Source of the DNA: Aurantiochytrium sp. KH105
Taxonomy: Eukaryota > Sar > Bigyra > Thraustochytrida > Thraustochytriidae
Length of the DNA stretch: 64,000 nucleotides
Reading direction: 5' to 3'
NCBI GenBank assembly: GCA_003116975.1
Contig: BGKB01000085.1
Coordinates: 372,001-436,000 of the forward strand
The notes below the pieces were generated by a model. That model searched no databases, was not told the DNA's origin, and saw nothing but the letters and a program-made list of their open reading frames with translations. The first letter of the stretch is position 1. Each line of letters starts with the position of its first letter. Below are positions 1-64,000 of this stretch, in pieces. The position numbers and the translations under genes were made by a program.

Positions 1-1682
1 ATCCATTTGCCGTAGGAACTGCGCGTGACAGGTTCACTGGAGATGACAATATCAGAAGGGGAGTGGGACTGGGGTTCCATCTTACATGTGCGCGAGTGTT
101 TCTGGCACTTGCGATGGAAAACGACAATAGTGCATCCCTGTCCGGAAGAATTCGTCTTTTGCGCGCCTGCGGCGTTGGCAGTTGAGGCAGCTGTAGAATA
201 AGCCTTCTTCTTCAATGACCGAATCTTGCTTGACAAATAATCTGTGGGAGTGGACTTTTTCTTGTGAAAGCGGTCCGCGCGGCGCTCGCGGTCCTTGACA
301 ACGAGCTCGAGCTGCTTGAGTTTATGATCATCCGACACTGAACAACCCGTGTTGATGAGAGACATGGCCTCGATGATATCGTCCATGCTACTCTCGAGGA
401 CGGGCTTGGACAGAACTTCGGCAAAGTTGCTCGGTTGCACCTGAACGCGCTGCGTAGGACGTTCGGCAATGGGCGAGACGCATTCGACCCTTCGTTTCTT
501 GTGATCGGCTGCGACAGCACTGCTGAATCCACTTCCGATACCGCCGCTGAGGGACCGCGCCGCATACGAGGCCGCGAGCGGAGTGGCGCGGTTCCGGTCC
601 CCGAGACCCGACGTGTCCTGGTTGTGAATAATCGTCCGCAAAAGCTCGACTGAGCTTTCGGACATTTCCGAGTGGTTACTTTGCAGCGCATGAAGAAGCG
701 CCTTCGGGTCGGAGGTGCTCCTGAACATGTTCGTCCCGGACAGAGCCCGCTGAGGAAACGCAAGACCGCCGACGGAGCTATGATTGTCAGTGCGGCCGTG
801 CTGCTGATGCTGCTGTAGAAAGTTTGGCTGCATGAAAGTTTGTTGCGTGGCGGTTTGCGGAGCACCCCTGCTACCGAGAGAGCTATAGGGAGTCATGAGG
901 TAGTCATCGCTTTTCCGCACGCCAAAATTAGACCCGCCATTGCCGTTGTTTGCATTGTTGCTGCTAAAGAGGTTAATTCGCGGGTAGATGCCGGACATGC
1001 CGCTGCCAAAGTGTTGAAGCGTTCCTGTTCCCAGGGTTTGCAGCGAGCCGTCGCTGTTATAGGTTTGGAGCGGACCGTGCGAGTTGGGAATGGGCAGCTG
1101 GAAGGAGGACCCGCTATTGTGAGACTTTAGCATGGTGTCGCCGCTCGAAGCGTTGTTGATATTATTGTGACTGTGATTGCTGCTGTGGCTGGATCCGTGC
1201 GTGACAAAGTTGAGGGCCGGAGGCGGGCTTGCACCTTCGGTGCTGGCACTTGTGCTAGCGTTTCCAGGACTGCTGCCCGCAGCAAGCGACGAGTGGTGGT
1301 GCGAGTTAGTGTAGTTATTTCCATTGCCGTTGCCGTTCATCATGTTATTATTGCTGGTCGGGTTTCCATTGGCGCCGTTGTTATAGTGATTCCCACGCGT
1401 GTTGGTTCCATTGCTCGCGCTTGCTGGCGTGCTGCTGCCGAGCGAGTGTAGGTTCAGATTTAAATTGAATCCGTTGAGACCCGACAAATTGTGCAGCGCG
1501 GCATTCTTGCCTCCGGCGTCGCTCCTGGCGTCGTGCATGCCATTCCCAGGCCTGCTGCTGCTGTCGCTGTTGTTGCTGTTGTTGCTGGAGGCGGCGCCGT
1601 TCGACCCGAAGGCACCCGTGTTGAGTCCGCTACCGCTGAGCATCATCTCATCGCCGGTCGCATGCTCGAGCTTGCCGTACAT
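1..1682 (-). CDS. Low-complexity Asn/Gln/Ser-rich protein, C-terminus beyond window edge
   Basis: An open minus-strand frame runs from an ATG at 1682 to the window edge without a stop, so about 560 residues are visible and the C-terminus is missing. The first 250 residues are rich in Asn, Ser, Gly and His with runs such as NNNMMNGNGNGNN. Later parts hold a basic KKRR patch followed by VECVSPIAERP, a charged helical stretch (KLKQLELVVKDRERRADRFHKKK) and a second basic patch (RSLKKK). The composition suggests a nuclear or RNA-associated regulatory protein, but no domain was recognised and no function is claimed. The frame stays open upstream of 1682 to about 1850, with a CAG-coded Gln run, so an earlier non-ATG or spliced start is possible. 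It is divergent from the gene starting at 4398. Confidence 0.6.
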   Translation of the reverse strand, partial: MYGKLEHATGDEMMLSGSGLNTGAFGSNGAASSNNSNNSDSSSRPGNGMHDARSDAGGKNAALHNLSGLNGFNLNLNLHSLGSSTPASASNGTNTRGNHYNNGANGNPTSNNNMMNGNGNGNNYTNSHHHSSLAAGSSPGNASTSASTEGASPPPALNFVTHGSSHSSNHSHNNINNASSGDTMLKSHNSGSSFQLPIPNSHGPLQTYNSDGSLQTLGTGTLQHFGSGMSGIYPRINLFSSNNANNGNGGSNFGVRKSDDYLMTPYSSLGSRGAPQTATQQTFMQPNFLQQHQQHGRTDNHSSVGGLAFPQRALSGTNMFRSTSDPKALLHALQSNHSEMSESSVELLRTIIHNQDTSGLGDRNRATPLAASYAARSLSGGIGSGFSSAVAADHKKRRVECVSPIAERPTQRVQVQPSNFAEVLSKPVLESSMDDIIEAMSLINTGCSVSDDHKLKQLELVVKDRERRADRFHKKKSTPTDYLSSKIRSLKKKAYSTAASTANAAGAQKTNSSGQGCTIVVFHRKCQKHSRTCKMEPQSHSPSDIVISSEPVTRSSYGKW

Positions 1683-1819
1683 GGTTACAGGTCGATTGTC
1701 CACGGGGTCGCTGTTGTCGACGTGGTCGAAGTCGCGGCGGCGCTGTTGCTGCTGCTGCTGCTGCTCGTCGGTGTTGTTCCAAGAGAGCAGCAGCTCTCGG
1801 GTACCGACCGGCAGCCAGC

Positions 1820-1883
1820 AGACAGACGCAGACAAACAGACGCAGGCAGTCAGTCAGTCAGACAGACAGACAGACAGACGGAC
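1820..1883. repeat. GACA/CAGT tetranucleotide microsatellite
   Basis: Imperfect tandem tetranucleotides (CAGA, CAGT, GACA) lie in the presumed 5' UTR or promoter of the minus-strand gene starting at 1682. Confidence 0.8.
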
Positions 1884-2164
1884 GGAGATAGTCGCCGCCG
1901 CCGCCCTCCCGCGGCGCGAGCGTCTCCGGCCGCGTGCGTCGTCTCGCCCGCTCAGCCGTGCCTTCGGTGGAGGCGCGGACGGGGCAGATGGACGGACGGC
2001 TTGACGAAAGATGGATGGATGATTGGATGAATGGATGCCCGATGTAGGAGGGTGCCTCCCGCTCTCCCCGGCGGCGCGTCCAGTTTCCCTCCCTTCCGGG
2101 CCTCGCGGGCGGGCGCGCGGCGCGCCGTCTGCCGGAGCGTGCGGGCGGGCGCGCGTATGCGTGC

Positions 2165-2230
2165 GTGCGAGCGAGCGAGCGAGCGAGCGTGCTTGCGGGC
2201 GGGCAGGCAGGCAGGCAAGCAGGCGGGCGA
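2165..2230. repeat. GAGC/GGCA tetranucleotide repeat
   Basis: Tandem GAGC units pass into GGGC/GGCA units. It is simple-sequence DNA with no coding signal. Confidence 0.75.
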
Positions 2231-2989
2231 GACAGGCGCCGTTCGCGTTTGGCGACTTTTAAACGCAGCCGGAAAGCAACCAGGGAACAAACGCGACGGA
2301 CCCGTGAACAAATCGACGAATAACCCACTTCCCGCGCCTCCTCGTGAATGAACAATCCGCCGGAGAGCCGACTGGGAGAGAGAGGTGGAAAAATTCAATT
2401 TTCCCACTCGGCCGCCCAGGCAGCCTGCTGGCTGGCTGCCACTGCGAGCGAAGAGCAACTCTGCTCCATTCTGCACTTGTGCCGTGCTATTCTGCACTTG
2501 CGCCGCAGCCTTGCTCCCCTCCTCCTCTCCCCTTCCTGCGGGGCCGCGTGCCCCGAGCTTTTTGGGGTCCCCGGGGGCTCCAATTTGTTTTTCAATTCGG
2601 GCCTGCCAAGTTTGTTGATGATCGTTGTCAGTGCAGCTCCGATCCGAGTTCGCCGCAGAAGCCAGGATTTGGGGCGCTGCTAGACGTACTTGGCGGTCTC
2701 CACGGAGGCCGAGCGTACCTGGAGGATCGATTCTTCGTCGCCATGGTCGCTAGCGGCTGTAGCTGGAGCGTGGCCAGCGGCCGATGGCAGATTTCCTTCA
2801 AGACTGCTGCGGGTGCATGCGAGCTCCGCTTCCGCTCCGCCAGTCTGTAACTTATTGGTGGTTGGTGACCACTTCTTTCTCGGCCTCTTTCTGGGTCATT
2901 TATTTTCACGTTGCCAAGTGCAGAGGTTGTTCGTTCACTCCTGTTGAAACCTTTCTTTCCAACCAGCCATGGCAGCTGCAGCTGCCACT

Positions 2990-2997
2990 GGCAAGCG

Positions 2998-3041
<44 letters not shown>
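2990..3041. repeat. AAGC tetranucleotide microsatellite
   Basis: About ten near-perfect AAGC units occur in tandem. Open frames over it read as Lys-Gln-Ala-Ser or Leu-Ala-Cys repeats and are artefacts. Confidence 0.85.
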
Positions 3042-3042
<1 letters not shown>

Positions 3043-4397
3043 CAGCAAGTCGCAGTGGGCCGCTGCCGCACTGGGTCCTTCCCTTCCTCCACCTCAAGTC
3101 CGAGGCGTGCCAGTTCTTTTCGCGGCCAAGAAACGAGCAAACCATCGCTCGAGTTGCTTCGCGGAGAGGTCTCGTTTTTAGGGCCGTTCCTGGGACATAG
3201 CCTGCACTGCGCGGAGCTCAATGCTCGCGAAAGCCCTGCGCGGGCGCACTGCTCTCTGCTCCTGTTCTGCGGCAGCGATTATCATGATAGTGGTATGGAT
3301 TCAACCAACACTGCAACTCACGATGGCGAACCCCAGACGCGTGAACCTTGAAGAAGATTGTGCTCTGGATCGGAGCTTGGGGAGGACTCCGGAGAAAGAG
3401 GTCATGACGTTCAAGTTGTTCACCCGCGCAGTCGACTGCGAGGCGAAAAAGCTTGCAGGCAATGCAGCTGCAGCGCGACACGGCGAGCGCGAGACGCAGA
3501 CGCGCTTGCGCAAGAGAGTGCGCCATGGCGGAGGCGATCCGCGTCCAGCGGGATTTAACTTAATTAAAACAAACTCGCTTCGTGCCCCTGCACCGGCGCC
3601 GGCCTCCGCACTTCATTCCACGCGCGCAGCCCCTTGCAGGGGGTCATTATGGACACTCTTTCCAGCAATGTACGCGCCGGAAATTGTTTCCCATTTTTAT
3701 CTCCTTCTTTTCTACCTGTTGTAGTAGTACTTCTTGTAAGTAACTTCCCACGCTCGCAGTTTGTTGGTGTTGCGGAGCGGCCGCAAGTGGCCAATGGCGA
3801 CGCAAGTACTGCGCGGCGTCTGCGCTCGAAGTGGAGCAAACGGCCCCTCACTCTCATCCGTGATGCACACGCCGCCCGCCAGCCCACCGGGCCAGCCCAG
3901 ACCTAGACTAGAATAATAAAAAAACAAAAGAAAGAAGGGAAAAAACCCAACCAACCGGCAGACAAAAAAACAAAAGCAGAGAGGCGAAGAACGTCGAGCA
4001 CGCCGGAACAAACAGCCAGCTCGAGGAGGCAGGCAAGACGGACGGGCGCGCAGGCAGACCTCGAGGGCGGCTCGCCAGGCGCGCGCCCCGCTCGACCCGG
4101 CCGCCGCCCGGGCGGGCCGCTGCTGCGCCTCGCGCTCGTGCGCCGGCCGCGCGGGATCGCAGCGGCTCGGGCGAGATCGCGGAGCAGGAGAGGGCGCAAG
4201 GCGATATCGATCGCGCGCTTCCTGCCACTGCTCTCCGAGTTGCGACCTTGCGGGGCCCAGGAGGATACCACCGGCGCCGAACCGGCGCATCATCGGCGCG
4301 GGCGGCGGGCGCAGCGCCGCGGCCGCAGCCGCAGCCGCAGCGAGGACCGCGCGGGCGGGCTGGCCGGCCGCAGCGAGCGAGCCCCGAGCGCGCCGGG

Positions 4398-5759
4398 ATG
4401 AAACGGAACCTGTCGCTCTCCGGAACAAGCTTTCCGGGGAGCCAGCACCAGCGTAACAACACGCACGCACACGCTCACGGCGGCAACCAAACGGGCTCGC
4501 CGTACCACCATTCATCGCAACAGCGAGATCATGGGAACAATGTATACGGATCGTCCTCGGTGTCTTCGTCGTCAATATCCTCGTCGTCGGCGGCGTCCTC
4601 GGTGAACTCTCGCGCGTCGCCGCAGCACTCGACGACGGCGTCCCCGACGGGGCCCTCGCACCATGCAGCAAGAGATCACCAAATTCAGCAACAGGTGCAA
4701 CAACAAATGCAGCAACTCCGCCTTCAGCAGACGACGCCATCTGCGGACCAGCAGCAACAGCATCTGCATCAATTACATGGAGCTTCAAGAGGAGGCGGCA
4801 GCTCTGCCCCGTTCGGGGCCGATACGGCGAACGCACAACACGTAAACAACAGCGCAAACTTTAGGTCAATCTCGCAACAACAACAACAACAACAACAACA
4901 TGGCTCTTTGTCGTCGCCTAATGCGGAGCAAGCTCCATCAACACCGCCTCTCGGCGGCCAGCAGGGCGACCAAGAGCTCGAGAAACGTCTGGGGGGCAAT
5001 CAGAGACAGTCGTCCTCGAATCTGTTTAATCCACAGATTCTTGCGGCGCTGCAGTCGACCGGCTCCGGTTTTGGTAACATGCAAAGCATGCTTAATTCTC
5101 CTGCCGCCGCCAGGTCCTCCTCCTTGTCGACAAATCTAGGGTCGTCGGGGTTGGGCTTTTCGGCAAATCACTCTGAAGCCCAAGGCCAGGGCCTTGGCGC
5201 AAGTGTTTCTTTAAGCTCGCATCGAAGCGCTCCCGAGCTCGCAACGGCGCGGATCACGGATAGACAAACATACAAGGAGGTCCGCGAGCGCATGGTTGAC
5301 ATGGTGGACGACAAACCCAATCTTTCGAAACACGACTTTGACCAGCTGTATCTCGATTTGCGACGCACGCAAGAGTTTGCGCGTCAAGTCAGCATGCCCG
5401 ACAAGTCCAAACTTCAGCTCAAGGAATCTGCCAACATGAATGTCGACGTGGCCTGGCAACAGCTGCTGGACCGCAGCCTCATCACAGAGAACGACGACGA
5501 GAACTTTATTCGATTGCTCATTTGGCGCCAGCATCTTCGGATTCGCACGAACAACTTTGAGCCGCCGACCTTTGCTGACGCGCGCCAGTGGACTGGCATG
5601 CTCTTTCACCAGACGCTTGTCAACATGGTCGATGAGACGCGTACCTTTAAAAATTCAAAACCTCGCACGCGCAGCGAGCTCTTTCTTCGGCTCTATCTGC
5701 TAGCCAAGGTATCCGGCATCCAGCTCGAATTTCACCACACTGACTTTCGATCCGGCTAA
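4398..5759 (+). CDS. Gln/Ser-rich protein with conserved-looking C-terminal half, unknown function
   Basis: The frame encodes 453 residues from ATG 4398 (start MKRNLSLSG). The frame is open further upstream, but that part is Arg/Ala-rich 5' UTR translation. Residues 1-270 are Ser, Gln, His and Asn-rich, with a Ser tract near residue 55 and an eight-Gln run (mostly CAA codons) at nt 4876-4899. Residues about 290-453 are normal complexity and helical, with many charged and aromatic residues (FDQLYLDLRRTQEF, IRLLIWRQHLRIR, ELFLRLYLLAKVSGIQLEF), and look like a folded domain that I do not recognise. It is divergent from the Asn-rich gene ending at 1682. Both have low-complexity N-termini, which fits transcription or RNA-regulation factors, but that is inference only. 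Confidence 0.75.
   Translation: MKRNLSLSGTSFPGSQHQRNNTHAHAHGGNQTGSPYHHSSQQRDHGNNVYGSSSVSSSSISSSSAASSVNSRASPQHSTTASPTGPSHHAARDHQIQQQVQQQMQQLRLQQTTPSADQQQQHLHQLHGASRGGGSSAPFGADTANAQHVNNSANFRSISQQQQQQQQHGSLSSPNAEQAPSTPPLGGQQGDQELEKRLGGNQRQSSSNLFNPQILAALQSTGSGFGNMQSMLNSPAAARSSSLSTNLGSSGLGFSANHSEAQGQGLGASVSLSSHRSAPELATARITDRQTYKEVRERMVDMVDDKPNLSKHDFDQLYLDLRRTQEFARQVSMPDKSKLQLKESANMNVDVAWQQLLDRSLITENDDENFIRLLIWRQHLRIRTNNFEPPTFADARQWTGMLFHQTLVNMVDETRTFKNSKPRTRSELFLRLYLLAKVSGIQLEFHHTDFRSG
4876..4899 (+). repeat. CAA trinucleotide run coding polyglutamine
   Basis: Eight consecutive CAA-type codons lie inside the gene starting at 4398 and give a polyGln tract that is likely to vary in length. Confidence 0.85.
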
Positions 5760-6516
5760 CCAAGCTTGCGCGCAGCAGCGCCAGTAATGACCATCAACAC
5801 TCCAGCCGCACGCGGTGTCAACCTATACCTTACGTACTAGGCCTACTCTCAACTAGTTTCCATGACTTTATATCAAACGATGGTCGTCCAGGCCCGCTTT
5901 CTCGATGTATACCAGCGGTAGCGCCAGACGCCGCGGCACGCCATGCTGCTCTCCGGACGGCCCTTCGTCCGTCGCCTTACTCTCCCCTCTTGCGCGAAAC
6001 ACTGGCGCGCGACTGGATTGGATTGCACTAGGCCTATGCACCAGCCAGACATGCAGTGCACACAGACTTTTCGACGGCATGCAAATAGCAAAGTAAAAAG
6101 AGTAAAGTTTAGCAGAGCAAAGTAAAAAGGTTAGGCCTGCAAAGCAAAAGGAAAGCAAAGCAAAGCGAAAACTTTTTGGGCTTTTCGCGTGCTCGAGTCC
6201 GTCTGTCTGTCTGTCGGTCCAGCGAGGGATCTTTGCGGCCGCCGCAAGACTACGCGAGACTTGGACCTCGTCGAGCGGGCGGGCGGGTGAGCGGGTGAGC
6301 GAGCGAGCGAGCGAGCGAGCGCGCCAGCAGACGCCGCGCCCTCCTGCGCGACAGCAGCTAACGCACGTCCCCTGCTGCGGCGAGGAGCAGGGCGGGAGGT
6401 ATTTTGCGAGCGAGTGTGCACACGCGCCGCCGGTGCTGCTCCTGGAGAGCTCCTTGCAAGAAAAAGGACGAGACGCTGACCGGCTGCCTGCCTTTCGACA
6501 CGGGAGCAAAGCGGAA
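5760..6516. other. Intergenic region before the MOB cluster
   Basis: No convincing gene is seen. Two perfect TAGGCCTA palindromes (5838-5845, 6029-6036) and one near-copy (6133) occur here, followed by AAAGC-type purine repeats (about 6110-6170) and GAGC repeats (about 6290-6320). The distal part is probably the promoter and 5' UTR of the first MOB gene. Confidence 0.55.
6414..6423 (+). promoter_or_regulatory. GTGTGCACAC palindrome upstream of MOB gene 1
   Basis: A perfect 10-bp palindrome ends 93 bp before the ATG at 6517. The same site occurs at similar positions before the next two MOB genes, with one mismatch before the fourth, so it may be a shared promoter element. Confidence 0.4.
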
Positions 6517-7197
6517 ATGAACTTCAAGGGCTTGCTGTCCCGCGGCGGCAATGGCGAGAAGAAGACGCTCAAGCCTGTCAAGAAGCATGCCACGATGAAG
6601 AGGCAAACGCTGTCCAAGCTGACCCAGCGCACCCTCGGCAGCGGCAACTTGGCGTTGGCTGTCCAGCTTCCAGAGGGCGAAGATCTCGACGAGTGGCTTG
6701 CTGCCAACACCGTCGACTTTTTCAATGAGATCTCGCTTCTCTACGGCCTTGTCATTGATGACGCTGCGCAGTTCCAAGAGCCCGGTTCAGGTTTCCCCCC
6801 TGGCTTCGAATACCGCTGGGGTGAAACGAACTCTAAAAAGCCCATTCGCGTGTCCTCGCCAGAGTATGTTGACTATGTCATGACCTGGGTTGAAGATATG
6901 CTCGATAATGAGGAGATTTTTCCCACCATGGAGGAGGACCCCTTTCCAGAAAATTTTCTGGATTACATCAAGGACATTTACAAGCGCCTCTTTCGAATCT
7001 TTGCCATTATCTACCACCGGCATTTTCATGTCTTTGAGGAGCTCGAAGCCCAGGCTCACCTCAACACGTGCTTCAAGCACTTTCTCTTCTTTTGCCTCAA
7101 CTTTGACCTCGTCGATGACAAGGAGCTCCTTGCTCTCGAGGGTCCAGTCAAACGTCTCAAGGAGGAGTACAAGGAGCAAGGGGCCGAGGGCGAATAA
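6517..7197 (+). CDS. MOB-family kinase activator-like protein, copy 1 of 4
   Basis: The protein has 226 residues, close to the usual 210-220 of MOB1. MOB proteins bind and activate NDR/LATS-type kinases in Hippo and mitotic-exit pathways and act as phosphopeptide adaptors. Family hallmarks are plain: TLGSGNL near residue 48, the EDLDEWLAANTVDFFNEISLLYG block, KKPIRVSSPEYVDYVMTWVED, and AHLNTCFKHF near the C-terminus. Human MOB1 binds zinc with Cys79, Cys84, His161 and His166. Here the two Cys are replaced by a Cys-free segment (DDAAQFQEPGSGFPP) and the first His by Ile (AIIYHRHF), leaving only the second His. It is the first of four tandem same-strand copies. The start at 6517 is the ATG beginning MNFKGLL; the open frame upstream is Ala/Arg-rich UTR. 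Confidence 0.93.
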   Translation: MNFKGLLSRGGNGEKKTLKPVKKHATMKRQTLSKLTQRTLGSGNLALAVQLPEGEDLDEWLAANTVDFFNEISLLYGLVIDDAAQFQEPGSGFPPGFEYRWGETNSKKPIRVSSPEYVDYVMTWVEDMLDNEEIFPTMEEDPFPENFLDYIKDIYKRLFRIFAIIYHRHFHVFEELEAQAHLNTCFKHFLFFCLNFDLVDDKELLALEGPVKRLKEEYKEQGAEGE

Positions 7198-7774
7198 GCC
7201 CCGCGTTCTTATCCCAATCGTATGGTTCTTTTCTTTAGATAGATGAGGAGGCACGAAATCTATACACATGTTGTCGATATGTTTGATTCAAACGTAGCAA
7301 GCTGTTTAATCTCCTCATAAAGGAGACAGTCGATTGACAATGATGAAGAGCAAGTGTTTCTCGATTTCCACATGAAAAGGTATAACAAGGGAAGGAGACG
7401 CTTTCCGAATGCCATCGCTCTTCTTCTTAGAGGGGCGCCAGGAATTTTCTTGCTGCGCGTTGGGCACGCGCTGGCTTGAACGGCAGCCATCTTCTTCTTT
7501 TTGTTGTTGAGTCTCTCTCGGAAGTGATCTTTCTCTCCATTCGTCGTTCCAACACGTTCTTGTTGCGGAAAGGATGCAAAACTGTGTCTCTGAAAGAGTT
7601 TTGTTTGCTCGATCAAACTCTCTATTGTGGAGTCGCTGGTGATTAAAAGAGACAAATATTGTTGATTGACGTCTGTGCATCGTCCGTCATGGAGTTCACG
7701 TCAAATCTTTGTGCGCTGGCTGGACAAACGAAGAAAAACAAGTCAATTTCGATCCTACTTTCTTTTTCGTCATT

Positions 7775-7775
7775 T

Positions 7776-7839
<64 letters not shown>

Positions 7840-7841
7840 TC
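7775..7841. repeat. CTTT tetranucleotide microsatellite
   Basis: About sixteen uninterrupted CTTT units. Frames through it read as Phe-Leu-Ser or Lys-Glu-Arg repeats and are not genes. Confidence 0.95.
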
Positions 7842-8087
7842 GCACGTGCTGTTTGTGAGGAGAAAGGCACTGAAAAGGAAAGCAAAGCAAAACAGAAATC
7901 GCGTACGAGGAGGCGGGAGACGGTCTGCAAGAGGTCAAGCTCGCGCACGAGCAGGGTGAACGGACGCGCAACGTGACGAGGAGGGACTGCTCGTCCCTGC
8001 CAGTCGCTCTCTGCTCCGGAGCAGGTAGCCTTTCTCCGGGCGTTCTGCTGCTTCAAGAGCGTGCTAGCGCGCACGCGCGCGACAGCG

Positions 8088-8097
8088 GTGTGCACAC
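8088..8097 (+). promoter_or_regulatory. GTGTGCACAC palindrome upstream of MOB gene 2
   Basis: A perfect copy of the 10-bp palindrome ends 66 bp before the ATG at 8164. Confidence 0.4.
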
Positions 8098-8163
8098 GTC
8101 GCGCGCAAGTTTGCAGCCCGAGACCTTTGACGAGTATAGCAGACTTTACGCAGGCCGAGCACG

Positions 8164-8835
8164 ATGCCAAAGTTTCGCGACCTCCTCGAGCGTGGCGGAA
8201 AGACGACCTTCAAACCTGACAAGAAGCATGGTACGCTGCACAGGCAATCGCTCTCCCAACTCACCAAGCGTACCCTGGGCAGTGGAAACCTACGTGCAGC
8301 TGTCGAATGTCCCACCGACGACGATCTGAACGACTGGCTCGCAGCCAACACGGTCGACTTCTTCAATGAGATCTCCCTTCTTTATGGTCTTGTCGTTGAT
8401 GATGCCGCGCAGTACACGCAACCTGGCGAAGGCTTCCCTCCATCATTCGAATACCGCTGGGGTGAAAGCAACACGAAGAAACCCATTCGCGTGTCTTCGC
8501 CCGAGTACGTTGACTACGTCATGACCTGGGTCGAGGATCAGCTCGACAATGAGGCAATTTTCCCGACCTTGGAGGAGGAAGACTTCCCCGACGACTTTCT
8601 GGACTACATCAAAGACATTTTCAAGCGCCTCTTTCGCGTGTACGCCATTATCTACCATCGCCATTTCCATGTCTTTGAGGAGCTTGATGCCCAGGCCCAC
8701 CTCAACACGTGCTTCAAGCACTTTATCTTCTTTTGCATCCGCTATGAGCTGATCACGGACGAGAAAGAACTTGCAGTTCTCGATGGGCCGATCAAACATC
8801 TCAAGGAAGAGTACGATGAGCAAGGTGACGAGTGA
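8164..8835 (+). CDS. MOB-family kinase activator-like protein, copy 2 of 4
   Basis: The protein has 223 residues from ATG 8164 (MPKFRDLLERGG). It has the full MOB fold signature: RTLGSGNLRAAV, NDWLAANTVDFFNEISLLYG, KKPIRVSSPEYVDYVMTWVED, FKRLFRVYAIIYHRHFHVF and AHLNTCFKHF. Like its neighbours it lacks the zinc-binding Cys pair (the segment reads DDAAQYTQPGEGFPP) and the first zinc His (Ile instead). It is closest in sequence to copy 3. It probably acts as an adaptor for an NDR-type AGC kinase; without the zinc ligands the N-terminal part of the fold must be held together differently. Family membership is very safe; the partner kinase is unknown. Confidence 0.93.
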   Translation: MPKFRDLLERGGKTTFKPDKKHGTLHRQSLSQLTKRTLGSGNLRAAVECPTDDDLNDWLAANTVDFFNEISLLYGLVVDDAAQYTQPGEGFPPSFEYRWGESNTKKPIRVSSPEYVDYVMTWVEDQLDNEAIFPTLEEEDFPDDFLDYIKDIFKRLFRVYAIIYHRHFHVFEELDAQAHLNTCFKHFIFFCIRYELITDEKELAVLDGPIKHLKEEYDEQGDE

Positions 8836-9635
8836 TTGACTCAGAGGAAAAGTAATCTCGCCCAGCATTGAACATCTCATTTCTTCAGTGTCTCGCTTTC
8901 GCAAATCACCTGAACAACACTTTCTCACTTAATATGCTAGAAAGTGGACGCTTGCGCGCAAACTCCAAAGAATCTACTTTTTTCACAATGTTTTAAGACT
9001 TTCCTTGCTTGATCGGCGTCGTGAAACTCGCGATCATCGACCTAACTGTACTTTGAATGCGAAAAGTTCTTTTCTTTTGCTATAAGCCAAAACGAGGACG
9101 AAGTCGCCAGTGCCGCGCGTGTGCACTGGGTCGGCCAACATGGGAAGAGTTCATCTCTCTGTGCACGCGAGCACCATATTCTTTTAGTCGCTCTCTTGCT
9201 GCGTACCCTTTCCCCTCATGCTCTCCCAAATCGTCTCGTTCTTTCATGCAATCCGCGCCGGATTGCGCCAGCCGGCCTCATACCTTTTCTTTTTACTTTC
9301 AAGATTTTTTGCTTCCCGCACGTGCCATTTTGAGTTGCAGCCAATCCAAAATCAAATTAGAACGAGGAGGAGGTCCGCGATCGCGTACACGTGCGTGCAG
9401 GCGAACGCCTGCGCCAAGAAGCGGGCGCGGCGTCCTTCGTCTATGCTGATCGTACCGTGCTGCTGCTCTGCACCGCTTCCCGTCTGCGTTGCGAGAGGTC
9501 TTTGCGCTCATCCTGGGCTTGTGCACGTGGAGTGGTGTGCACACGTTTCCGTCCGCAAGCACGCTCGCTTGCAGACTTTTGCGAAAAACAAGAGGCAGAC
9601 TTTGTCTGTAGCTTGCTTCGAGACGCTTCGAGACA
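8836..9635. other. Intergenic region between MOB genes 2 and 3
   Basis: I see no gene. Short open frames have no recognisable domain. The last 100 bp carry the shared GTGTGCACAC site. Confidence 0.55.
9535..9544 (+). promoter_or_regulatory. GTGTGCACAC palindrome upstream of MOB gene 3
   Basis: A perfect copy of the palindrome ends 91 bp before the ATG at 9636. The following bases (ACGT, then CCGCAAG) also resemble the copy-2 promoter. Confidence 0.4.
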
Positions 9636-10310
9636 ATGAAGAAGTTCCGTGAGCTTCTTGAGCGCGGCGAGAAGAAAACCTTCAAGCCCATCAAGAACCA
9701 TGGCACTCTCAAGCGGCAGACCCTTTCCAAGCTCACCAAGCGTACCTTGGGAAGTGGTAATCTACGAGCCGCTGTCGAGTGCCCCGAGGACGATACCCTT
9801 GACGATTGGCTTGCCGCCAACACGGTGGACTTCTTCAACGAGATCTCCCTCCTGTACGGTCTCGTTGTTGACGATGCCATGCAGTTCACAAAGCCTGGCG
9901 AGGGTTTCCCGCCCGGATTTGAATACCGCTGGGGTGAGACGAATTCCAAAAAGCCCATCCGCGTGTCCTCGCCCGAATACGTTGACTACGTCATGACCTG
10001 GGTCGAGGATCAGCTTGACAATGAAGAAATTTTCCCTACGCTTGAGGAGCATCCTTTTCCCTCCAACTTTTTGGACTACATCAAGGACATCTTCAAGCGC
10101 CTCTTTCGCGTTTTTGCCATCATGTATCACCGCCACTTTCACGTCTTTGAAGAACTCGAAGCCCAGGCTCATCTCAACACCTGCTTCAAGCACTTCTTCT
10201 TCTTTTGCATTCGCTACGAGCTTATCGAAGACGAAAAGGACCTCGCGGTTCTGGAAGGTCCCGTTGCCCGACTCAGGCTCGAATACGAGGAACAGGGTGA
10301 AGATATGTGA
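9636..10310 (+). CDS. MOB-family kinase activator-like protein, copy 3 of 4
   Basis: The protein has 224 residues from ATG 9636 (MKKFRELLERGEKK). The MOB signature is complete: KRTLGSGNLRAAV, DDWLAANTVDFFNEISLLYG, GFEYRWGETNSKKPIRVSS, MTWVEDQLDNEEIFP, FKRLFRVFAIMYHRHFHVF and AHLNTCFKHFFFFC. The zinc Cys pair is absent (DDAMQFTKPGEGFPP) and the first zinc His is Ile. It is very similar to copies 1 and 2, which suggests fairly recent tandem duplication or gene conversion within the cluster. The predicted role is a kinase adaptor/activator; no specific pathway can be assigned. Confidence 0.93.
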   Translation: MKKFRELLERGEKKTFKPIKNHGTLKRQTLSKLTKRTLGSGNLRAAVECPEDDTLDDWLAANTVDFFNEISLLYGLVVDDAMQFTKPGEGFPPGFEYRWGETNSKKPIRVSSPEYVDYVMTWVEDQLDNEEIFPTLEEHPFPSNFLDYIKDIFKRLFRVFAIMYHRHFHVFEELEAQAHLNTCFKHFFFFCIRYELIEDEKDLAVLEGPVARLRLEYEEQGEDM

Positions 10311-10635
10311 TTACGCGACGAAGAGGAGTGTGATGGGCTAAAGAGTATCACGTGCTCCGCGTTGCCCTCAGGAGAGAAGAAAAAGAATTCAAAGGAGGAG
10401 AGTAACAATGGGACGCTCGCATTACTTCCGTTCGATTCGCCGTTTTCATGAGTGGGCGAATTCGCAGACCAAGTCTCAAATTGAACAAAATTATCTTTTT
10501 CGAGTCTTGCATGCCTCTAGTTCTTGCTCGTCGTCGAGTCGATGCATTGTGCCATCAGAAAATGCCATCCATGAACGACTCATTCTGCTTTCGATAGTGC
10601 GATGTTTCAGACGCCCAACTTAGAAGAGTAAATCC

Positions 10636-10738
10636 CGCGCTTCACGTGGTTTCATTCCATGCGCTGGTTAACACCTGATGTAGGGCCGCGCTTCACGCAG
10701 TCTTATTCGATGCGCTTGTTTAACACCTGACGTAGGGC
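10636..10738. repeat. Two-copy imperfect tandem repeat of about 52 bp
   Basis: Copy 1 (10636-10686) and copy 2 (10687-10738) both start CGCGCTTCACG and end ACACCTGA(T/C)GTAGGGC, with scattered differences between. No gene or inverted terminal repeats are associated. Confidence 0.85.
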
Positions 10739-11230
10739 CCTTTCTTTCTCGAAGCGGCGAGTTTGACGGTACCACGTTGTATGTCGGAATTTTCACATAC
10801 CTTGCCGTCTCCGAACTTTCGAAGAGACAGGATGACGATTGCGGAGTCGAGTCCTCGACAGCCCAAGGTAGCCAAAGTCCATTGGCCTTATTTGAAGCTG
10901 CTATCCTGTTGAGCAAGACTGTATGCTACCTACTTGCCTTTGTGATGCTGCTGCAGCTCAAGCAAAGTGTACACACCTTTATCAAGCAACATCTAGCCAA
11001 AACTCTAGGGGTATTCCCAAGTCCGTATACTTCGCCAACAAAACGAGATCATCAAGCGCGTGCCAGCACGGCAGGGTCGGTCGACGTTCCTGAACGTCGC
11101 GCGCGGCCCCCTTGTAGCGCTTGCGGAAAGCGCCCTTCTTGCAATCCGCGGACCTCCCCTCCCCTCCCTCGTACGCCTCCTCCCCCGCACCGCCCTGCGC
11201 GCGCAGTCCGTAATCTTGCGCCTGGCGAGC

Positions 11231-11240
11231 GTGTGCAAAC
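11231..11240 (+). promoter_or_regulatory. GTGTGCAAAC, variant of the MOB-cluster palindrome
   Basis: It differs from GTGTGCACAC at one base and lies 101 bp before the ATG of MOB gene 4, matching the spacing in the other three. Confidence 0.3.
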
Positions 11241-11341
11241 TCATTTATCATTGCAGCGGCACGCGCTGCAAGACCTTTAGCGAAGAGTAACGCAGTCGTT
11301 CGTGCGAGGGGCCTTCGGCGCGCAGGAAAGGGAAGGGAACG

Positions 11342-12010
11342 ATGCCCAAGTTTCGCGCTATGCTTGACAAGGGCGAGAAGTCGATGTACAAGTCGCTCAA
11401 GCTCCATGGCAGCGCCAAGCGAGAGAGTTTGTCTGCACTGACCAAAAAAACGCTAGGCAGCGGCAACATGCGCAAGGCGGTCGAGCTGCCGGCCGACGAG
11501 CCGGACGTCAATGAATGGCTGGCCGCCAACACTGTTGACTTTTTCAATGAAATATCGCTCCTGTATGGCCTCGTATGGGACGATGCTCAAAGATTCACCA
11601 AGCCTGGTGAAGGTTTCCCACCCGGCTTTGAGTACCGCTGGGGCGGGGGACCAGGCCAGAAACCCATCCGCGTTTCCTCCGTAGAATACGTTGACTACGT
11701 CTTGACCTGGGTGGAGGATCAACTTGATAACGAGGACATTTTCGTGGTCAATGCAGAGGTGGAATTTCCAGAAGACTTCAAGTCTTACATTGATGACATT
11801 TTCAAGCGCCTCTTTCGCGTTTTCGCCATCATGTATCATCAACACTTTGATGTCTTTGAAGAAATGGAGGCGGTCGAACACCTCAACACGTGTTTCAAGC
11901 ACTTTATGTACTTCAGCTTTCACTTCGACCTCATTGACGAAAAGGAATTCGGTGCGCTTGAAGGCCCCGTCCAAAACCTCAAAGCGGAATATGATGCCTC
12001 GGCCCCTTAG
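11342..12010 (+). CDS. MOB-family kinase activator-like protein, copy 4 of 4 (most diverged)
   Basis: The protein has 222 residues from ATG 11342 (MPKFRAMLDKGEKS). The MOB blocks are clear: TLGSGNMRKAVELP, NEWLAANTVDFFNEISLLYG, KPIRVSSVEYVDYVLTWVED, FKRLFRVFAIMYHQHFDVF and EHLNTCFKHFMYF. It is the most diverged of the four (GGGPGQKP replaces ETNSKKP, and the acidic loop after IFVV is different). It shares with the others the missing Cys pair (DDAQRFTKPGEGFPP) and the His-to-Ile change, so the zinc-site loss came before the duplications. The C-terminus ends SAP, shorter in acidic residues than copies 1-3. Confidence 0.93.
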   Translation: MPKFRAMLDKGEKSMYKSLKLHGSAKRESLSALTKKTLGSGNMRKAVELPADEPDVNEWLAANTVDFFNEISLLYGLVWDDAQRFTKPGEGFPPGFEYRWGGGPGQKPIRVSSVEYVDYVLTWVEDQLDNEDIFVVNAEVEFPEDFKSYIDDIFKRLFRVFAIMYHQHFDVFEEMEAVEHLNTCFKHFMYFSFHFDLIDEKEFGALEGPVQNLKAEYDASAP

Positions 12011-12686
12011 CCTAGATTTGATCTGACCTAGCGTTCCGTATGCCCAAGCCAAGCATGCTACTTCACAAAGAGCCAAGAAAAAAATAAGAAGAAAAGTAAA
12101 GTGCCTTGCTCTCATCTTCTTGTTCTTGCCCGCTTTTGCTCTTTCTTCGTTTCAATGCTCTCTGATGAACCTTTACCCGACAGCTCCACCTCCACACGCA
12201 CGCACACAGCAGCTTCGCGACTTTCTGAAAAGTACACAAGAAATGAACTTCGCGCGGGGTGAAACATCATGTGCACAGCATTGTAGGAAAAAAAGCCTCG
12301 GTTTTGGCCAAAACTTCTGGCTGATTCCCTAATTTTTACGATACAAGCATTAAAAGCGTTTGTCATCAAGGTCCGTTCTAATCATCACACGAGCCGTCCT
12401 CTTTGTTGTAGGACCTAGGCCTAATCTAAGAAAAAGGTCTGTGTGAGATCCTCGAAAATACTCGGTTTTGGCGGTCTTCCTCGCCGAGTCCCAAACGTTT
12501 CCGGACACTACCCTGCGTACATTCAACTTTTTGGTCGAAGAAGAGAAGTATTGTGTAAAAAGTGACGAATTAGGCAAGGTAATTGTTGATTCTCTCAGCG
12601 AGCCCCGAGCCATTTTGCTGCGCAAACCTTTCAAATTTGTTTCGCATCATGTATCATATATTTTTTGGGGGGGAAATTGGTGAAAT
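12011..12686. other. Convergent intergenic region
   Basis: It lies between the 3' ends of MOB gene 4 (plus) and the thermospermine synthase-like gene (minus). One TAGGCCTA palindrome lies at 12416-12423. No gene was recognised. Confidence 0.6.
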
Positions 12687-13895
12687 CTAGCTCGCGAACA
12701 TGAAGACAGGGTTGTCGATCGTCATGACGCGATCCTCCTCTTCGCATTGCTGACGAATCTCCTTGGGCAGTCCCGAGATGCCACGCCACGCAAGACCGTC
12801 CAGGAAGCGCATGCCATCCATGCCGCCCTTGATGCGCTTCTCGATCTCGTTGTTGAACTCCTCCACATCGCGGTTGAGCACATCCCGCTTGTCTGCCTCG
12901 GGGTCCGAGGACTTGAAGGCGAGGTTGAAGCCCCAGTTGCAGCCAAAGGAAGGCACATCCACGGCATATGGGACGACCACGTCGAACGCCGATCGCAGGG
13001 TGCTGTGGATCACCGTGAAGCACTCCTTCTGGGCGTTGTACACTGCACCAGGGCCCGACTGGGTCACGAGAATACCACCCTCGTTAAGACGATGCTTTTG
13101 CACATACTCGTAGAACTCGTTCGTGTACAGCTTGTATCCGGGGCCGGCCTCGATGGGGTCGCAAATGTCCATGATGATTACGTCAAAGGTCTCCTCGGTA
13201 TCCTCGAGCCAGCGCAGAGCGTCCTTGTACTCGACGTGAAAGCGGGGGTCCTCGTACGCGCCACCGTTCCACTCCGGGAGCTGCTTGCGGCAAATGTCGC
13301 AAGCCACCTCGTCGATGTCGATCATGACGCAGCGCTCGACGCTGGAATGTCGCAGGACCTCGCGCGCCGTGGCAAACTCGCCGCCGCCGCCAATGAAAAC
13401 CTTTTTGGGCGACTTGTGCAAGAGCATTGCGGGGTGCACGAGGGATTCGTGGTAAATGTGCTCATCGGCTTCGGCGCTCTGCGTCTGGCCATCCATGACC
13501 AGGGTACGTCCGAACTGCGTCGTCTCGATCACCTGCACGCGCTGAAAGGTCGACCGCGCATCGAACGAGATGTTCTGCAGGGCCAGCTCCACGCGGAAGT
13601 CCTCGGTGAGTCCCTCCTTGAACCAGAAGGCGTCGCGCTCCTCGGCGCGCTCCTCCTCCTCCTCCTCCGTCACGGTCGCGATGTCCTCGGTCGTTGAGGC
13701 CGCCGGCCGCGTCGGCTTTGCGCTGGCTTGCGCCTTTTTCCCGCCGCTGCTGCTCGGCCCAAAGAGCGTCTTCGAGACCCACTCGCGGCCCCGCGTCGCC
13801 ACGATCCGCAGGCCCCCGGACGCCGCCGCGCCCACGACCACGCCCGCCAGCGCGCCGGCCGCGAGCTGCGAGCTCACCTGCAGACGCACCTCCAT
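12687..13895 (-). CDS. Thermospermine/spermidine synthase-like aminopropyltransferase (ACL5 type)
   Basis: The protein has 402 residues from ATG 13895. Polyamine aminopropyltransferases move an aminopropyl group from decarboxylated S-adenosylmethionine to putrescine or spermidine. The Rossmann motif reads GGGEFATAREVLRH, followed by IDEVACDICRKQLPEW and the acidic pair in MDICDPIEAGPGYKLYTNEFYE. The DPxEAGPxYxLYT and VPSFGCNWGFNLA stretches match the plant/diatom ACL5 (thermospermine synthase) subgroup better than classic spermidine synthase, which has DSSDPxGP. An N-terminal extension of about 120 residues has a hydrophobic Ala/Gly/Val stretch (residues 11-30) and a Glu run, perhaps a membrane anchor or targeting region. 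The product isomer (thermospermine or spermine) cannot be decided from sequence. It is divergent from the capping gene. Confidence 0.85.
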   Translation of the reverse strand: MEVRLQVSSQLAAGALAGVVVGAAASGGLRIVATRGREWVSKTLFGPSSSGGKKAQASAKPTRPAASTTEDIATVTEEEEEERAEERDAFWFKEGLTEDFRVELALQNISFDARSTFQRVQVIETTQFGRTLVMDGQTQSAEADEHIYHESLVHPAMLLHKSPKKVFIGGGGEFATAREVLRHSSVERCVMIDIDEVACDICRKQLPEWNGGAYEDPRFHVEYKDALRWLEDTEETFDVIIMDICDPIEAGPGYKLYTNEFYEYVQKHRLNEGGILVTQSGPGAVYNAQKECFTVIHSTLRSAFDVVVPYAVDVPSFGCNWGFNLAFKSSDPEADKRDVLNRDVEEFNNEIEKRIKGGMDGMRFLDGLAWRGISGLPKEIRQQCEEEDRVMTIDNPVFMFAS

Positions 13896-14822
13896 GGTCT
13901 TCTCCTCCTCCTGCTCCGCCCTCTACGTCTCCTTCTCCTCGTTCTCCTTCTACTACTTGTTCTTCTCCTCCTTCTTCTTCTTCTTGTCCTGCACGAAGCC
14001 GCCCTTGCTTGCCTGGCCCCCGTGCGCGCGCAAGCTGCCGCTCCCGAAGCCGCTCTGCGCGTAGTTGTTCGCGCCGCCGCCGCCGTCTGCGGTCCCGTCG
14101 CCACTCGCTGCGCCAGAGGGGACGCCCTGCCTGGGTACCCGCGTCCCTGCTGCTGCTGTTTGTGCGCTAAAAGACCACTCGATCTCTGATCTCCGAGCCG
14201 CCATTCCTCGCTCGGCTTGCGGATCGCGCGCGCGCTTGGCAAATGCGTCCATGCGTCGCATCAGCTGTGCTCGCCGAGGCTTTCGGAGGCCGGCAAGGAC
14301 CGATTTCTTTTTTTTGCTGTCTCACTGTCAGTCCAAGAAGTTGAGTTGAGATTTTTTAGATTTCCCTAAATAGTAAAGAGACCTAAAAAGTGTAAAAAGA
14401 GACCCAAATAAAAGGGCAACTCGAGTCAACGCCCGCGTGCAAAGACCGATTATCTCGCGCGCGTGGGGAAAGGCCGCCGCGCTGCCGAGGAGAGGAGGCG
14501 GGAGCGAGAGAAGGGACGGGGGCCGGAGCGCGCGCAAGAGGCGGAGGAGCCGCGCCCAGCGTCCCTTCCGGCGAGTCCTGGCCTCGCAGCCTGGCAGAGG
14601 TAGATTGATTTATAAAACTATCTACGCTGCCGACGAGTCAGAACAACCCAACTACTCTTCAGCTGAGCTGTGGCCGCGCGCGAGCACTTGCAGGCTCGGT
14701 TCAGGGCAGGCGAACGAAGTGGCGAGCGTGGCATCTCACCGATTCGACACCTGTCTTGATAAAAACGCAAGGCGCAAGCGCGAGCGTGCTTGTGTGTGAA
14801 GAGTGCCAATCCTTTTGAAAAG
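13896..14822. other. Divergent promoter region between ACL5-like and capping genes
   Basis: CT-rich and GC-rich DNA next to the ACL5-like start, then A-rich DNA around 14340-14420. Several overlapping frames are low-complexity Arg/Ser/Leu translations with no domain. No RNA gene was seen. Confidence 0.55.
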
Positions 14823-17546
14823 ATGGCGGAAACGCCAGTTGTGAAGATCACCCAGGCGAGGGAGTCCCGGCTGGGCGATGAGGTCCTCGCGCTCTTTGAT
14901 AAACGCTGCAGGCAACTCATGGAGCGCATCCTCGACGAACGCCAAGCACCTGCTCACGCCCCTTTGCCCGACGAGAGCGTCATCGAAATTGAAGCCCGCA
15001 CAGGGAAAAAAGGAAAGGACGGCTTCGTCCCCGGCGTGGGGAGACGCTTCTTTAGTGGCATGCTTGACTACTTTCTTCGAAAAGAAAAAAGTGGCACTTG
15101 GATGCGAGCCGACGAGCGCAGGCAAAAGGTTGGCTTCAAACATACAGACTTTGTCGATGTTGTCTTTCAGGACGACGTCCGTGTCACTGTCCGTGTCGAA
15201 CGTGGAGCCAACGAGCGCGTCGAGAACATTGAAGTGCAAGAAGTCATCACGAAACGGAAGCTTGGCAAAGCAAACGACTTTATCATCAAGTCCCCCGCGC
15301 TCAAGGCAGAAGATATTCATTTGCGCATCGGCATTGCCGTAGAGGAGCACATTCGAGAAAATACGCGAGAGCACGAAGCGCACGTTTGCGCTGCCAAGCG
15401 CGCCATCAACGACGCTTTTAACGTTTCCACTCGCGTCAAGCTTTTAGGCGGCATCGAGCTCACCTTGCGCAAAGGCGCTCAACCCGTCGGCCTCATGTTC
15501 CCACCCGACAACGAGCAGCTCGCTAGGGGTCCAATGGGATTTGCAGACCCACTTTACATCGCGGCCAAAGAACACAACGATATGCTAGACGCTCGTCTTG
15601 CCGGCCAGCTAAAGTGGACTCTTTTGCAGCCTTCCAATCTTCCTGGCTGCAAGGGCCGTCCCAATGTCGCCCTTCGCGATAAAAAGACGCTGGAACCCAA
15701 ACTCTTTTTGACGAACCTTCCGGGCATTGTTCAACTCAGCAACGGTGCCAAGTACGCCGCATACGCTTGCCAATACATAATTCGCGCCCCGCTTGCGGAT
15801 ATTCTTTGCGGACATGGGACCTTTGCCAATGACGTCAGCTCGGACGAACAAGATACCGACCAGGGGCCTGATTTGCCCATCAAGGTATTCCGTCGCAAAA
15901 AGCGCTGGTCCTTTGAGCTTCGACATAATCAACATCTCGACATGACCGAGTCGCGGCAGTCAAGTAATCTCGCTACGCTCAACAACGAGCCGCCCGTCTT
16001 TGAGGTAGAAATCGAGAAGACGCTGTCGTCTGCGGGATGCCGCAAGCGCTCGCTCGGCGAGCTGGCATTCGACCTAAACGCTGTGGCGCTCGCCGACGCC
16101 TTTCTGGCCGATATTGCGAGTCGCATCTATGGCGCTGCACTCCCTCCATTGCAGCTCGAGACAGCACCCGGACATTGGCGCGAACAGGCCGAAAAGGACA
16201 AAACGCGGACAAAACGATTCAAGGCTGACCTCGCCCAGGCCGACGAGACCGCCAAGGACAACTACAAGGATGCCATGCAGCTCGACGCGCCCGAGCTTGC
16301 AGACCAAAAGGCTTCGGCAGGGTTTTACAACAAGCTTGACCGCAGTTCCGAGGCCAAGCGTTCCGACAGCCTCATTTACCATATGCGCTGTCTGAACAAC
16401 TTTGTGAAAAACGTCGTCATCAAGGAAGCTCTCTCGCGCTCCCTTGACAGCACCTTGCGCGAGCCAGGCAGTGGCATCAAGGTTCTCGATCTTGCCTGCG
16501 GTAAAGGCGCCGATATGCGCAAGATCACTACTTCCGCCAAGGCTCTCAAGGTCCGCATTGACCAGTACGTTGGTGTCGATATCGCGCGCAACTCGCTCGA
16601 CGATGCCGTCAGTCGTCTCGACGCCATGGCATCCAAGCGGCCCAACTTTAGCATCCGCTACGTGGAGGCAGACCTCGGTCAGCACTTTTTGAGCGCAGAG
16701 GCAAATAGCGAGGAGGATTTCCGTCTGCTCGAGCAATGGGACAATCAGTCGCAGACCTGGTCCAAAAAGCCTCCGAGCCAGACTCTTTCCATGTCAGACT
16801 CGTTCGACCTTGTCACCATGCAATTCTCCATGCATTACATGTTCCAGAATTACGAGCGCGCAAGTCATTTTTTCTCCACGCTGGGCCGCCATATGCGACC
16901 CGGTAGCGTCTTTGTCGCGACCACCGTGTACGCGGACGAGATGGTGCGCAAACTCATGGAGGCTGGTCCAGGAGCAGATAGCTTTACGATTCGGGACGAC
17001 ACCGGCGTGGCCACCTGCCACGTCAAATTTGACCCCGCCTTTCTCTCGCAATTTCTCGGCAGCGACTCAGACGGCGATGTGGAAATGACGGGTTCGGCCT
17101 CTGGGCATGATGTAAGCGACCCCATGATGGGCATTCGCTATACATTTCGACTTCTCGACGGCGATTCTGATGATGCTCAAGCTGTCAATGCGCCTGAGTG
17201 GCTTGTTCCGCAAGCCCTCCTCGTCAAACTTGCCACCGTGCATAACTTTAATCTCGTGCGCTATGAGCGCCTTCCAAACTGTGCCTCACGGCATATCAAC
17301 CATGATGGAAACCGTCACGACGCTCTGTACCGACTCATGAACGTGCTAAATCATCGTGGCACCGTGTCGGGAACGGAGTGGGACATTGCTTCGCTCTACG
17401 TTGTTGTCGAGCTACAAAAAGAGCACAAGCCCGCGGGGATGCGGGAAGCGCTCACGCGGCTCAAGGAGCGCATTCCAAATTACAAGGAACTCCCATCCGC
17501 CGAAAAACAGTTGCTCCTCGACACCATCCTCAAACAGCCCGAGTAG
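14823..17546 (+). CDS. mRNA capping protein: RNA triphosphatase fused to cap guanine-N7 methyltransferase
   Basis: The protein has 907 residues from ATG 14823 (MAETPVVKI). The N-terminal half looks like a metal-dependent (CYTH/tunnel) RNA 5'-triphosphatase: a first-strand EIEARTG motif near residue 58, DIHLRIGIAVEE near 170, then KRWSFELRHNQHLDMTE and the closing FEVEIE strand near 396, equivalent to the metal-binding Glu strands of fungal and protist enzymes. The C-terminal half is a cap N7-methyltransferase: SAM motif VLDLACGKGADM near 552, a second acidic motif at YVGVDIA, DLVTMQFSMHYMF near 660, and the family signature EWDIASLYVVVEL near 850. No KxDG guanylyltransferase motif lies between them, so step 2 of capping must be done by another protein. 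It would act in the nucleus on nascent mRNA. It is divergent from the ACL5-like gene. Confidence 0.85.
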   Translation: MAETPVVKITQARESRLGDEVLALFDKRCRQLMERILDERQAPAHAPLPDESVIEIEARTGKKGKDGFVPGVGRRFFSGMLDYFLRKEKSGTWMRADERRQKVGFKHTDFVDVVFQDDVRVTVRVERGANERVENIEVQEVITKRKLGKANDFIIKSPALKAEDIHLRIGIAVEEHIRENTREHEAHVCAAKRAINDAFNVSTRVKLLGGIELTLRKGAQPVGLMFPPDNEQLARGPMGFADPLYIAAKEHNDMLDARLAGQLKWTLLQPSNLPGCKGRPNVALRDKKTLEPKLFLTNLPGIVQLSNGAKYAAYACQYIIRAPLADILCGHGTFANDVSSDEQDTDQGPDLPIKVFRRKKRWSFELRHNQHLDMTESRQSSNLATLNNEPPVFEVEIEKTLSSAGCRKRSLGELAFDLNAVALADAFLADIASRIYGAALPPLQLETAPGHWREQAEKDKTRTKRFKADLAQADETAKDNYKDAMQLDAPELADQKASAGFYNKLDRSSEAKRSDSLIYHMRCLNNFVKNVVIKEALSRSLDSTLREPGSGIKVLDLACGKGADMRKITTSAKALKVRIDQYVGVDIARNSLDDAVSRLDAMASKRPNFSIRYVEADLGQHFLSAEANSEEDFRLLEQWDNQSQTWSKKPPSQTLSMSDSFDLVTMQFSMHYMFQNYERASHFFSTLGRHMRPGSVFVATTVYADEMVRKLMEAGPGADSFTIRDDTGVATCHVKFDPAFLSQFLGSDSDGDVEMTGSASGHDVSDPMMGIRYTFRLLDGDSDDAQAVNAPEWLVPQALLVKLATVHNFNLVRYERLPNCASRHINHDGNRHDALYRLMNVLNHRGTVSGTEWDIASLYVVVELQKEHKPAGMREALTRLKERIPNYKELPSAEKQLLLDTILKQPE

Positions 17547-17792
17547 GCGACAGAATAGATGGATTTATTCACAAACAAAACTTTTACTTGTAGTAGGTAG
17601 GCGTAGGCCTACGTGCAAAGCAATTCACAGTCAAAGTTAGATGGAAACTATAGAAAAAACGGAATGAAAAAGTGATGCCGAGAGACCGAGAGAGCGAGCT
17701 CGGCATGAGTTCGCGGCGTTGTCTATTTCCTCTTTCTTTTCATTCAAATTTGTTCTTCTTCCAAACCATAATAAACGGCTCATCTCACACAC

Positions 17793-20243
17793 TCAAGAAT
17801 TTACAACCGTGTACGCTAACGAGTCGAGGTGCAAGTTGACACCATCTACGGGTGTTTCGTCGATACGAAGCTCTTCCAGAGCGATGGGAAGCCAGCGAAT
17901 CTTTGCCAGCTCCTTGAGCGGAAGTTGCGTAGCTCCCGGCAGAACGAGCTTGCGCATGGAAAAGTGATTTCGCATCGTAAATAGTTTGGACACCTTGGAA
18001 CACCACGAGAGGTCAACAATCTCGAGCTCCAGGCAGTCCTCGAGCGGACTCACGTCATGAAGGCTATTGCACATGTTCAAGTACACCTCGCGCAGGCGAG
18101 GACATGAGCGCAGGATCTCAATGCTCCGCAGCTGCACGCATCGTTTGACATCAAGCACCTGCAGCGACGATGCGCACGCCGCAAGTCCAGAAATGTCAAT
18201 CAGCCGAACGAGACTCCGCAGCGTGACGCGGCGAAGCCCGCAGCCACTCTCGAATCGTGGAAACGAGACAAGGTTGCTGTTCCCCGTGAGGTCCAGAGCG
18301 CGACAGTGCTTTGCTCGGCCCACGGGATCGAAATTGGAGAGCTTGCCGCAGCCAGTGAGCACAAGCGAATCAGCCATGCTGAAACATGGCGTGCTGATTG
18401 CTACAAGACCACTGCAGGCTCGCATCACTACGGAACGAAGCCCGCACTTGCCTGCGCGATGTGTCCATGCCAGACTCGAAATGGACGGGCAGCTCACCAA
18501 GACGAGTTGATGTAGGTTCTGGAAATCGACGAGTCGTGGCGGCATCTCCAAATGCACAGCCTGCCGCACAATGAGCGAACGCAGCGATCGATGCGGTGCA
18601 AGACATTCGAGTGTGCGTAAGCTTTGGCCTGGGTAGTTGACAATCTCAATATGCCTCAGCTGAGGAAGCGCCGGGAATGCCTCCAATGGGTCATTCTCTT
18701 GCGATCCACCTTGGAAAATGAGTGTTAGCCGCTCGAGAGACTGCAATTTGCTCAAAACATTCGCATCGAAGCCCTCATCCACTGCAGTGTGAAGATGACG
18801 CAAATTTAAAAGACTTCGCGACAGATCACTCATTGTTGTCGATGGCAAACGAATACCTTCGAGCGAAAACGATTCGCATCGACCTCTGCCCATGCCCGCT
18901 GGGATGCTTGCCAAAGACCATGAGCCCAGTGGTACGCAAATCTGAACCGTTTGGATTTTGGCAAGGCCGCGCAGAGACGCCAGCTCGTTCGTTTTGCCGA
19001 AGGTTCCTTGCTTGGTGCCGAACGACTTTCCACTACTCGAGCCAGGCGCCGAGCGAAGACCACGCAAGCTCACATGAAGCGAATGCAGATTGCGAGGCCA
19101 AGGACCAGCCATGAGGAGCTCTCGTGGATGACCCTCAGCTCCACACAGTTCAAGTGTTATTGACAGCAGGGCCTCGGACGATTGCACAAAGGGTCGAAAA
19201 CTCGCCATGCACGAGGGCGTGACAAGTTCACAATTCCAAAGCCAAAGCACCTCGAGAGTGGAAAAGCCATCCCCAAAGCTGGAGACCTTGAGATCGCTCA
19301 ATTTTAGCACTTTAAGCTGATGAAGTGGTCGTGCAACAACGTCAAGATCCACAACAGCCGCGACTCCAGTCAGCTCAAGATGTTCGAGACGAACGAGCTG
19401 TGCGATCTTCTCGACAGCGGGCGTCCACTCGCTGTTGGAAAGATCAATACTGAGATGGCGAAGGCGCTTTGCAGCCTCCATGGCGGCAAGACCGTCGAGA
19501 GCTGCTGGTCCACATTTTCTAAGCTCCACGGAATCTAGACACGAGGCACGCGCAAGGCCGGAAAGGCAGTTTGCGGGGAGTGACGCGTCCGCTTCGCAAG
19601 ATATTCGTAGTTTGCAGAGATTTCGCAGTTCGTGGACCCATTGTGTTGTCTGTTGAGTGATGTTGTTGGAACGGGCATTTTCAGCCAAAACGTTGTCGAG
19701 CCTAAGGCGCCGCAACTTTGGCGCAATCACTTGCAATGGTGCGAGTTGTGAAAGACGCACGTGTCTGATGGCGATGCTGTCGAGATTCGGGAATCTGCGC
19801 CAGAGCGCCGCGAAATGTTCTTGCAATGCAAAACTTGCAAAGTGCAGCTCAAGCGAGCTTGCGCGAAGCTCAGGGGCGTCGCGGTCCCACTCGGGCATCC
19901 GGGCCAGGGAGAGCGCGCCTGTGGACCGTGGAATCGCCGACACAGATCCGTCGGCGTGGACTTGCTCGACCGCGGCGCACTCGAGGCCGCTCACGACGCG
20001 TCCTCGCAGAGCAAGGTTGGGCCCGATGCCGACCTTGGCCTGCCAGACATCGCCGCCGCGCGCTGTGTGCGCCCTCGCGCGCGCGCGCCGCTCCTGCGCG
20101 GCCGTGAGCCACACCTCGATCGCCTCGGTGCCGAGGTCCCTCTGCAGAGCGCGGCTCGCGCTCCTCAGCGCCGCCACGCCCTCCAGCCCCACGAACGGCG
20201 CCACGGCAGCGGCCACGTCCTCCAGGCCGCGCGCGGAGCCCAT
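17793..20243 (-). CDS. Leucine-rich-repeat protein, possible F-box-like N-terminus
   Basis: The protein has 816 residues if started at ATG 20243 (MGSARGLEDV); the frame is open to another ATG at 20366, whose extra 41 residues are Arg-rich. Residues 5-40 (VAPFVGLEGVAALRSASRALQRDLG) have an F-box-like pattern, though weak. From about residue 150 to the end there are many irregular leucine-rich repeats of 22-26 residues (for example LRRLRLDNVL, LEHLELTGVAAV, LEIVDLSWCSKVSKL), partly of the Cys-containing type found in F-box/LRR proteins. It may be a substrate receptor of an SCF ubiquitin ligase; that rests on the weak F-box and is not certain. The 3' end converges with the capping gene, 246 bp away. 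Confidence 0.75.
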   Translation of the reverse strand: MGSARGLEDVAAAVAPFVGLEGVAALRSASRALQRDLGTEAIEVWLTAAQERRARARAHTARGGDVWQAKVGIGPNLALRGRVVSGLECAAVEQVHADGSVSAIPRSTGALSLARMPEWDRDAPELRASSLELHFASFALQEHFAALWRRFPNLDSIAIRHVRLSQLAPLQVIAPKLRRLRLDNVLAENARSNNITQQTTQWVHELRNLCKLRISCEADASLPANCLSGLARASCLDSVELRKCGPAALDGLAAMEAAKRLRHLSIDLSNSEWTPAVEKIAQLVRLEHLELTGVAAVVDLDVVARPLHQLKVLKLSDLKVSSFGDGFSTLEVLWLWNCELVTPSCMASFRPFVQSSEALLSITLELCGAEGHPRELLMAGPWPRNLHSLHVSLRGLRSAPGSSSGKSFGTKQGTFGKTNELASLRGLAKIQTVQICVPLGSWSLASIPAGMGRGRCESFSLEGIRLPSTTMSDLSRSLLNLRHLHTAVDEGFDANVLSKLQSLERLTLIFQGGSQENDPLEAFPALPQLRHIEIVNYPGQSLRTLECLAPHRSLRSLIVRQAVHLEMPPRLVDFQNLHQLVLVSCPSISSLAWTHRAGKCGLRSVVMRACSGLVAISTPCFSMADSLVLTGCGKLSNFDPVGRAKHCRALDLTGNSNLVSFPRFESGCGLRRVTLRSLVRLIDISGLAACASSLQVLDVKRCVQLRSIEILRSCPRLREVYLNMCNSLHDVSPLEDCLELEIVDLSWCSKVSKLFTMRNHFSMRKLVLPGATQLPLKELAKIRWLPIALEELRIDETPVDGVNLHLDSLAYTVVNS

Positions 20244-20775
20244 CGCCGCTCCGTACGCGCCACACGCCCGGGCTCTCGTTCGAGGTTTGCCGGCGCCTCG
20301 TCCTGGCCCAACTCGACTCGACTCGACTCTCGTCTTGCGCCATCTCCATCTCCGTGCACGTGCCATTACTGCAGCTTGTGCAGCTGAGGGAGATACCCGA
20401 GTCCTTGGCGGGGTCCTTCTTCAGTTCATCGCGTAATTGCCCAGCCGGCCCTAGCAGCCGGGGTTTCGCTGTTGTTGACTTCTTCGTGCTCGAGGTCCAG
20501 GTCGCCTGGGACCCGAATAATCAATCATGGCACCAGTCAGCGTCAACCTCTTGCCATGCCCTTCGGGCCGAAGATGCTCACGCACTTCTGATACTCTCGA
20601 ACCTCGAGCTCGCGAGCGAGATCCTGCAGGCGATCGAAGCCTTTGCCAGGGCGCAATCCTGCGACCGACGGCGACGATCTTGGTGATCTAGGTTTTTGGC
20701 TGCGAGTCGCTGCGAGCGCAAGGCAAGCAAACAAGAAAGCAAACGAGTAAACAAGCAAGCGAGCAAGGCAGTACT
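20244..20775. other. Divergent promoter region between LRR and DTD genes
   Basis: It holds a short ACTCG pentanucleotide array (about 20309-20335) and an AAGC-like array just before the DTD start (about 20720-20766). No gene is seen. Confidence 0.55.
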
Positions 20776-21513
20776 ATGCGTGTGGTCGTGCAGCGCGTGG
20801 TGCGCGCGAGCGTGAGCGTGGGCGGGCAAGAGGTCTCGCGCATCGGGCGCGGGATTCTGTGTCTGGCGGGGCTCTGTCGCGAGGACAACGAGGCGGACTT
20901 GGCGTGGATGACGGCCAAGCTCTTGGGCCTGCGGCTCTGGGCTGACGAGGCAGGCACGCCGTGGAAGCGCGGCCTGGCGGGCGGCGGCGACGATGACGGC
21001 GAGAAACTCGAGGTTCTTCTCGTCTCGCAGTTCACCCTGTACGGCCAGGTCGGCAAGGGCAGCAAGCCTGACCTGCACAGAGCGATGCCTCCGAACGAGG
21101 CGCGCGACGTGTATGCGCGCTTTGTCGAGATGGTGGCCGAGGCCCATGGCGCCGAGCATGTCAAGAACGGCGAATTTGGCGCCATGATGGAGGTCGAGCT
21201 TGTGAACGACGGCCCTGTCACATTCACGCTTGAATCCCCGAGCAAACTGACGCCGACTGCGGCGCCTCAAGTAGCTCCTCTCCAGCCTCCGCAGCCGCAG
21301 CCGCGCAAAGAGGGCGCAGATCCTGCCGTCCTCCTCAAGCGCGCCGAGAAAAAACTGGCCAAGGTTGAAGCACTGCGGCAAAAGGTAGACAAGGGGGAAC
21401 TCGCGGTGCCGAATCCGGAACAGCTCGCCAAACTCTCGTCCGAGGAGGCCCTTCGCGCCGAGGTCGAGCAACTTCGAATCGAGGTCCAGGACCAAGCCGG
21501 CGCGAAATGTTGA
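20776..21513 (+). CDS. DTD1: D-aminoacyl-tRNA deacylase with C-terminal extension
   Basis: The protein has 245 residues from ATG 20776 (MRVVVQRVVRASV). DTD hydrolyses D-amino acids (and glycine mis-attached to tRNA-Ala) from tRNA as a proofreading step. The first 165 residues match the family end to end: the N-terminal VQRV strand, GRGILCLAGL, the catalytic-pocket motif SQFTLYG, KGSKPDLHRAM, and the second pocket near NDGPVTFTLES; the family's GP motif is the GP of DGPV. Typical DTD is about 150 residues. This one adds about 80 residues: a Pro/Gln-rich linker and a charged helix (KKLAKVEALRQKVDKGE, then EQLAKLSSEEALRAEVEQL), resembling helical tails of some RNA-associated proteins. It is probably cytosolic. 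Confidence 0.93.
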   Translation: MRVVVQRVVRASVSVGGQEVSRIGRGILCLAGLCREDNEADLAWMTAKLLGLRLWADEAGTPWKRGLAGGGDDDGEKLEVLLVSQFTLYGQVGKGSKPDLHRAMPPNEARDVYARFVEMVAEAHGAEHVKNGEFGAMMEVELVNDGPVTFTLESPSKLTPTAAPQVAPLQPPQPQPRKEGADPAVLLKRAEKKLAKVEALRQKVDKGELAVPNPEQLAKLSSEEALRAEVEQLRIEVQDQAGAKC

Positions 21514-22837
21514 GGCCTTGCTTCTCGCTTGCGAATTCGTATAGTGTGCGCAAACCGTGCGTGTGCCTTTCTGTCCATCCGTTTATTCTCATGCAAAACC
21601 TGATCTGAAGATGAAGATCTGAAGATGAAGCGAGAAGTAGTCGCTTCACTTGTGGCGTGGCACTTATCCATACCTTTGTGTCGATGCATCAGCAAATTAT
21701 TTTACGGTACTTACGAAAGAACAAAGAGAATACAGATCATTATGCGTACTATTCGCGGTCACTCGCATGTATACGATTGCTTCGCGCGTAGTATTTCGGC
21801 ATCGGCCCGGATGCGCCGGGTTACACTCACTGCCAAGATGCATCTATCGTCGCGACTCGGATACCGACGGGACTCACCTGACCGTCATCATCTCAATCTG
21901 AGTGCGACCATTGATGCATGCAAAGCGCGCCGAAGGAGAGCCGAGGCCGGGTCGGTGAAAGTAGGCACATCAAAGCGCGATGGCGAAGTTTCTCGCGAGG
22001 ATCAGTGCCCTGAAACCATTACAACACGGTATTTCCTTTCTCATGATTGTCTACCTTCGTCCTTTGAATGACGAGCGCCGTTTGATATTTGAAGCCGATT
22101 CTGCAGTGACAGACCATTATTGCCACCCCCTTCTTCCTTCCTTCGCCCCCTATTCCCCCCTCTCAAACGGTGGCCCTCATGAGCGACAACTTTTCAAGGC
22201 TGTCCGGATTCGTTCCGTCCAGGGCAAGGTGAGGCCGGGCATCCTCGCCGCGGTCTGCGACAAAACTTCTGATTTATAATTTCTCAAGCAACCTCTGAAT
22301 GGGCGCAGGCCTAGAATCGATTCCCGTACAATGATTTCGTTGTTGCTTGACAGTGAGTGCGTGGCGGCTTGCGACAACTTGTTTGATCGGAGACGTCGTG
22401 GTTGTCGAGATCGAGGTGTGCAATAGTGATTCTTGTTGGTTGTCCTTGTACACCCGCACATACTTCACTGTGCGAAGTAATTCTGCACTTGCAAAACAAT
22501 CAGCCTATGGCAGGTGCACACACCATGCACACATCTTTTGACAGTGAATGCAGTATACACCCGCATACTTCACTACGTAATGCCATTTTCTACTTGCCAG
22601 TGCTCGCACAACAATCCATCATGGCCAGCCGCTACTAGTTCTACTATGCGCAGGTGTCCAGCGCGAGGGCCGCACGCGCCGCGCCAGCAGCAAACGCGCA
22701 ATCGCTCGCTCGCTCGCGCCTGGCAAGCAAGGCAGACCCTCGCAAGCGCGCGTGCGAGAAGGACGGAGCCGGCTGCCTGAAGCGAGCTCGCGCGAGAACA
22801 GCGAGGCGCTCGCGAGGTGCGAGCTGCTGCAGTGAAG
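21514..22837. other. Intergenic region upstream of the Roco-TIR gene
   Basis: No gene was recognised; open frames here are short and lack domains. A diverged duplication is visible around 22440-22625, where two blocks share ACACCCGCA(CA)TACTTCACT. The last 150 bp have repeated GCTCGCTCGC and CGCGCGAG segments and should contain the Roco promoter. Confidence 0.5.
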
Positions 22838-22890
22838 ATGGCCGCGGCCCAAGCGATCAGAGTCATGGAAAACGGCACTACTGAGCTCAA
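22838..22890 (+). CDS. Predicted first exon of the Roco-TIR gene
   Basis: ATG 22838 opens 17 codons plus two bases (MAAAQAIRVMENGTTEL + AA), followed by a strong 5' splice site GTACGT at 22891. Joining to the polypyrimidine tract and CAG acceptor ending at 22622+1000 (23622) restores the frame and creates ELNLTGNGIDD, a textbook leucine-rich-repeat strand (LxLxxNxI), half of it from each exon. That fit is the main evidence for the intron. It is inferred, not proven, because the intron contains an assembly gap. Confidence 0.65.
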
Positions 22891-23622
22891 GTACGTTGTT
22901 GAGAAGAGCGACCGCGGAGACGAGAAAGAGTCGACTAATCCATACGCACGCACGCTCGCACGCACGCACGCACCACGCACGCACGGCTTGTCTTGTGTTG
23001 TCTTGACCTGGCTTGGCTCGCTCGCTTGCTTGCTTTCTCTCTTTCTTTCATTCATTCTTTCTTTCNNNNNNNNNNNNNNNNNNNNNNNNNNNNNNNNNNN
23101 NNNNNNNNNNNNNNNNNNNNNNNNNNNNNNNNNNNNNNNNNNNNNNNNNNNNNNNNNNNNNNNNNNNNNNNNNNNNNNNNNNNNNNNNNNNNNNNNNNNN
23201 NNNNNNNNNNNNNNNNNNNNNNNNNNNNNNNNNNNNNNNNNNNNNNNNNNNNNNNNNNNNNNNNNNNNNNNNNNNNNNNNNNNNNNNNNNNNNNNNNNNN
23301 NNNNNNNNNNNNNNNNNNNNNNNNNNNNNNNNNNNNNNNNNNNNNNNNNNNNNNNNNNNNNNNNNNNNNNNNNNNNNNNNNNNNNNNNNNNNNNNNNNNN
23401 NNNNNNNNNNNNNNNNNNNNNNNNNNNNNNNNNNNNNNNNNNNNNNNNNNNNNNNNNNNNNNNNNNNNNNNNNNNNNNNNNNNNNNNNNNNNNNNNNNNN
23501 NNNNNNNNNNNNNNNNNNNNNNNNNNNNNNNNNNTTGTGTTGTCTTGACCTGGCTTGGCTCGCTCGCTTGCTTGCTTTCTCTCTTTCTTTCTTTCGTTCT
23601 TTCTTTCTCGACGAATGCGCAG
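22891..23622 (+). other. Predicted phase-2 intron containing an assembly gap
   Basis: It begins GTACGT and ends with a long CTTT-rich pyrimidine tract and TGCGCAG. Its length of 732 bp includes 469 Ns. Repeats near the gap (a 57-bp identical block on both sides) suggest that the real intron is shorter. Confidence 0.6.
23066..23534. other. Assembly gap (469 Ns)
   Basis: A run of Ns. The 57 bp at 22993-23049 and 23535-23591 are identical, so the two contig ends probably overlap in reality and the gap length is nominal. Confidence 0.95.
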
Positions 23623-24766
23623 TCTTACGGGGAACGGCATCGACGACAGTATCCTCAAGGAGATCGACGCCGCGCTCGCACGAAATAAGGCAAATCCACC
23701 TCAGCGCGACGACGATGCGTGGCTGGAGGCAATCAAGGCTGCGATCGACGAGGGTGACGAGCATGCTTGGGGTCGCGCTAAACTCATGGTGGTAGGGCGT
23801 GGCGCAGCTGGCAAAACGTCCACGGTGCGCTCGCTGTTGGGCCAAACTCCTGTAATGGAGCACAATTCGACCGAGGTTGCCGATCTCCACCGCACCAATG
23901 CCCAGCATTGGCAACCACTGTCTTCGGACCATGGCGAATTTGACGCGCAAGCTCGCTACGCAGCTCTGCGTCGCCTTCAGGATGCTCCGGAGCGCAAGAG
24001 TCTCAAGCGCAAGTCTCTGGGCCGGCGTGTGTCAGAGGCAGCGCAGAGCCTTTTTTCTGCTGCCACGGGAGGCCGTCTGTCTGCCTCCAAGTCTCCTGTT
24101 CGGCTCGAAGCCGCTGCCGCCACGGCTCCCCCGGTCCCCGAATCGCCTTCTCCAAAAGCGCTAGTTGACGAGGAGCAGCTGACGCGCAAGTTTGCCCTTC
24201 GAGACGAAGACCAGGCGGTGCTGCAAGGTGCCGCCCAGGCCGAGGCGCGTGACGTGAGCTTTACGATCTGGGACTATGGTGGGCAAAAGGTATTCTACGC
24301 GCTGCATCACATCTTTCTCACGGACAAGGGCCTGTATCTGGTGGTCTTTGACATGCGCGAGATTGTTGGCAAGGAGCACTTTCGCGAGACGTTGACTCTG
24401 GAGGAGTATCAGAAGCTGTCGACACAGGCTGAAGCCATCGAATTTCTCCGCTTCTGGCTCCACAGTATCAGGCTGCATGCGCCCGAGGCGCCAGTGCTCA
24501 TGATTGGCACTTTCCTCGATCAGGTCACCCAGCTCCGCGAGGTGGATCGCGTGCTTCGCGAACATGTGGGTGCGACTTCGCACGAACACCTCGTTCAGCC
24601 TTCCAAGGGGGGTCATCTCTTTTTCGCGATCGACAACAGCAGCATTGACAAAAATCGTGCAGTAGAATTGCGCACTGCAATCGCGAGTGTGGCGTCCGAG
24701 CAGCGCTACGTGCGCGAGCAGGTCCCACTCGCCTGGCTGAAACTCCATGAAGACATGCTTCAGAGC
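23623..24766 (+). CDS. Roco-TIR GTPase, exon 2, left contig part (ROC domain)
   Basis: The frame continues exon 1 with LTGNGIDDSILKEIDAALARN (end of a leucine-rich repeat) and then the ROC GTPase domain: P-loop GRGAAGKTS near residue 75, a Ser/Ala/Pro-rich insertion of roughly 120 residues (KSLKRKSLGRRVSEAAQ through PESPSPKALVDEE), the switch-II motif WDYGGQK, and a GTFLDQ segment in the place of the base-recognition motif. Roco proteins (LRRK, MFHAS1, Dictyostelium Roco) use ROC-COR as a GTP-dependent dimer switch. An unspliced start at ATG 23615 is the alternative. The frame is interrupted at the single N (24767), where the sequence jumps back into a second copy of the same 681 bp. This looks like a misassembly rather than a broken gene. 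Confidence 0.85.
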
Positions 24767-25448
24767 NTCCAAGTCTCCTGTTCGGCTCGAAGCCGCTGCC
24801 GCCACGGCTCCTGCGGTCCCCGAATCGCCTCCTCCAAAAGCGCTAGTTGATGAGGAGGAGCTGACGCGAAAGTTTGCCCTTCGAGACGAAGACCAGGTGG
24901 TGCTGCAAGGTGCCGCTCAGGCCGAGGCGCGTGACGTGAGCTTTACGATCTGGGACTATGGCGGGCAAAAGGTCTTCTACGCGCTGCATCACATCTTTCT
25001 CACGGACAAGGGCCTGTATCTGGTCGTCTTTGATATGCGCGAGATTGTTGGCAAGGAGCACTTTCGCGACACGTTGACTCTGGAGGAGTATCAAAAGCTG
25101 TCGACTCAGGCTGAAGCCATCGACTTTCTCCGCTTCTGGCTCCACAGTATCAGGCTGCATGCGCCCGAGGCGCCAGTGCTCATGATCGGCACCTTCCTCG
25201 ATCAGGTCACTCAGCTCCGCGAGGTGGATCGCGTGCTTCGCGAACATGTGGGTGCGACTTCGCACGAGCACCTCGTTCAGCCTTCCAAGGGGGATCATCT
25301 CTTTTTCGCGATCGACAACAGCAGCAACGACAAGGACCGTGCGGCAGAATTGCGCACTGCAATCGCGAGTGTGGCGTCCGAGCAGCGCTACGTGCGCGAG
25401 CAGGTCCCACTCGCCTGGCTGAAACTCCATGAAGACATGCTTCAGAGC
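24086..25448 (+). repeat. 681-bp near-identical direct repeat joined by a single N
   Basis: Copies 24086-24766 and 24768-25448 align without gaps; their translations differ at about 10 of 227 residues. The junction is one N at 24767. Because both copies are internal to one exon and the frame is lost at the junction, two overlapping contigs (alleles or near-paralogues) placed end to end is the simplest reading. Confidence 0.85.
24767..24767. other. Single ambiguous base at a contig junction
   Basis: The only isolated N in the window. It sits exactly at the boundary between the two 681-bp copies and is probably a placeholder for an unresolved join. Confidence 0.9.
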
Positions 25449-26900
25449 GGCGAACCCTTTATGCTCTACGACGAGGTTGTTGAGCGCGCGGCCGAGTATG
25501 GCCGACCTCGTACCGATGTGGATGCCATGCTCGAGTACTTTCACGGCCTCGGCGTCGTTGTTCACTTGCGTGGATCGCAAACTCTGGAGCGCGTGGTGGT
25601 GATTGACGCTGAGTGGCTGCTGAAGAAGCTTGCTCGCGTTATTGCAGACGACCTTCACGCACAGAGCTTGTTTTATGATCGCGACCTCAAAAGTGCGGGT
25701 CTCTTACCCGCGTATGAGCGGTTGCGAAGAGACATGATTGCGACGCGTTCGCTTCTGGAGTGGCTCTGGGCCGACCAGGAGGTGGAGTATCTGTTGCAGT
25801 TCATGGAAGCCAATATGCTCTTGTGTCCGTGGCGCTTCGACGAGCATCGTGACGAGGACGAATATCTCGTTTCAGGTTTACTCTCGGACTCGAGCAAGCA
25901 GATCGATACGCGTGATTTCGTGCCTGGCCTGACGTGCGAGCTGGACTTTTCAGAGTTCTTTCTGCCGAACGGCGTTTTTCATCGTCTCGTGGCCCAGTGC
26001 GCCGCGTATGCGTCGCAACCAGAGGTTGCAGGAGATGACGAGCCCATGCTCCCGGCCCTCGACAGCAAGCAGGCGATGCTGTCGTTTGGTGTCAACGATT
26101 TCATGTTCACTGTTGACGGTGACGTGGTGCGCATTTGTATTGACGCCGCAGCCGAGCGTCCTGCGATGGTCATCAAGCTTTTGGTGTCCATGTTTCGCGA
26201 GCAAGAAGAGACCGTCTTTCGTGGCCTTCTGTGGCGTCTCTATCTCGTGAGCCCCGAGTCCCAAGTTGCTCTTCCGTACGATAAGATCGTCGAAAAGCGC
26301 GCATCGGGTAAGTCCGGAGCGCGTCTTCGCGGTCGTGGCCGAAAACTTGCGCAAATCGGAGAGTTTGATCCGTTCTTTGTGGAGCAGATCGGCGCACTCG
26401 ACAGCGACGAGGACGGCGCAGAAGTGGCCCAAGCAGCCGGCATTCCGCCTCTTGGACCGAGCGAGAAAACACATGTGTTTTTGAGCCACGTGCAGTCGAC
26501 GGGCGGCGACCTGGCCGGGATCCTACGCCTGAAACTCGAGAATCGTGGCCTCAAAGTGTGGTATGACCAGGGCTATCGCGGCGAGCTCAATATGGAGGCG
26601 ATGTTGGACGGCGTGCGTCACACGCACGCATATGTTTTGGTCTTGACCAAGGGCATCTTCGACAGTGGTGCCGTCTTGCAGGAGCTTCGTTGTGCGTTGG
26701 ACTCTGAAAAGCACATTGTTGTGGTTCACGAGCCCGACACGCATCGAGCGGGCTATGCGAGCTTTGGCGAGTATATTACGTTGACGCCAGAGTTTTGCGT
26801 CGGTCTCTTCTCAGAGAGGGAATCGATCCCTGTACGGCGCAAGTATTACGAGGAGGCAGGCTTTTATAACGAGCTCGTGCGTCGATGTTTTGAGCTCTAA
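24768..26900 (+). CDS. Roco-TIR GTPase, exon 2, right contig part (ROC-COR-TIR)
   Basis: This part repeats the second half of the ROC domain, then runs on alone. The COR region starts at RYVREQVPLAWLKLHEDML and includes the winged-helix-like DAMLEYFHGLGVVVHL and VVVIDAEWLLKKLARVI segments. A link region leads to a C-terminal TIR domain from about nt 26460: THVFLSH first strand, GLKVWYD second strand, MLDGVRHTHAYVLVLTKG, and VLQELRCAL, whose Glu matches the catalytic Glu of NAD-cleaving TIR domains. The protein ends at a stop at 26898-26900. If the 681-bp overlap is counted once and exon 1 is added, the whole protein has 882 residues. It has no kinase domain and only a minimal leucine-rich repeat. 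An immune or cell-death-like signalling role is inference. Confidence 0.88.
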   Translation, partial: SKSPVRLEAAAATAPAVPESPPPKALVDEEELTRKFALRDEDQVVLQGAAQAEARDVSFTIWDYGGQKVFYALHHIFLTDKGLYLVVFDMREIVGKEHFRDTLTLEEYQKLSTQAEAIDFLRFWLHSIRLHAPEAPVLMIGTFLDQVTQLREVDRVLREHVGATSHEHLVQPSKGDHLFFAIDNSSNDKDRAAELRTAIASVASEQRYVREQVPLAWLKLHEDMLQSGEPFMLYDEVVERAAEYGRPRTDVDAMLEYFHGLGVVVHLRGSQTLERVVVIDAEWLLKKLARVIADDLHAQSLFYDRDLKSAGLLPAYERLRRDMIATRSLLEWLWADQEVEYLLQFMEANMLLCPWRFDEHRDEDEYLVSGLLSDSSKQIDTRDFVPGLTCELDFSEFFLPNGVFHRLVAQCAAYASQPEVAGDDEPMLPALDSKQAMLSFGVNDFMFTVDGDVVRICIDAAAERPAMVIKLLVSMFREQEETVFRGLLWRLYLVSPESQVALPYDKIVEKRASGKSGARLRGRGRKLAQIGEFDPFFVEQIGALDSDEDGAEVAQAAGIPPLGPSEKTHVFLSHVQSTGGDLAGILRLKLENRGLKVWYDQGYRGELNMEAMLDGVRHTHAYVLVLTKGIFDSGAVLQELRCALDSEKHIVVVHEPDTHRAGYASFGEYITLTPEFCVGLFSERESIPVRRKYYEEAGFYNELVRRCFEL

Positions 26901-27586
26901 CAAAAGAATTTTGAGGATTTTGCAGCATTTCGGCCAAACGCCTTGTTGCCACGCAGACGCGCTTGACAGCCCCCTGACTGCAGATATTATCCGGCAGCAC
27001 GGCTGTGCAAGCCTTCCCCATTATTCTTCATCGTTGACGAGGGATCAGCGCAGAACCGTGCGAGGAAGGTCAAATTTACGCTGGCCCTACAATCGTTTCC
27101 AAGGCGGAGATGGCTTTAAAGCTGGGCGCGTTGGTAAGCACAGACGAGGACCTGCGTGAAGTAGAAAGGAATCCCGCTATTAGCTATCCTTGTGGTCGAC
27201 TTTACTTGTAATTTGCTAGATTACTTCGTACGCTCGCGCTTGATGGGTCTCCATGAAGAAAGTAGCTGGCTTGGGCCCGCCGTGCTGATCAGAAAAGGTT
27301 TTCCATGGTTTCCTCGAATTTCTGGTTTGTGGTCGCGATTATAAGAAGTTGAAAATCGTTGACAAAGTCATAGATTCAGTGCCTGTTCGAGCACATGCTG
27401 AATACCCACCCAGACTGCAGCTGCTCTGTCCTTCGTTCCTAACTTTGCTCCCGCATCTTCTGTCAAGTGCCAACCTGCTTAATGAGGACCTTCATGCACT
27501 TTTCGAAAGGATTACACGATTATCCTGAGAGCTGCGCAACAGACAAACGAGGACATTGGTTTCCTTTTCCGTATTATTCCTTATTT
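26901..27586. other. Convergent intergenic region
   Basis: It lies between the 3' ends of the Roco-TIR gene and the kinesin gene. I see nothing in it beyond short random frames. Confidence 0.6.
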
Positions 27587-29467
27587 CTAATTTGCAATTC
27601 CTAGAAGTTGGCGCCGGCGCTCGTGGAGACGCTGCAGCTGTTCGTGCTCCTCTTCGGCGCCGACAAGACGCGTTGTCCGGACCATTTCACCGCCCTGGGC
27701 ATTCAATGTCTCTTCAAAGGTGCCTTGCTCGACCTGCGCATCGACGCGTCGCACTTCGACAGTCTCCCACTTTTCCTTGTTGCGAATGACATTCTCCAGC
27801 TCTTTGATGCGATGATCGATTTCCCGCACGAGGTCGCCAACCAAAGACGCGTTGTTCTCACGGCGACGGTTCTTGACGAGTGAGCACTCTTCGCCAAAAC
27901 GCAGCGTCTCTAGTGTTTCGGCGGCGTGACGAGGGTCGCTGTTCACGCAGACGACGGCACGTGTGCGAGAGCTACCGCCCAGGCCTGCAGCCATGAGCAT
28001 GGTCAGCTTGGAGTCTTTGTAGGGAATGTGGCGTTGGCTGCGATTCAGTGCCGCAATAACCTTTTTCAAGGCCAAAAGACCCATGTTGATGTGCGTGGCT
28101 TCAAGCAAGTTCTGGCCCTCGGCCTTGGACTTTTCGAGACGTTCAGAACCGCCAAGGTCGCCCATGAAAAGATGACTTTCGACCTCGGCGCCGGTGCGTA
28201 GACAGCGTTGCTTGAGCGTTATGATGATGAGCGTGTGTCCGCGCGTACTGCGATCATTCATCTTGGTGGCAGCCTTGGTTTTGCTCTCCTCGCCTGTGCG
28301 CAACAGAGACTCGACATCGCGATGCGTGTGCACGGGCATCTGTGCCTGGCCAGAGAGTACGTAGCGTTGTGCAGCCACTGAGGAGCGCCCGACGGCCTGG
28401 CCGCCACGCAAAAGGTCAAAAACTTGCTCATTGTAGACCTCAACGTAGGAAAGTGCCAAGTCAGCGCGAACTTTTTTCGACTCGTTCCGCTGCTCCACAG
28501 CACGGAGCATATCTACACACACGCGTGGAACGAGCCCAATCTTGGCAGACATTAATCCATCGGTGCAGAGACCATCGTCAGGACCATAGTACATGGTGTA
28601 CGTCTTTCCACTGCCGGTCTGTCCATATACAAAGAGAGTGCCATTCCAGCCATTCAGGCAATCCACGACGAGCTTGCGCCCAATGCGATCGTACACTGCG
28701 TCCTGAGAAGTATACTCACCAAAGATACCGTTCACGTCAAAGCTGCGGATGCCCACATTGGGACACGTCATCACGATATTGCCATCGGTCTCGTTCACAT
28801 TGTGAATCTTGAATTCGAACATTTGCTTTGATGCAGGCTTTTCACCGCCATCGTCATCCTTTGCTGATTCACTTGTTTCTTCGCTCTCTTCCAATTTAGC
28901 TCCTTGGAACCAGTCACCTTGGCGCTGCAGGATTTGTAAAGCCTCGCGAGAGCTGACTTCGCGTCCCGGGAATTGAAGTTTGATGAGCGCAAGGCGCTGA
29001 TGCAAAGGAAGCATGACCGCTTTGGTCTCGGCATCTTTTTCTTCCTCTTCTCCTTTGTCCAAGGCCAGCTCCTGCGCGTCATCCATCGTAGCTTGGGTCG
29101 CGGGTTTGAGACGAGCAAAAACCTGGATGCGCTGGCCTTCGAGATCCTGGAGTCGGGAATCCTCTCGACGCTGGCGAGCCTCTGCGTTTTCCTTGCCAGA
29201 CCAAAGGTGACGCACAGACCAGAGGTCCTCGAAGAAGCCGAGCCAGGTCTCGCTTGCAGGCAGGATTTGGGGGCAGAAAAGGTTGAAATGCTCTGCCGCA
29301 AATCGGCACTGCGCTTTCCACCATCCCGGCCAGCGCGTCAGCTGCGCCCACGACTTATTAACGGACAGCATGGCCGCGCGGTCCGCAAAGCTCAAGAACC
29401 CTAGCATTTCCAGCAGCCACGCGGGCGGGTCCTCCGGCAAGGTCGCAGGCACCAAGGCATGGTTCAT
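27587..29467 (-). CDS. F-box/kinesin motor fusion protein
   Basis: The protein has 626 residues from ATG 29467 (MNHALVPATL). Residues about 10-60 (PAWLLEMLGFLSFADRAAML, then SVNKSWAQLTRWPGWW) follow the F-box pattern, which usually binds Skp1 in SCF ubiquitin ligases. From about residue 110 it is a kinesin motor: IQVFARLKP first strand, an acidic insertion of about 90 residues, FDVNGIFGEYTSQDAVY, P-loop GQTGSGKTYTM, switch I NDRSTRGH (usual NxxSSRSH), switch II DLGGSER (usual DLAGSER), HIPYKDSKLTMLM, and the closing ETLRFGEEC. The motor is at the C-terminal side and is followed only by a short helix (EEEHEQLQRLHERRRQLL), so there is no long stalk. The variant switch I could affect ATPase rate. 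An F-box fused to a motor is unusual. Confidence 0.87.
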   Translation of the reverse strand: MNHALVPATLPEDPPAWLLEMLGFLSFADRAAMLSVNKSWAQLTRWPGWWKAQCRFAAEHFNLFCPQILPASETWLGFFEDLWSVRHLWSGKENAEARQRREDSRLQDLEGQRIQVFARLKPATQATMDDAQELALDKGEEEEKDAETKAVMLPLHQRLALIKLQFPGREVSSREALQILQRQGDWFQGAKLEESEETSESAKDDDGGEKPASKQMFEFKIHNVNETDGNIVMTCPNVGIRSFDVNGIFGEYTSQDAVYDRIGRKLVVDCLNGWNGTLFVYGQTGSGKTYTMYYGPDDGLCTDGLMSAKIGLVPRVCVDMLRAVEQRNESKKVRADLALSYVEVYNEQVFDLLRGGQAVGRSSVAAQRYVLSGQAQMPVHTHRDVESLLRTGEESKTKAATKMNDRSTRGHTLIIITLKQRCLRTGAEVESHLFMGDLGGSERLEKSKAEGQNLLEATHINMGLLALKKVIAALNRSQRHIPYKDSKLTMLMAAGLGGSSRTRAVVCVNSDPRHAAETLETLRFGEECSLVKNRRRENNASLVGDLVREIDHRIKELENVIRNKEKWETVEVRRVDAQVEQGTFEETLNAQGGEMVRTTRLVGAEEEHEQLQRLHERRRQLLGIAN

Positions 29468-31480
29468 GGCCGCCCTGAAACACTCAATCACTCAATCCCA
29501 ACGTCCGTTGCAGCGCCCCGCTCCCGGCTTGCCAAGCTTCGACGCTCGAGAGTCCCGCTGCAGCGCCGCGAAGGCCGGCTTTGCGAGTTGCGGCGAGCGA
29601 GACGCGGGTCTGACTGCAACAGATTTTGCTGCCGCCACGACCGAGCGGCCTCGCACGTTCTCCGAACAGGAGCCATCCGGTAAAACCGTTTGCAAGACTC
29701 GGACGATCTGGGGTTGGCTGGAATGGCAGCGCACTTGCTCTCGACTCGCCAGCGTCTGCGTCGTACACTTCGTCAGCTCTGACACTGTCTGGCTTGGCGC
29801 GATCTCTGGCAAATCTGCGCTGTTGCGGACAGAATTAGTGCTTGTGATTTTACATTTGGTCAGAATCGCCTGGCTTAGGCACGAAACTACTCCTTCTCGG
29901 CGAACGCAAGCTCGAGAAGTCAATGGTCAGCCGGTCGAGCTGGCTCTTGACAAAGCCATTGTGAGCTTTTCTGCTCTGCGCTTTTGTCCATGCTCCAAGT
30001 TATTATGACGACTTGTGATAGTACTGCTGCCCGACTCACAGTGAGTGCAGCTATAACTAGCCCCATCCATCCATGGTGGCTGAAGATAAGAACGGCATCG
30101 ACACACCGGTCCAAGTCACCTCAGAGTCTGTCACGAGTTTACTCGCTCCATTGCGCGGTTGCACCAGCAGGCGGAATTGATGCCGCTAAAGACGGAGAAC
30201 GAGAAGGTGGTCGGTCAGCAGTCGGCACAACACAATGATCTTGAACGCAACCTAAAAACAATACGTAGCAAAAAGTGAATGGGTCTGTGCAGCGAAAAGT
30301 GAATGGTCTGTGAGCTGCAGCAGCCACCCCTGGTTGGCTCGATCACGCTGCCGGCACTCGTAGCCTACCCCGGGGTAAGCGCCTGCTGCTGCGCGCGCCA
30401 CACCACATTCAACCAAGTTGCCAGCCTGATAAGTGTTGACCGCTGCCGCTTCTGTATACGTGTCGCCCCACTGCAGCAACCAAGAGCTTGATCCTAATAT
30501 ACACTGTCAGTGATGAGGATCTCAACCCGGAAGCGCAGCCGCAGCAGCAGAAAAAATCAGAAAAGGTAAATTTTTGTTGTAAGTGACGTGCTGGTGCTGA
30601 TGGTGCTACTGGTGCTGCAGCTGCCGCGATGATGTTGATCACGGTGCAGACAGCGAGGCTTCCCGCAAACTGGCTGGGCATCTGCCGGCTCTCCTTGCGG
30701 CGGGCAAAGCGTCAGCGCGTGATGAGTGAAGATCATGGCGAGAGGATCGATCGGGCGGCGACGCCGCGTGGCAGGCTCGATTCGCCCCTATCCCCCCTCA
30801 CGTGGGAGCAGCAGCGGCGGCAGCAGCGGCCGCGCGCGTATGCGCTTACGTGGCGCCCCGGGATATCCCGGGGTCAGCTTCGTGCTGGCCGTCGCCGCGA
30901 AGGCTCTCCGGAGGAACGGCCCGACAGGCGGGGCGGCAGCGGCGGCGACAACAGGCTGCAGTGGGTACTAACAACAGTGGCACAACAAGACGGACGAGCG
31001 CTAAAGTCAGGATCGGCGGCGGCAAGCCCTGCTGCTGCCAGCTGATCTGACATGAGAAATTCCATCGTCTGCCGCACAGCAGGCCCGCTGCTTTCGAACA
31101 GTTTGTGCAACATGAGCGTACGTCGCCGCCGTTCGTGCGGTCGGCCAGCCAGTCCGTGGAGCGGGCCAGTCAGTCACGGTTGATTATCTCGTGTGTTGCG
31201 AGGGAGAATTTCCTTGCCGCAGCTGGCTGCAGCAAGATGGTCGATCGACCGAATCAGCTTCCTTGCCCTACTCTCCCACTCAGCGATGTTTGGGGTAAAG
31301 ACGGGGGGATGGTGCAGCCATGCTCGCATCATCAGCAAACCTGCAAAGGAGGAACGCACGGACGAACGGGCGCCAATTGAGAGCTTCGGCAGCAAACAAG
31401 CAAGCAACAATCGTCCGCACGGCTGCGGCAAGAGCGGGAGGCGTGTTGAGCAGTGGAGCCTCGGGGCTTGCGAGCGTACA
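29468..31480. other. Divergent intergenic region, no gene recognised
   Basis: A 2 kb stretch between divergent kinesin and secreted-protein genes. It contains an 18-bp perfect palindrome (30856-30873) and GC-rich CAG/GCG-type triplets at 30800-30960. Short frames have no recognisable domain. A small missed gene cannot be excluded. Confidence 0.5.
30856..30873. repeat. 18-bp perfect palindrome CCCCGGGATATCCCGGGG
   Basis: Self-complementary 18-mer centred on ATAT. Function unknown; it could be a protein-binding site or chance in GC-rich DNA. Confidence 0.7.
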
Positions 31481-32509
31481 ATGCTGGCTGCAAGGCGGCG
31501 GCGCGGCCGTAGCCTGGCAGTCACGGCTGGGCTCGTTCTCGCAGCGCTAGTGCAACTTGCAGCACCGACCTCGGTGGCGGCGGCGCCAGTGACGTCATAT
31601 CAGGCGGTCGCGGGCCAAAATTGGACAGGGTTTTGTTCGGATAAAAACTTCAACACGCTGCCTTTCTACAGCAAGGAAGTCGTCTCGTACGAGGGCGCGC
31701 AGCAAGGCTTTGATATTTGCTACGCTACCTTTGGAAGCAAATTCATTGGTTTTTCCTGGTACGCAAAGCAGACGTATGCTGTAGCATGCTATTTCGATCC
31801 ACAAGATATTCCGGCGCTCCCCGATGGCTGGGCAAGCGGCAGATATGACGGAGAAGCCGAAGCTCCCATTGCAGGTGCGTGGTTCGAGCCCGGTGTGACG
31901 TGTTACTCGATCAGATCTGTCTCCAACTGCTCGGCCCGTGTGGTTGCAGCGGTGGATCGCACGTTTGCAGCCGCAAACTCGAGCGCCGCGATCGCTCTGG
32001 CACAGTCCGCATATGATCTTGCGGGTAGCGTCGTGAGCGCTTTGCCAATAGGCAAAAACGTGAGCATGGGTCTCGTTGATCTTGATCGCAAATCTATTCA
32101 TTGGCGCGTCAAGCTCGACACTCTGATTTCAGAAGAAAAGGCCAAGCTCGTAGACAAGGTGACGCAGGCCCAGAGCTCTCTCGACGCAAGCTCGTGGTCA
32201 TCGAATACTCGGTTTCAGCCTCTCCTGAAAGGGGTCTCAAACAAGCTTGCGTCGGACAGCAATATCCCCAGCTATTTGCTTCTTGTCAGCGACGGCCTTC
32301 TCCACGACGCAGAAAGCTGGGTCAATCTGTCCAATCTCAAGCAAGGTATGATTCGTCGTTTGGGGGATACGGCACCACAAATTCTCTGTCTTCAAATGAG
32401 TGGGGCAGAGACCACGCCTTATTTCGAGGCGGTGTGCGACAAGATATTTTATGAAGGAGTCACGGAAGACCTCGTTACGGCGATTGCTTCGACAATTTGC
32501 AATGCTTGA
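31481..32509 (+). CDS. Secreted protein with vWA-like C-terminal domain
   Basis: The protein has 342 residues from ATG 31481 (MLAARRRRGRSL). A basic start followed by LAVTAGLVLAALVQLAAPTSVAAAP is a clear signal peptide. The next part has several Cys (WTGFCSDKNF, FDICYATFGS, VACYFDP, VTCYSI, SNCSA) and N-glycosylation sites, consistent with an exported, disulphide-bonded domain. The C-terminal part resembles a von Willebrand factor A fold (VSMGLVDLD, LLLVSDGLLHD, PQILCLQMSG), though a full MIDAS motif (DxSxS) is not evident. It has no membrane anchor, so it is probably secreted or lumenal. Function is unknown. The upstream open frame to 31193 is probably 5' UTR. Confidence 0.75.
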   Translation: MLAARRRRGRSLAVTAGLVLAALVQLAAPTSVAAAPVTSYQAVAGQNWTGFCSDKNFNTLPFYSKEVVSYEGAQQGFDICYATFGSKFIGFSWYAKQTYAVACYFDPQDIPALPDGWASGRYDGEAEAPIAGAWFEPGVTCYSIRSVSNCSARVVAAVDRTFAAANSSAAIALAQSAYDLAGSVVSALPIGKNVSMGLVDLDRKSIHWRVKLDTLISEEKAKLVDKVTQAQSSLDASSWSSNTRFQPLLKGVSNKLASDSNIPSYLLLVSDGLLHDAESWVNLSNLKQGMIRRLGDTAPQILCLQMSGAETTPYFEAVCDKIFYEGVTEDLVTAIASTICNA

Positions 32510-33031
32510 AGGCAATGGCGACGTAGCATAATGCCTAGCTTTTCATTGAATGTAGATTACGACTTGTTTCTTGTTCATCTTCCCACCCCCACACGCCCAT
32601 GCATCAACTTTCTTCTTTTTCTGTCTCAGCAAAAAAGAGGAAAATATGTCAGACGTTTACTTGTTGCTGCCTCTTTGCGTGACTTGAGATTTGGTGGTGC
32701 ATAATTCATTTAACGACTTGCTCGAATCTGGCGCCCACTCTGCATCTGCACGGCGGTATCAACATCACCATGGCAACAAAGGTGCAATACAAATTGAGAG
32801 ACGCGACTATTCATAACAAGCGATCTCATTCATTCTACGATGAGTGACGATGCAACACGAGAAGTGCACCTCCGATCTCCGCCCCTTGACTCGCATCTTG
32901 GTGGTGCCGAACATCGGGAAAGCGCGCAAATGCTTGTCATTTTGGCGTTTAAACTGTACCAAAGGCGTATGTCCCAGCCAGTTCCTCTTTGTGTTTTCGT
33001 TCTTGGAGTTTCGCACGCAATGCTCCTATAT
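32510..33031. other. Convergent intergenic region
   Basis: It lies between the 3' ends of the secreted-protein gene and the PDZ-PH gene. I see nothing in it. Confidence 0.6.
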
Positions 33032-34045
33032 TTAATGCGCATCTTCATACATGTCACGCTTTTCGAGCGCTTTCATCTCGAGGGAAAAGTCGTAGTCCAC
33101 AAGAGCTGGAGCCAAATCGGCAGGGTTGGTAAAGTTGGGCGCCAGAGAAATGATCGTGTCCGGGCCGCCAATCGCCTGTACGGAAGACAGACTTAGAATC
33201 TTGTAGACGCCAGTTTCCGCAGCGGAGGATCCGTCGCCGTGGCTGGAGGCTCTGACTTGACGCGGACCGCCGCCATTGCTTGCGTTCTGGTTCGAAAGTA
33301 TAGCTTCGCGGCCCATGCGAAGGTAGGCTTCCATGCCATCGGTGGACTGTTCTGTCGGAGGCGGAAGCGGTGGACGGGAGTTTGGTACATAAGCCTGACC
33401 ATTCCGGCTCGTGTGCTGCGAAGGGAGCGGCTGGAAGAAGGTCTTTTCAATAGCGCACTCAATGGCGTGCATCCAAAGATCTCGCTGCTCAGTGGAGTTC
33501 GTCTGCAAGATAACGTCCTTTTCGCCGCAGCGCAGCTCAAAGACACCTTGATGGAGGGGATAACCCGTCGCAAGGCGGGGGCGACCAATATCTCCGTCAA
33601 CGTCGAACTTGTTCTTGAGCACGCTATCCACAGAGCTGGAAAAGGTCTCGCGGGTGACCTTGAAGTGTCTCGAATTCCACTTTTTGAAGAGGCCCTGGTG
33701 CAGTTTATTAATCGAGCCCTCACGAATAGGGTGCTCGGAGCTGCCATTGATGCGCTTCCATTCGGACTCCTTTGGGCGGGCGAAGCGGATGGAAAGTTCC
33801 TTTTGGTCTTTCATGATGCTCTGCAGGAGCCTCACCACCTCGGCGTTGCCGGTGAAGGCAACGTACTGGTCATTCACGCTAACGATAAAGTCGCCTCGCT
33901 GCACTCCGCCGTCGTGCGAGTACCCCGGGGCCTCGACGCCGTCCACGACGGTGTTGCCCAGTCTTGGCAGAGCAGCGTCCTCTCTGCCCACCACGCTCAT
34001 GCTGAGGCGCGCCCCCGCCGGGTACGAGACGGTAAAGTACTCCAT
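33032..34045 (-). CDS. PDZ-PH domain adaptor protein
   Basis: The protein has 337 residues from ATG 34045 (MEYFTVSYPAGARL); the frame is open further upstream but that part is Arg/Pro-rich and includes HPGI repeats from a GATG microsatellite. Residues 1-90 look like a PDZ domain: hydrophobic first strand, GVQRGDFIVSVNDQYV (typical GDxIlxVNG) and EVVRLLQSIMKDQKELSIRF. Residues about 105-210 look like a PH domain: EGSINKLHQGLFKKWNSRHFKV, FELRCGEKDVILQT and the hallmark Trp in EQRDLWMHAIECAI. The remainder is Pro/Ser-rich linker and an acidic tail. It is likely a membrane-recruited scaffold binding phosphoinositides and a C-terminal peptide; partners are unknown. Confidence 0.85.
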   Translation of the reverse strand: MEYFTVSYPAGARLSMSVVGREDAALPRLGNTVVDGVEAPGYSHDGGVQRGDFIVSVNDQYVAFTGNAEVVRLLQSIMKDQKELSIRFARPKESEWKRINGSSEHPIREGSINKLHQGLFKKWNSRHFKVTRETFSSSVDSVLKNKFDVDGDIGRPRLATGYPLHQGVFELRCGEKDVILQTNSTEQRDLWMHAIECAIEKTFFQPLPSQHTSRNGQAYVPNSRPPLPPPTEQSTDGMEAYLRMGREAILSNQNASNGGGPRQVRASSHGDGSSAAETGVYKILSLSSVQAIGGPDTIISLAPNFTNPADLAPALVDYDFSLEMKALEKRDMYEDAH

Positions 34046-34839
34046 CGCGCGCCCGCGCCGCCTCTCTTGCGCGCCCCTGCTGCGCGATCGCCGCGGCGCC
34101 CGTGCGCGCGGCCTTCGCTTCGACGCCGCCTCGAGACGGAAATCCAATCGCGCGGCCGATGGATGGATGCCCGGATGGATGCCCGGATGGATGAACGCAC
34201 GGATGGACTCTCCGCACCCGGCCGGCGCTCGCGAGCCCGAGCTCGGCGCCGTGCGCTCGCGAAGCTCGTCCCGGCACGGCGCTGCGGTTGGGCGGCACAC
34301 GCAGATCGCCAAGCGAGGACCTGCGCGCCGCAACGCCGCGGGCTCGACGAACGTTTTCACTCTGGATCGCCGAAGCCGACCGACTCTGGTGCTTCGACGA
34401 TGGTGATGCATGAAGATGATGGTGATGGTGATGGAAGGTGATGATGATGGGTCGGATCGGATCCGATCGGATCGTCGACGATGCGATCGTCGGCATGGAG
34501 AACGCCACGAGTAACCACTGCAGCCTCGTTGTGCGAGAGCAGTGAACGCTGCAGTACATCGAGAAATTCCGAAGCAGCTTAAAGTGCTCGCTCACCTCTG
34601 TCCGGAACGACATAATCTTTACGGCGCAGTTGCGAAATGTACCCAAAGACGCCGTCGAGCGCCGCTCACCAACAACATCGACGTCTAGTCCACGAGGTGA
34701 TTCGGTAAGCAATGCTCGCCATGTTGAATATCAGCACCATGCTGAGCAACACCAGCGGAAGTCCTCCACTATCGAAGACGAATCGAGAATCAAAAACGGA
34801 GACGAATCGAGGCATTACGAATCAAAGTCGACACTACAG

Positions 34840-34965
34840 TTCATTACCTTTTTGTCATGCAAGTCTTGAGTGTCAAAGGAAAATCATTACCTTTCGAATC
34901 ATGCAAGTCTCGTATGCCAGATGAGATTCATTTCCTTTCAATATCATGCCGGTCTTGTGTGCCGA
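34840..34965. repeat. Three diverged tandem copies of about 42 bp
   Basis: Each copy contains TCATT(A/T)CCTTT, then ATCATGC(A/C)(A/G)GTCT, then a GTGTGCC-like end. The copies start near 34840, 34882 and 34926. Confidence 0.75.
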
Positions 34966-35750
34966 AGAAGGCCTCTCCGGGGCGCGACTGCGAGGCGATC
35001 ACCAGCGCTGGCCCAAGATAGTCTCGCAGGGCGGTCATCTCAGTCTTGACCCCGCGTTTTGCCTTGGTGGAATCAATACTCGCGAGCACGGCAGAGGCAG
35101 AATCAACGACCCGTACGGTGCCCGTGCGGAAGCAAAGAATGAACTTTCGCAGTGCAACGGAGCCATGCAGACAACCGGTCGCACGCAAGCGTTTGCACCT
35201 TTCCCGTTAACGGCGCGCCAAGGCTGTTCTGGCTCGTGACCACGATGGTCACGGCGTGCCAGCCGGCATGATCCTCGTCCACGAGCGCGCCGCCGTTGAC
35301 CACAGAAGGCAGCGATGAGTCGGCACTCTTAGATATTGAGGCGTAACTCAGTACGGCCGCAGGCTCTGTCGAAATTTAACGCGGGTCTCTTGTGCTCGTA
35401 AAGTACTGGCAGGAGAGGTGGCATTTCGCCGTTTCATTCAGGCTTGCCCGCGAGCCACAGCTCATCGGGCCGTACGCCCAGCACGGCGATGTGCTCGAAA
35501 TTGAGCGCCCTCTTTGGGTCGCCTGCCAGAGGGCTTGTCGCCGTGGCAGAAATCGCGCTGCAACAGCGTGCCCTTGGAGCGCGCGTACATCACCATGGCG
35601 CAACCCTCCTCGCTCTCTCTGAAGACAGGCGTCGAAATCTCCATCCGTAAGAAAGGCATTCGCGTTGAGCGTCAGGTTTGCGCTGAGGGACGAACCGGGG
35701 GCGATGCTGGAGGCAATATCGTCGCAGTGCTCGAGGCGCTGGAATCTGAA
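34928..35750 (-). pseudogene. Possible decayed or unmodelled protein-coding fragment, family unknown
   Basis: On the minus strand, successive pieces in different frames read like real protein (for example SVALRKFILCFRTGTVRVVD, ALVIASQSRPGEAFFGTQD, WHAVTIVVTSQNSLGAPLTG, SANLTLNANAFLTDGD) with several breaks between. This suggests an old broken gene or, less likely, an intron-containing gene. The family is not recognised; nothing in it points to a transposon. Confidence 0.35.
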
Positions 35751-35931
35751 GCCCCAAGAGCATGGCTGGCCCTACTTGGTCTGATCCTCATTTTTTTTCT
35801 CTCCCCCTCCCCCCACGGCACATCCCGCCGCTGCGACCTCGCCCGCCGGTCAGTCCCCCTTCGGTGCCAGTTCTCGCCGTGGCCTTCGCGCAGCTTTCTC
35901 GCGCCTTCGCCTGGCGCCGCGATCATGATAC

Positions 35932-35956
35932 TGAGAGCGCTCTCAAGGCGCTCTCA
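35932..35956 (+). promoter_or_regulatory. GCTCTCA element cluster upstream of family gene 1
   Basis: A perfect 14-bp palindrome TGAGAGCGCTCTCA is followed by GGCGCTCTCA. It lies about 400 bp before the ATG at 36358. More GAGAGC-type motifs follow up to 36030. Similar clusters precede genes 3, 4 and 5 of the family. Confidence 0.4.
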
Positions 35957-36357
35957 TTTTGAGGCGAGAGCCCAAAACGTGTCACAGCTGCGCTCTCGAG
36001 ACGATCCCGCGAGAGCGGGTCGCGGAGAGAGAGCAAGCCCCGGCGGCGCTCGGCGGGCGGGCGGGCGGGCGAGCGGCAGCAGACCCGAAACGCCCAGCGC
36101 CAGGGAGAGGAAAGAGGAAAAGCGCGCGCGCACGCGGACGGAGACGCGGACGGAGAGACGCGGACAAGGACGCAGAGGCACCGATCGATCGCAGAGCGCG
36201 CACGGCGACAGCGACAGAGGACCGGACGCCGCGCGAGGCGGCTGGCTGCTTGCTTGCAAGAGTACTTGCGTGTTGGCTCGCAGAGGCGCTAGCTAAGTAG
36301 CTTGCTCGCTAGCTTGCTACTCGCTCGCTCGCTTACTTGCTTGCTTACTTGCTGTCG

Positions 36358-38835
36358 ATGGCGCCAGGTGAACGAGTCATGAGTGGGTCAAAGGCTGCGC
36401 GAGCGGCGAAGGGAAAGCGTAGCAAAAAAATTGAAGATCTGTTGGTTTCTTCTTCTGAGTCGGAGGATTCATTCCTCAATTCTTCGGACGATGAATCGCA
36501 AGGCGGTGGACAGTCCGAGTTCGCGACGAAGCGCAAGCCCAAGACCCGACGCGACGAGAGACGTCTGAGCAACACCCTTGCCAACGACGATTCAGGCGAT
36601 GACGATGACGATGACCTTCCTCGCTCGCGGACGGCTCCGCCGCGCAAATCGCGGCGCAAATCGCGGCGCAGCCAGGGAACCGTCAGCTACAAGGAGGAGG
36701 CTGACGACAGCTCCGACAATGGCGACGACGACGACGACGACGACGACAGCAAGAAGAACAATAACGACGACGACGAAGCCTATGACGAGGAGGACGAGGA
36801 CGAGGACGAGGACGTGGAGGAGGAGGGAGAGGAAGAAAACGATGAGGAGGACGAAGAGGCAGTCGCAAAGGTGCCCGATCACGAGCAGGTTGCATCTGAT
36901 TCCGAGTCTGAACTTTCCGGGGAAGACGACGAAGACGAGGTGGCGGAGAAGCAGAAAGTCATTAACAACGACGATGACGCAAATGGTGGCGCTGAGGTTG
37001 TTGAACTGGACTTTAATGCCGGTAACAACAAAGGCGACGACAACGACGTTACAATGAGAGATGATGAGGATCATGGGCAAGAGCACCGTGGGCGAACCGA
37101 AAACATGAGTCCACGCACGACTCCGGGCAAGAAGTCGACCCGTTCCGAAAAATCTCCCATGTCCGAGGGAGATCGCGAGAAGGAACGCGAGAAATACCTT
37201 GTCAAATATGCGCGTACTATTTTCAAGAACTTACCGAATGACGAAGCTCAAGTCACCTTCACCCTTGTGGGTTTCGGACGAGGATATGAGCTTCGCGACG
37301 CCGAGAAGAAAAAGATTCTCGACGGTGAAGGTAAGCGCCTCAAGCTCCGCATCACGCATTTGGAGCTCATGCGATACATTGACGATGCGGGTGTTGATGA
37401 GCTCAAGAACATCTGGAACAGCGCGATCAAAGCTCGCAAACCCCGTGGCTTTGAGGACTTGAGCGTGATGAGGCTTGAAAGGCTTTCTGGAGGCAATGGG
37501 GTTCGATGCACGATCGGAAACCGTTCAGTCTCTCGTTCTGTTGCTTCAGGAGGAGAGCCGAGTCGGTCGTCGAGCAGCAGTTCCCGTGACAACGAGCGTC
37601 ATGCATCTTCCAGTTTCACCTCGAGCTCGACTCCGGTCTCTCGATCCAAAGTTAGAAAGACGCATGAGTTTCGTGATGCCGCTGACGATGGCGAAGCTTC
37701 GTCAATTGTCGACAGTGAGCCGCGGCTCCCAGTACCCGATGCACGTAGTACTCCCACATCTCGGCCGCGTACGCCAGAGCAGCTCAACCAACTTCCCACG
37801 GCGCCCGAGGACTCGGAAGCAATGGATGTAGAGGCAGCAGGCGTCGAGCAGGCAGCTTTTTGCCCGCAAGCACCAGTCTCGGAGCCGGAAGACGCCTCAC
37901 TCTTCACTTCGATGGTTCCAACAAGCAACACGGAAAGCTCGCAGCAGACCGTAACATTACAGCCTTCGAAACCATCGCAGCACACGGTCGCATCGCAGCA
38001 CACAGTTGCATCGCAGCCCACGGTTGCATCGCAGCGTGCGGGCATCTCGCAGCTTGTGGGCACATCGCCGCCTACAGTCACATCGCAACCTGCAGGCACA
38101 TCGCAATCGACCGTCACATCAACGCCTCCGGTCACATCGCAGCCTACAGCGACGTCCAGCGGCATCCCTGAAGCGACCAAGGCCACCTTGACCAGCACGG
38201 AGAACTCTCTGACGACTGCCGGCGAAACGTTGGATGCTGGCCCAGATGCCACAGCTGCTTTTGAAGTTGAGTCCGTGAGCTCTTCGGCTCGGAGAACTGG
38301 ACCGGCAAGAGTCACCGGCGCGAGAATTCTGCCTACAGACTTCTCGGTCAATGATTCTTTGAAAAGAACCATGGAGTTCCTTGAGAAGGAAATGTCAGGT
38401 CTTGTGGCTTCGCGCGAGAAACTTGCCCAAGAGAGGCAGATTAATTGTGCCACCATAAAACAGCTTCGCACCAAGAAAGCAGAACTCGAGAAGAAGAACA
38501 AGGATCTCCAAGATGAAAAGAACGCGCGCGAGACCCAATTAAAAGCTGAGGTCAGCCGGCTGGAAGCCGAGGTCAGCGGCTTGAAAGCTGCGGTCACCCA
38601 AGAGAAAGCCGACAACATGCGTCTCAGCAAAGAGAACAGCGATTTGAAAGCTGAAAACGAGTACCTTCAAGACAGAGTGAATAAGTTTGAGGATGTCAGA
38701 GCGCATATGTTTCGCGTCGGGGAGGATAAGAAGCGCCCTCGTCAAGAACAAGATGCCACTGACAACAGCGGCGAGACCGCGGACGCGTCTCCGAAACGTC
38801 AGCGCGCTGATGGAGAAATGCAGAAGTACAGATAA
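36358..38835 (+). CDS. Acidic coiled-coil protein, WNxAL family member 1
   Basis: The protein has 825 residues from ATG 36358; ATG 36379 is an alternative. Residues 15-30 are basic (AAKGKRSKKI), then come long Asp/Glu tracts (residues 80-220) with an RKSRRKSRRS patch, typical of nuclear proteins. The core (about 278-395) starts EKYLVKYARTIF and includes YIDDAG and IWNSAIKARKPRGF, shared with the genes at 39843 and 44193. A Ser/Thr/Pro/Gln linker with TVASQ-type hexapeptide repeats (about 538-600) follows. Residues 661-785 are a heptad-rich coiled coil (KKAELEKKNKDLQDEKNA), and the tail is basic (KKRPRQE, PKRQRAD). No known domain was recognised. It is probably a nuclear, self-associating protein; that is inference. 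Confidence 0.8.
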   Translation: MAPGERVMSGSKAARAAKGKRSKKIEDLLVSSSESEDSFLNSSDDESQGGGQSEFATKRKPKTRRDERRLSNTLANDDSGDDDDDDLPRSRTAPPRKSRRKSRRSQGTVSYKEEADDSSDNGDDDDDDDDSKKNNNDDDEAYDEEDEDEDEDVEEEGEEENDEEDEEAVAKVPDHEQVASDSESELSGEDDEDEVAEKQKVINNDDDANGGAEVVELDFNAGNNKGDDNDVTMRDDEDHGQEHRGRTENMSPRTTPGKKSTRSEKSPMSEGDREKEREKYLVKYARTIFKNLPNDEAQVTFTLVGFGRGYELRDAEKKKILDGEGKRLKLRITHLELMRYIDDAGVDELKNIWNSAIKARKPRGFEDLSVMRLERLSGGNGVRCTIGNRSVSRSVASGGEPSRSSSSSSRDNERHASSSFTSSSTPVSRSKVRKTHEFRDAADDGEASSIVDSEPRLPVPDARSTPTSRPRTPEQLNQLPTAPEDSEAMDVEAAGVEQAAFCPQAPVSEPEDASLFTSMVPTSNTESSQQTVTLQPSKPSQHTVASQHTVASQPTVASQRAGISQLVGTSPPTVTSQPAGTSQSTVTSTPPVTSQPTATSSGIPEATKATLTSTENSLTTAGETLDAGPDATAAFEVESVSSSARRTGPARVTGARILPTDFSVNDSLKRTMEFLEKEMSGLVASREKLAQERQINCATIKQLRTKKAELEKKNKDLQDEKNARETQLKAEVSRLEAEVSGLKAAVTQEKADNMRLSKENSDLKAENEYLQDRVNKFEDVRAHMFRVGEDKKRPRQEQDATDNSGETADASPKRQRADGEMQKYR
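37978..38160 (+). repeat. Intragenic 18-bp minisatellite
   Basis: About ten diverged units of CA(G/A)CACACGGTCGCATCG type code for repeated (H/P)TVASQ-like hexapeptides in the linker of family gene 1. The array stays in frame. Confidence 0.75.
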
Positions 38836-38947
38836 ATAAATAGATGCTCCTCTAAATAAAAAGTGGGTTATGAATTTTCGTGACCGGACCAGCCAACTCG
38901 AGTGAATGGGAAGCAAGCGAGTAGCAGCGGCTTGAGCTTCCTGCCGC

Positions 38948-38988
38948 TGGACCAATAGTTCACGCCTCCTGACAGGGAGCGTGGTCCA
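38948..38988. repeat. Inverted repeat with TGGACCA / TGGTCCA arms
   Basis: The outer arms TGGACCA and TGGTCCA are perfect complements; inner segments CACGCCTCC and GGGAGCGTG also pair with one or two mismatches around a TGACA loop. Confidence 0.65.
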
Positions 38989-39005
38989 ACGAAGAGGAAG
39001 AAAAA

Positions 39006-39055
39006 CACGTGAAGGAAGGGGGGGAAATGAGACCCCCCCCTCTCTTCTTCACGTG
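39006..39055. repeat. Inverted repeat with CACGTGAAG / CTTCACGTG arms
   Basis: Nine-base perfect arms enclose a G-run and a C-run that also pair, giving a long potential hairpin shortly after the end of family gene 1. It could mark transcript 3' processing or be a remnant of a short inverted-repeat element. Confidence 0.65.
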
Positions 39056-39842
39056 ACCGAAAATAAAATCATGAAAACAAGGCTTGTGTTGCCTCCCTGT
39101 GTCACGAATTTTCCTTTGATATGACAGCGCGTCGACGACCTTGCTTCCGAAAAGACAAGGACGCGTGCTGCAAAGAAGGAGTCACTCTTCTTGTCAACCG
39201 AATGCGACAAAATCATGATATTTACAGTCCACGCCCTTGTCGAGAAAATGGATTTTGCGCTTGACCCTGTCAAGCATAGTCGTCGTCAAAGAAACTCGCA
39301 ATCCACTTTCCCAGTTGCACTTCACCGATCACACTTTCGTCCTTGGACGCTTTGCTTGTCCAATTTGCTAGTTTTCGACTTCAGGCACGTCTGACTGACG
39401 ACCGAAATTTGCGATTCGATAAACACGGGTTTAGCAGAGAATGGGCCAAGCAAGGCATCCAAGGAGGATCGTGTGATCATGAAAGTAGAGCTGGAAAAGT
39501 GGAGTGCTCTCTCCTTTGACGACAACTGCGATTGAGAGGGTCAAGCGAAAAAATCCATTTTTTCTCAACTGTAGGCTTGCACGGTGAATGTCAAGAATTC
39601 TCGCTGTCATTTGACAAGAGAGTGGTTCTTCCCTTGCAGCTGGAGTGTCTTTCTTCCCAGAAGCAAGGCCACGGCCGTGCTGTCATAAAAGTCAAAATCA
39701 CGACACATGTAGGCATGACAGACGACCGAGTTTCGCCGGACGAGCGGCAGCAAATCGCAAACTGCAAGAAATAATTGTGGAAATCAGGAGGAACTCAAGA
39801 CCGACGGATAACCCAGACAACGACCAAGAGGACAAGAGTATC

Positions 39843-41438
39843 ATGGAGAGCGAGATCGAGTCCGATGAAGACTGGGTTGCAATGGCTCCAACGCAGAATG
39901 AAGGCGAGGACTATGTCGATGACGAGACCTCAAATCTAAGCACTCAGAACAAGGTGGACGAGGTGAGCAAGGTGGACGAGATGAACAATGTGGACTCGCG
40001 AAATGAGGCGAATGAGTCGAACAGAAGGGCGGAAGAGAAAGACGATAATGCCGGCAACAGCGAGGCCCGAGCGGATGCTGTAAAGCGTCATCGTCCGGAG
40101 GACGACAATAACACCAACGAGAGCTCCATCAAGCGTCAAAGAGCTGCGAAGACGAAGGGAATAAAGCAAACAGCGATGATAGTGGAGCAAGAGCAACAAC
40201 CATTGACCGAATGGTGGGATCATAGTGAAAATGGCCGATCTAAAGGAACAGCATCAGTGAGATCGGGAGCTTTGGCTGATGAGATCGCTGAGAGAAACTC
40301 TGCTCCCTCCGTGTCAGCCGGGGCTCAGGCTCGCGAGGACCTCAGTCGACACTGTCAAGGAGCTGCCGAAGATGGAGATGCGGACAGGGATGTTGATGAA
40401 GAAGACGAAGACGACATCGATTCCGCGGAGAGTGATGACGAAGACCGTGACTTCGGTACGTCTGAGACGCGAAAGGCTAGCACGGCTGAGACGAAAGATT
40501 ATGCACTCGACAGAGATAAGTTTCTCTTCGAGTTCGCTTGCGCCATCAAAGGAAAAGTTCTAGCAGAAATTAGCTCTGCCAGATTCGAGCTGAGCCCTCC
40601 AGAGAAAGGAGGAGGTGGACAAAGTCTCTATCGGGCATCGGGGAACAAGAAAGAATCCATCGTACTCCGTCAGAATAGCCGGAAGATATCCAATCAAAAA
40701 TTTCGCGATTACATCGACGACGCGGAGTCCCAAGGAGAAAATTTTGTTGAGCTCTGGAACAATGCACTCGCCAACAAGGGGAGTCGTCTACAAATCAAGG
40801 GGTTCGAGACAAGAATGGAAGAGCGTGGGAAGAAGAAGAAGATTACCAAGGTTACGTACTTTGTTGTGCGCGTCATCGACACAACTACTCCACCAAGCAA
40901 CCGAGTCAGTTTGATGTCCTACGCATCTGAGCCTCAATGTCACCCTTGTGCGCCCATAAAATTGCCAGTAAGTCGCCAGATCCTAATGGGGTCAAAGTCA
41001 CAGGACTCTTCGGCGGCAAACACATCTTTAGGTACTCCAGCTGAATTCGAGGCGGGAGCTACGTCGTCATCGACTTCATCCTCTTCGCGTTCGGCTCACG
41101 ATCGCCGCACTGAGGAATCCCATCCATCTTTTTCAAACTGCTCAGCAGCTCAGCAGATCCGACTCCTGCAGGAGCACTTGGAAGAAGAAAAGAAGAAGCG
41201 AGAGGATGCAGAAACAGAAGCCGAGCAAGTACGGGAAAGTCGCGCAGAAACGGAAAAGCAGTGGGAAGCAGCCAAGAAAGAGCGAGACATCGCTCATAAA
41301 AAGAAAAGACACTATCAAGAAAAATACGAGCAAGAGAAGAAGAAGCGTGAAAACCTTCAACAAGAGGTTGAGGGAATGCTTGTCGCTATACACGCTTTGC
41401 ATCGCGCCGTTGAGCGTTTCAAGCAGAAACTTTCGTAA
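39843..41438 (+). CDS. Acidic coiled-coil protein, WNxAL family member 2
   Basis: The protein has 531 residues from ATG 39843 (MESEIESDEDWVAM). The frame is open back to 39645 but without an ATG. Residues 1-200 are rich in Asp, Glu and Asn with basic patches (VKRHRPEDDN, SIKRQRAAKTKG) that could be nuclear import signals. The core (about 226-345) starts DKFLFEFACAIKGKV and has YIDDAESQGENFVELWNNAL and LQIKGFETRMEERGKKKK, parallel to gene 1 (YIDDAG, IWNSAI). A Ser-rich linker follows, and residues about 435-531 form a coiled coil (EEEKKKREDAETEAEQVRES). It has the same domain order as genes 1, 3, 4 and 5. No known family was recognised. Confidence 0.8.
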   Translation: MESEIESDEDWVAMAPTQNEGEDYVDDETSNLSTQNKVDEVSKVDEMNNVDSRNEANESNRRAEEKDDNAGNSEARADAVKRHRPEDDNNTNESSIKRQRAAKTKGIKQTAMIVEQEQQPLTEWWDHSENGRSKGTASVRSGALADEIAERNSAPSVSAGAQAREDLSRHCQGAAEDGDADRDVDEEDEDDIDSAESDDEDRDFGTSETRKASTAETKDYALDRDKFLFEFACAIKGKVLAEISSARFELSPPEKGGGGQSLYRASGNKKESIVLRQNSRKISNQKFRDYIDDAESQGENFVELWNNALANKGSRLQIKGFETRMEERGKKKKITKVTYFVVRVIDTTTPPSNRVSLMSYASEPQCHPCAPIKLPVSRQILMGSKSQDSSAANTSLGTPAEFEAGATSSSTSSSSRSAHDRRTEESHPSFSNCSAAQQIRLLQEHLEEEKKKREDAETEAEQVRESRAETEKQWEAAKKERDIAHKKKRHYQEKYEQEKKKRENLQQEVEGMLVAIHALHRAVERFKQKLS

Positions 41439-42042
41439 GCCTTATTTTATCCTTCACATCTACATATAGTACTTTCAAACTTGCCATTTTTAGTCGGTTG
41501 CCGGCCCCTTGCCCGCATCGCTTTTCATCTGGGCGGTTGTGCTGCTCGATCATTTTCTTGCTGTTTTTTATTGACTCGATTACGAATGCCGGCCGCGCAT
41601 CGAATGGCATGCCAAATCCCTTTCGCTGCTATTCAGCCAAGTCTCTGTCAACACCCCGCCAGAACCACAACGCACGTGCGTGCTCCTGCTCATCATTCAT
41701 TGATGGCGTCCCCCACCACCTCCATAACGTCCCAGTCGTCGCCATGCGCGCGAGTCCCGTTCTCCACCTGGGAGACCGATTGACTTTGTCCCCTCGCTCT
41801 CAGGGCGCTCTCACGAGGCCGAAACGCGCGCGCTCTCAGGGCGCTCTCACGAGGCCGAAACGCGCGCGCTCTCGCGGCAGGAGCGACAGACCGCGATCGA
41901 AGCGAGGAGGACGACGAGCCTGGCCAGGCGAAGTCTGCACGGAGGCGCGAAGCGAGGCGAAGCGAGTCGAAGCGGAGAGCACCCACGCTCGCGTGCGTCG
42001 CGGCTTGCAGGGAGGATAGCCAGCCAGCGAGCGGCGAGCACG
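41439..42042. other. Intergenic region with GCTCTCA tandem repeats
   Basis: It separates family genes 2 and 3. The notable content is the 36-bp tandem repeat at 41796-41867; the rest shows nothing. Confidence 0.55.
41796..41876 (+). promoter_or_regulatory. Two-copy 36-bp repeat with GCTCTCA motifs upstream of family gene 3
   Basis: Two identical copies (41796-41831 and 41832-41867) and a partial third begin GCTCTCAGGGCGCTCTCACG, each with two GCTCTCA boxes. It ends about 165 bp before the ATG at 42043. Confidence 0.5.
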
Positions 42043-43548
42043 ATGGCGGGGCTCGCAGACGAGGTCGACGAGGTGGCGAGCGTCGCCACCGGCGACGGAA
42101 ACGACGACGTCGCAAATGATGCTACGCAGGATAACGGCGAGAACTACGAAAGCTCGACAGAGTCCGTGGATACAGAGAGCAGGCCGAGAGATCAGCTCAA
42201 GAGAGGCGGGAGAGACGCAATCAACGTTGACGACTCTGAAGCCGCTGGACCTGGCGAAGGTCAGCAAGCCCCAAAGCGTCTTCGCAGGGAGAACGAGAGC
42301 ACCATCGGAGAGAACCCTCGAGACGAAGACGTCCGAATTGATGATTCGAAGTGTTTACAGCGTACAAATATCGGGAAAGGCACACCCGAGCGCGCAAGAT
42401 CTGAGAAAGCAAAAGGATTCCGCCAGACTGCAACGGCGCTGGAGGAGAAGCAGAAGCGGCAAATAACAAGCAAAGCTGATGCGAGCGGCTCAAGCGGACA
42501 ATGCACAGAGGTAGCTCAAAAGAAAAATTCGGCAAGTGCCAACTCGCGTACTCCCGAGCAGTCGCTGCGAGATCTCAAGAGGTTCCTGAGTTCCCTCGAC
42601 AAGTATATGGAAAAACAGAAGTTGATGCATGTGCGTTTAAAGAATCGCGAAGCGGCATCTTCGCAAACTCCAACAGCGTTGGTGAGAAAAAAGTGGATAC
42701 TCGAGCTGAACGGGGAACGCATTCCCCCGTCGATTTTCGATGCCCACGGCGTTTCCTTTGAGCTCATCGTCCAAGCTTTCCGCTGCCTCGCGGGGAATCA
42801 TGGCATGTGGACCGGCGCCAGCATTAAGCAGGTCTTGAATGACGCCATCAAGAAAATGAGGTATCCGCCAAATTTTCGCATCACAAAGGGCAAGCTCGAT
42901 CTGGCCGGTGGGAACACTTTGAGTATGAGTTTCTATGTTAAGACCAGCGATGTAGCAGCGCGAATGCTTCAGGGCTGGGCAAGTCCCGAAAGAAAAGCGT
43001 CTTCAAGTAGTTCCCTTATGGAAAAAATACTGAAGTCGTCTGGTCACTCTGGCTCGACCTCAACGAGCGTACCTTCGCGCGACGCGAACACTTCGAGACA
43101 TCTTCTCTTTGGTTCAACGACATCCCCAAGCTTTTCCGGGACAGCTTCGATTTCACGACGCCAGGAGGCTCCTGATGCTGCATCAAACAGCCGACTCGTC
43201 GAAAGGAGCAAGAGTTCGTCACTCCAAGAGGAGGACGACGAGGAGGAGGAAGGACAGACCAGAGTGCTGCAGCAAATGGAATGTGAGTTCCAAAAAATCC
43301 GCGAAAAGAAGAAAGAGCTGAAAGCTGCGAAGGTGAACTTGGAAAGCTTGCGTGCCGAACTCGAATCTCATAATCAGCAATGCAAGTGCCTCGAGGAGAA
43401 GCTCGCAAGAGCGAAGAGCACTCGGGAGGCCATTGCTGCAATGGAAAGAGCTGCTCAGAACAAAGTCCAAAAAGGAGAGGAAGTATTGCAAGAGGCTCGC
43501 CGAGCATCTCGGAAGACCTATAAAGGCTTGCAGCGCTTTTTCGAATGA
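42043..43548 (+). CDS. Coiled-coil protein, WNxAL family member 3 (diverged core)
   Basis: The protein has 501 residues from ATG 42043 (MAGLADEVDEVASV). Residues 1-170 are charged and Asp/Glu/Asn-rich with a PKRLRRENE patch. The core (about 184-310) starts LDKYMEKQKLMHV and has KQVLNDAIKKMRYPPNFRI in the place of the WNxAL stretch of its neighbours, so the Trp is lost and the relation rests on position and overall layout. A Ser-rich linker (SSSSLMEKILKSSGHSGS) is followed by an acidic EEDDEEEEG run and a coiled coil from about residue 407 to the end (KIREKKKELKAAKVNLESL). It is tandem with genes 2 and 4 on the same strand. Confidence 0.78.
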   Translation: MAGLADEVDEVASVATGDGNDDVANDATQDNGENYESSTESVDTESRPRDQLKRGGRDAINVDDSEAAGPGEGQQAPKRLRRENESTIGENPRDEDVRIDDSKCLQRTNIGKGTPERARSEKAKGFRQTATALEEKQKRQITSKADASGSSGQCTEVAQKKNSASANSRTPEQSLRDLKRFLSSLDKYMEKQKLMHVRLKNREAASSQTPTALVRKKWILELNGERIPPSIFDAHGVSFELIVQAFRCLAGNHGMWTGASIKQVLNDAIKKMRYPPNFRITKGKLDLAGGNTLSMSFYVKTSDVAARMLQGWASPERKASSSSSLMEKILKSSGHSGSTSTSVPSRDANTSRHLLFGSTTSPSFSGTASISRRQEAPDAASNSRLVERSKSSSLQEEDDEEEEGQTRVLQQMECEFQKIREKKKELKAAKVNLESLRAELESHNQQCKCLEEKLARAKSTREAIAAMERAAQNKVQKGEEVLQEARRASRKTYKGLQRFFE

Positions 43549-44192
43549 ATTTCATGAACCTACGCAACGCAAGAATGACGGCCAGCATTTTGTCTCGTTT
43601 CTTTCCCGACCCTTGCCTTGGACTTGATATTAACGCAATCGTTCCATCATACATGCCCTGGAACGCCATGATTCAGGTAGGCACATATTCATGTAGATCG
43701 CACGTGCCGCGTCCATCACCCAGATCTTTTTCTGCCAACTTGACGCCGACGAGTTCCTTCTGGACTGCACCCAACTCACGACGAGCTCTTTCTTTCCCAC
43801 CAGGCAAAGCGCTCTCCTTTGCGTGCGTGGCCTCCGTCTCCCGATGGCAGCCCATGAGAGAGCACCGCACGCGCCCTCGTCCGCGCTCCCGATGAGCGGC
43901 GCCCGTTCATGATGAGCAGCGGCCGCTCCCAATGAGCAGCAGCCGCTCCCGATCGCACACCCGCTTCTATCTGTCTGTCAGTCACTTCCAACGACACCCG
44001 CTCTCAACTTTTTGCTCTCAACTTTTTGCTCTCAACTTCAGACTGCCCTTGCGCGCGCGCGCGGGCGCCGTCAGGGAGGGGCGTGATGGCTGGCGAGGCT
44101 GGCTGGCCGAAGCGGCAGCGGGCAGCAGACCCCGAACGAGCTCGAGGAAATCGGCTTGGAGAACGAAGCGAGACGGACAAGTAGCGAGCAAG
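43549..44192. other. Intergenic region with short tandem motifs before family gene 4
   Basis: It contains GAGCAGC(A/G)GCCGCTCCC-type repeats (about 43885-43955) and the CTCTCAACTTTTT array (44000-44038). No gene is seen. Confidence 0.55.
44000..44038 (+). promoter_or_regulatory. Three tandem GCTCTCAACTTTTT units upstream of family gene 4
   Basis: Three near-perfect 14-bp units, each with the GCTCTCA core, end about 155 bp before the ATG at 44193. Confidence 0.5.
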
Positions 44193-45329
44193 ATGGCCCA
44201 CGAGGTTGTCATCCTGAATGACGGCGAGGAGGAGCACGTGAAGGAGACGAGCGATTGGAACAGAGCGGCGTTCGACGAGGAGGACAAGAGAGAGGCTCTG
44301 CGCGACGTTTCTACAAGTGATGATACCGATGGCGCCATGGACAACGACAACCACCGCGTCGGTGAAGACGACGAGGACGATGATGAGGAGGACGAGGAGG
44401 CCGTCGATGACGACGAGGAGGCCGTCGATGACGACGATGACGACGCTGACGGGGACTATGTTGGCAATGATGGCGGGGCATCCACGTACAGGTCGAGCGG
44501 GCAAAAGGTCGTCAAAGAGAAGACGATCATGGTGAGCAACCAGAAAGAAAGGAAGAAGCGAGACGCTTACCTCGTGGAATATACCACAGCCATTGGAGAG
44601 GAAATTCCGGAAGGTAAAGACTCTGAACTTTGTACAGTGAGTCCTCCGAGGAATGGGGGAAAGGGGAAAAGTCTTTACTTCAAGTCGAAAAAAGATGGTG
44701 CTTCCATTAAACTCTACAAGAATTCGCAGAAGATCTCAAGTGGAACCCTATGCGGGTACATCACTGGCGCCGGAAGCAATCCAGAGGAGTTCCGTGGGAT
44801 CTGGAATGCTGCCCTCGAGCAAAGCGGAATTCCCCTCATGATCACGAGCCTTGAAAGAGTTTTTCAAAATTGCGGAAAGACAAACGAAAAGACGATGATC
44901 ACGCGCTTCACTGTGCAACGTACCGCTGCGACCACTTCGCAAGGAGGCCAACGAGCCCGCGCTAGCCGTTCGTCCACCTCGGTCTCTTTTGCCTCTCCGA
45001 CAAGTCCTGCCACGTCTCCTCCGGCGACGCGGTCCAACCCCCCGCGTCGGCAATCGCTCTCTTCAACGGCAGCTCAGGCCAGCCTGACGAAGACTTCCGG
45101 TCTCAAGCGCAGCTATGCGGACCTCGAGAACGAGCTCGAGAAGGCGAAGAGACAGCGTTCTGTCTCTGAAGAGCGGTCTCGGAAACTCCAGTCTGACCTC
45201 AACGCTGCCCAGACCAAAATCGCCGCCCTCGAAGCCAGTCTTGAAAAGATCAAAGGAGAGCTCGCGGACTCCCAGCAGACCGGGAAGCTGCTCAAGCAGC
45301 TTTTCAACCACAACACCAAGAACCTCTAA
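44193..45329 (+). CDS. Acidic coiled-coil protein, WNxAL family member 4
   Basis: The protein has 378 residues from ATG 44193 (MAHEVVILNDGEEE), the shortest of the family. Residues 45-90 are an Asp/Glu tract (DDEEDEEAVDDDEEAVDDDD). The core (about 124-250) starts DAYLVEYTTAIGEEIP, matches gene 2 at PPRNGGKGKSLYFKSKKDG (gene 2: PPEKGGGGQSLYRASGNKK), and has YITGAGSNPEEFRGIWNAAL. A Ser/Thr/Pro linker leads to a coiled coil at about 305-370 (ELEKAKRQRSVSEERSRKL). It is the clearest relative of gene 2. Function unknown. Confidence 0.8.
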   Translation: MAHEVVILNDGEEEHVKETSDWNRAAFDEEDKREALRDVSTSDDTDGAMDNDNHRVGEDDEDDDEEDEEAVDDDEEAVDDDDDDADGDYVGNDGGASTYRSSGQKVVKEKTIMVSNQKERKKRDAYLVEYTTAIGEEIPEGKDSELCTVSPPRNGGKGKSLYFKSKKDGASIKLYKNSQKISSGTLCGYITGAGSNPEEFRGIWNAALEQSGIPLMITSLERVFQNCGKTNEKTMITRFTVQRTAATTSQGGQRARASRSSTSVSFASPTSPATSPPATRSNPPRRQSLSSTAAQASLTKTSGLKRSYADLENELEKAKRQRSVSEERSRKLQSDLNAAQTKIAALEASLEKIKGELADSQQTGKLLKQLFNHNTKNL

Positions 45330-46188
45330 GCCATCCCGCCCGCTCGCGCGCGCGCCCGTAGGCCTTGAACGCCCTAAATCGCCAATCATTTCTCCCCCTC
45401 TCCGCCATCCTCGTCCCCTCCTCCCCAGCTCGCCCACCCTCGTCCGCGATGGTCTCGCAGCCACAAGTCGTCCCCATAAATTCCCCACGGGTCCCCCACG
45501 CAGGGGGGACCCGTCCGTGCCGGGAGGACGGCGTTCACGCCGCCTCTCCTCCTTGCCGAGGCGACGGCCCCTTCTTCTCCTTCGCTCCCGCCGACCCGGC
45601 CGGGGAAACCCGCCGGCCTCCGCTCCGCCGCGCGCGCGGGCCCGCGCCTCGCGAAGCCTCGCCGCCGCGAGCTCGAGCTCGAGCCGTCGCTCGCGCCCGG
45701 TCTTGTCGTGTCATGCCATGCCATGCCATGTCATGTCATGTCATGTCAGTCATGAAATGTCACGGCATGTCTCATCTCGTCTCGCCTCGTCGCCGCCCGT
45801 CGTGCCAAGCCGCGACTCCGCGGCTGTGAGCGGGCGGCCGGATCTCTCGCCACTTTCTCCTCCGGCGGGCGGCGGGCGGGCGGCGCGGCGCGCGAGGAGC
45901 GGCGGCGGCGTCTGGACATCCTAGGATTCCTGCGCTCAGCTCGAGCCCCGTTCGTTCGTTCGTTCATTCGTGCGCTCCGTTCCTTCTCGCGATCATCCGC
46001 GGCGTCAGCTTCGATCGAGACGGAGTCGCGCGAGGCGCTGCAGAACGGGAACTCCGAGACGCGCGCGGCGGCGAAGAGCGGGCGGGCGGGCGCGACGCAG
46101 CGGCAGACGAGGCGCAGACGCAGACGCGGGCGAGCTCGGCGCGGGCGCGAGCGCGGGCGCGAGCGGCACGGCGGGAGTGAGTGAGACC
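45330..46188. other. Intergenic region, GC-rich with pentanucleotide repeat
   Basis: It lies between family gene 4 and the RMDN-like gene. It holds a CATGC/CATGT array (45712-45747). Open frames are Arg/Ala/Ser-rich and lack domains. Confidence 0.55.
45712..45747. repeat. CATGC/CATGT pentanucleotide array
   Basis: Seven tandem five-base units, first CATGC then CATGT. Confidence 0.85.
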
Positions 46189-47196
46189 ATGCTCCGCGCA
46201 GCACCCGCGGCGCGACGCGCGATGGCGGCGGCGGCGACGGCGACGGCGACGCGCGCGCAGCGGCACGCGGGCCGCGCGGCGACGCTGGCGACGCGCGCGG
46301 CGGCGGCGCGCCCCGCGGGCCGCGGCCAGACGTGGAAACTCGCGAGCGCGGGCCTCGGCGTCGCGGCCGCGGCCATGCTCGCAGCCACCGGTGTCGACGA
46401 GGCGCGCTGCGAGCCGCCCAAGATCAAGCTGCTCGACGGCGTGCCCGCCGGCGACCTGCAGGATGTCGACGTGCTCTACGAGCAGGCCGGCGTCAACGGC
46501 AACCTCTCGCGCTGCCTTGAGAAGCTCAACGAAATGTACATGGCGAGCACGGACAAGGCCGAGATGGTGGACCTGTGCTGGCGTCTCGCGCGCGCGAACT
46601 ACAACCTCGTCTACAGCAAGGACTCCGGCGACCAGGAGGTCTGCGGAACCCAGGAGCAGAAGAAGGAGCTGGCGATGGACGCCCTCAAGTACGCGCGCCA
46701 GGCGCTCGAGGTGGCCCCGAACGACTATCGCTCGCACTACTGGTGCGGTATCGCGATCCAGGCCGTGGGCGAGTTCGAGGGCACCAAGTACACGATCACC
46801 CACCTCAACGATATTCGCTCCCACTTTGAGCAGGCTGTGCGGCTCAACCCCAAGGACGGCATGTGCTTTTATTGCATTGGCATGTGGTGCTTTGAGCTCG
46901 CTGACCTGGGCTGGATGCAGCGTCAGATCGCGAGCATCATTTTTGCTACGCCTCCACAGAGCAGCTTTGAGGAGGCGCTCAAGTACTTTCAGCGGGCCGA
47001 GCAGGTACAGCCCGAGTTCTGGAACAAGAACGCTCTCATGATCGCCAAGACGTACGAGAAATTGGGCGACTACGCCAAGGCCGTCGAGTGGTGCGAATAC
47101 ACCACGCGTCGGCTGGTCATCAACCCCGACGACGAGGCGATCCTCAAGCAGGCGCGCGAGGTCCTTGCGCGCGTCGAAAAGAAGGTCAAAAAGTGA
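46189..47196 (+). CDS. Regulator of microtubule dynamics (RMDN)-like TPR protein, mitochondrial
   Basis: The protein has 335 residues from ATG 46189 (MLRAAPAARRAMA). The first 48 residues are Ala/Arg-rich with no acidic residue, as in mitochondrial presequences, followed by a hydrophobic segment (LASAGLGVAAAAMLAATGV) that may anchor it. From about residue 90 it matches the RMDN1-3 family throughout: LCWRLARANYNL, KYARQALEVAPNDYRSHYW, EGTKYTITHLNDIRSHFEQA, LGWMQRQIASIIFATPPQSS, FEEALKYFQRAEQVQPEFWN and a final TPR. Vertebrate RMDN3 (PTPIP51) is an outer mitochondrial membrane tether to the ER. The role here is inferred from the family. Nothing looks broken. Confidence 0.88.
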   Translation: MLRAAPAARRAMAAAATATATRAQRHAGRAATLATRAAAARPAGRGQTWKLASAGLGVAAAAMLAATGVDEARCEPPKIKLLDGVPAGDLQDVDVLYEQAGVNGNLSRCLEKLNEMYMASTDKAEMVDLCWRLARANYNLVYSKDSGDQEVCGTQEQKKELAMDALKYARQALEVAPNDYRSHYWCGIAIQAVGEFEGTKYTITHLNDIRSHFEQAVRLNPKDGMCFYCIGMWCFELADLGWMQRQIASIIFATPPQSSFEEALKYFQRAEQVQPEFWNKNALMIAKTYEKLGDYAKAVEWCEYTTRRLVINPDDEAILKQAREVLARVEKKVKK

Positions 47197-47896
47197 ACAT
47201 GACACCTATGACAACCGCAACAACAGCATCACCAACCGATCAACCTATCAACCAACCAATCAAAGGAAAAGAGAAAAAAAACAATAGATGAAGAAAGAAG
47301 AAGAAGATAATACATGGCGTTTACGCGCTGCAGTGCAATCAACGCATGACCTCTGTTGAAACGGCAGCTTCTGGCCTGCTGGTCGTTGATCCGCCCACCT
47401 GTCTGCCTCCCTACACGCCTGTCTCTGCCCGTCCGCTTACGAGCGTTTGCGGAACACGAGCATCAACACGTCAAAAGATGGAGATAAATCGAACAAGAGC
47501 GCCGATCGAGGAGAAAAGAATGAGACCGAGCTCGCCGGCGCCTCGTTTCATCTGTTTTCCAGTCAGGGTAAAGCTCGCTGGATTGAACAGCAACAAGAAA
47601 CGAGAGTCGGCATTGTTTCCTAAGTGTTTTTTCTCAAACCTGTCACTGCCTCTTCGTTCCTGCCAGCGCATGTCCCAAGCAGAAGATTTCTATACCTGAT
47701 AAGATTCCCGAGTGGGGGGAAAAGAAATAAGAACTGTGAGCCATGCGCCTTTTTTCTGCTTTGCTATTTTCTTTTTCTTTGCTACTTGTGAATGTCATTT
47801 TGCATATTCGCATAGCTCATCAGTGGACTCGATCGATGTGGTCAATTTGTCACTGTCAGTCCCGACATCTCGACACCACGCCATCCTCGTCTTATG
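47197..47896. other. Convergent intergenic region
   Basis: A-rich just after the RMDN-like gene. I see no gene or structured repeat. Confidence 0.6.
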
Positions 47897-49630
47897 TTAA
47901 TCTTGCAAAAGACGCTTGCGATCCTCCGCCGTGGCAAAGATCATACGCTTGTGCCGAAGCGTGAGACGATCCCCCTTTTTCACGACGGCACCATCGCCGC
48001 CAAAATGCACATTGAACTTGCCCGTTTTACCGAAGGCAGACTGAATGCGACCCGTCGCGCCAGCGTCGGTCTCGACGGTGAGGTTGATAAATTTGCTCAT
48101 GTCTGTATCCTTGGAGAACATGCTCCGCGCCACAACGTCACGCACCCGACCCACCTCGTCGGGTTTCTTGTCCACAATACGGTCAACGGCCCCATGTCTT
48201 TCTTTGAAGCGATATACACGAAGACGTGCAAGCTCCTCTTCGGTGGGAGTCTTGGTGTATTGCGAAGCCACGCGTCCATAAAATGCAATGCGGCACGATT
48301 TTGTCTCGACGCTCATGTCAAGCCTTGATCCAATGACAGTTGCTCCGGCCTGGCAAATGACGGGCTGATCGAAATTGAGAAGCGCCCATTGCAGAAAAGG
48401 TCCTCCCTTGGCCTTGCCTCCGCCACGCAGCTCCTCGTCATAGAGAAATTCTTGCTCGTGATCAAACGCGAGCATTGGAAGGTTCTTGCCGAGGTGTTGT
48501 GCTGCAGCTTCTTTGAGTTCGGCTGATCCAAAAAAGGTAACCTTGGCCACCGTAGTGGCGTGACCAACCGTGACGTGGAGCTTGGAACCTGATTTGCAGG
48601 CAAGCGGGAAGAAGCGTACCTTGCGTAAAAGTACAATGGCCGCCGAGGTACTAGGGACGCTTCCTGGCGTTGTAATGGTTCCTCGTTCCAAGGCGTCGGC
48701 ATTTAAATTAGCAAAGCACAGTGCGACGCGGTCTCCCTTTGCGGCGTGTTCGACTGGTTTGCGGAACATTTGCATGGACTTCACCTTGCGTTCGAGTCCG
48801 AGCTGGGGGATCTCGACCATGTCACCAACATTGACGGTGCCTCCGAGCATGGTGCCGGTCACCACGGTGCCTTGGCCCTTGATTGGAAAACAATGATCGA
48901 TTGCAAAGTAAAGGGGCTCTTTCGAGGCGTCACCGCGCTCTGGCATGACTGTGGTGCGCCGAATGAGCTGCACAAGGTCTTCAAGACCTTGTGTCTCGAT
49001 ACCACTCGAACCCGTTTGGCTTTGTTGCTTGGCAGTTGCAGCAGGGGGTTGAGGCGGCGCGGCCGCGCTTCCCTCGCCGACGCCCGCTTTTCCATCTCCG
49101 CCGACAATGGCAGAGATGCAAGCAATGGGGCTTCCCTTGAAGCGCGTCGAGGAAAGGGCCTGTTCAATGGCTTTGGTAACGCGCTCTACAGACGCTGTGC
49201 GTGTGGCTTCAGGGAGCAAGTCGATCTTGTTAAGCACAACAATAAGATCGTCTGTGAGGATTTCACCAATCACCAAGCACTCGGCGGTCTGCGTCTGAAT
49301 GCCCTTGGTTACGTCAACGACGAGAATCATGCGGTCAATGATTTGCGCGCCGCCGATAATTGTGCGAATGAGGGATGCGTGCCCGGGGCAATCGACGAGA
49401 GTGTATTGCACTTGCTTGACATCTGTATCGGCCAATTGTTCTGGGGCCTCCACTGTAAAGGCGCTAAAACCGAGATCAAGCGTGATTCCGCGCTCTTTCG
49501 ACTGCGGATGTTTGTCTAGCGCCGCGGTCGATAGCATCGTGCTGAGTGCGCGCACCAGCGAGGTCTTGCCGGAGTCCACATGGCCCAGGACGCCCACGTT
49601 CACGTTGACCACTTTGCCGCCGCCGCCCAT
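47897..49630 (-). CDS. EEFSEC: Selenocysteine-specific elongation factor
   Basis: The protein has 577 residues from ATG 49630 (MGGGGKVVNVNVGVLGH). EEFSEC delivers Sec-tRNA to ribosomes at recoded UGA codons. Visible features are the P-loop GHVDSGKTSL, the switch ERGITLDLGFSAF (the DLGF form is typical of EEFSEC and not of EF-Tu), DCPGHASLIRTIIGGAQIID, NKIDLLP, then a Pro/Gln-rich insertion (about residues 180-215), domain 2 (IKGQGTVVTGTMLGG), domain 3, and the extra domain 4 near the C-terminus (RIQSAFGKTGKFNVHF, VVKKGDRLTLRHKR), which in eukaryotes contacts SBP2. The gene implies a working selenoprotein system, although no SECIS element or Sec tRNA was seen in this window. Confidence 0.93.
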   Translation of the reverse strand: MGGGGKVVNVNVGVLGHVDSGKTSLVRALSTMLSTAALDKHPQSKERGITLDLGFSAFTVEAPEQLADTDVKQVQYTLVDCPGHASLIRTIIGGAQIIDRMILVVDVTKGIQTQTAECLVIGEILTDDLIVVLNKIDLLPEATRTASVERVTKAIEQALSSTRFKGSPIACISAIVGGDGKAGVGEGSAAAPPQPPAATAKQQSQTGSSGIETQGLEDLVQLIRRTTVMPERGDASKEPLYFAIDHCFPIKGQGTVVTGTMLGGTVNVGDMVEIPQLGLERKVKSMQMFRKPVEHAAKGDRVALCFANLNADALERGTITTPGSVPSTSAAIVLLRKVRFFPLACKSGSKLHVTVGHATTVAKVTFFGSAELKEAAAQHLGKNLPMLAFDHEQEFLYDEELRGGGKAKGGPFLQWALLNFDQPVICQAGATVIGSRLDMSVETKSCRIAFYGRVASQYTKTPTEEELARLRVYRFKERHGAVDRIVDKKPDEVGRVRDVVARSMFSKDTDMSKFINLTVETDAGATGRIQSAFGKTGKFNVHFGGDGAVVKKGDRLTLRHKRMIFATAEDRKRLLQD

Positions 49631-50330
49631 CTTGCACGCACTCTCTCTGCTGCCTGCGTCGCACGCGACAGCTGCAAAACGCTGCACAAGCACGCGTGGC
49701 TTATCTCGTCTCTGCGCCGAGCTGCTTGTATGCGCAGCTGGCCGGCACGTCGCCTCAGAGCTTTTGCTTTTGGCTTTTTTCTAAAACCAACTCGGCCTTT
49801 TTTGGGCGGACAAGAACTTGACAGTGAATGAATGCAAGCGCAAGCAAGGGACCGTGACGATGCCAGGGACAACGCACGTGAGAATGCAAGGGACAATGGG
49901 TCGGGAAAACCAGTGCAGAAAGCAAGCGAGCGAATACAGCGCAATTGCAATACGTGTAAAAATTGGCTCAAGGAAGGAAGACAGATGGCCAAAAAAGTTT
50001 AGCAAAGCGAACATTTACCTTGTTGCAAGCGAGCGAATACAACGCGATTGCAATACGTGTAAAAGTTGGCCCAAGGAAGGAAGACAATAGTTCAATCACA
50101 GATGGACAAAAATTTTAGCAAAGAAGGAAGGAAAACAATAGTTCAATCACAGATGGACAAAAAGTTTAGTAAAGCGAACATTTACCTTGTTGCAAGCTTG
50201 CCATTCCTTTTTCTAAAAACCGGTATGTTCTAGAAATCCAAGCTTGTGCTATACCATAGATAAAGAAAAACTGTTTGGCTGGCTGGTTGAAAAATTCTAG
50301 CAAAAAAGACATTGAAGGCAGAGAAAGAGT
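49631..50330. other. Intergenic region with nested tandem repeats
   Basis: Apart from the repeat block at 49922-50191, I see nothing. It lies between the EEFSEC start and the GAD 3' end. Confidence 0.6.
49922..50191. repeat. Nested tandem duplication (about 103-bp and 50-bp units)
   Basis: Unit A (49922-50024) and unit B (50025-50191) both start GCAAGCGAGCGAATACA and end ACATTTACCTTGTT. Unit B holds an internal duplication of about 50 bp (each half with AGTTCAATCACAGATGGAC). The copies differ at a few bases. Confidence 0.85.
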
Positions 50331-51827
50331 CTAGCAAACTCCCTTGGTAGAGTTGTCGTTCTCAATGTGGTTGAGATTGCCGCCCATGAGTCGCGTAGTA
50401 ATGTTACGGGAAAGTTTGTGGGTAAGCTTATCCGTCTCGGCTTTGTCGAGCTTGCGCTTTTTGTTGAGACGAGGATCGTCGTCGCGGTACTTTTTGTTCT
50501 TGGGGTGCAAGAGGTGCGAGGGATGCTCCTCGTAAAAAGCGATGGCACGGGCAATGTCGTCAACCAAAAGACGGATCATGTTGCGACTCATGTTCTGCTT
50601 GACGACAGCACGCATAATGACGAGATGCTGCGCGCCTTTGGGGCACTGGTACGCCGGCACGGTCCAGCCGCGCGCCTTGAGTGCGTCCTGGAGATCGTAC
50701 AGGGTAAATCCCGACTTGACCGGATCCTTGAGCGCAATGGCGACGAGCGGCATGTCGCCTTTGTCGACCACTTCAAAGTGGCCGGTGGCCTTGAGCATGT
50801 CGCGCAAATATGCTGCGTTGCTGAGACCATTCTTCATGATGGCCGCGTAGCCGCCCTTGCCGAGGCGCAGAAACATGTAGTACTGCGCAAGAATGGTGGA
50901 CGCAGGCTTGCTAAAGTTGAGCGTGAGACTCGACTGGCTCCCACCGAGGTAGTCGACGGTGGTGACGAGGTCGTCGGGGCAAGAGGCCTTTTCACTAAAG
51001 ACGAGCCATCCGAGACCGGCGTAAGTGAGGCCGAATTTGTGTCCGCTTGCGTTGATGCTCTTGACTTGGGGCAGACGAAAGTCCCAGAGGAGCTCCGGGC
51101 GCGTAAAGGGGGCGATGAAGCCTCCCGAGGCGGCGTCCACGTGCACGGGGATGTTCCATCCCTTGGCGTCGTTGACGCGCTGCACCATCGCGCAAATGGC
51201 GGCAACGTCCTCGAACTCGCCGTTAAAGGTGCTTCCGAGGATGGGGCATACGCCAATGGTGTTTTCGTCGACGAGCTTTTCGGCGCGCTCGGCCGTGAGC
51301 ACGAGGCAGTCGTCCGAGATGTCTGCCTCGCGGCCCTCGATCTCAAAGTATTTGCAGGCCTTGTGCCAGCAGCACTGGACATTGGATCCAAAGACAAGGT
51401 TGGGCTTGTAGGCGTCCGTGAGGCCCTTTTCCTTGCGCCAGGCGCGATGACGCCACTTCATGGCGAGGCAGGCGAGCATAATGGCCTCGCTTGAGCCGAC
51501 GGTGGCCGTGCCGGTGATTTTGTCGTCTTCCATTTTGGCGTTCCAGAGGTTGCCGATCATGTTAACGCAGCGCTGGTGGATGGCGCTCGTGGTCGGGTAC
51601 TCGTCAAAGTCGATCGCGTTGACGCGCATTCCTGCGCGCATGAGCTCCTCTGCTTCGGGCTCCATGAAGGTCGTGACGAAGGTGGCCAGATTCTGCAGGG
51701 TGGACCCGTCCAGGAGCATTTCGTCCGAGATGATGGTCTTGGCGCATGCGGCGGGCATGCCCTCCTCCGGGATCGTCAGGCTCGGCGCCATCTGCATGGC
51801 CATATCGGACGCGTACACCTCCTTCAT
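50331..51827 (-). CDS. Glutamate decarboxylase (PLP-dependent)
   Basis: The protein has 498 residues from ATG 51827 (MKEVYASDMAMQMAPS); the longer open frame upstream is Arg/Ala-rich UTR. GAD converts glutamate to GABA and CO2. Family features are DEYPTTSAIHQRCVNMIGNLWNA split across the N-terminal half, TVGSSEAIMLACLAMKWRHR, the cofactor-binding HVDAASGGFIAPF, and the Schiff-base Lys in SINASGHKFGLTYAGLGW. It follows the bacterial/plant GadB-type layout (450-500 residues). The C-terminus has a basic stretch (KKYRDDDPRLNKKRKLDKAE) different from the plant calmodulin-binding tail; whether it regulates activity is unknown. It is probably cytosolic. Confidence 0.93.
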   Translation of the reverse strand: MKEVYASDMAMQMAPSLTIPEEGMPAACAKTIISDEMLLDGSTLQNLATFVTTFMEPEAEELMRAGMRVNAIDFDEYPTTSAIHQRCVNMIGNLWNAKMEDDKITGTATVGSSEAIMLACLAMKWRHRAWRKEKGLTDAYKPNLVFGSNVQCCWHKACKYFEIEGREADISDDCLVLTAERAEKLVDENTIGVCPILGSTFNGEFEDVAAICAMVQRVNDAKGWNIPVHVDAASGGFIAPFTRPELLWDFRLPQVKSINASGHKFGLTYAGLGWLVFSEKASCPDDLVTTVDYLGGSQSSLTLNFSKPASTILAQYYMFLRLGKGGYAAIMKNGLSNAAYLRDMLKATGHFEVVDKGDMPLVAIALKDPVKSGFTLYDLQDALKARGWTVPAYQCPKGAQHLVIMRAVVKQNMSRNMIRLLVDDIARAIAFYEEHPSHLLHPKNKKYRDDDPRLNKKRKLDKAETDKLTHKLSRNITTRLMGGNLNHIENDNSTKGVC

Positions 51828-52704
51828 TCTCCCGAAAGCCTTGCTTTGCTCCTTGCTTCCTTCCTTCCTCCCTCCCTTCCTTCGTGCTCGTGCTCGTGCT
51901 CGTGCGCCGCCAGTTCGGGCTTTGCGCGCTTCTGCCGCTGGCCCCGCTCTGAGTCTCTGGGCAGGCGCACAACGCAGCGCTGTATCGTGCAACGCTGTCT
52001 CGTCGCGTCTCGTCTCGTCTCTTCGGCAGGCCAGGTCGGATCGTGGTTTGCCGGCCACTGCGATCTTTTCGCACCTGCTCTGCAGCTGCATGCGATGAGA
52101 TGCGAGAGCTTCGCGCGGCGTTGTGGCCGCGCCGCGGGCCCTGAATCGGGGCCCTGAATCCCTTCGTCCCAGGGACGCTAGTACTAGGCCTACTGCCGGT
52201 GCTAATAGTCAGGGCGGCGCGGGCTGGGCCTCACGGCTAGGCACCGAGGCGAAAGGCAGAGCGACGCGACGCGACTGGCGGAGTGAGGGTCACGGCTGGC
52301 TGGCGGGCTGGCGGTCGCGCAGCCGGCAGGGCTGGCTGCTGAAAGAGCGAGTTGGCTGGGCGGGAGCAGAAGCAGAAGCGGAAGCAGAAGCGGCGCGGCT
52401 GCGGAAACTCTGCCAGCGTCCATAAAAAACGATCGAACAGGAAAAAAAAAAGATAGCCTTTTGGCAACGTTGCGCGGCGCACACCTTAGGTGTGTGCCAC
52501 ACACATCGAGTCCTCGCGAGGATGGGGAGGAGAGGCACGAATGTGCCACAACGCATTTCGCACGTAGTTGGCACCCTCTCCTGTGAGGAAAGGTGACGTA
52601 GCTTTTTTCCTTTTCTTTTTTTGTTGTTGTTCTGTGGAGGTCACAGAAACAGCAGTCGCACTGTCGGCAGCGGCCAGGTCTCTGCGCTCGCGTCGTGCCG
52701 CGAC

Positions 52705-52740
52705 GATGCGCTGCGATGCGCTGCGATGCGCTGCGATGCG
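52705..52740. repeat. GATGCGCTGC 10-bp tandem repeat
   Basis: 3.6 perfect units of a decanucleotide. Confidence 0.9.
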
Positions 52741-53104
52741 AGCGTGTCTTTGAGCGGTCTGGATCGTGTCTGTTGGCAGCGAGGTTGCGTTCCCCGAGCA
52801 GCGCGCGTGGGACAAGCAAGCACAAGCGAGCGAGCAACCGAGTGGCAAGCAAAGAAGCAGGAATCCGCGATGTCGCACAGAAGCGCTGCTTGGCCGCCGC
52901 AGACCCATGCAGTACTATACGTGCGTGTGTCTTCGAGGCGGCGACGTCGGTAGGCCCGGCCCGAGCGCGGCCCCGGAGTCCGCGATGACGTCGGCTGCGG
53001 CCGCCAAGGCGCGTGGCGGGAACGATGAAATCGGCGGCAAGGCCGAGCCAGCTGCTCCACAAGCCGCGCCAAGCTTGGGACTTGCGCCGGGTCGTCTTCT
53101 TCTG

Positions 53105-53130
53105 CAGCAGCAGCAGCAGCAGCAGCAGCG
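53105..53130. repeat. CAG trinucleotide run
   Basis: About eight CAG units followed by CGG/CAG mixtures. It lies in a frame with no convincing coding features. Confidence 0.85.
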
Positions 53131-53941
53131 GCGGCGGCAGCGGCAGGGGCAGCGGAAGCGTATGCACCTGGTCACGTCTCACCGCGCACGCACGCTCGGC
53201 GCAGGCACCATCGCCACCAATTGCGACCGGATCATCGATGGTGAACGCATGAACAAAATGCCCAACGTGGTCCGTGACGGCTTGCGGTCGAGGGAGCGAG
53301 CGATGGGTCATCGCCGGCGACGCGGCGGTGGTGCTGTGGCTTGCTTGACTTGACTGCGGCGGCGGTATGTAACGCAACGCATACGTACGGCACGGTGCGC
53401 GATGAGGATGCAGTTACAAGCAAGAGGGCGAACGTGTAATCAAAGGTAGCCGAGCGCCTCACCTTGACGCGGGGGTTATGGATAGGTAGATGACCTGCAG
53501 CTGGCTGGCAGCGCGCACTGCTAGTAGTCACCGCATCGCACTGCGTTTGCCAACGGCAAAGCAAGCGCCACGCGAGGGTTGGTTGTTGTGCACCGCTGCT
53601 AGGCCTAGTACTTGCTCACGTTCATCGCTCTAGTACTTGCTTGTGCTTTGCGCCAAGACCCACCTCCTTCCTTCTGCTCCAAGAGCTTTCGTCTACTATA
53701 CCCTGTCGACGTGACAAGAGGCGCCGCTGCGAGAACGCGCCGACCGTCTCATCGTTCGCCGGCGGGACTCCAAATCGCGAGTATACATCCTCCCGCTCTT
53801 GCCCGCCTTGATGGCGAAATCAGGCACCCGGCGCGTGCATCGCTTTCCCACTTCCTCTTTCCCCCTCCAAAACGTGCGGCTCTGGCGTCGCCAGGACTTG
53901 CCGGCCTTGCTCCCCCATTGCTCCGCTCTTGCTCTTGCCCT

Positions 53942-53953
53942 TGCTCCTGCCCT

Positions 53954-54000
<47 letters not shown>

Positions 54001-54002
54001 TC
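53942..54002. repeat. GCTCCT hexanucleotide array
   Basis: About eight tandem GCTCCT units with a few variant units at the start. Confidence 0.9.
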
Positions 54003-54623
54003 CACCCCCATCCCCATCTCCGTCTACACCTCCGCCCGGCCTGCCGCGTCGCCGCCTCCGCGCCGCGCGTCGCCGCCCGGCCTCGCGCCGCCGCCGCGTG
54101 CGTCATCCCCATCGATCTCCCTTTTTTTTCCACATCCATCTCCCGCCTCGCCCCGCTTCCCGCCCGCACCGCGCCGCGGCACGCCGCGGCCGCGCGTCCG
54201 GTTAGCGAGGGCGCGGGGCGCGAGCGAGGCAGGCATGCAGGCAGGGGAGAAGGCGCGCGAGCGGGCGGCTCGGGCGCGGCGTGCACGCGAGGGAGGGAGG
54301 GAGGGAGGGCGGGAGGGAGACGTCGCTTTCAGGCAGCGGGAGGGGAGAAGATATCTTCGGGCGAGGCGGGTTTAGGCCCGCTACGGGCGCAAAGGCGGCG
54401 CGAGACGCAGACGCAAGGGAGACACGCCCGGCGCCCTTTTTGCGCGCGGCGGGGGCGAGACAGACTCGCATCGCATCGAGGCGCGGCGCATCGCAGCGCG
54501 GCGCGGCGCATCGCACGGGGCGGCTCGCCTGCAGCAGCGGCGGCGGTTGCGGTCGCGGTCGCGGTCGCGAAGCGCGAGCGGAGACAGGGCCGGCGGAGAG
54601 GCCGCAGAGCGCGCCGGCGGGCG

Positions 54624-57600
54624 ATGGTGGCCAACATGCACGGCGCCGTGCTGCGCCACGGCGCGGGCCTCGTGCGCGCGGCCGCGCAGAGGAACGCGCT
54701 CGCGGGGCCGCGCGCGCACGCCGCGAGGGCGCTGAGCGCAGCGGCGTCGCAGGGCGAGGGCAAGAACATCCGCATCGGTATCATCAAGGAGGGCGAGGAG
54801 CGCGTCGGCATGGTCCCTGAGAACCTCGACAAGCTCGTCAAGAAGGGCGCGGAGGTCCAAGTGCAGGACGGAGCCGGTGTCGCCGCAGGATTCTCCAACA
54901 GCCAGTACGAGGCCGCCGGCGCAAAGATCGTCTCCGGCGAAGAGGTCTGGAAGAGCGACGTGGTTGTCACCATCAACAAGCCCTCCTCCGATGACCTCAA
55001 GAAGCTCGAGGACCGCCTCATCGTTTCTCAGCTCCAGGCCCGCAACGACCCGGCCGTCTACGACCAGCTTGCCGAGCAAAAGGCCACCGGCCTCAGCCTC
55101 GACATGCTCATGCGCACCCTCTCGCGCGGCCAGGCCTTTGACGTCCTCAGTTCCCAGGCCAACGTCGCCGGCTACCGTGCCGTCATCGAGGCCGGCTACC
55201 AATTCCAGCGCCCCTTTGCGGGCCAGATGACCGCCGCCGGCCGCATCAACCCGGCTCGCGTCCTCGTATGCGGTACCGGTGTCGCCGGTCTTGCGGCCAT
55301 CCAGGCCGCCAAGAACCTTGGCGCCGTCGTCAACGCCTTTGATGTGCGCGCCGCCGCCGCCGAGCAGGTCCAGTCCATGGGCGCCAACTTTCTCAAGGTC
55401 GAGAGCGACGAGGACGGTTCCGCCGCGGGCGGCTACGCCAAGGAAATGTCCGCCGAGTGGTTTGAAGCCGCGCGCAAGATGCTCCTCAAGGAGTGCGCCT
55501 CCACCGACATTATCATCACCACCGCACAGATCCCCGGCAAGAAGGCCCCCGTGCTCATCACCAAGGAGATGGTCGAGGCCATGCCCAGCGGCGGTGTCAC
55601 GGTTGATCTCGCTGCCTCCACCGGCGGTAACGTCGAGACCACCCAGCTCGACAAGGTCGTCTCCATCACCGGCAAGAATGGCCAGACCATCAACTGCGTC
55701 GGCTACGGCAACATGCCCGCGCGCATGGCCTCGGTCGCCAGTACGCTCTTTGGTGGCAACGTGTCCAAGCTCCTGCTCAGCATGTACGACAAGGAGGGCA
55801 ACTTTGTGGTCAACGAGAGCGACGAGGCCGTGCGCTCCATGCTCATCGTCAACGCCGGCAAGAAGCTCGAGCCCTACAACCCGCCCCCGCCCCCTGTCGC
55901 TCCCGTCTCGGATGAGCCCAAGGAGGAGCCCAAGCCCGTTGACCCCCAGCAAAAGACCCTCGAGACTGTTCTCCTCGGCACCGGTATTTCCAGCGCCGCC
56001 ATTGGCGTCGGCTCCAAGGTCCCCGACACGGGTCTCCTCGCCACCTTTGCCCTCTCCGTCTGGCTCGGCTCTGGCTCGGTCCGCGGTGTCGCCCACTCGC
56101 TCCACTCCCCGCTCATGAGCATCACCAACGCTATCTCCGGTATGACCATCGTTGGCGGCATGCTCCAGCTCGGCGGCGGCATTCTCCCCCACACCATGCC
56201 CCAGCTTCTCGGCGCCACGGCTGTCACGCTCTCGGCCGTCAACCTGACGGGTGGCTTCATGGTCACCAACAAGATGCTCGACATGTTCCGTCGCAAGGAT
56301 GACCCCCCTGAGTTCAACCACTACTACCTTCTTCCCCCTGCCGTCGCCGTTGGTGGCCTCGGCCTCGCTTCCCTTGCCGGCAACTCTTCCGCCGTCGCCG
56401 GCACCCTCGGTCTCGCCTCGGGTCTTGGCTGCATTGCTGGTATCTCGCAAATGTCCAGCCAGTCCACGACTCGCATTGCTCCCTACGCCGCCATGGGTGG
56501 TGTCGGCATGGGTATTGCCAGCGCTCTTCAGGCCATGGACGTCCCTGCCTCCGTGTACGGCCAGCTCGCGATCACCTCGGCCATTGGCGGTGGTATCGGC
56601 TACGCCCTCGCCGGTCGCATTGGACCCACCCAGCTCCCCCAGGCTGTCGCTGGCTTCCACTCGCTCGTCGGTGTTGCCGCTACCTCGACGGCCGTCGGTG
56701 ACTTCCTCACCCACGACTTTACCCACTTTGACGGCTTCCACGCCTCGTCCATCTACCTCGGTGCCTTTATGGGCAGCATCACCGCCACGGGCTCCGTCAT
56801 TGCTTTTGGCAAGCTCGCCGAGATGATGTCCACCGATGCCCTTGCGCTCCCTGGCCGTGATGCCCTCAACATTGGCATGGGCGCTGGCTCGCTCCTTGGT
56901 CTCGCTGGCTTCCTCACGACCTCGGACCCGACCATTGCTGGCGCCTGCCTCGCCTCGGGTGTTGGTCTCAGTGGTCTCATGGGTCTGCACATGACCGCCA
57001 GTATTGGTGGCGCTGACATGCCCGTTGTCATCACTCTTCTCAACTCGTACTCTGGCTGGGCGCTTTGCGCCGAGGGCATGATCCTCGACAGCCCTGTGCT
57101 CACCATCGTCGGTGCCCTTATTGGCAGCTCCGGTGCCTTCCTCACCAACGTCATGTGCGAGGGCATGAACCGCTCGCTCGCCAACGTTATCCTTGGCGGC
57201 TTTGGCACTTCCACCGGTGGTGCTGGTGTCGCTTCGGATGACGACCTCGTTGTTACCGAGATTGACTCGGCTGGCACCGCCGAGGCCCTCAAGGGTGCCT
57301 CCAAGGTGCTCTTTGTTCCCGGCTACGGTCTTGCCGTGGCCCAGGCCCAGGGCATTGTTGCTGACATTTCCAGCAAGCTCATTGCCGAGGGCAAGACGGT
57401 CCACCACTGCGCCCATTCGGTCGCTGGCCGCATGCCTGGTCAGCTCAACGTGCTTCTTGCCGAGGCCGGCGTCCCTTACGACATTGTCCTCGACATGGAG
57501 GAGATCTCCGACGACGAGATGGCCGATTACGACGTTGCCGTCGTCATCGGCGCCAACGACACCATCAACAAGGCCGCTCGCGACGATCCTTCCTGCGCCA

Positions 57601-57779
57601 TTGCTGGCATGCCCGTCATCCCCGTCTGGCTCGCCAAGCACTGCGTCGTCCTCAAGCGCAGCGCCAACCCGCGCTCCGGTTACGCCAACCTTGCCAACAC
57701 TACCTTTGGCGAGAACAACTGCGACCTGCTCCTCGGTTCTGCCAAGGATACCCTCGAGCAGATCCGCTCCAACCTTTAG
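54624..57779 (+). CDS. NNT: NAD(P) transhydrogenase, proton-translocating, single fused polypeptide
   Basis: The protein has 1051 residues from ATG 54624 (MVANMHGAVLRHGAG). It couples hydride transfer from NADH to NADP+ with proton movement across the inner mitochondrial membrane. The first 45 residues are Arg/Ala-rich and fit a mitochondrial presequence. Domain I (NAD-binding, PntA-like) follows: IGIIKEGEERVGMVPE, the RNDPAVYDQL loop region, VLVCGTGVAGLAAIQAAKNL and GGVTVDLAASTGGNVE. After a Pro-rich linker (PPPPPVAPVSDEPKEEPKP) comes membrane domain II with many Gly/Ala-rich helices. Domain III (NADP-binding) is at the end: VPGYGLAVAQAQ, HCAHSVAGRMPGQLNVLLAEA, VVIGANDTIN. The alpha-then-beta fused order is as in animal NNT and many protists. 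Third-position G/C bias is extreme, as expected for high expression. Confidence 0.95.
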   Translation: MVANMHGAVLRHGAGLVRAAAQRNALAGPRAHAARALSAAASQGEGKNIRIGIIKEGEERVGMVPENLDKLVKKGAEVQVQDGAGVAAGFSNSQYEAAGAKIVSGEEVWKSDVVVTINKPSSDDLKKLEDRLIVSQLQARNDPAVYDQLAEQKATGLSLDMLMRTLSRGQAFDVLSSQANVAGYRAVIEAGYQFQRPFAGQMTAAGRINPARVLVCGTGVAGLAAIQAAKNLGAVVNAFDVRAAAAEQVQSMGANFLKVESDEDGSAAGGYAKEMSAEWFEAARKMLLKECASTDIIITTAQIPGKKAPVLITKEMVEAMPSGGVTVDLAASTGGNVETTQLDKVVSITGKNGQTINCVGYGNMPARMASVASTLFGGNVSKLLLSMYDKEGNFVVNESDEAVRSMLIVNAGKKLEPYNPPPPPVAPVSDEPKEEPKPVDPQQKTLETVLLGTGISSAAIGVGSKVPDTGLLATFALSVWLGSGSVRGVAHSLHSPLMSITNAISGMTIVGGMLQLGGGILPHTMPQLLGATAVTLSAVNLTGGFMVTNKMLDMFRRKDDPPEFNHYYLLPPAVAVGGLGLASLAGNSSAVAGTLGLASGLGCIAGISQMSSQSTTRIAPYAAMGGVGMGIASALQAMDVPASVYGQLAITSAIGGGIGYALAGRIGPTQLPQAVAGFHSLVGVAATSTAVGDFLTHDFTHFDGFHASSIYLGAFMGSITATGSVIAFGKLAEMMSTDALALPGRDALNIGMGAGSLLGLAGFLTTSDPTIAGACLASGVGLSGLMGLHMTASIGGADMPVVITLLNSYSGWALCAEGMILDSPVLTIVGALIGSSGAFLTNVMCEGMNRSLANVILGGFGTSTGGAGVASDDDLVVTEIDSAGTAEALKGASKVLFVPGYGLAVAQAQGIVADISSKLIAEGKTVHHCAHSVAGRMPGQLNVLLAEAGVPYDIVLDMEEISDDEMADYDVAVVIGANDTINKAARDDPSCAIAGMPVIPVWLAKHCVVLKRSANPRSGYANLANTTFGENNCDLLLGSAKDTLEQIRSNL

Positions 57780-58372
57780 ACAGCTTAGCCTCTGGGAAAA
57801 ACGAAGATTTTTTTTTTCTGGTGTTTTCAATCGATACACCACAAGTCTTGTTTCCGTCGACGACTTGGTTGCTAGAATCAGGCCTTCAAGGCCAAGCATT
57901 TGTCTTGCTTCAGCATTTCATTCTTCTTTAACTTTTTTCCACGTAATATCGAGCCGCTTGAGGACCAAAATGATAAATCAAGCGTCCGCAGAGATAGATC
58001 TTGGACATTCAAACAATCGTCCCTGGTTCATTTTCTCCATCCCTTGTCAGCGAGACCATCCGCGTGGACTCGCTCGTTCTTCGCAGGCAGCAGCTGCGTC
58101 CTCGCGGCCTCGCGCGGGCGTCCTCGCGGCCTCGCGCGGGCGTCCTCGCTCCCTCTCTTCTCTCTCTCTCGCTCATTCCTTTTCTCAAATAAAAGTTCTC
58201 TTTTCGATTTGCTAGTTTGCACTCATGCTCATTGACGAAATGCATCGATAGACTTTTTCGTATTTCTTGCTTGCTTTCAACTTTTCAGGCGCGCCTCATC
58301 GAAACGCGTTGAAACTACGTTCTCCCCTCACGCCTCGACCTCGTAAAAAAAAACAACAAAAAACGCGTGAAC
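57780..58372. other. Convergent intergenic region
   Basis: It lies between the 3' ends of the transhydrogenase and EMC1 genes. A 22-bp tandem repeat sits at 58096-58149; otherwise nothing is seen. Confidence 0.6.
58096..58149. repeat. 22-bp tandem repeat, about 2.5 copies
   Basis: Perfect copies at 58096-58117 and 58118-58139 (start GCGTCCTCGCGG), then a partial third. Confidence 0.9.
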
Positions 58373-61363
58373 TCACTTCCATGTCTCATCCAGCGTCGAC
58401 TTGCCCACCGCCTTGGACAGATAGATGGTGAGTGCGAGAAGCGCAGCAATAAGAGCGAGAAGGAGACCCGAAGCAAAGTCCTCGTCGAGAACATCGAAAC
58501 CGCGAGAAGGCATGACACGCGTGTAAAAGATATCGAGACCTGCAGCAAGAACCAGGGAGGTCGACTCGAGGCGCGTCGCAAAGCTGCGAATGAGACGCAA
58601 CTGCGGGATTGACTCGTAGTACGTAATGGTCTGCGTCGGAATCAAGGGCAGCTCCGGCGCGTACAGCATGAGGCCCTCCTCCTTCTCCATGTCGCTCAGC
58701 TTGCCAACAGGCCGCCGAGGGCTGAGAATCTGCGGCAGCTGCATGTTCACAGCCCCGTTCGCCGTGCCAATGAGCACGCGGCGGTCCGCGATACCAAAGC
58801 GAGTCTTGGTCACGCCAAGAGCCGCAATGGCGCGCTCCGTGTAAAACGTCTTTTGCTGCACATTCGGCATCATCGAGTCGTCAAAGGCAGACATTGCCTT
58901 GCCGCTGCCCATGTTGGGACGCGATGACCAGATGTTCAGCTCGCGGGGACCAATTTCGCCCTCAAAAAGACCCACCACAGACACCTCCTGGCGACTCTTG
59001 ACCTGGTTCCAGAACGAATAGGTCACCGTGTTGTCGGCCAAAACAGCATGGACAGGGCCCGTCGACTTTTTGTGAGTAAAACGGGAAATCACCCGACCCG
59101 AGATTCCGTTGAGAATAGAGACTTGCAAATGCGGACCACTCTGCGTGGCCACCATCAAGAGGTGCGGGTCCACAAACTTGACGAGCACGGCTCCGTCGCC
59201 GCGCTTGATGCCCGGATTGTTGAGCGCGCCGCCGCTTTGGCCCTCGACAGCGAGAAGGGTCTGCGACGCAGGGACAATAATGGACCACAGCTCTACGCCA
59301 GCGCGTTGCGAGGGGTCGACGGCATAGCCCGTGAGTGCGCCCGTCTCGTTCGAATAGACGACAAAGTGCAGGGCGCGCAACTGGTCCTCGAGCTGCAAGA
59401 CAGATTCGGTGCGGCTCGAGGGAAGGACGTGTACCCGCTGCGCGTGGTCAAGAGCAATCAAGACGGCTGCGGGGCTGACATCTTCTTCACTGGACGCGGC
59501 GCTGGGGAAAATATCGCCCGGGAGAACAGCAATTTGCGCCAAGGGCGTGTCAATGTCCTCGACCCTGGTCACCGCGCCAGTAATGGCATTGCGCCAGGTG
59601 ACGCGGCCGTGCGCTTCGTCCACGATTGCCACCTCGGCAGGGTGATCAAGACCGGCTTCGCGCGCGCGCGTGACGAAAAGACGCGATCCAGGGGACTGCG
59701 CGGCCCAAAGGAGACTGCCATCGGCCGAGTTGAGGCCGAAGACCTTGCCGCTCGCACTGCGCAAGACCAAAACACGGCGAAAGCCAAAGGAAAACATTTC
59801 GCCCTGCGAAAGGCTCTCGGCACGCGGGAGCTCCCCGCGAATGGCCTGCACCAGCATCTTGCCCTGCGAAGCGACAAACTCGCTCAGATGCTGTGTGGCC
59901 GCGCCAAAGAGAGACTGAACAAAGCGTTGCACCGTGCGCACCTGGTCCTTGAGCCTGAACATGAGAATGCTTGCATGCGAGCCGTGCGCAAAGACGTGCG
60001 CGGCCTCGTCACCCAGCGATCCGACTTCATCCGTTGGCGGCAAATCCACTGCCACGGCTTCCACGACGTTGGCCAAAGCCTCCTCGCGAACAAAGAGCGT
60101 GCTTGCCTCGCTTGCGCCAGACTCGATCTCGATGCCCACGGCAGACGCATCCTCAAACACAAAGATGGCACGCGTGCCAGTGCTTGAGTCGCCCACGATG
60201 ATTCTTTCAACGAGCCCGCGCGCACCCGATTGGCCTTGCGGCTCCGGAAATGCAATCTCAGTGACGCCGCCCGCCGATTGCACGAGTACGCGCGAGATTG
60301 GGCCGCACTGCGCCTCGTCACCGGTACCGGAAGCGGTGCTGCTCTGTACCGCGGCGATGACCGATGCACCGCTCACACCAATTGCAGCGGCCTCGACGCC
60401 CTTGAGAGCCTCTGCGATCTTGAGTTCGCCATCAACCGCGTAGATAACACCAGCATCCGTGGTGAAGAAGCGCGCGGAGCCAAGCGACTGTACCGAGCCC
60501 TTGATCGAGGGAGCGTTCGTGAGCTCTTGCAGTTGGTTCGCAACGCAGTCAAAAGCGACGAGGGCGCCGGACTCCTTGCGCACAAAAAGTAGCGCAGAGC
60601 CCACCTTGGCCACGCCGCTCTTAAGCACGGTGATTTCATCAGCAGAGACGCCTTCGAGACCCGAAACCGGGTCAAGGGTGGCGCCCGAGTTCGCGAGCTT
60701 GCGAACCTCGAGCTTACCGGTCTTGATATCCACGCCATAGGCCATGATAGAGGGGCGCTTGCGCTTGCCACCCGTCGCGCTACCAGCGGCCTCGACAAGA
60801 CCTTGCCACGCAATGGTCTTGTCGAGATCGACCTCGTGGAGCACGCGTCCCGAAACACCGTCCAAGACGACAAATTGAAACGGCGTAAGAGCCGCCACGT
60901 CGGGCGTGCCATCGTTGTTAAAATCGTTGTCGAGAAGTTCGAGAACACCCGTCGCATCCGCATCGGCATTGTCGCAGATCTTGGCGTCCCATTCGAGGCC
61001 GGCTTGGCGGGAGTCAGACGTCACCACGCCACCGGACGGGGTCGCCCAAAGCTCGATGACGCACGCGTCGGCCGATGCCGTCGCAAAAAGTTCGTGCTTG
61101 ACTCGAGAAGCCAACGGCGCAGATCGTGCCGTGGGCAGGGTCTCGCGCCAGACCACCTCGCCATCCGTCATGCGCACGGCGCCGACCGTGGCCTGGGTCG
61201 TTGCGACGAGGGCCAGGTCGTCATCCAAAAAGACGCCGTGCGCATAGGCGCCGAGATTGCGCACCGTCCAGTCGTTGACGCCAGCCTGGTCCTCGTGCAG
61301 GCCGTGCGCAACACTGACGGCCGCCGCCAGCACGGCGGCCGCCATGCGCGCCGTCGCCGTCAC
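58373..61363 (-). CDS. EMC1: ER membrane protein complex subunit 1
   Basis: The protein has 996 residues from ATG 61363 (MVTATARMAAAVLAAAV). EMC1 is the large lumenal subunit of the ER membrane insertase complex. A signal peptide (AAAVLAAAVSVAHG) is followed by LHEDQAGVNDW, the typical EMC1 start just after cleavage. The body is two beta-propeller-like regions with Trp/Asp repeats (DGEVVWRETLP, DGSLLWAAQSP). The C-terminal block is the most conserved: SSRPN, RAIAALGVTKTRFGIADRRVLIGT, YAPELPLIPTQTITYYE, and IFYTRVMPSRGFDVLDEDF, then one transmembrane helix (LLLALIAALLALTIYL) and a short cytosolic tail. The length matches animal EMC1 (about 990). ATG 61342 is a possible later start. Confidence 0.94.
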   Translation of the reverse strand: MTATARMAAAVLAAAVSVAHGLHEDQAGVNDWTVRNLGAYAHGVFLDDDLALVATTQATVGAVRMTDGEVVWRETLPTARSAPLASRVKHELFATASADACVIELWATPSGGVVTSDSRQAGLEWDAKICDNADADATGVLELLDNDFNNDGTPDVAALTPFQFVVLDGVSGRVLHEVDLDKTIAWQGLVEAAGSATGGKRKRPSIMAYGVDIKTGKLEVRKLANSGATLDPVSGLEGVSADEITVLKSGVAKVGSALLFVRKESGALVAFDCVANQLQELTNAPSIKGSVQSLGSARFFTTDAGVIYAVDGELKIAEALKGVEAAAIGVSGASVIAAVQSSTASGTGDEAQCGPISRVLVQSAGGVTEIAFPEPQGQSGARGLVERIIVGDSSTGTRAIFVFEDASAVGIEIESGASEASTLFVREEALANVVEAVAVDLPPTDEVGSLGDEAAHVFAHGSHASILMFRLKDQVRTVQRFVQSLFGAATQHLSEFVASQGKMLVQAIRGELPRAESLSQGEMFSFGFRRVLVLRSASGKVFGLNSADGSLLWAAQSPGSRLFVTRAREAGLDHPAEVAIVDEAHGRVTWRNAITGAVTRVEDIDTPLAQIAVLPGDIFPSAASSEEDVSPAAVLIALDHAQRVHVLPSSRTESVLQLEDQLRALHFVVYSNETGALTGYAVDPSQRAGVELWSIIVPASQTLLAVEGQSGGALNNPGIKRGDGAVLVKFVDPHLLMVATQSGPHLQVSILNGISGRVISRFTHKKSTGPVHAVLADNTVTYSFWNQVKSRQEVSVVGLFEGEIGPRELNIWSSRPNMGSGKAMSAFDDSMMPNVQQKTFYTERAIAALGVTKTRFGIADRRVLIGTANGAVNMQLPQILSPRRPVGKLSDMEKEEGLMLYAPELPLIPTQTITYYESIPQLRLIRSFATRLESTSLVLAAGLDIFYTRVMPSRGFDVLDEDFASGLLLALIAALLALTIYLSKAVGKSTLDETWK

Positions 61364-61842
61364 CATCGTGCGCGTCCTCCCTCCGCGCGCCACGTGCAGA
61401 GCGACCTCGTATCCGCGCGCCACGGGGGCAAAACAACCTCTCGATGAAGAAGGAAAGCTCAGGAAGAAGCTCGGTCGCGCCGCGAGCGCGCGCCGAGTGC
61501 CGCTGCAAGCAGATGCGGTGCCGGGCACAAGCGGGCACACACGCTCCCCGCGCTCCGGCGAGGACGAGCGCGATCTGGGCGAGCAGGCAAAGGTCTTTTG
61601 CTGCTGCGCTGCGGCTGATGTGCTGGCGCCTCCAGAATGTCATTCGCTCGAAGCGGGGAAAATAGGGCCGCTTTTTCCATGGATACATGGCTAATTCGAC
61701 CCGGCTTGCTTGACAAGGCTTCGGCATGTCAACAAACAAATCAGATGATCGCTTGCCAGAATGCAAAGGGACAAAGATATGGCTTCTTTCGGATAACTGC
61801 TTGCCAGATCGAGAAGAGATGGCGTATGTCGTGAGCTCCGGG
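61364..61842. other. Intergenic region
   Basis: It lies between the EMC1 start and the 3' end of family gene 5. No gene or notable repeat is seen. Confidence 0.6.
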
Positions 61843-63078
61843 CTAGTTCATGTTTTGGAGGTTGTTAATGTACTCGGCTCTGACCCTCTCGCGAACCTTG
61901 CGCTCGGTATCCTTCACTTCTCTCATCAGCGCGGCGATTTGTTGCGCCTGGTCTTCGTTCTCACGCTTGAGAAGACAATTTTTTTCCTCTAGATCGATTT
62001 TTTGCGACCTGAGTGCACAGATCACTTTCTTTGTTGCAGTGTGTGCGTCTTCCTCTTGCCGAAATTTGCGCTTGTACTTGTTGTCTTTCTGCTTGGGGTT
62101 CTCAACAGTCTCATTGTTGAGTGTAGGATCCTCTTGGCCTGACGCACGGCGAGTCAAGGTCGAAGAGGACGACGAGGCCACGGCCACTCGATCGTTGGTG
62201 GACTGAACCTGCGGTGCTGGGGTGTTGTCTGAGCTCGGGCTCTGACACGGCACGATGACCTTGAATTTAATGCGGAAGCTTTTCGACGGCTCCGTTTCAG
62301 CTTGTACTTTCACGCTGAGACCAACCTTTTCTGTTTCCAACGCGCGGTTCCAGGCTTTCTCATAAATTTCACAGTCCAAAAGGCCAGTGGAGGCAACCTT
62401 CGACTTCTTGAAAAGGTTTTCGAGGGCCTCCATGAACACCGAGTGTGAACGCTTGAGATTCGTTATCTTCTTCTTGTCGTTTGACTCGGACTGAAACTCC
62501 ATGCTGTATCCCGTGTTCTTGTAGAGAAAGAGATTCGCCTCAATGTTGCCAATCCCGGAAATCTTGCTTTGAGCGAAATTCACAACATCCTTGGTGTGTT
62601 CAGCGACAATGTGCTCCAGCGTCTCGTTGTCATTCGAATGGTTCCGACGCGGCGGTCCATGTCCTTGCTCGTGGGCATTCATTCCTGCATCGTTGTCTTG
62701 CTGGCTTTTACGGCGACGCTCTTCGCCGATGCCCCTGGCTCTGCGTTGACGTTTCCCGTCATTGGAAAGTGGCTCAGCAGCACCGAGTCCAGAAGTGCGA
62801 TCTCCTTCTTCGGACTCACCATTGCTCTCGTTCTGAAAGCGATTGCCATGGCCATCGTTGCCATGTTCATTTTTTCCACCACCGCTGTTCTCTCGGACAC
62901 GGGCGCCGCCATTCTGACATAGGCTGTCATCGCCGGACATCTCGTTGTCCTCCAAGGTCAAATCCAGTCCCCCTCTTGTTCTACCCTCGTCCATGGAGTC
63001 CGGGGTACGCGATACTCGGAGCTGCGCATGGCGTTGGTCGCCATGCACTACTGCCACGATATCGTCATTGCTCGTCAT
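61843..63078 (-). CDS. Coiled-coil protein, WNxAL family member 5
   Basis: The protein has 411 residues from ATG 63078 (MTSNDDIVAVVHGD). Residues 1-150 are charged and Asn/Gly/Glu-rich with a GKRQRRARG patch and an EERRRKSQQ patch. The core (about 150-285) includes FMEALENLFKKSKV and EKAWNRALETEKVGLSVKV, matching IWNSAI / LWNNAL / IWNAAL of genes 1, 2 and 4. A Ser-rich linker (VAVASSSSSTLTRR) leads to a coiled coil from about residue 330 to the end (KIDLEEKNCLLKRENEDQ). It sits 16 kb from the tandem cluster and on the opposite strand. Function unknown. Confidence 0.78.
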   Translation of the reverse strand: MTSNDDIVAVVHGDQRHAQLRVSRTPDSMDEGRTRGGLDLTLEDNEMSGDDSLCQNGGARVRENSGGGKNEHGNDGHGNRFQNESNGESEEGDRTSGLGAAEPLSNDGKRQRRARGIGEERRRKSQQDNDAGMNAHEQGHGPPRRNHSNDNETLEHIVAEHTKDVVNFAQSKISGIGNIEANLFLYKNTGYSMEFQSESNDKKKITNLKRSHSVFMEALENLFKKSKVASTGLLDCEIYEKAWNRALETEKVGLSVKVQAETEPSKSFRIKFKVIVPCQSPSSDNTPAPQVQSTNDRVAVASSSSSTLTRRASGQEDPTLNNETVENPKQKDNKYKRKFRQEEDAHTATKKVICALRSQKIDLEEKNCLLKRENEDQAQQIAALMREVKDTERKVRERVRAEYINNLQNMN

Positions 63079-63254
63079 AGTGCAAGAAGCACCTCGTCTT
63101 CTGCGTCTCGGTCTCTTGTCGTCTTTGCAAGTGAACAAGCTTTGGCTTAGGTCAGCTTACGGGTTTGGCGAAAGGTTCTGCTCGTCGCTCCGGCCATGCT
63201 CTCTCCGGTCTCCCCATACTTCTTCGCGGGCTCGCCGGACTTTTTAGGCCCCGA

Positions 63255-63336
63255 AAGAGAGCGAGTGAGTGTTTTTGAGAGCGCCGCGAGAGCACTGCGA
63301 GAGCGCCGCGAGAGTGCTGGGCGCTCTCAAATATGA
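63255..63336 (-). promoter_or_regulatory. GCTCTCA/GAGAGC element cluster upstream of family gene 5
   Basis: Read on the minus strand: TTTGAGAGCGCCC, then several (A/G)CTCTCGCGG units and GCGCTCTCAAAAAC, within about 180-260 bp of the ATG at 63078. Both ends carry the TGAGAGCGC / GCGCTCTCA half-sites seen as one palindrome before gene 1. Confidence 0.5.
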
Positions 63337-63390
63337 AGCTCGACCTTCTTTGGACGTCTGCGTCTGTGCTTGCGTCGAGTCATTGTGATG

Positions 63391-63408
63391 CGCGCGCGCG
63401 CGCGCGCG
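63391..63408. repeat. GC dinucleotide run
   Basis: About nine tandem GC units. Confidence 0.85.
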
Positions 63409-63821
63409 CCAACCCTCTCCGATCGACCACGCACGCGTCTGCGTGCGTCGTCCCGCGCTTGAAGAGAGAGCGCAAGTGCATTGGCTGCTCCCTTGCAGTG
63501 AAGGAGCGAGGGCACCGTCGGGAAGGCAAGGCTCGCTCGGGGGCAACCTTGTGAGGCAGACAGCTCGCGCGCGGCGTTGGAGAAAGCAAGAGCAGAAATG
63601 TGAAAGACATTGAGGAGATGATTGGATTGCTCCGCGTCGAAAGTATTCCACAAGGAGGGAACTTCCTCTGGGAACGATATCTTCTTTGAAGAGTTTCGTT
63701 CCACGGAATGTCAAAAGCGAATGCTTCCAGCGGGGAGCTACGAATGCACAATAGATAAAGACTGCTTGTTTAGTACAGGTTGTACGCGCAGAAATGCGCA
63801 GACTATCGCGAGCTTCCTAGT

Positions 63822-64000
63822 TTAGACGCGCTCCCGGACGACTTTGATAGCAGAGGTGCCCTCTCGCTCTCGCACGCGAATCCATTCGTCAAAGGGACCA
63901 ACGCAATAGGCATCGAGCGCCTGTCCCACAGATGCGTTGTGCTGCACAAGCATGCGCACAATAATGTCATCGAGTTGCGCAAAGACCTGGACCGCGACAA
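63822..64000 (-). CDS. C-terminus of an unidentified protein running off the right edge
   Basis: A minus-strand frame enters from the window edge and stops at 63822-63824, giving 58 residues: VAVQVFAQLDDIIVRMLVQ at the start of the visible part, then QALDAYCVGPFDEWIRV and a tail ending VVRERV. It reads like folded protein (regular hydrophobic spacing, a Trp, no low complexity), in contrast to the other frames here. The family was not recognised. Confidence 0.6.
   Translation of the reverse strand, partial: VAVQVFAQLDDIIVRMLVQHNASVGQALDAYCVGPFDEWIRVREREGTSAIKVVRERV

Follow-up and report, generated by a model that had tools for sequence, protein, structure and literature searches.

LINE-1 ORF1p and the Gag proteins of retroelements are described as joining a basic globular domain to an oligomerising coiled coil, and components of the synaptonemal complex and the kinetochore are described as having acidic or disordered tails, a coiled coil and high protein divergence. 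Both descriptions are resembled, putatively, by the products of five genes (genes 1 to 5) found in a 64,000-nucleotide stretch of contig BGKB01000085.1 of Aurantiochytrium sp. KH105 (positions 372,001 to 436,000; the whole stretch is termed the window). The domain order of LINE-1 ORF1p is, however, the reverse of that in the window proteins, and no polymerase was found among the 19 window ORFs scanned. The window proteins differ from synaptonemal-complex and kinetochore components in having no Pfam match above the cut-off, and their nuclear location is putative.

A third resemblance was to the ribosomal protein eL31, three chains of which were matched weakly by a profile of gene-5-type cores over the helix-WN-strand segment (E 0.003-0.024); with a profile built from all eight cores, the match weakened (E 0.55-0.64). 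Eleven Pfam scans of members returned no family at E ≤ 10, that of eL31 included, and no row named eL31 was found among the best 50 of 325 Foldseek matches in the PDB, some of which were ribosomal chains with the protein unnamed. The eL31 relation was rejected as a chance match, lost with eight cores and absent from Pfam.

The open frames of genes 1 to 4 were found to begin with ATG at 36358, 39843, 42043 and 44193 on the plus strand and that of gene 5 at 63078 on the minus strand, all five where a sequence-only reading of the window had placed them. The layout proposed there was also found in all five proteins: an acidic N-part (pI 4.1-5.5), followed by a basic core (pI 8.6-10.1), a Ser/Thr-rich linker (29-41% Ser+Thr) and a C-terminal coiled coil with heptad periodicity at p ≤ 0.036. 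Basic clusters were present in all five and exceeded composition-matched shuffles in two. No transmembrane-like stretch was found in the five proteins, the maximum 19-residue hydropathy being 0.41-1.07.

Gene 1 (36358..38835, plus strand, 825 aa) was found to contain a core at residues 278-390 (37189..37527), followed by a coiled coil and tail at 38350..38832 (heptad power p 0.0005 over the first 120 residues). The coding sequence of gene 2 (39843..41438, plus strand) lies in an open frame that begins at GTG 39645; its core occupies 40512..40883. Gene 4 (44193..45329, plus strand, 378 aa) contained a core at 44559..44927, followed by a coiled coil at 45102..45326 (heptad power p 0.0025). The core motifs were found as previously written, namely EKYLVKYARTI, YIDDA and IWNSAI in gene 1, DKFLFEFACAI, YIDDA and LWNNAL in gene 2, DAYLVEYTTAI, YITGA and IWNAAL in gene 4, AWNRAL in gene 5 and the counterpart VLNDAI in gene 3. 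The Asn and Ala of WNxA were invariant across eight aligned cores, in an alignment built with gene 3 included. Blastp shows clear homology between the cores of genes 1, 2 and 4 (1e-21 for genes 2 and 4, 1.5e-6 for genes 1 and 4, 0.004 for genes 1 and 2); the gene 1 core, when left out, scored only 0.032 against the profile of the other seven cores, that of gene 3 among them.

The gene 2 core was modelled confidently by AlphaFold2 (pLDDT 85, pTM 0.80), with the elements H2-22, E29-35, E45-48, H68-80, H85-95, E100-112 and E117-128. Foldseek returned no match at E ≤ 0.001 among 325 matches in the PDB or 537 in BFVD (both at E ≤ 10, the best 50 of each being listed), and a PDB sequence search with the profile of genes 1, 2 and 4 gave a best E of 0.11. 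The five proteins gave 21 Pfam lines, every one below the curated cut-off, of which 19 fell within the C-terminal part and the other two in gene 3 (Rpn3_C, E 1.9; Retrotrans_gag, E 9.6). The statement in the sequence-only reading that no known domain is recognised was supported: no Pfam match above the cut-off was found for any member scanned, and a significant match of the core to a known domain family was looked for and not found in the searches made. PHROGs matches were rejected: of 13 lines at E ≤ 1, ten fell in coil or linker (best 1e-4, gene 1 coil), one in the gene 4 N-part and two in the gene 5 core (E 0.026 and 0.15), the latter being families of unknown function. No relative was found in viral contigs scanned with a few short peptide patterns, which reach close relatives, or in prokaryotic genome contigs searched with gene-5-type cores only. 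The core is best regarded as a predicted small, mostly basic alpha+beta domain matching no known family. No description of such proteins in this group was found in the literature search, and the literature searched is compatible with an undescribed family.

Gene 5 (61843..63078, minus strand, 411 aa) was found to contain a core at 62248..62625, delimited by profile alignments, and a coiled coil at 61846..62082 (heptad power p 0.036). When a profile of the cores of genes 1, 2 and 4, with the alleles of genes 2 and 4, was searched against 1,342 ORFs, four non-self matches were found at E ≤ 1, all gene-5-type: the paralogs on contigs C42 (7.5e-4) and C66 (1e-3), C28b (0.1) and gene 5 itself (0.31); the C28a core was missed. 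With the allele rows removed, these four scored 0.0084-0.21 and C28a 2.7. By hhalign, the relation of the gene 5 core to those of genes 1, 2 and 4 scored E 8.8e-5 over 23 columns (probability 60%), and the reverse search from the gene 5 side ranked gene 2 first (E 0.29, domain 0.0074). Gene 5 was found at 1.4e-6 once the profile also contained the C28 and gene 3 rows. These profile comparisons give modest support for placing the gene 5 core with those of genes 1, 2 and 4, the link being made chiefly by its paralogs on other contigs.

The gene-5-type paralogs comprise two copies taken to be alleles of each other, one on C66 and one on C42, and two genes in tandem on C28. The proposed family of five grows to at least eight genes in the genome, three more being gene-5-type, with homology of the gene 3 core not confirmed. 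The C28a core was not basic (pI 6.3), and neither were the coils of two of the three paralogs (C66, pI 6.3; C28a, pI 5.2). A 5′ leader of gene 5 (63101..63200, minus strand) was conserved against the C66 paralog more strongly than most of the coding sequence, with 92% and 86% identity in two 50-base steps and 91.7% across 109 bases; it had four genomic matches, each upstream of gene 5 or the C66/C42 copies. A conserved frame (SLFTC...) 5′ of the gene-5-type ATG was rejected as missed coding sequence and taken as leader, since it is interrupted by TAA in the window and C184 copies.

Second copies of all five genes, gene 1 included, were found on contig C184, which is probably the other haplotype of a diploid genome, and all ten frames are open from ATG to stop. 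The C184 gene 2 was found to retain the gene 2 core followed by a gene 3-type coiled coil (blastn, codon alignment). The window coil and 3′ flank replaced there (40981..41587, plus strand) were delimited by blastn blocks, codon alignment and tract identity; the first nine 60-base steps of the incoming tract were 97-100% identical to C184 gene 3 and 77-100% to window gene 3, in which the homologous coil and 3′ flank lie at 43095..43905 (plus strand; blastn, tract identity). The 3′ part of gene 3 was apparently copied into C184 gene 2 by gene conversion, on this comparison of one event in one strain.

Gene 3 (42043..43548, plus strand, 501 aa), with a putative core region at 42565..42957, was grouped with the family on three grounds: the likeness of its N-part to that of gene 2, the score of which was reached by 0 of 300 shuffles; its position; and the gene 3-type coil in C184 gene 2. 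Its core may be that of a diverged member. There is an appreciable chance, though well under even, that gene 3 carries a non-homologous middle domain, unrelated or replaced, and shares with gene 2 only the N-part and, on one haplotype, the coil. The gene 3 core was not listed at E ≤ 10 by the profile of the other seven cores, its hhalign scores against other cores were only 0.3 and 0.35, and it was the most constrained core between alleles (1 nonsynonymous vs 6 synonymous changes). Against this reading, its length is similar, as is the order of its elements in a model with a pLDDT of 49, too low to count; the N and A of its motif line up with those of the other cores where gene 3 is itself part of the alignment; and it is basic (pI 10.1) like the other window cores. 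The comparison of predicted folds proposed in the sequence-only reading covered two of the five cores, those of genes 2 and 3. A core common to all five genes, as first proposed, was recovered clearly for genes 1, 2 and 4 and modestly for gene 5, whereas no profile recovered gene 3; the observation was otherwise largely right in its ORFs, motifs and layout.

Of the suggestion that the family is old or fast-evolving, the second part was supported: family allelic pN/pS was 0.57 vs 0.17 in six neighbour genes (Fisher p 5e-15), a neighbour pool without RMD and ORF31 (pN/pS 0.17-0.78, frames or limits uncertain), both of which would raise the neighbour figure. Pooled rates omit the gene 2 linker and coil because the conversion tract lies there, and the gene 2 N-part was read from GTG 39645. 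Purifying selection acts on the pooled core (pN/pS 0.38, Fisher p 5e-4 vs neutrality), and the pooled N-part departs from neutrality (p 0.002); single-gene core values reached 2.64 in gene 1 (9 vs 1 changes) and 1.01 in gene 4. Core dN/dS between paralogs was 0.78 and 1.02, values that sit poorly with a binding surface under strong constraint.

It is rather improbable that these are recognition or conflict proteins, in which the coil sets the partner and coil exchange with fast change creates new pairings in self-recognition or intragenomic conflict. The C184 gene 2 with its own core and a gene 3 coil, the family rate against that of the six neighbours, the pooled coil pN/pS of 0.87 and the 13 nonsynonymous vs 0 synonymous changes in the gene 4 coil agree with such a role. 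However, the coil did not differ from neutrality (p 0.72) nor the core from coil plus linker (p 0.13), so that relaxed constraint accounts for the rates; fast evolution is common in disordered and coiled regions, the exchange is single, and transmembrane-like stretches are lacking. Equally improbable are drifting, nearly dispensable low-complexity proteins without specific function: high pN/pS and the coil-shortening stop found in both the C66 and C42 copies would fit them, but the constraint on pooled core and N-part and the ten intact frames do not.

Slightly less probable still is an origin from a mobile element or a virus, the proteins being domesticated nucleoproteins similar to Gag or LINE ORF1p that oligomerise through the coil and formerly coated nucleic acid. 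The basic core adjoining a coiled coil, the tandem and dispersed copies and a repeat, inverted and imperfect, that lies upstream of gene 2 point towards such an origin, but 19 other, longer window ORFs scanned against Pfam gave no family of reverse transcriptases, integrases or capsids, the Retrotrans_gag line in gene 3 is at chance level, no BFVD match reached E ≤ 0.001, the short patterns scanned in viral contigs, which reach close relatives, gave no relative, and copy number is low. That a new fold in a modular family has its coils shuffled by ectopic gene conversion, so that heterozygotes express alternative core-coil pairs with different partners, as a self-recognition or assembly code in a unicellular protist, is very unlikely.

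The reading preferred, tentatively and at somewhat under even chances, is a soluble, probably nuclear, oligomerising, fast-evolving and tandemly duplicated family, apparently restricted to its lineage. The coiled coil would form homo- or hetero-oligomers, the basic core would bind nucleic acid or an acidic partner, the N-part, acidic and probably disordered, may compete with that binding or bind basic proteins such as histones, and the Ser/Thr-rich linker could be a site for regulation. Chromosome association and self-assembly, as guessed in the sequence-only reading, are likewise suppositions.

If confirmed, an undescribed domain family would be added for a thraustochytrid, a member of a protist group that is used industrially. 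Its core is compact, and the predicted fold was matched significantly by nothing in the PDB or BFVD, the two libraries searched. The coil swap would be a natural experiment in which the same core occurs with two coils in one cell and, if confirmed, would let the part of the coil in choosing partners be probed directly.

Five open reading frames were found to start with ATG at positions 36358, 39843, 42043 and 44193 on the plus strand and 63078 on the minus strand (genes 1-5). All five proteins contained an N-terminal part of pI 4.1-5.5, a core of 113-131 residues (pI 8.6-10.1), a linker with 29-41% Ser+Thr and a C-terminal segment of pI 8.6-9.7. The heptad periodicity of the C-terminal segment exceeded that of 2,000 shuffles per protein in every case (p 0.0005, <0.0005, <0.0005, 0.0025 and 0.036 for genes 1-5, respectively; the first 120 residues of the segment were used for gene 1), and the stretches tested contained no proline. 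No transmembrane-like stretch was found in any of the five. The common layout proposed by the sequence-only reading was thus borne out by the pI, Ser+Thr and heptad values.

The WNxAL core, attributed to all five genes in that reading, was found to be secure in genes 1, 2 and 4 (pairwise E 1e-21 for genes 2 and 4, 1.5e-6 for genes 1 and 4, 0.004 for genes 1 and 2). The cores of genes 3 and 5 gave no significant pairwise match, the best being genes 4 and 5 at 0.037. In a profile search of 1,342 ORFs of at least 40 aa (the window plus three paralog loci), the gene 1, 2 and 4 profile with two allele rows gave four non-self matches at E <= 1, all to gene 5 or its paralogs (7.5e-4, 1e-3, 0.1 and 0.31, the last being gene 5); C28a, one of two tandem paralogs on contig C28, was not picked up. 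Without the allele rows the same four were found at 0.0084, 0.012, 0.2 and 0.21, followed by C28a at 2.7. The hhalign comparison of genes 1, 2 and 4 with the gene-5-type group gave E 8.8e-5 over 23 columns (probability 60%), and in the reverse search with gene-5-type cores only, the best non-member was gene 2 (sequence E 0.29, domain E 0.0074). Gene 1 matched the eight-core profile, with itself removed, at 0.032. The gene 5 core is likely to be related to those of genes 1, 2 and 4, because of rank and shared motif more than any one E-value.

The membership of gene 3 is doubtful on sequence grounds. Its core was not recovered at E <= 10 by the profile of the other seven cores, and hhalign gave E 0.3 and 0.35. 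The gene lies between genes 2 and 4, the Asn and Ala of its WNxA motif were in register in an eight-core alignment that included gene 3 when it was made, and its N-terminal part, in one of 28 such pairs tested, aligned with that of gene 2 better than in any of 300 window-preserving shuffles (z 4.6).

The comparison of predicted folds, also suggested earlier, was run on the cores of genes 2 and 3 with AlphaFold2. The gene 2 core, modelled with genes 4 and 1, was confident (pLDDT 85.0, pTM 0.80; two of the five models scored under 65) and contained a helix, two strands with short bridges, two helices and two long strands. The gene 3 core alone reached pLDDT 49, with a helix, strands, two helices, strands and extra short helices; this order would be compatible with the gene 2 model and carries no evidential weight. 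Foldseek gave no match to the gene 2 model at E <= 0.001 in PDB and BFVD. The view that no known domain is present held, as no Pfam family passed its curated cut-off in any of the five proteins and none matched any of 11 core sequences at E <= 10. A relation to eL31 was rejected, the sequence signal having weakened as more sequences were added.

At least eight genes of the family were found in the genome to which the window belongs (367 contigs, 76 Mb), the search giving lower bounds. Contig C184 carries a second copy of each of genes 1-5 in inverted order, with cores 88-99% alike, and is read as the other haplotype. The additional members were all gene-5-type, on contigs C66 and C42 (58% and 56% identity over gene 5; read as an allele pair) and as the two tandem genes on C28 (L023:4108-7559); no counterpart of these two was seen on the other haplotype. 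Both the C66 and C42 copies contained a stop (L021:6164 and its L022 equivalent), which in C66 shortens the coil, ending it about 35 residues earlier than in gene 5. The layout was looser in the three paralogs (core pI 6.3 in C28a; coil pI 6.3 in C66 and 5.2 in C28a). Roc-COR-TIR proteins were found at 24747-26900 in the window and at L021:6703-9714, adjoining the C66 paralog; this adjacency may be coincidence.

Upstream of gene 5 and its C66 and C42 relatives, a conserved leader block was found at 63101-63200, with 92% and 86% identity in two 50-base steps, the coding steps ranging from 56 to 90%. A 104-base piece of it gave four genome matches, namely gene 5, its C184 copy, C66 and C42; in the same four leaders a 16-codon upstream reading frame was read by eye, and a weaker related block was present upstream of the C28 pair. 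The block could act as a promoter or in the control of translation.

The most striking feature of the family, absent from the first reading, is a coil swap. Gene 2 of C184 was found to contain its own N-terminal part and core followed by gene 3 sequence from about window position 40981. The tract, L026 5261-6109 (C184 about 122260-123108), matches window 43095-43905, and its flanking blocks match window 40501-40980 and 41588 onward. It showed 97-100% identity to C184 gene 3 in the first nine 60-base steps and 77-100% to window gene 3. The tract may be a misassembly, but the two C184 copies differ at a few sites, which argues against plain duplication of one sequence. The most likely explanation is a gene conversion, with gene 3 as donor and gene 2 as recipient, in the C184 haplotype after the haplotypes split.

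Between haplotypes, the family contained 217.5 nonsynonymous and 108.5 synonymous differences (pN/pS 0.57, the linker and coil of gene 2 being excluded), whereas six neighbouring genes contained 92.5 and 173.5 (pN/pS 0.17; single genes 0.00-0.30; Fisher p 5e-15). By part, pN/pS was 0.55 in the N-terminal part, 0.38 in the core, 0.69 in the linker and 0.87 in the coil, with departure from neutrality in the core (p 5e-4) and none in the coil (p 0.72); the difference between core and coil plus linker was not significant (p 0.13). Core values per gene ranged from 0.05 (gene 3) to 2.64 (gene 1, ten changes). The family had been called old or fast-evolving, of which the second was supported; the low protein identity of gene 5 and C66 (dN 0.25, dS 0.34) and of C28a and C28b (dN 0.39, dS 0.57) needs no great age, because of these values.

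Elsewhere in the window, an imperfect inverted repeat with 113-nt arms at 76% and 22-nt outer arms was found upstream of gene 2 (39189-39619), which could be a fold-back element. Four tandem frames at 6295-12007, presumably resembling Mob1-type kinase activators, a frame at 14763-17543, which we take to resemble a fused mRNA capping enzyme and methyltransferase, and one long frame at 53799-57779, presumably like a fused NAD(P) transhydrogenase, were also present.

We infer that the host is a thraustochytrid. The model of the PfaA polyketide synthase was matched, at E values as low as 1.4e-278, by two pairs of long frames; none passed the family cut-off, and matches to this model were also seen in 11 of 14 control genomes. 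Window GC was 51-63% in 30 of 32 two-kilobase steps, and half of the 76 Mb genome, 38 Mb, is close to the 38.7 Mb reported, with 57% GC, for thraustochytrid strain CCAP_4062/3 (PMC5854782).

Literature searches on coiled-coil or lineage-specific families, tandem genes and gene conversion in thraustochytrids gave no account of such a family, and its restriction to one lineage is an assumption. The family recognised from sequence is real and its features were rightly named. It is a fast-evolving and apparently undescribed family of orphan proteins, and falls short of a demonstrated new system.
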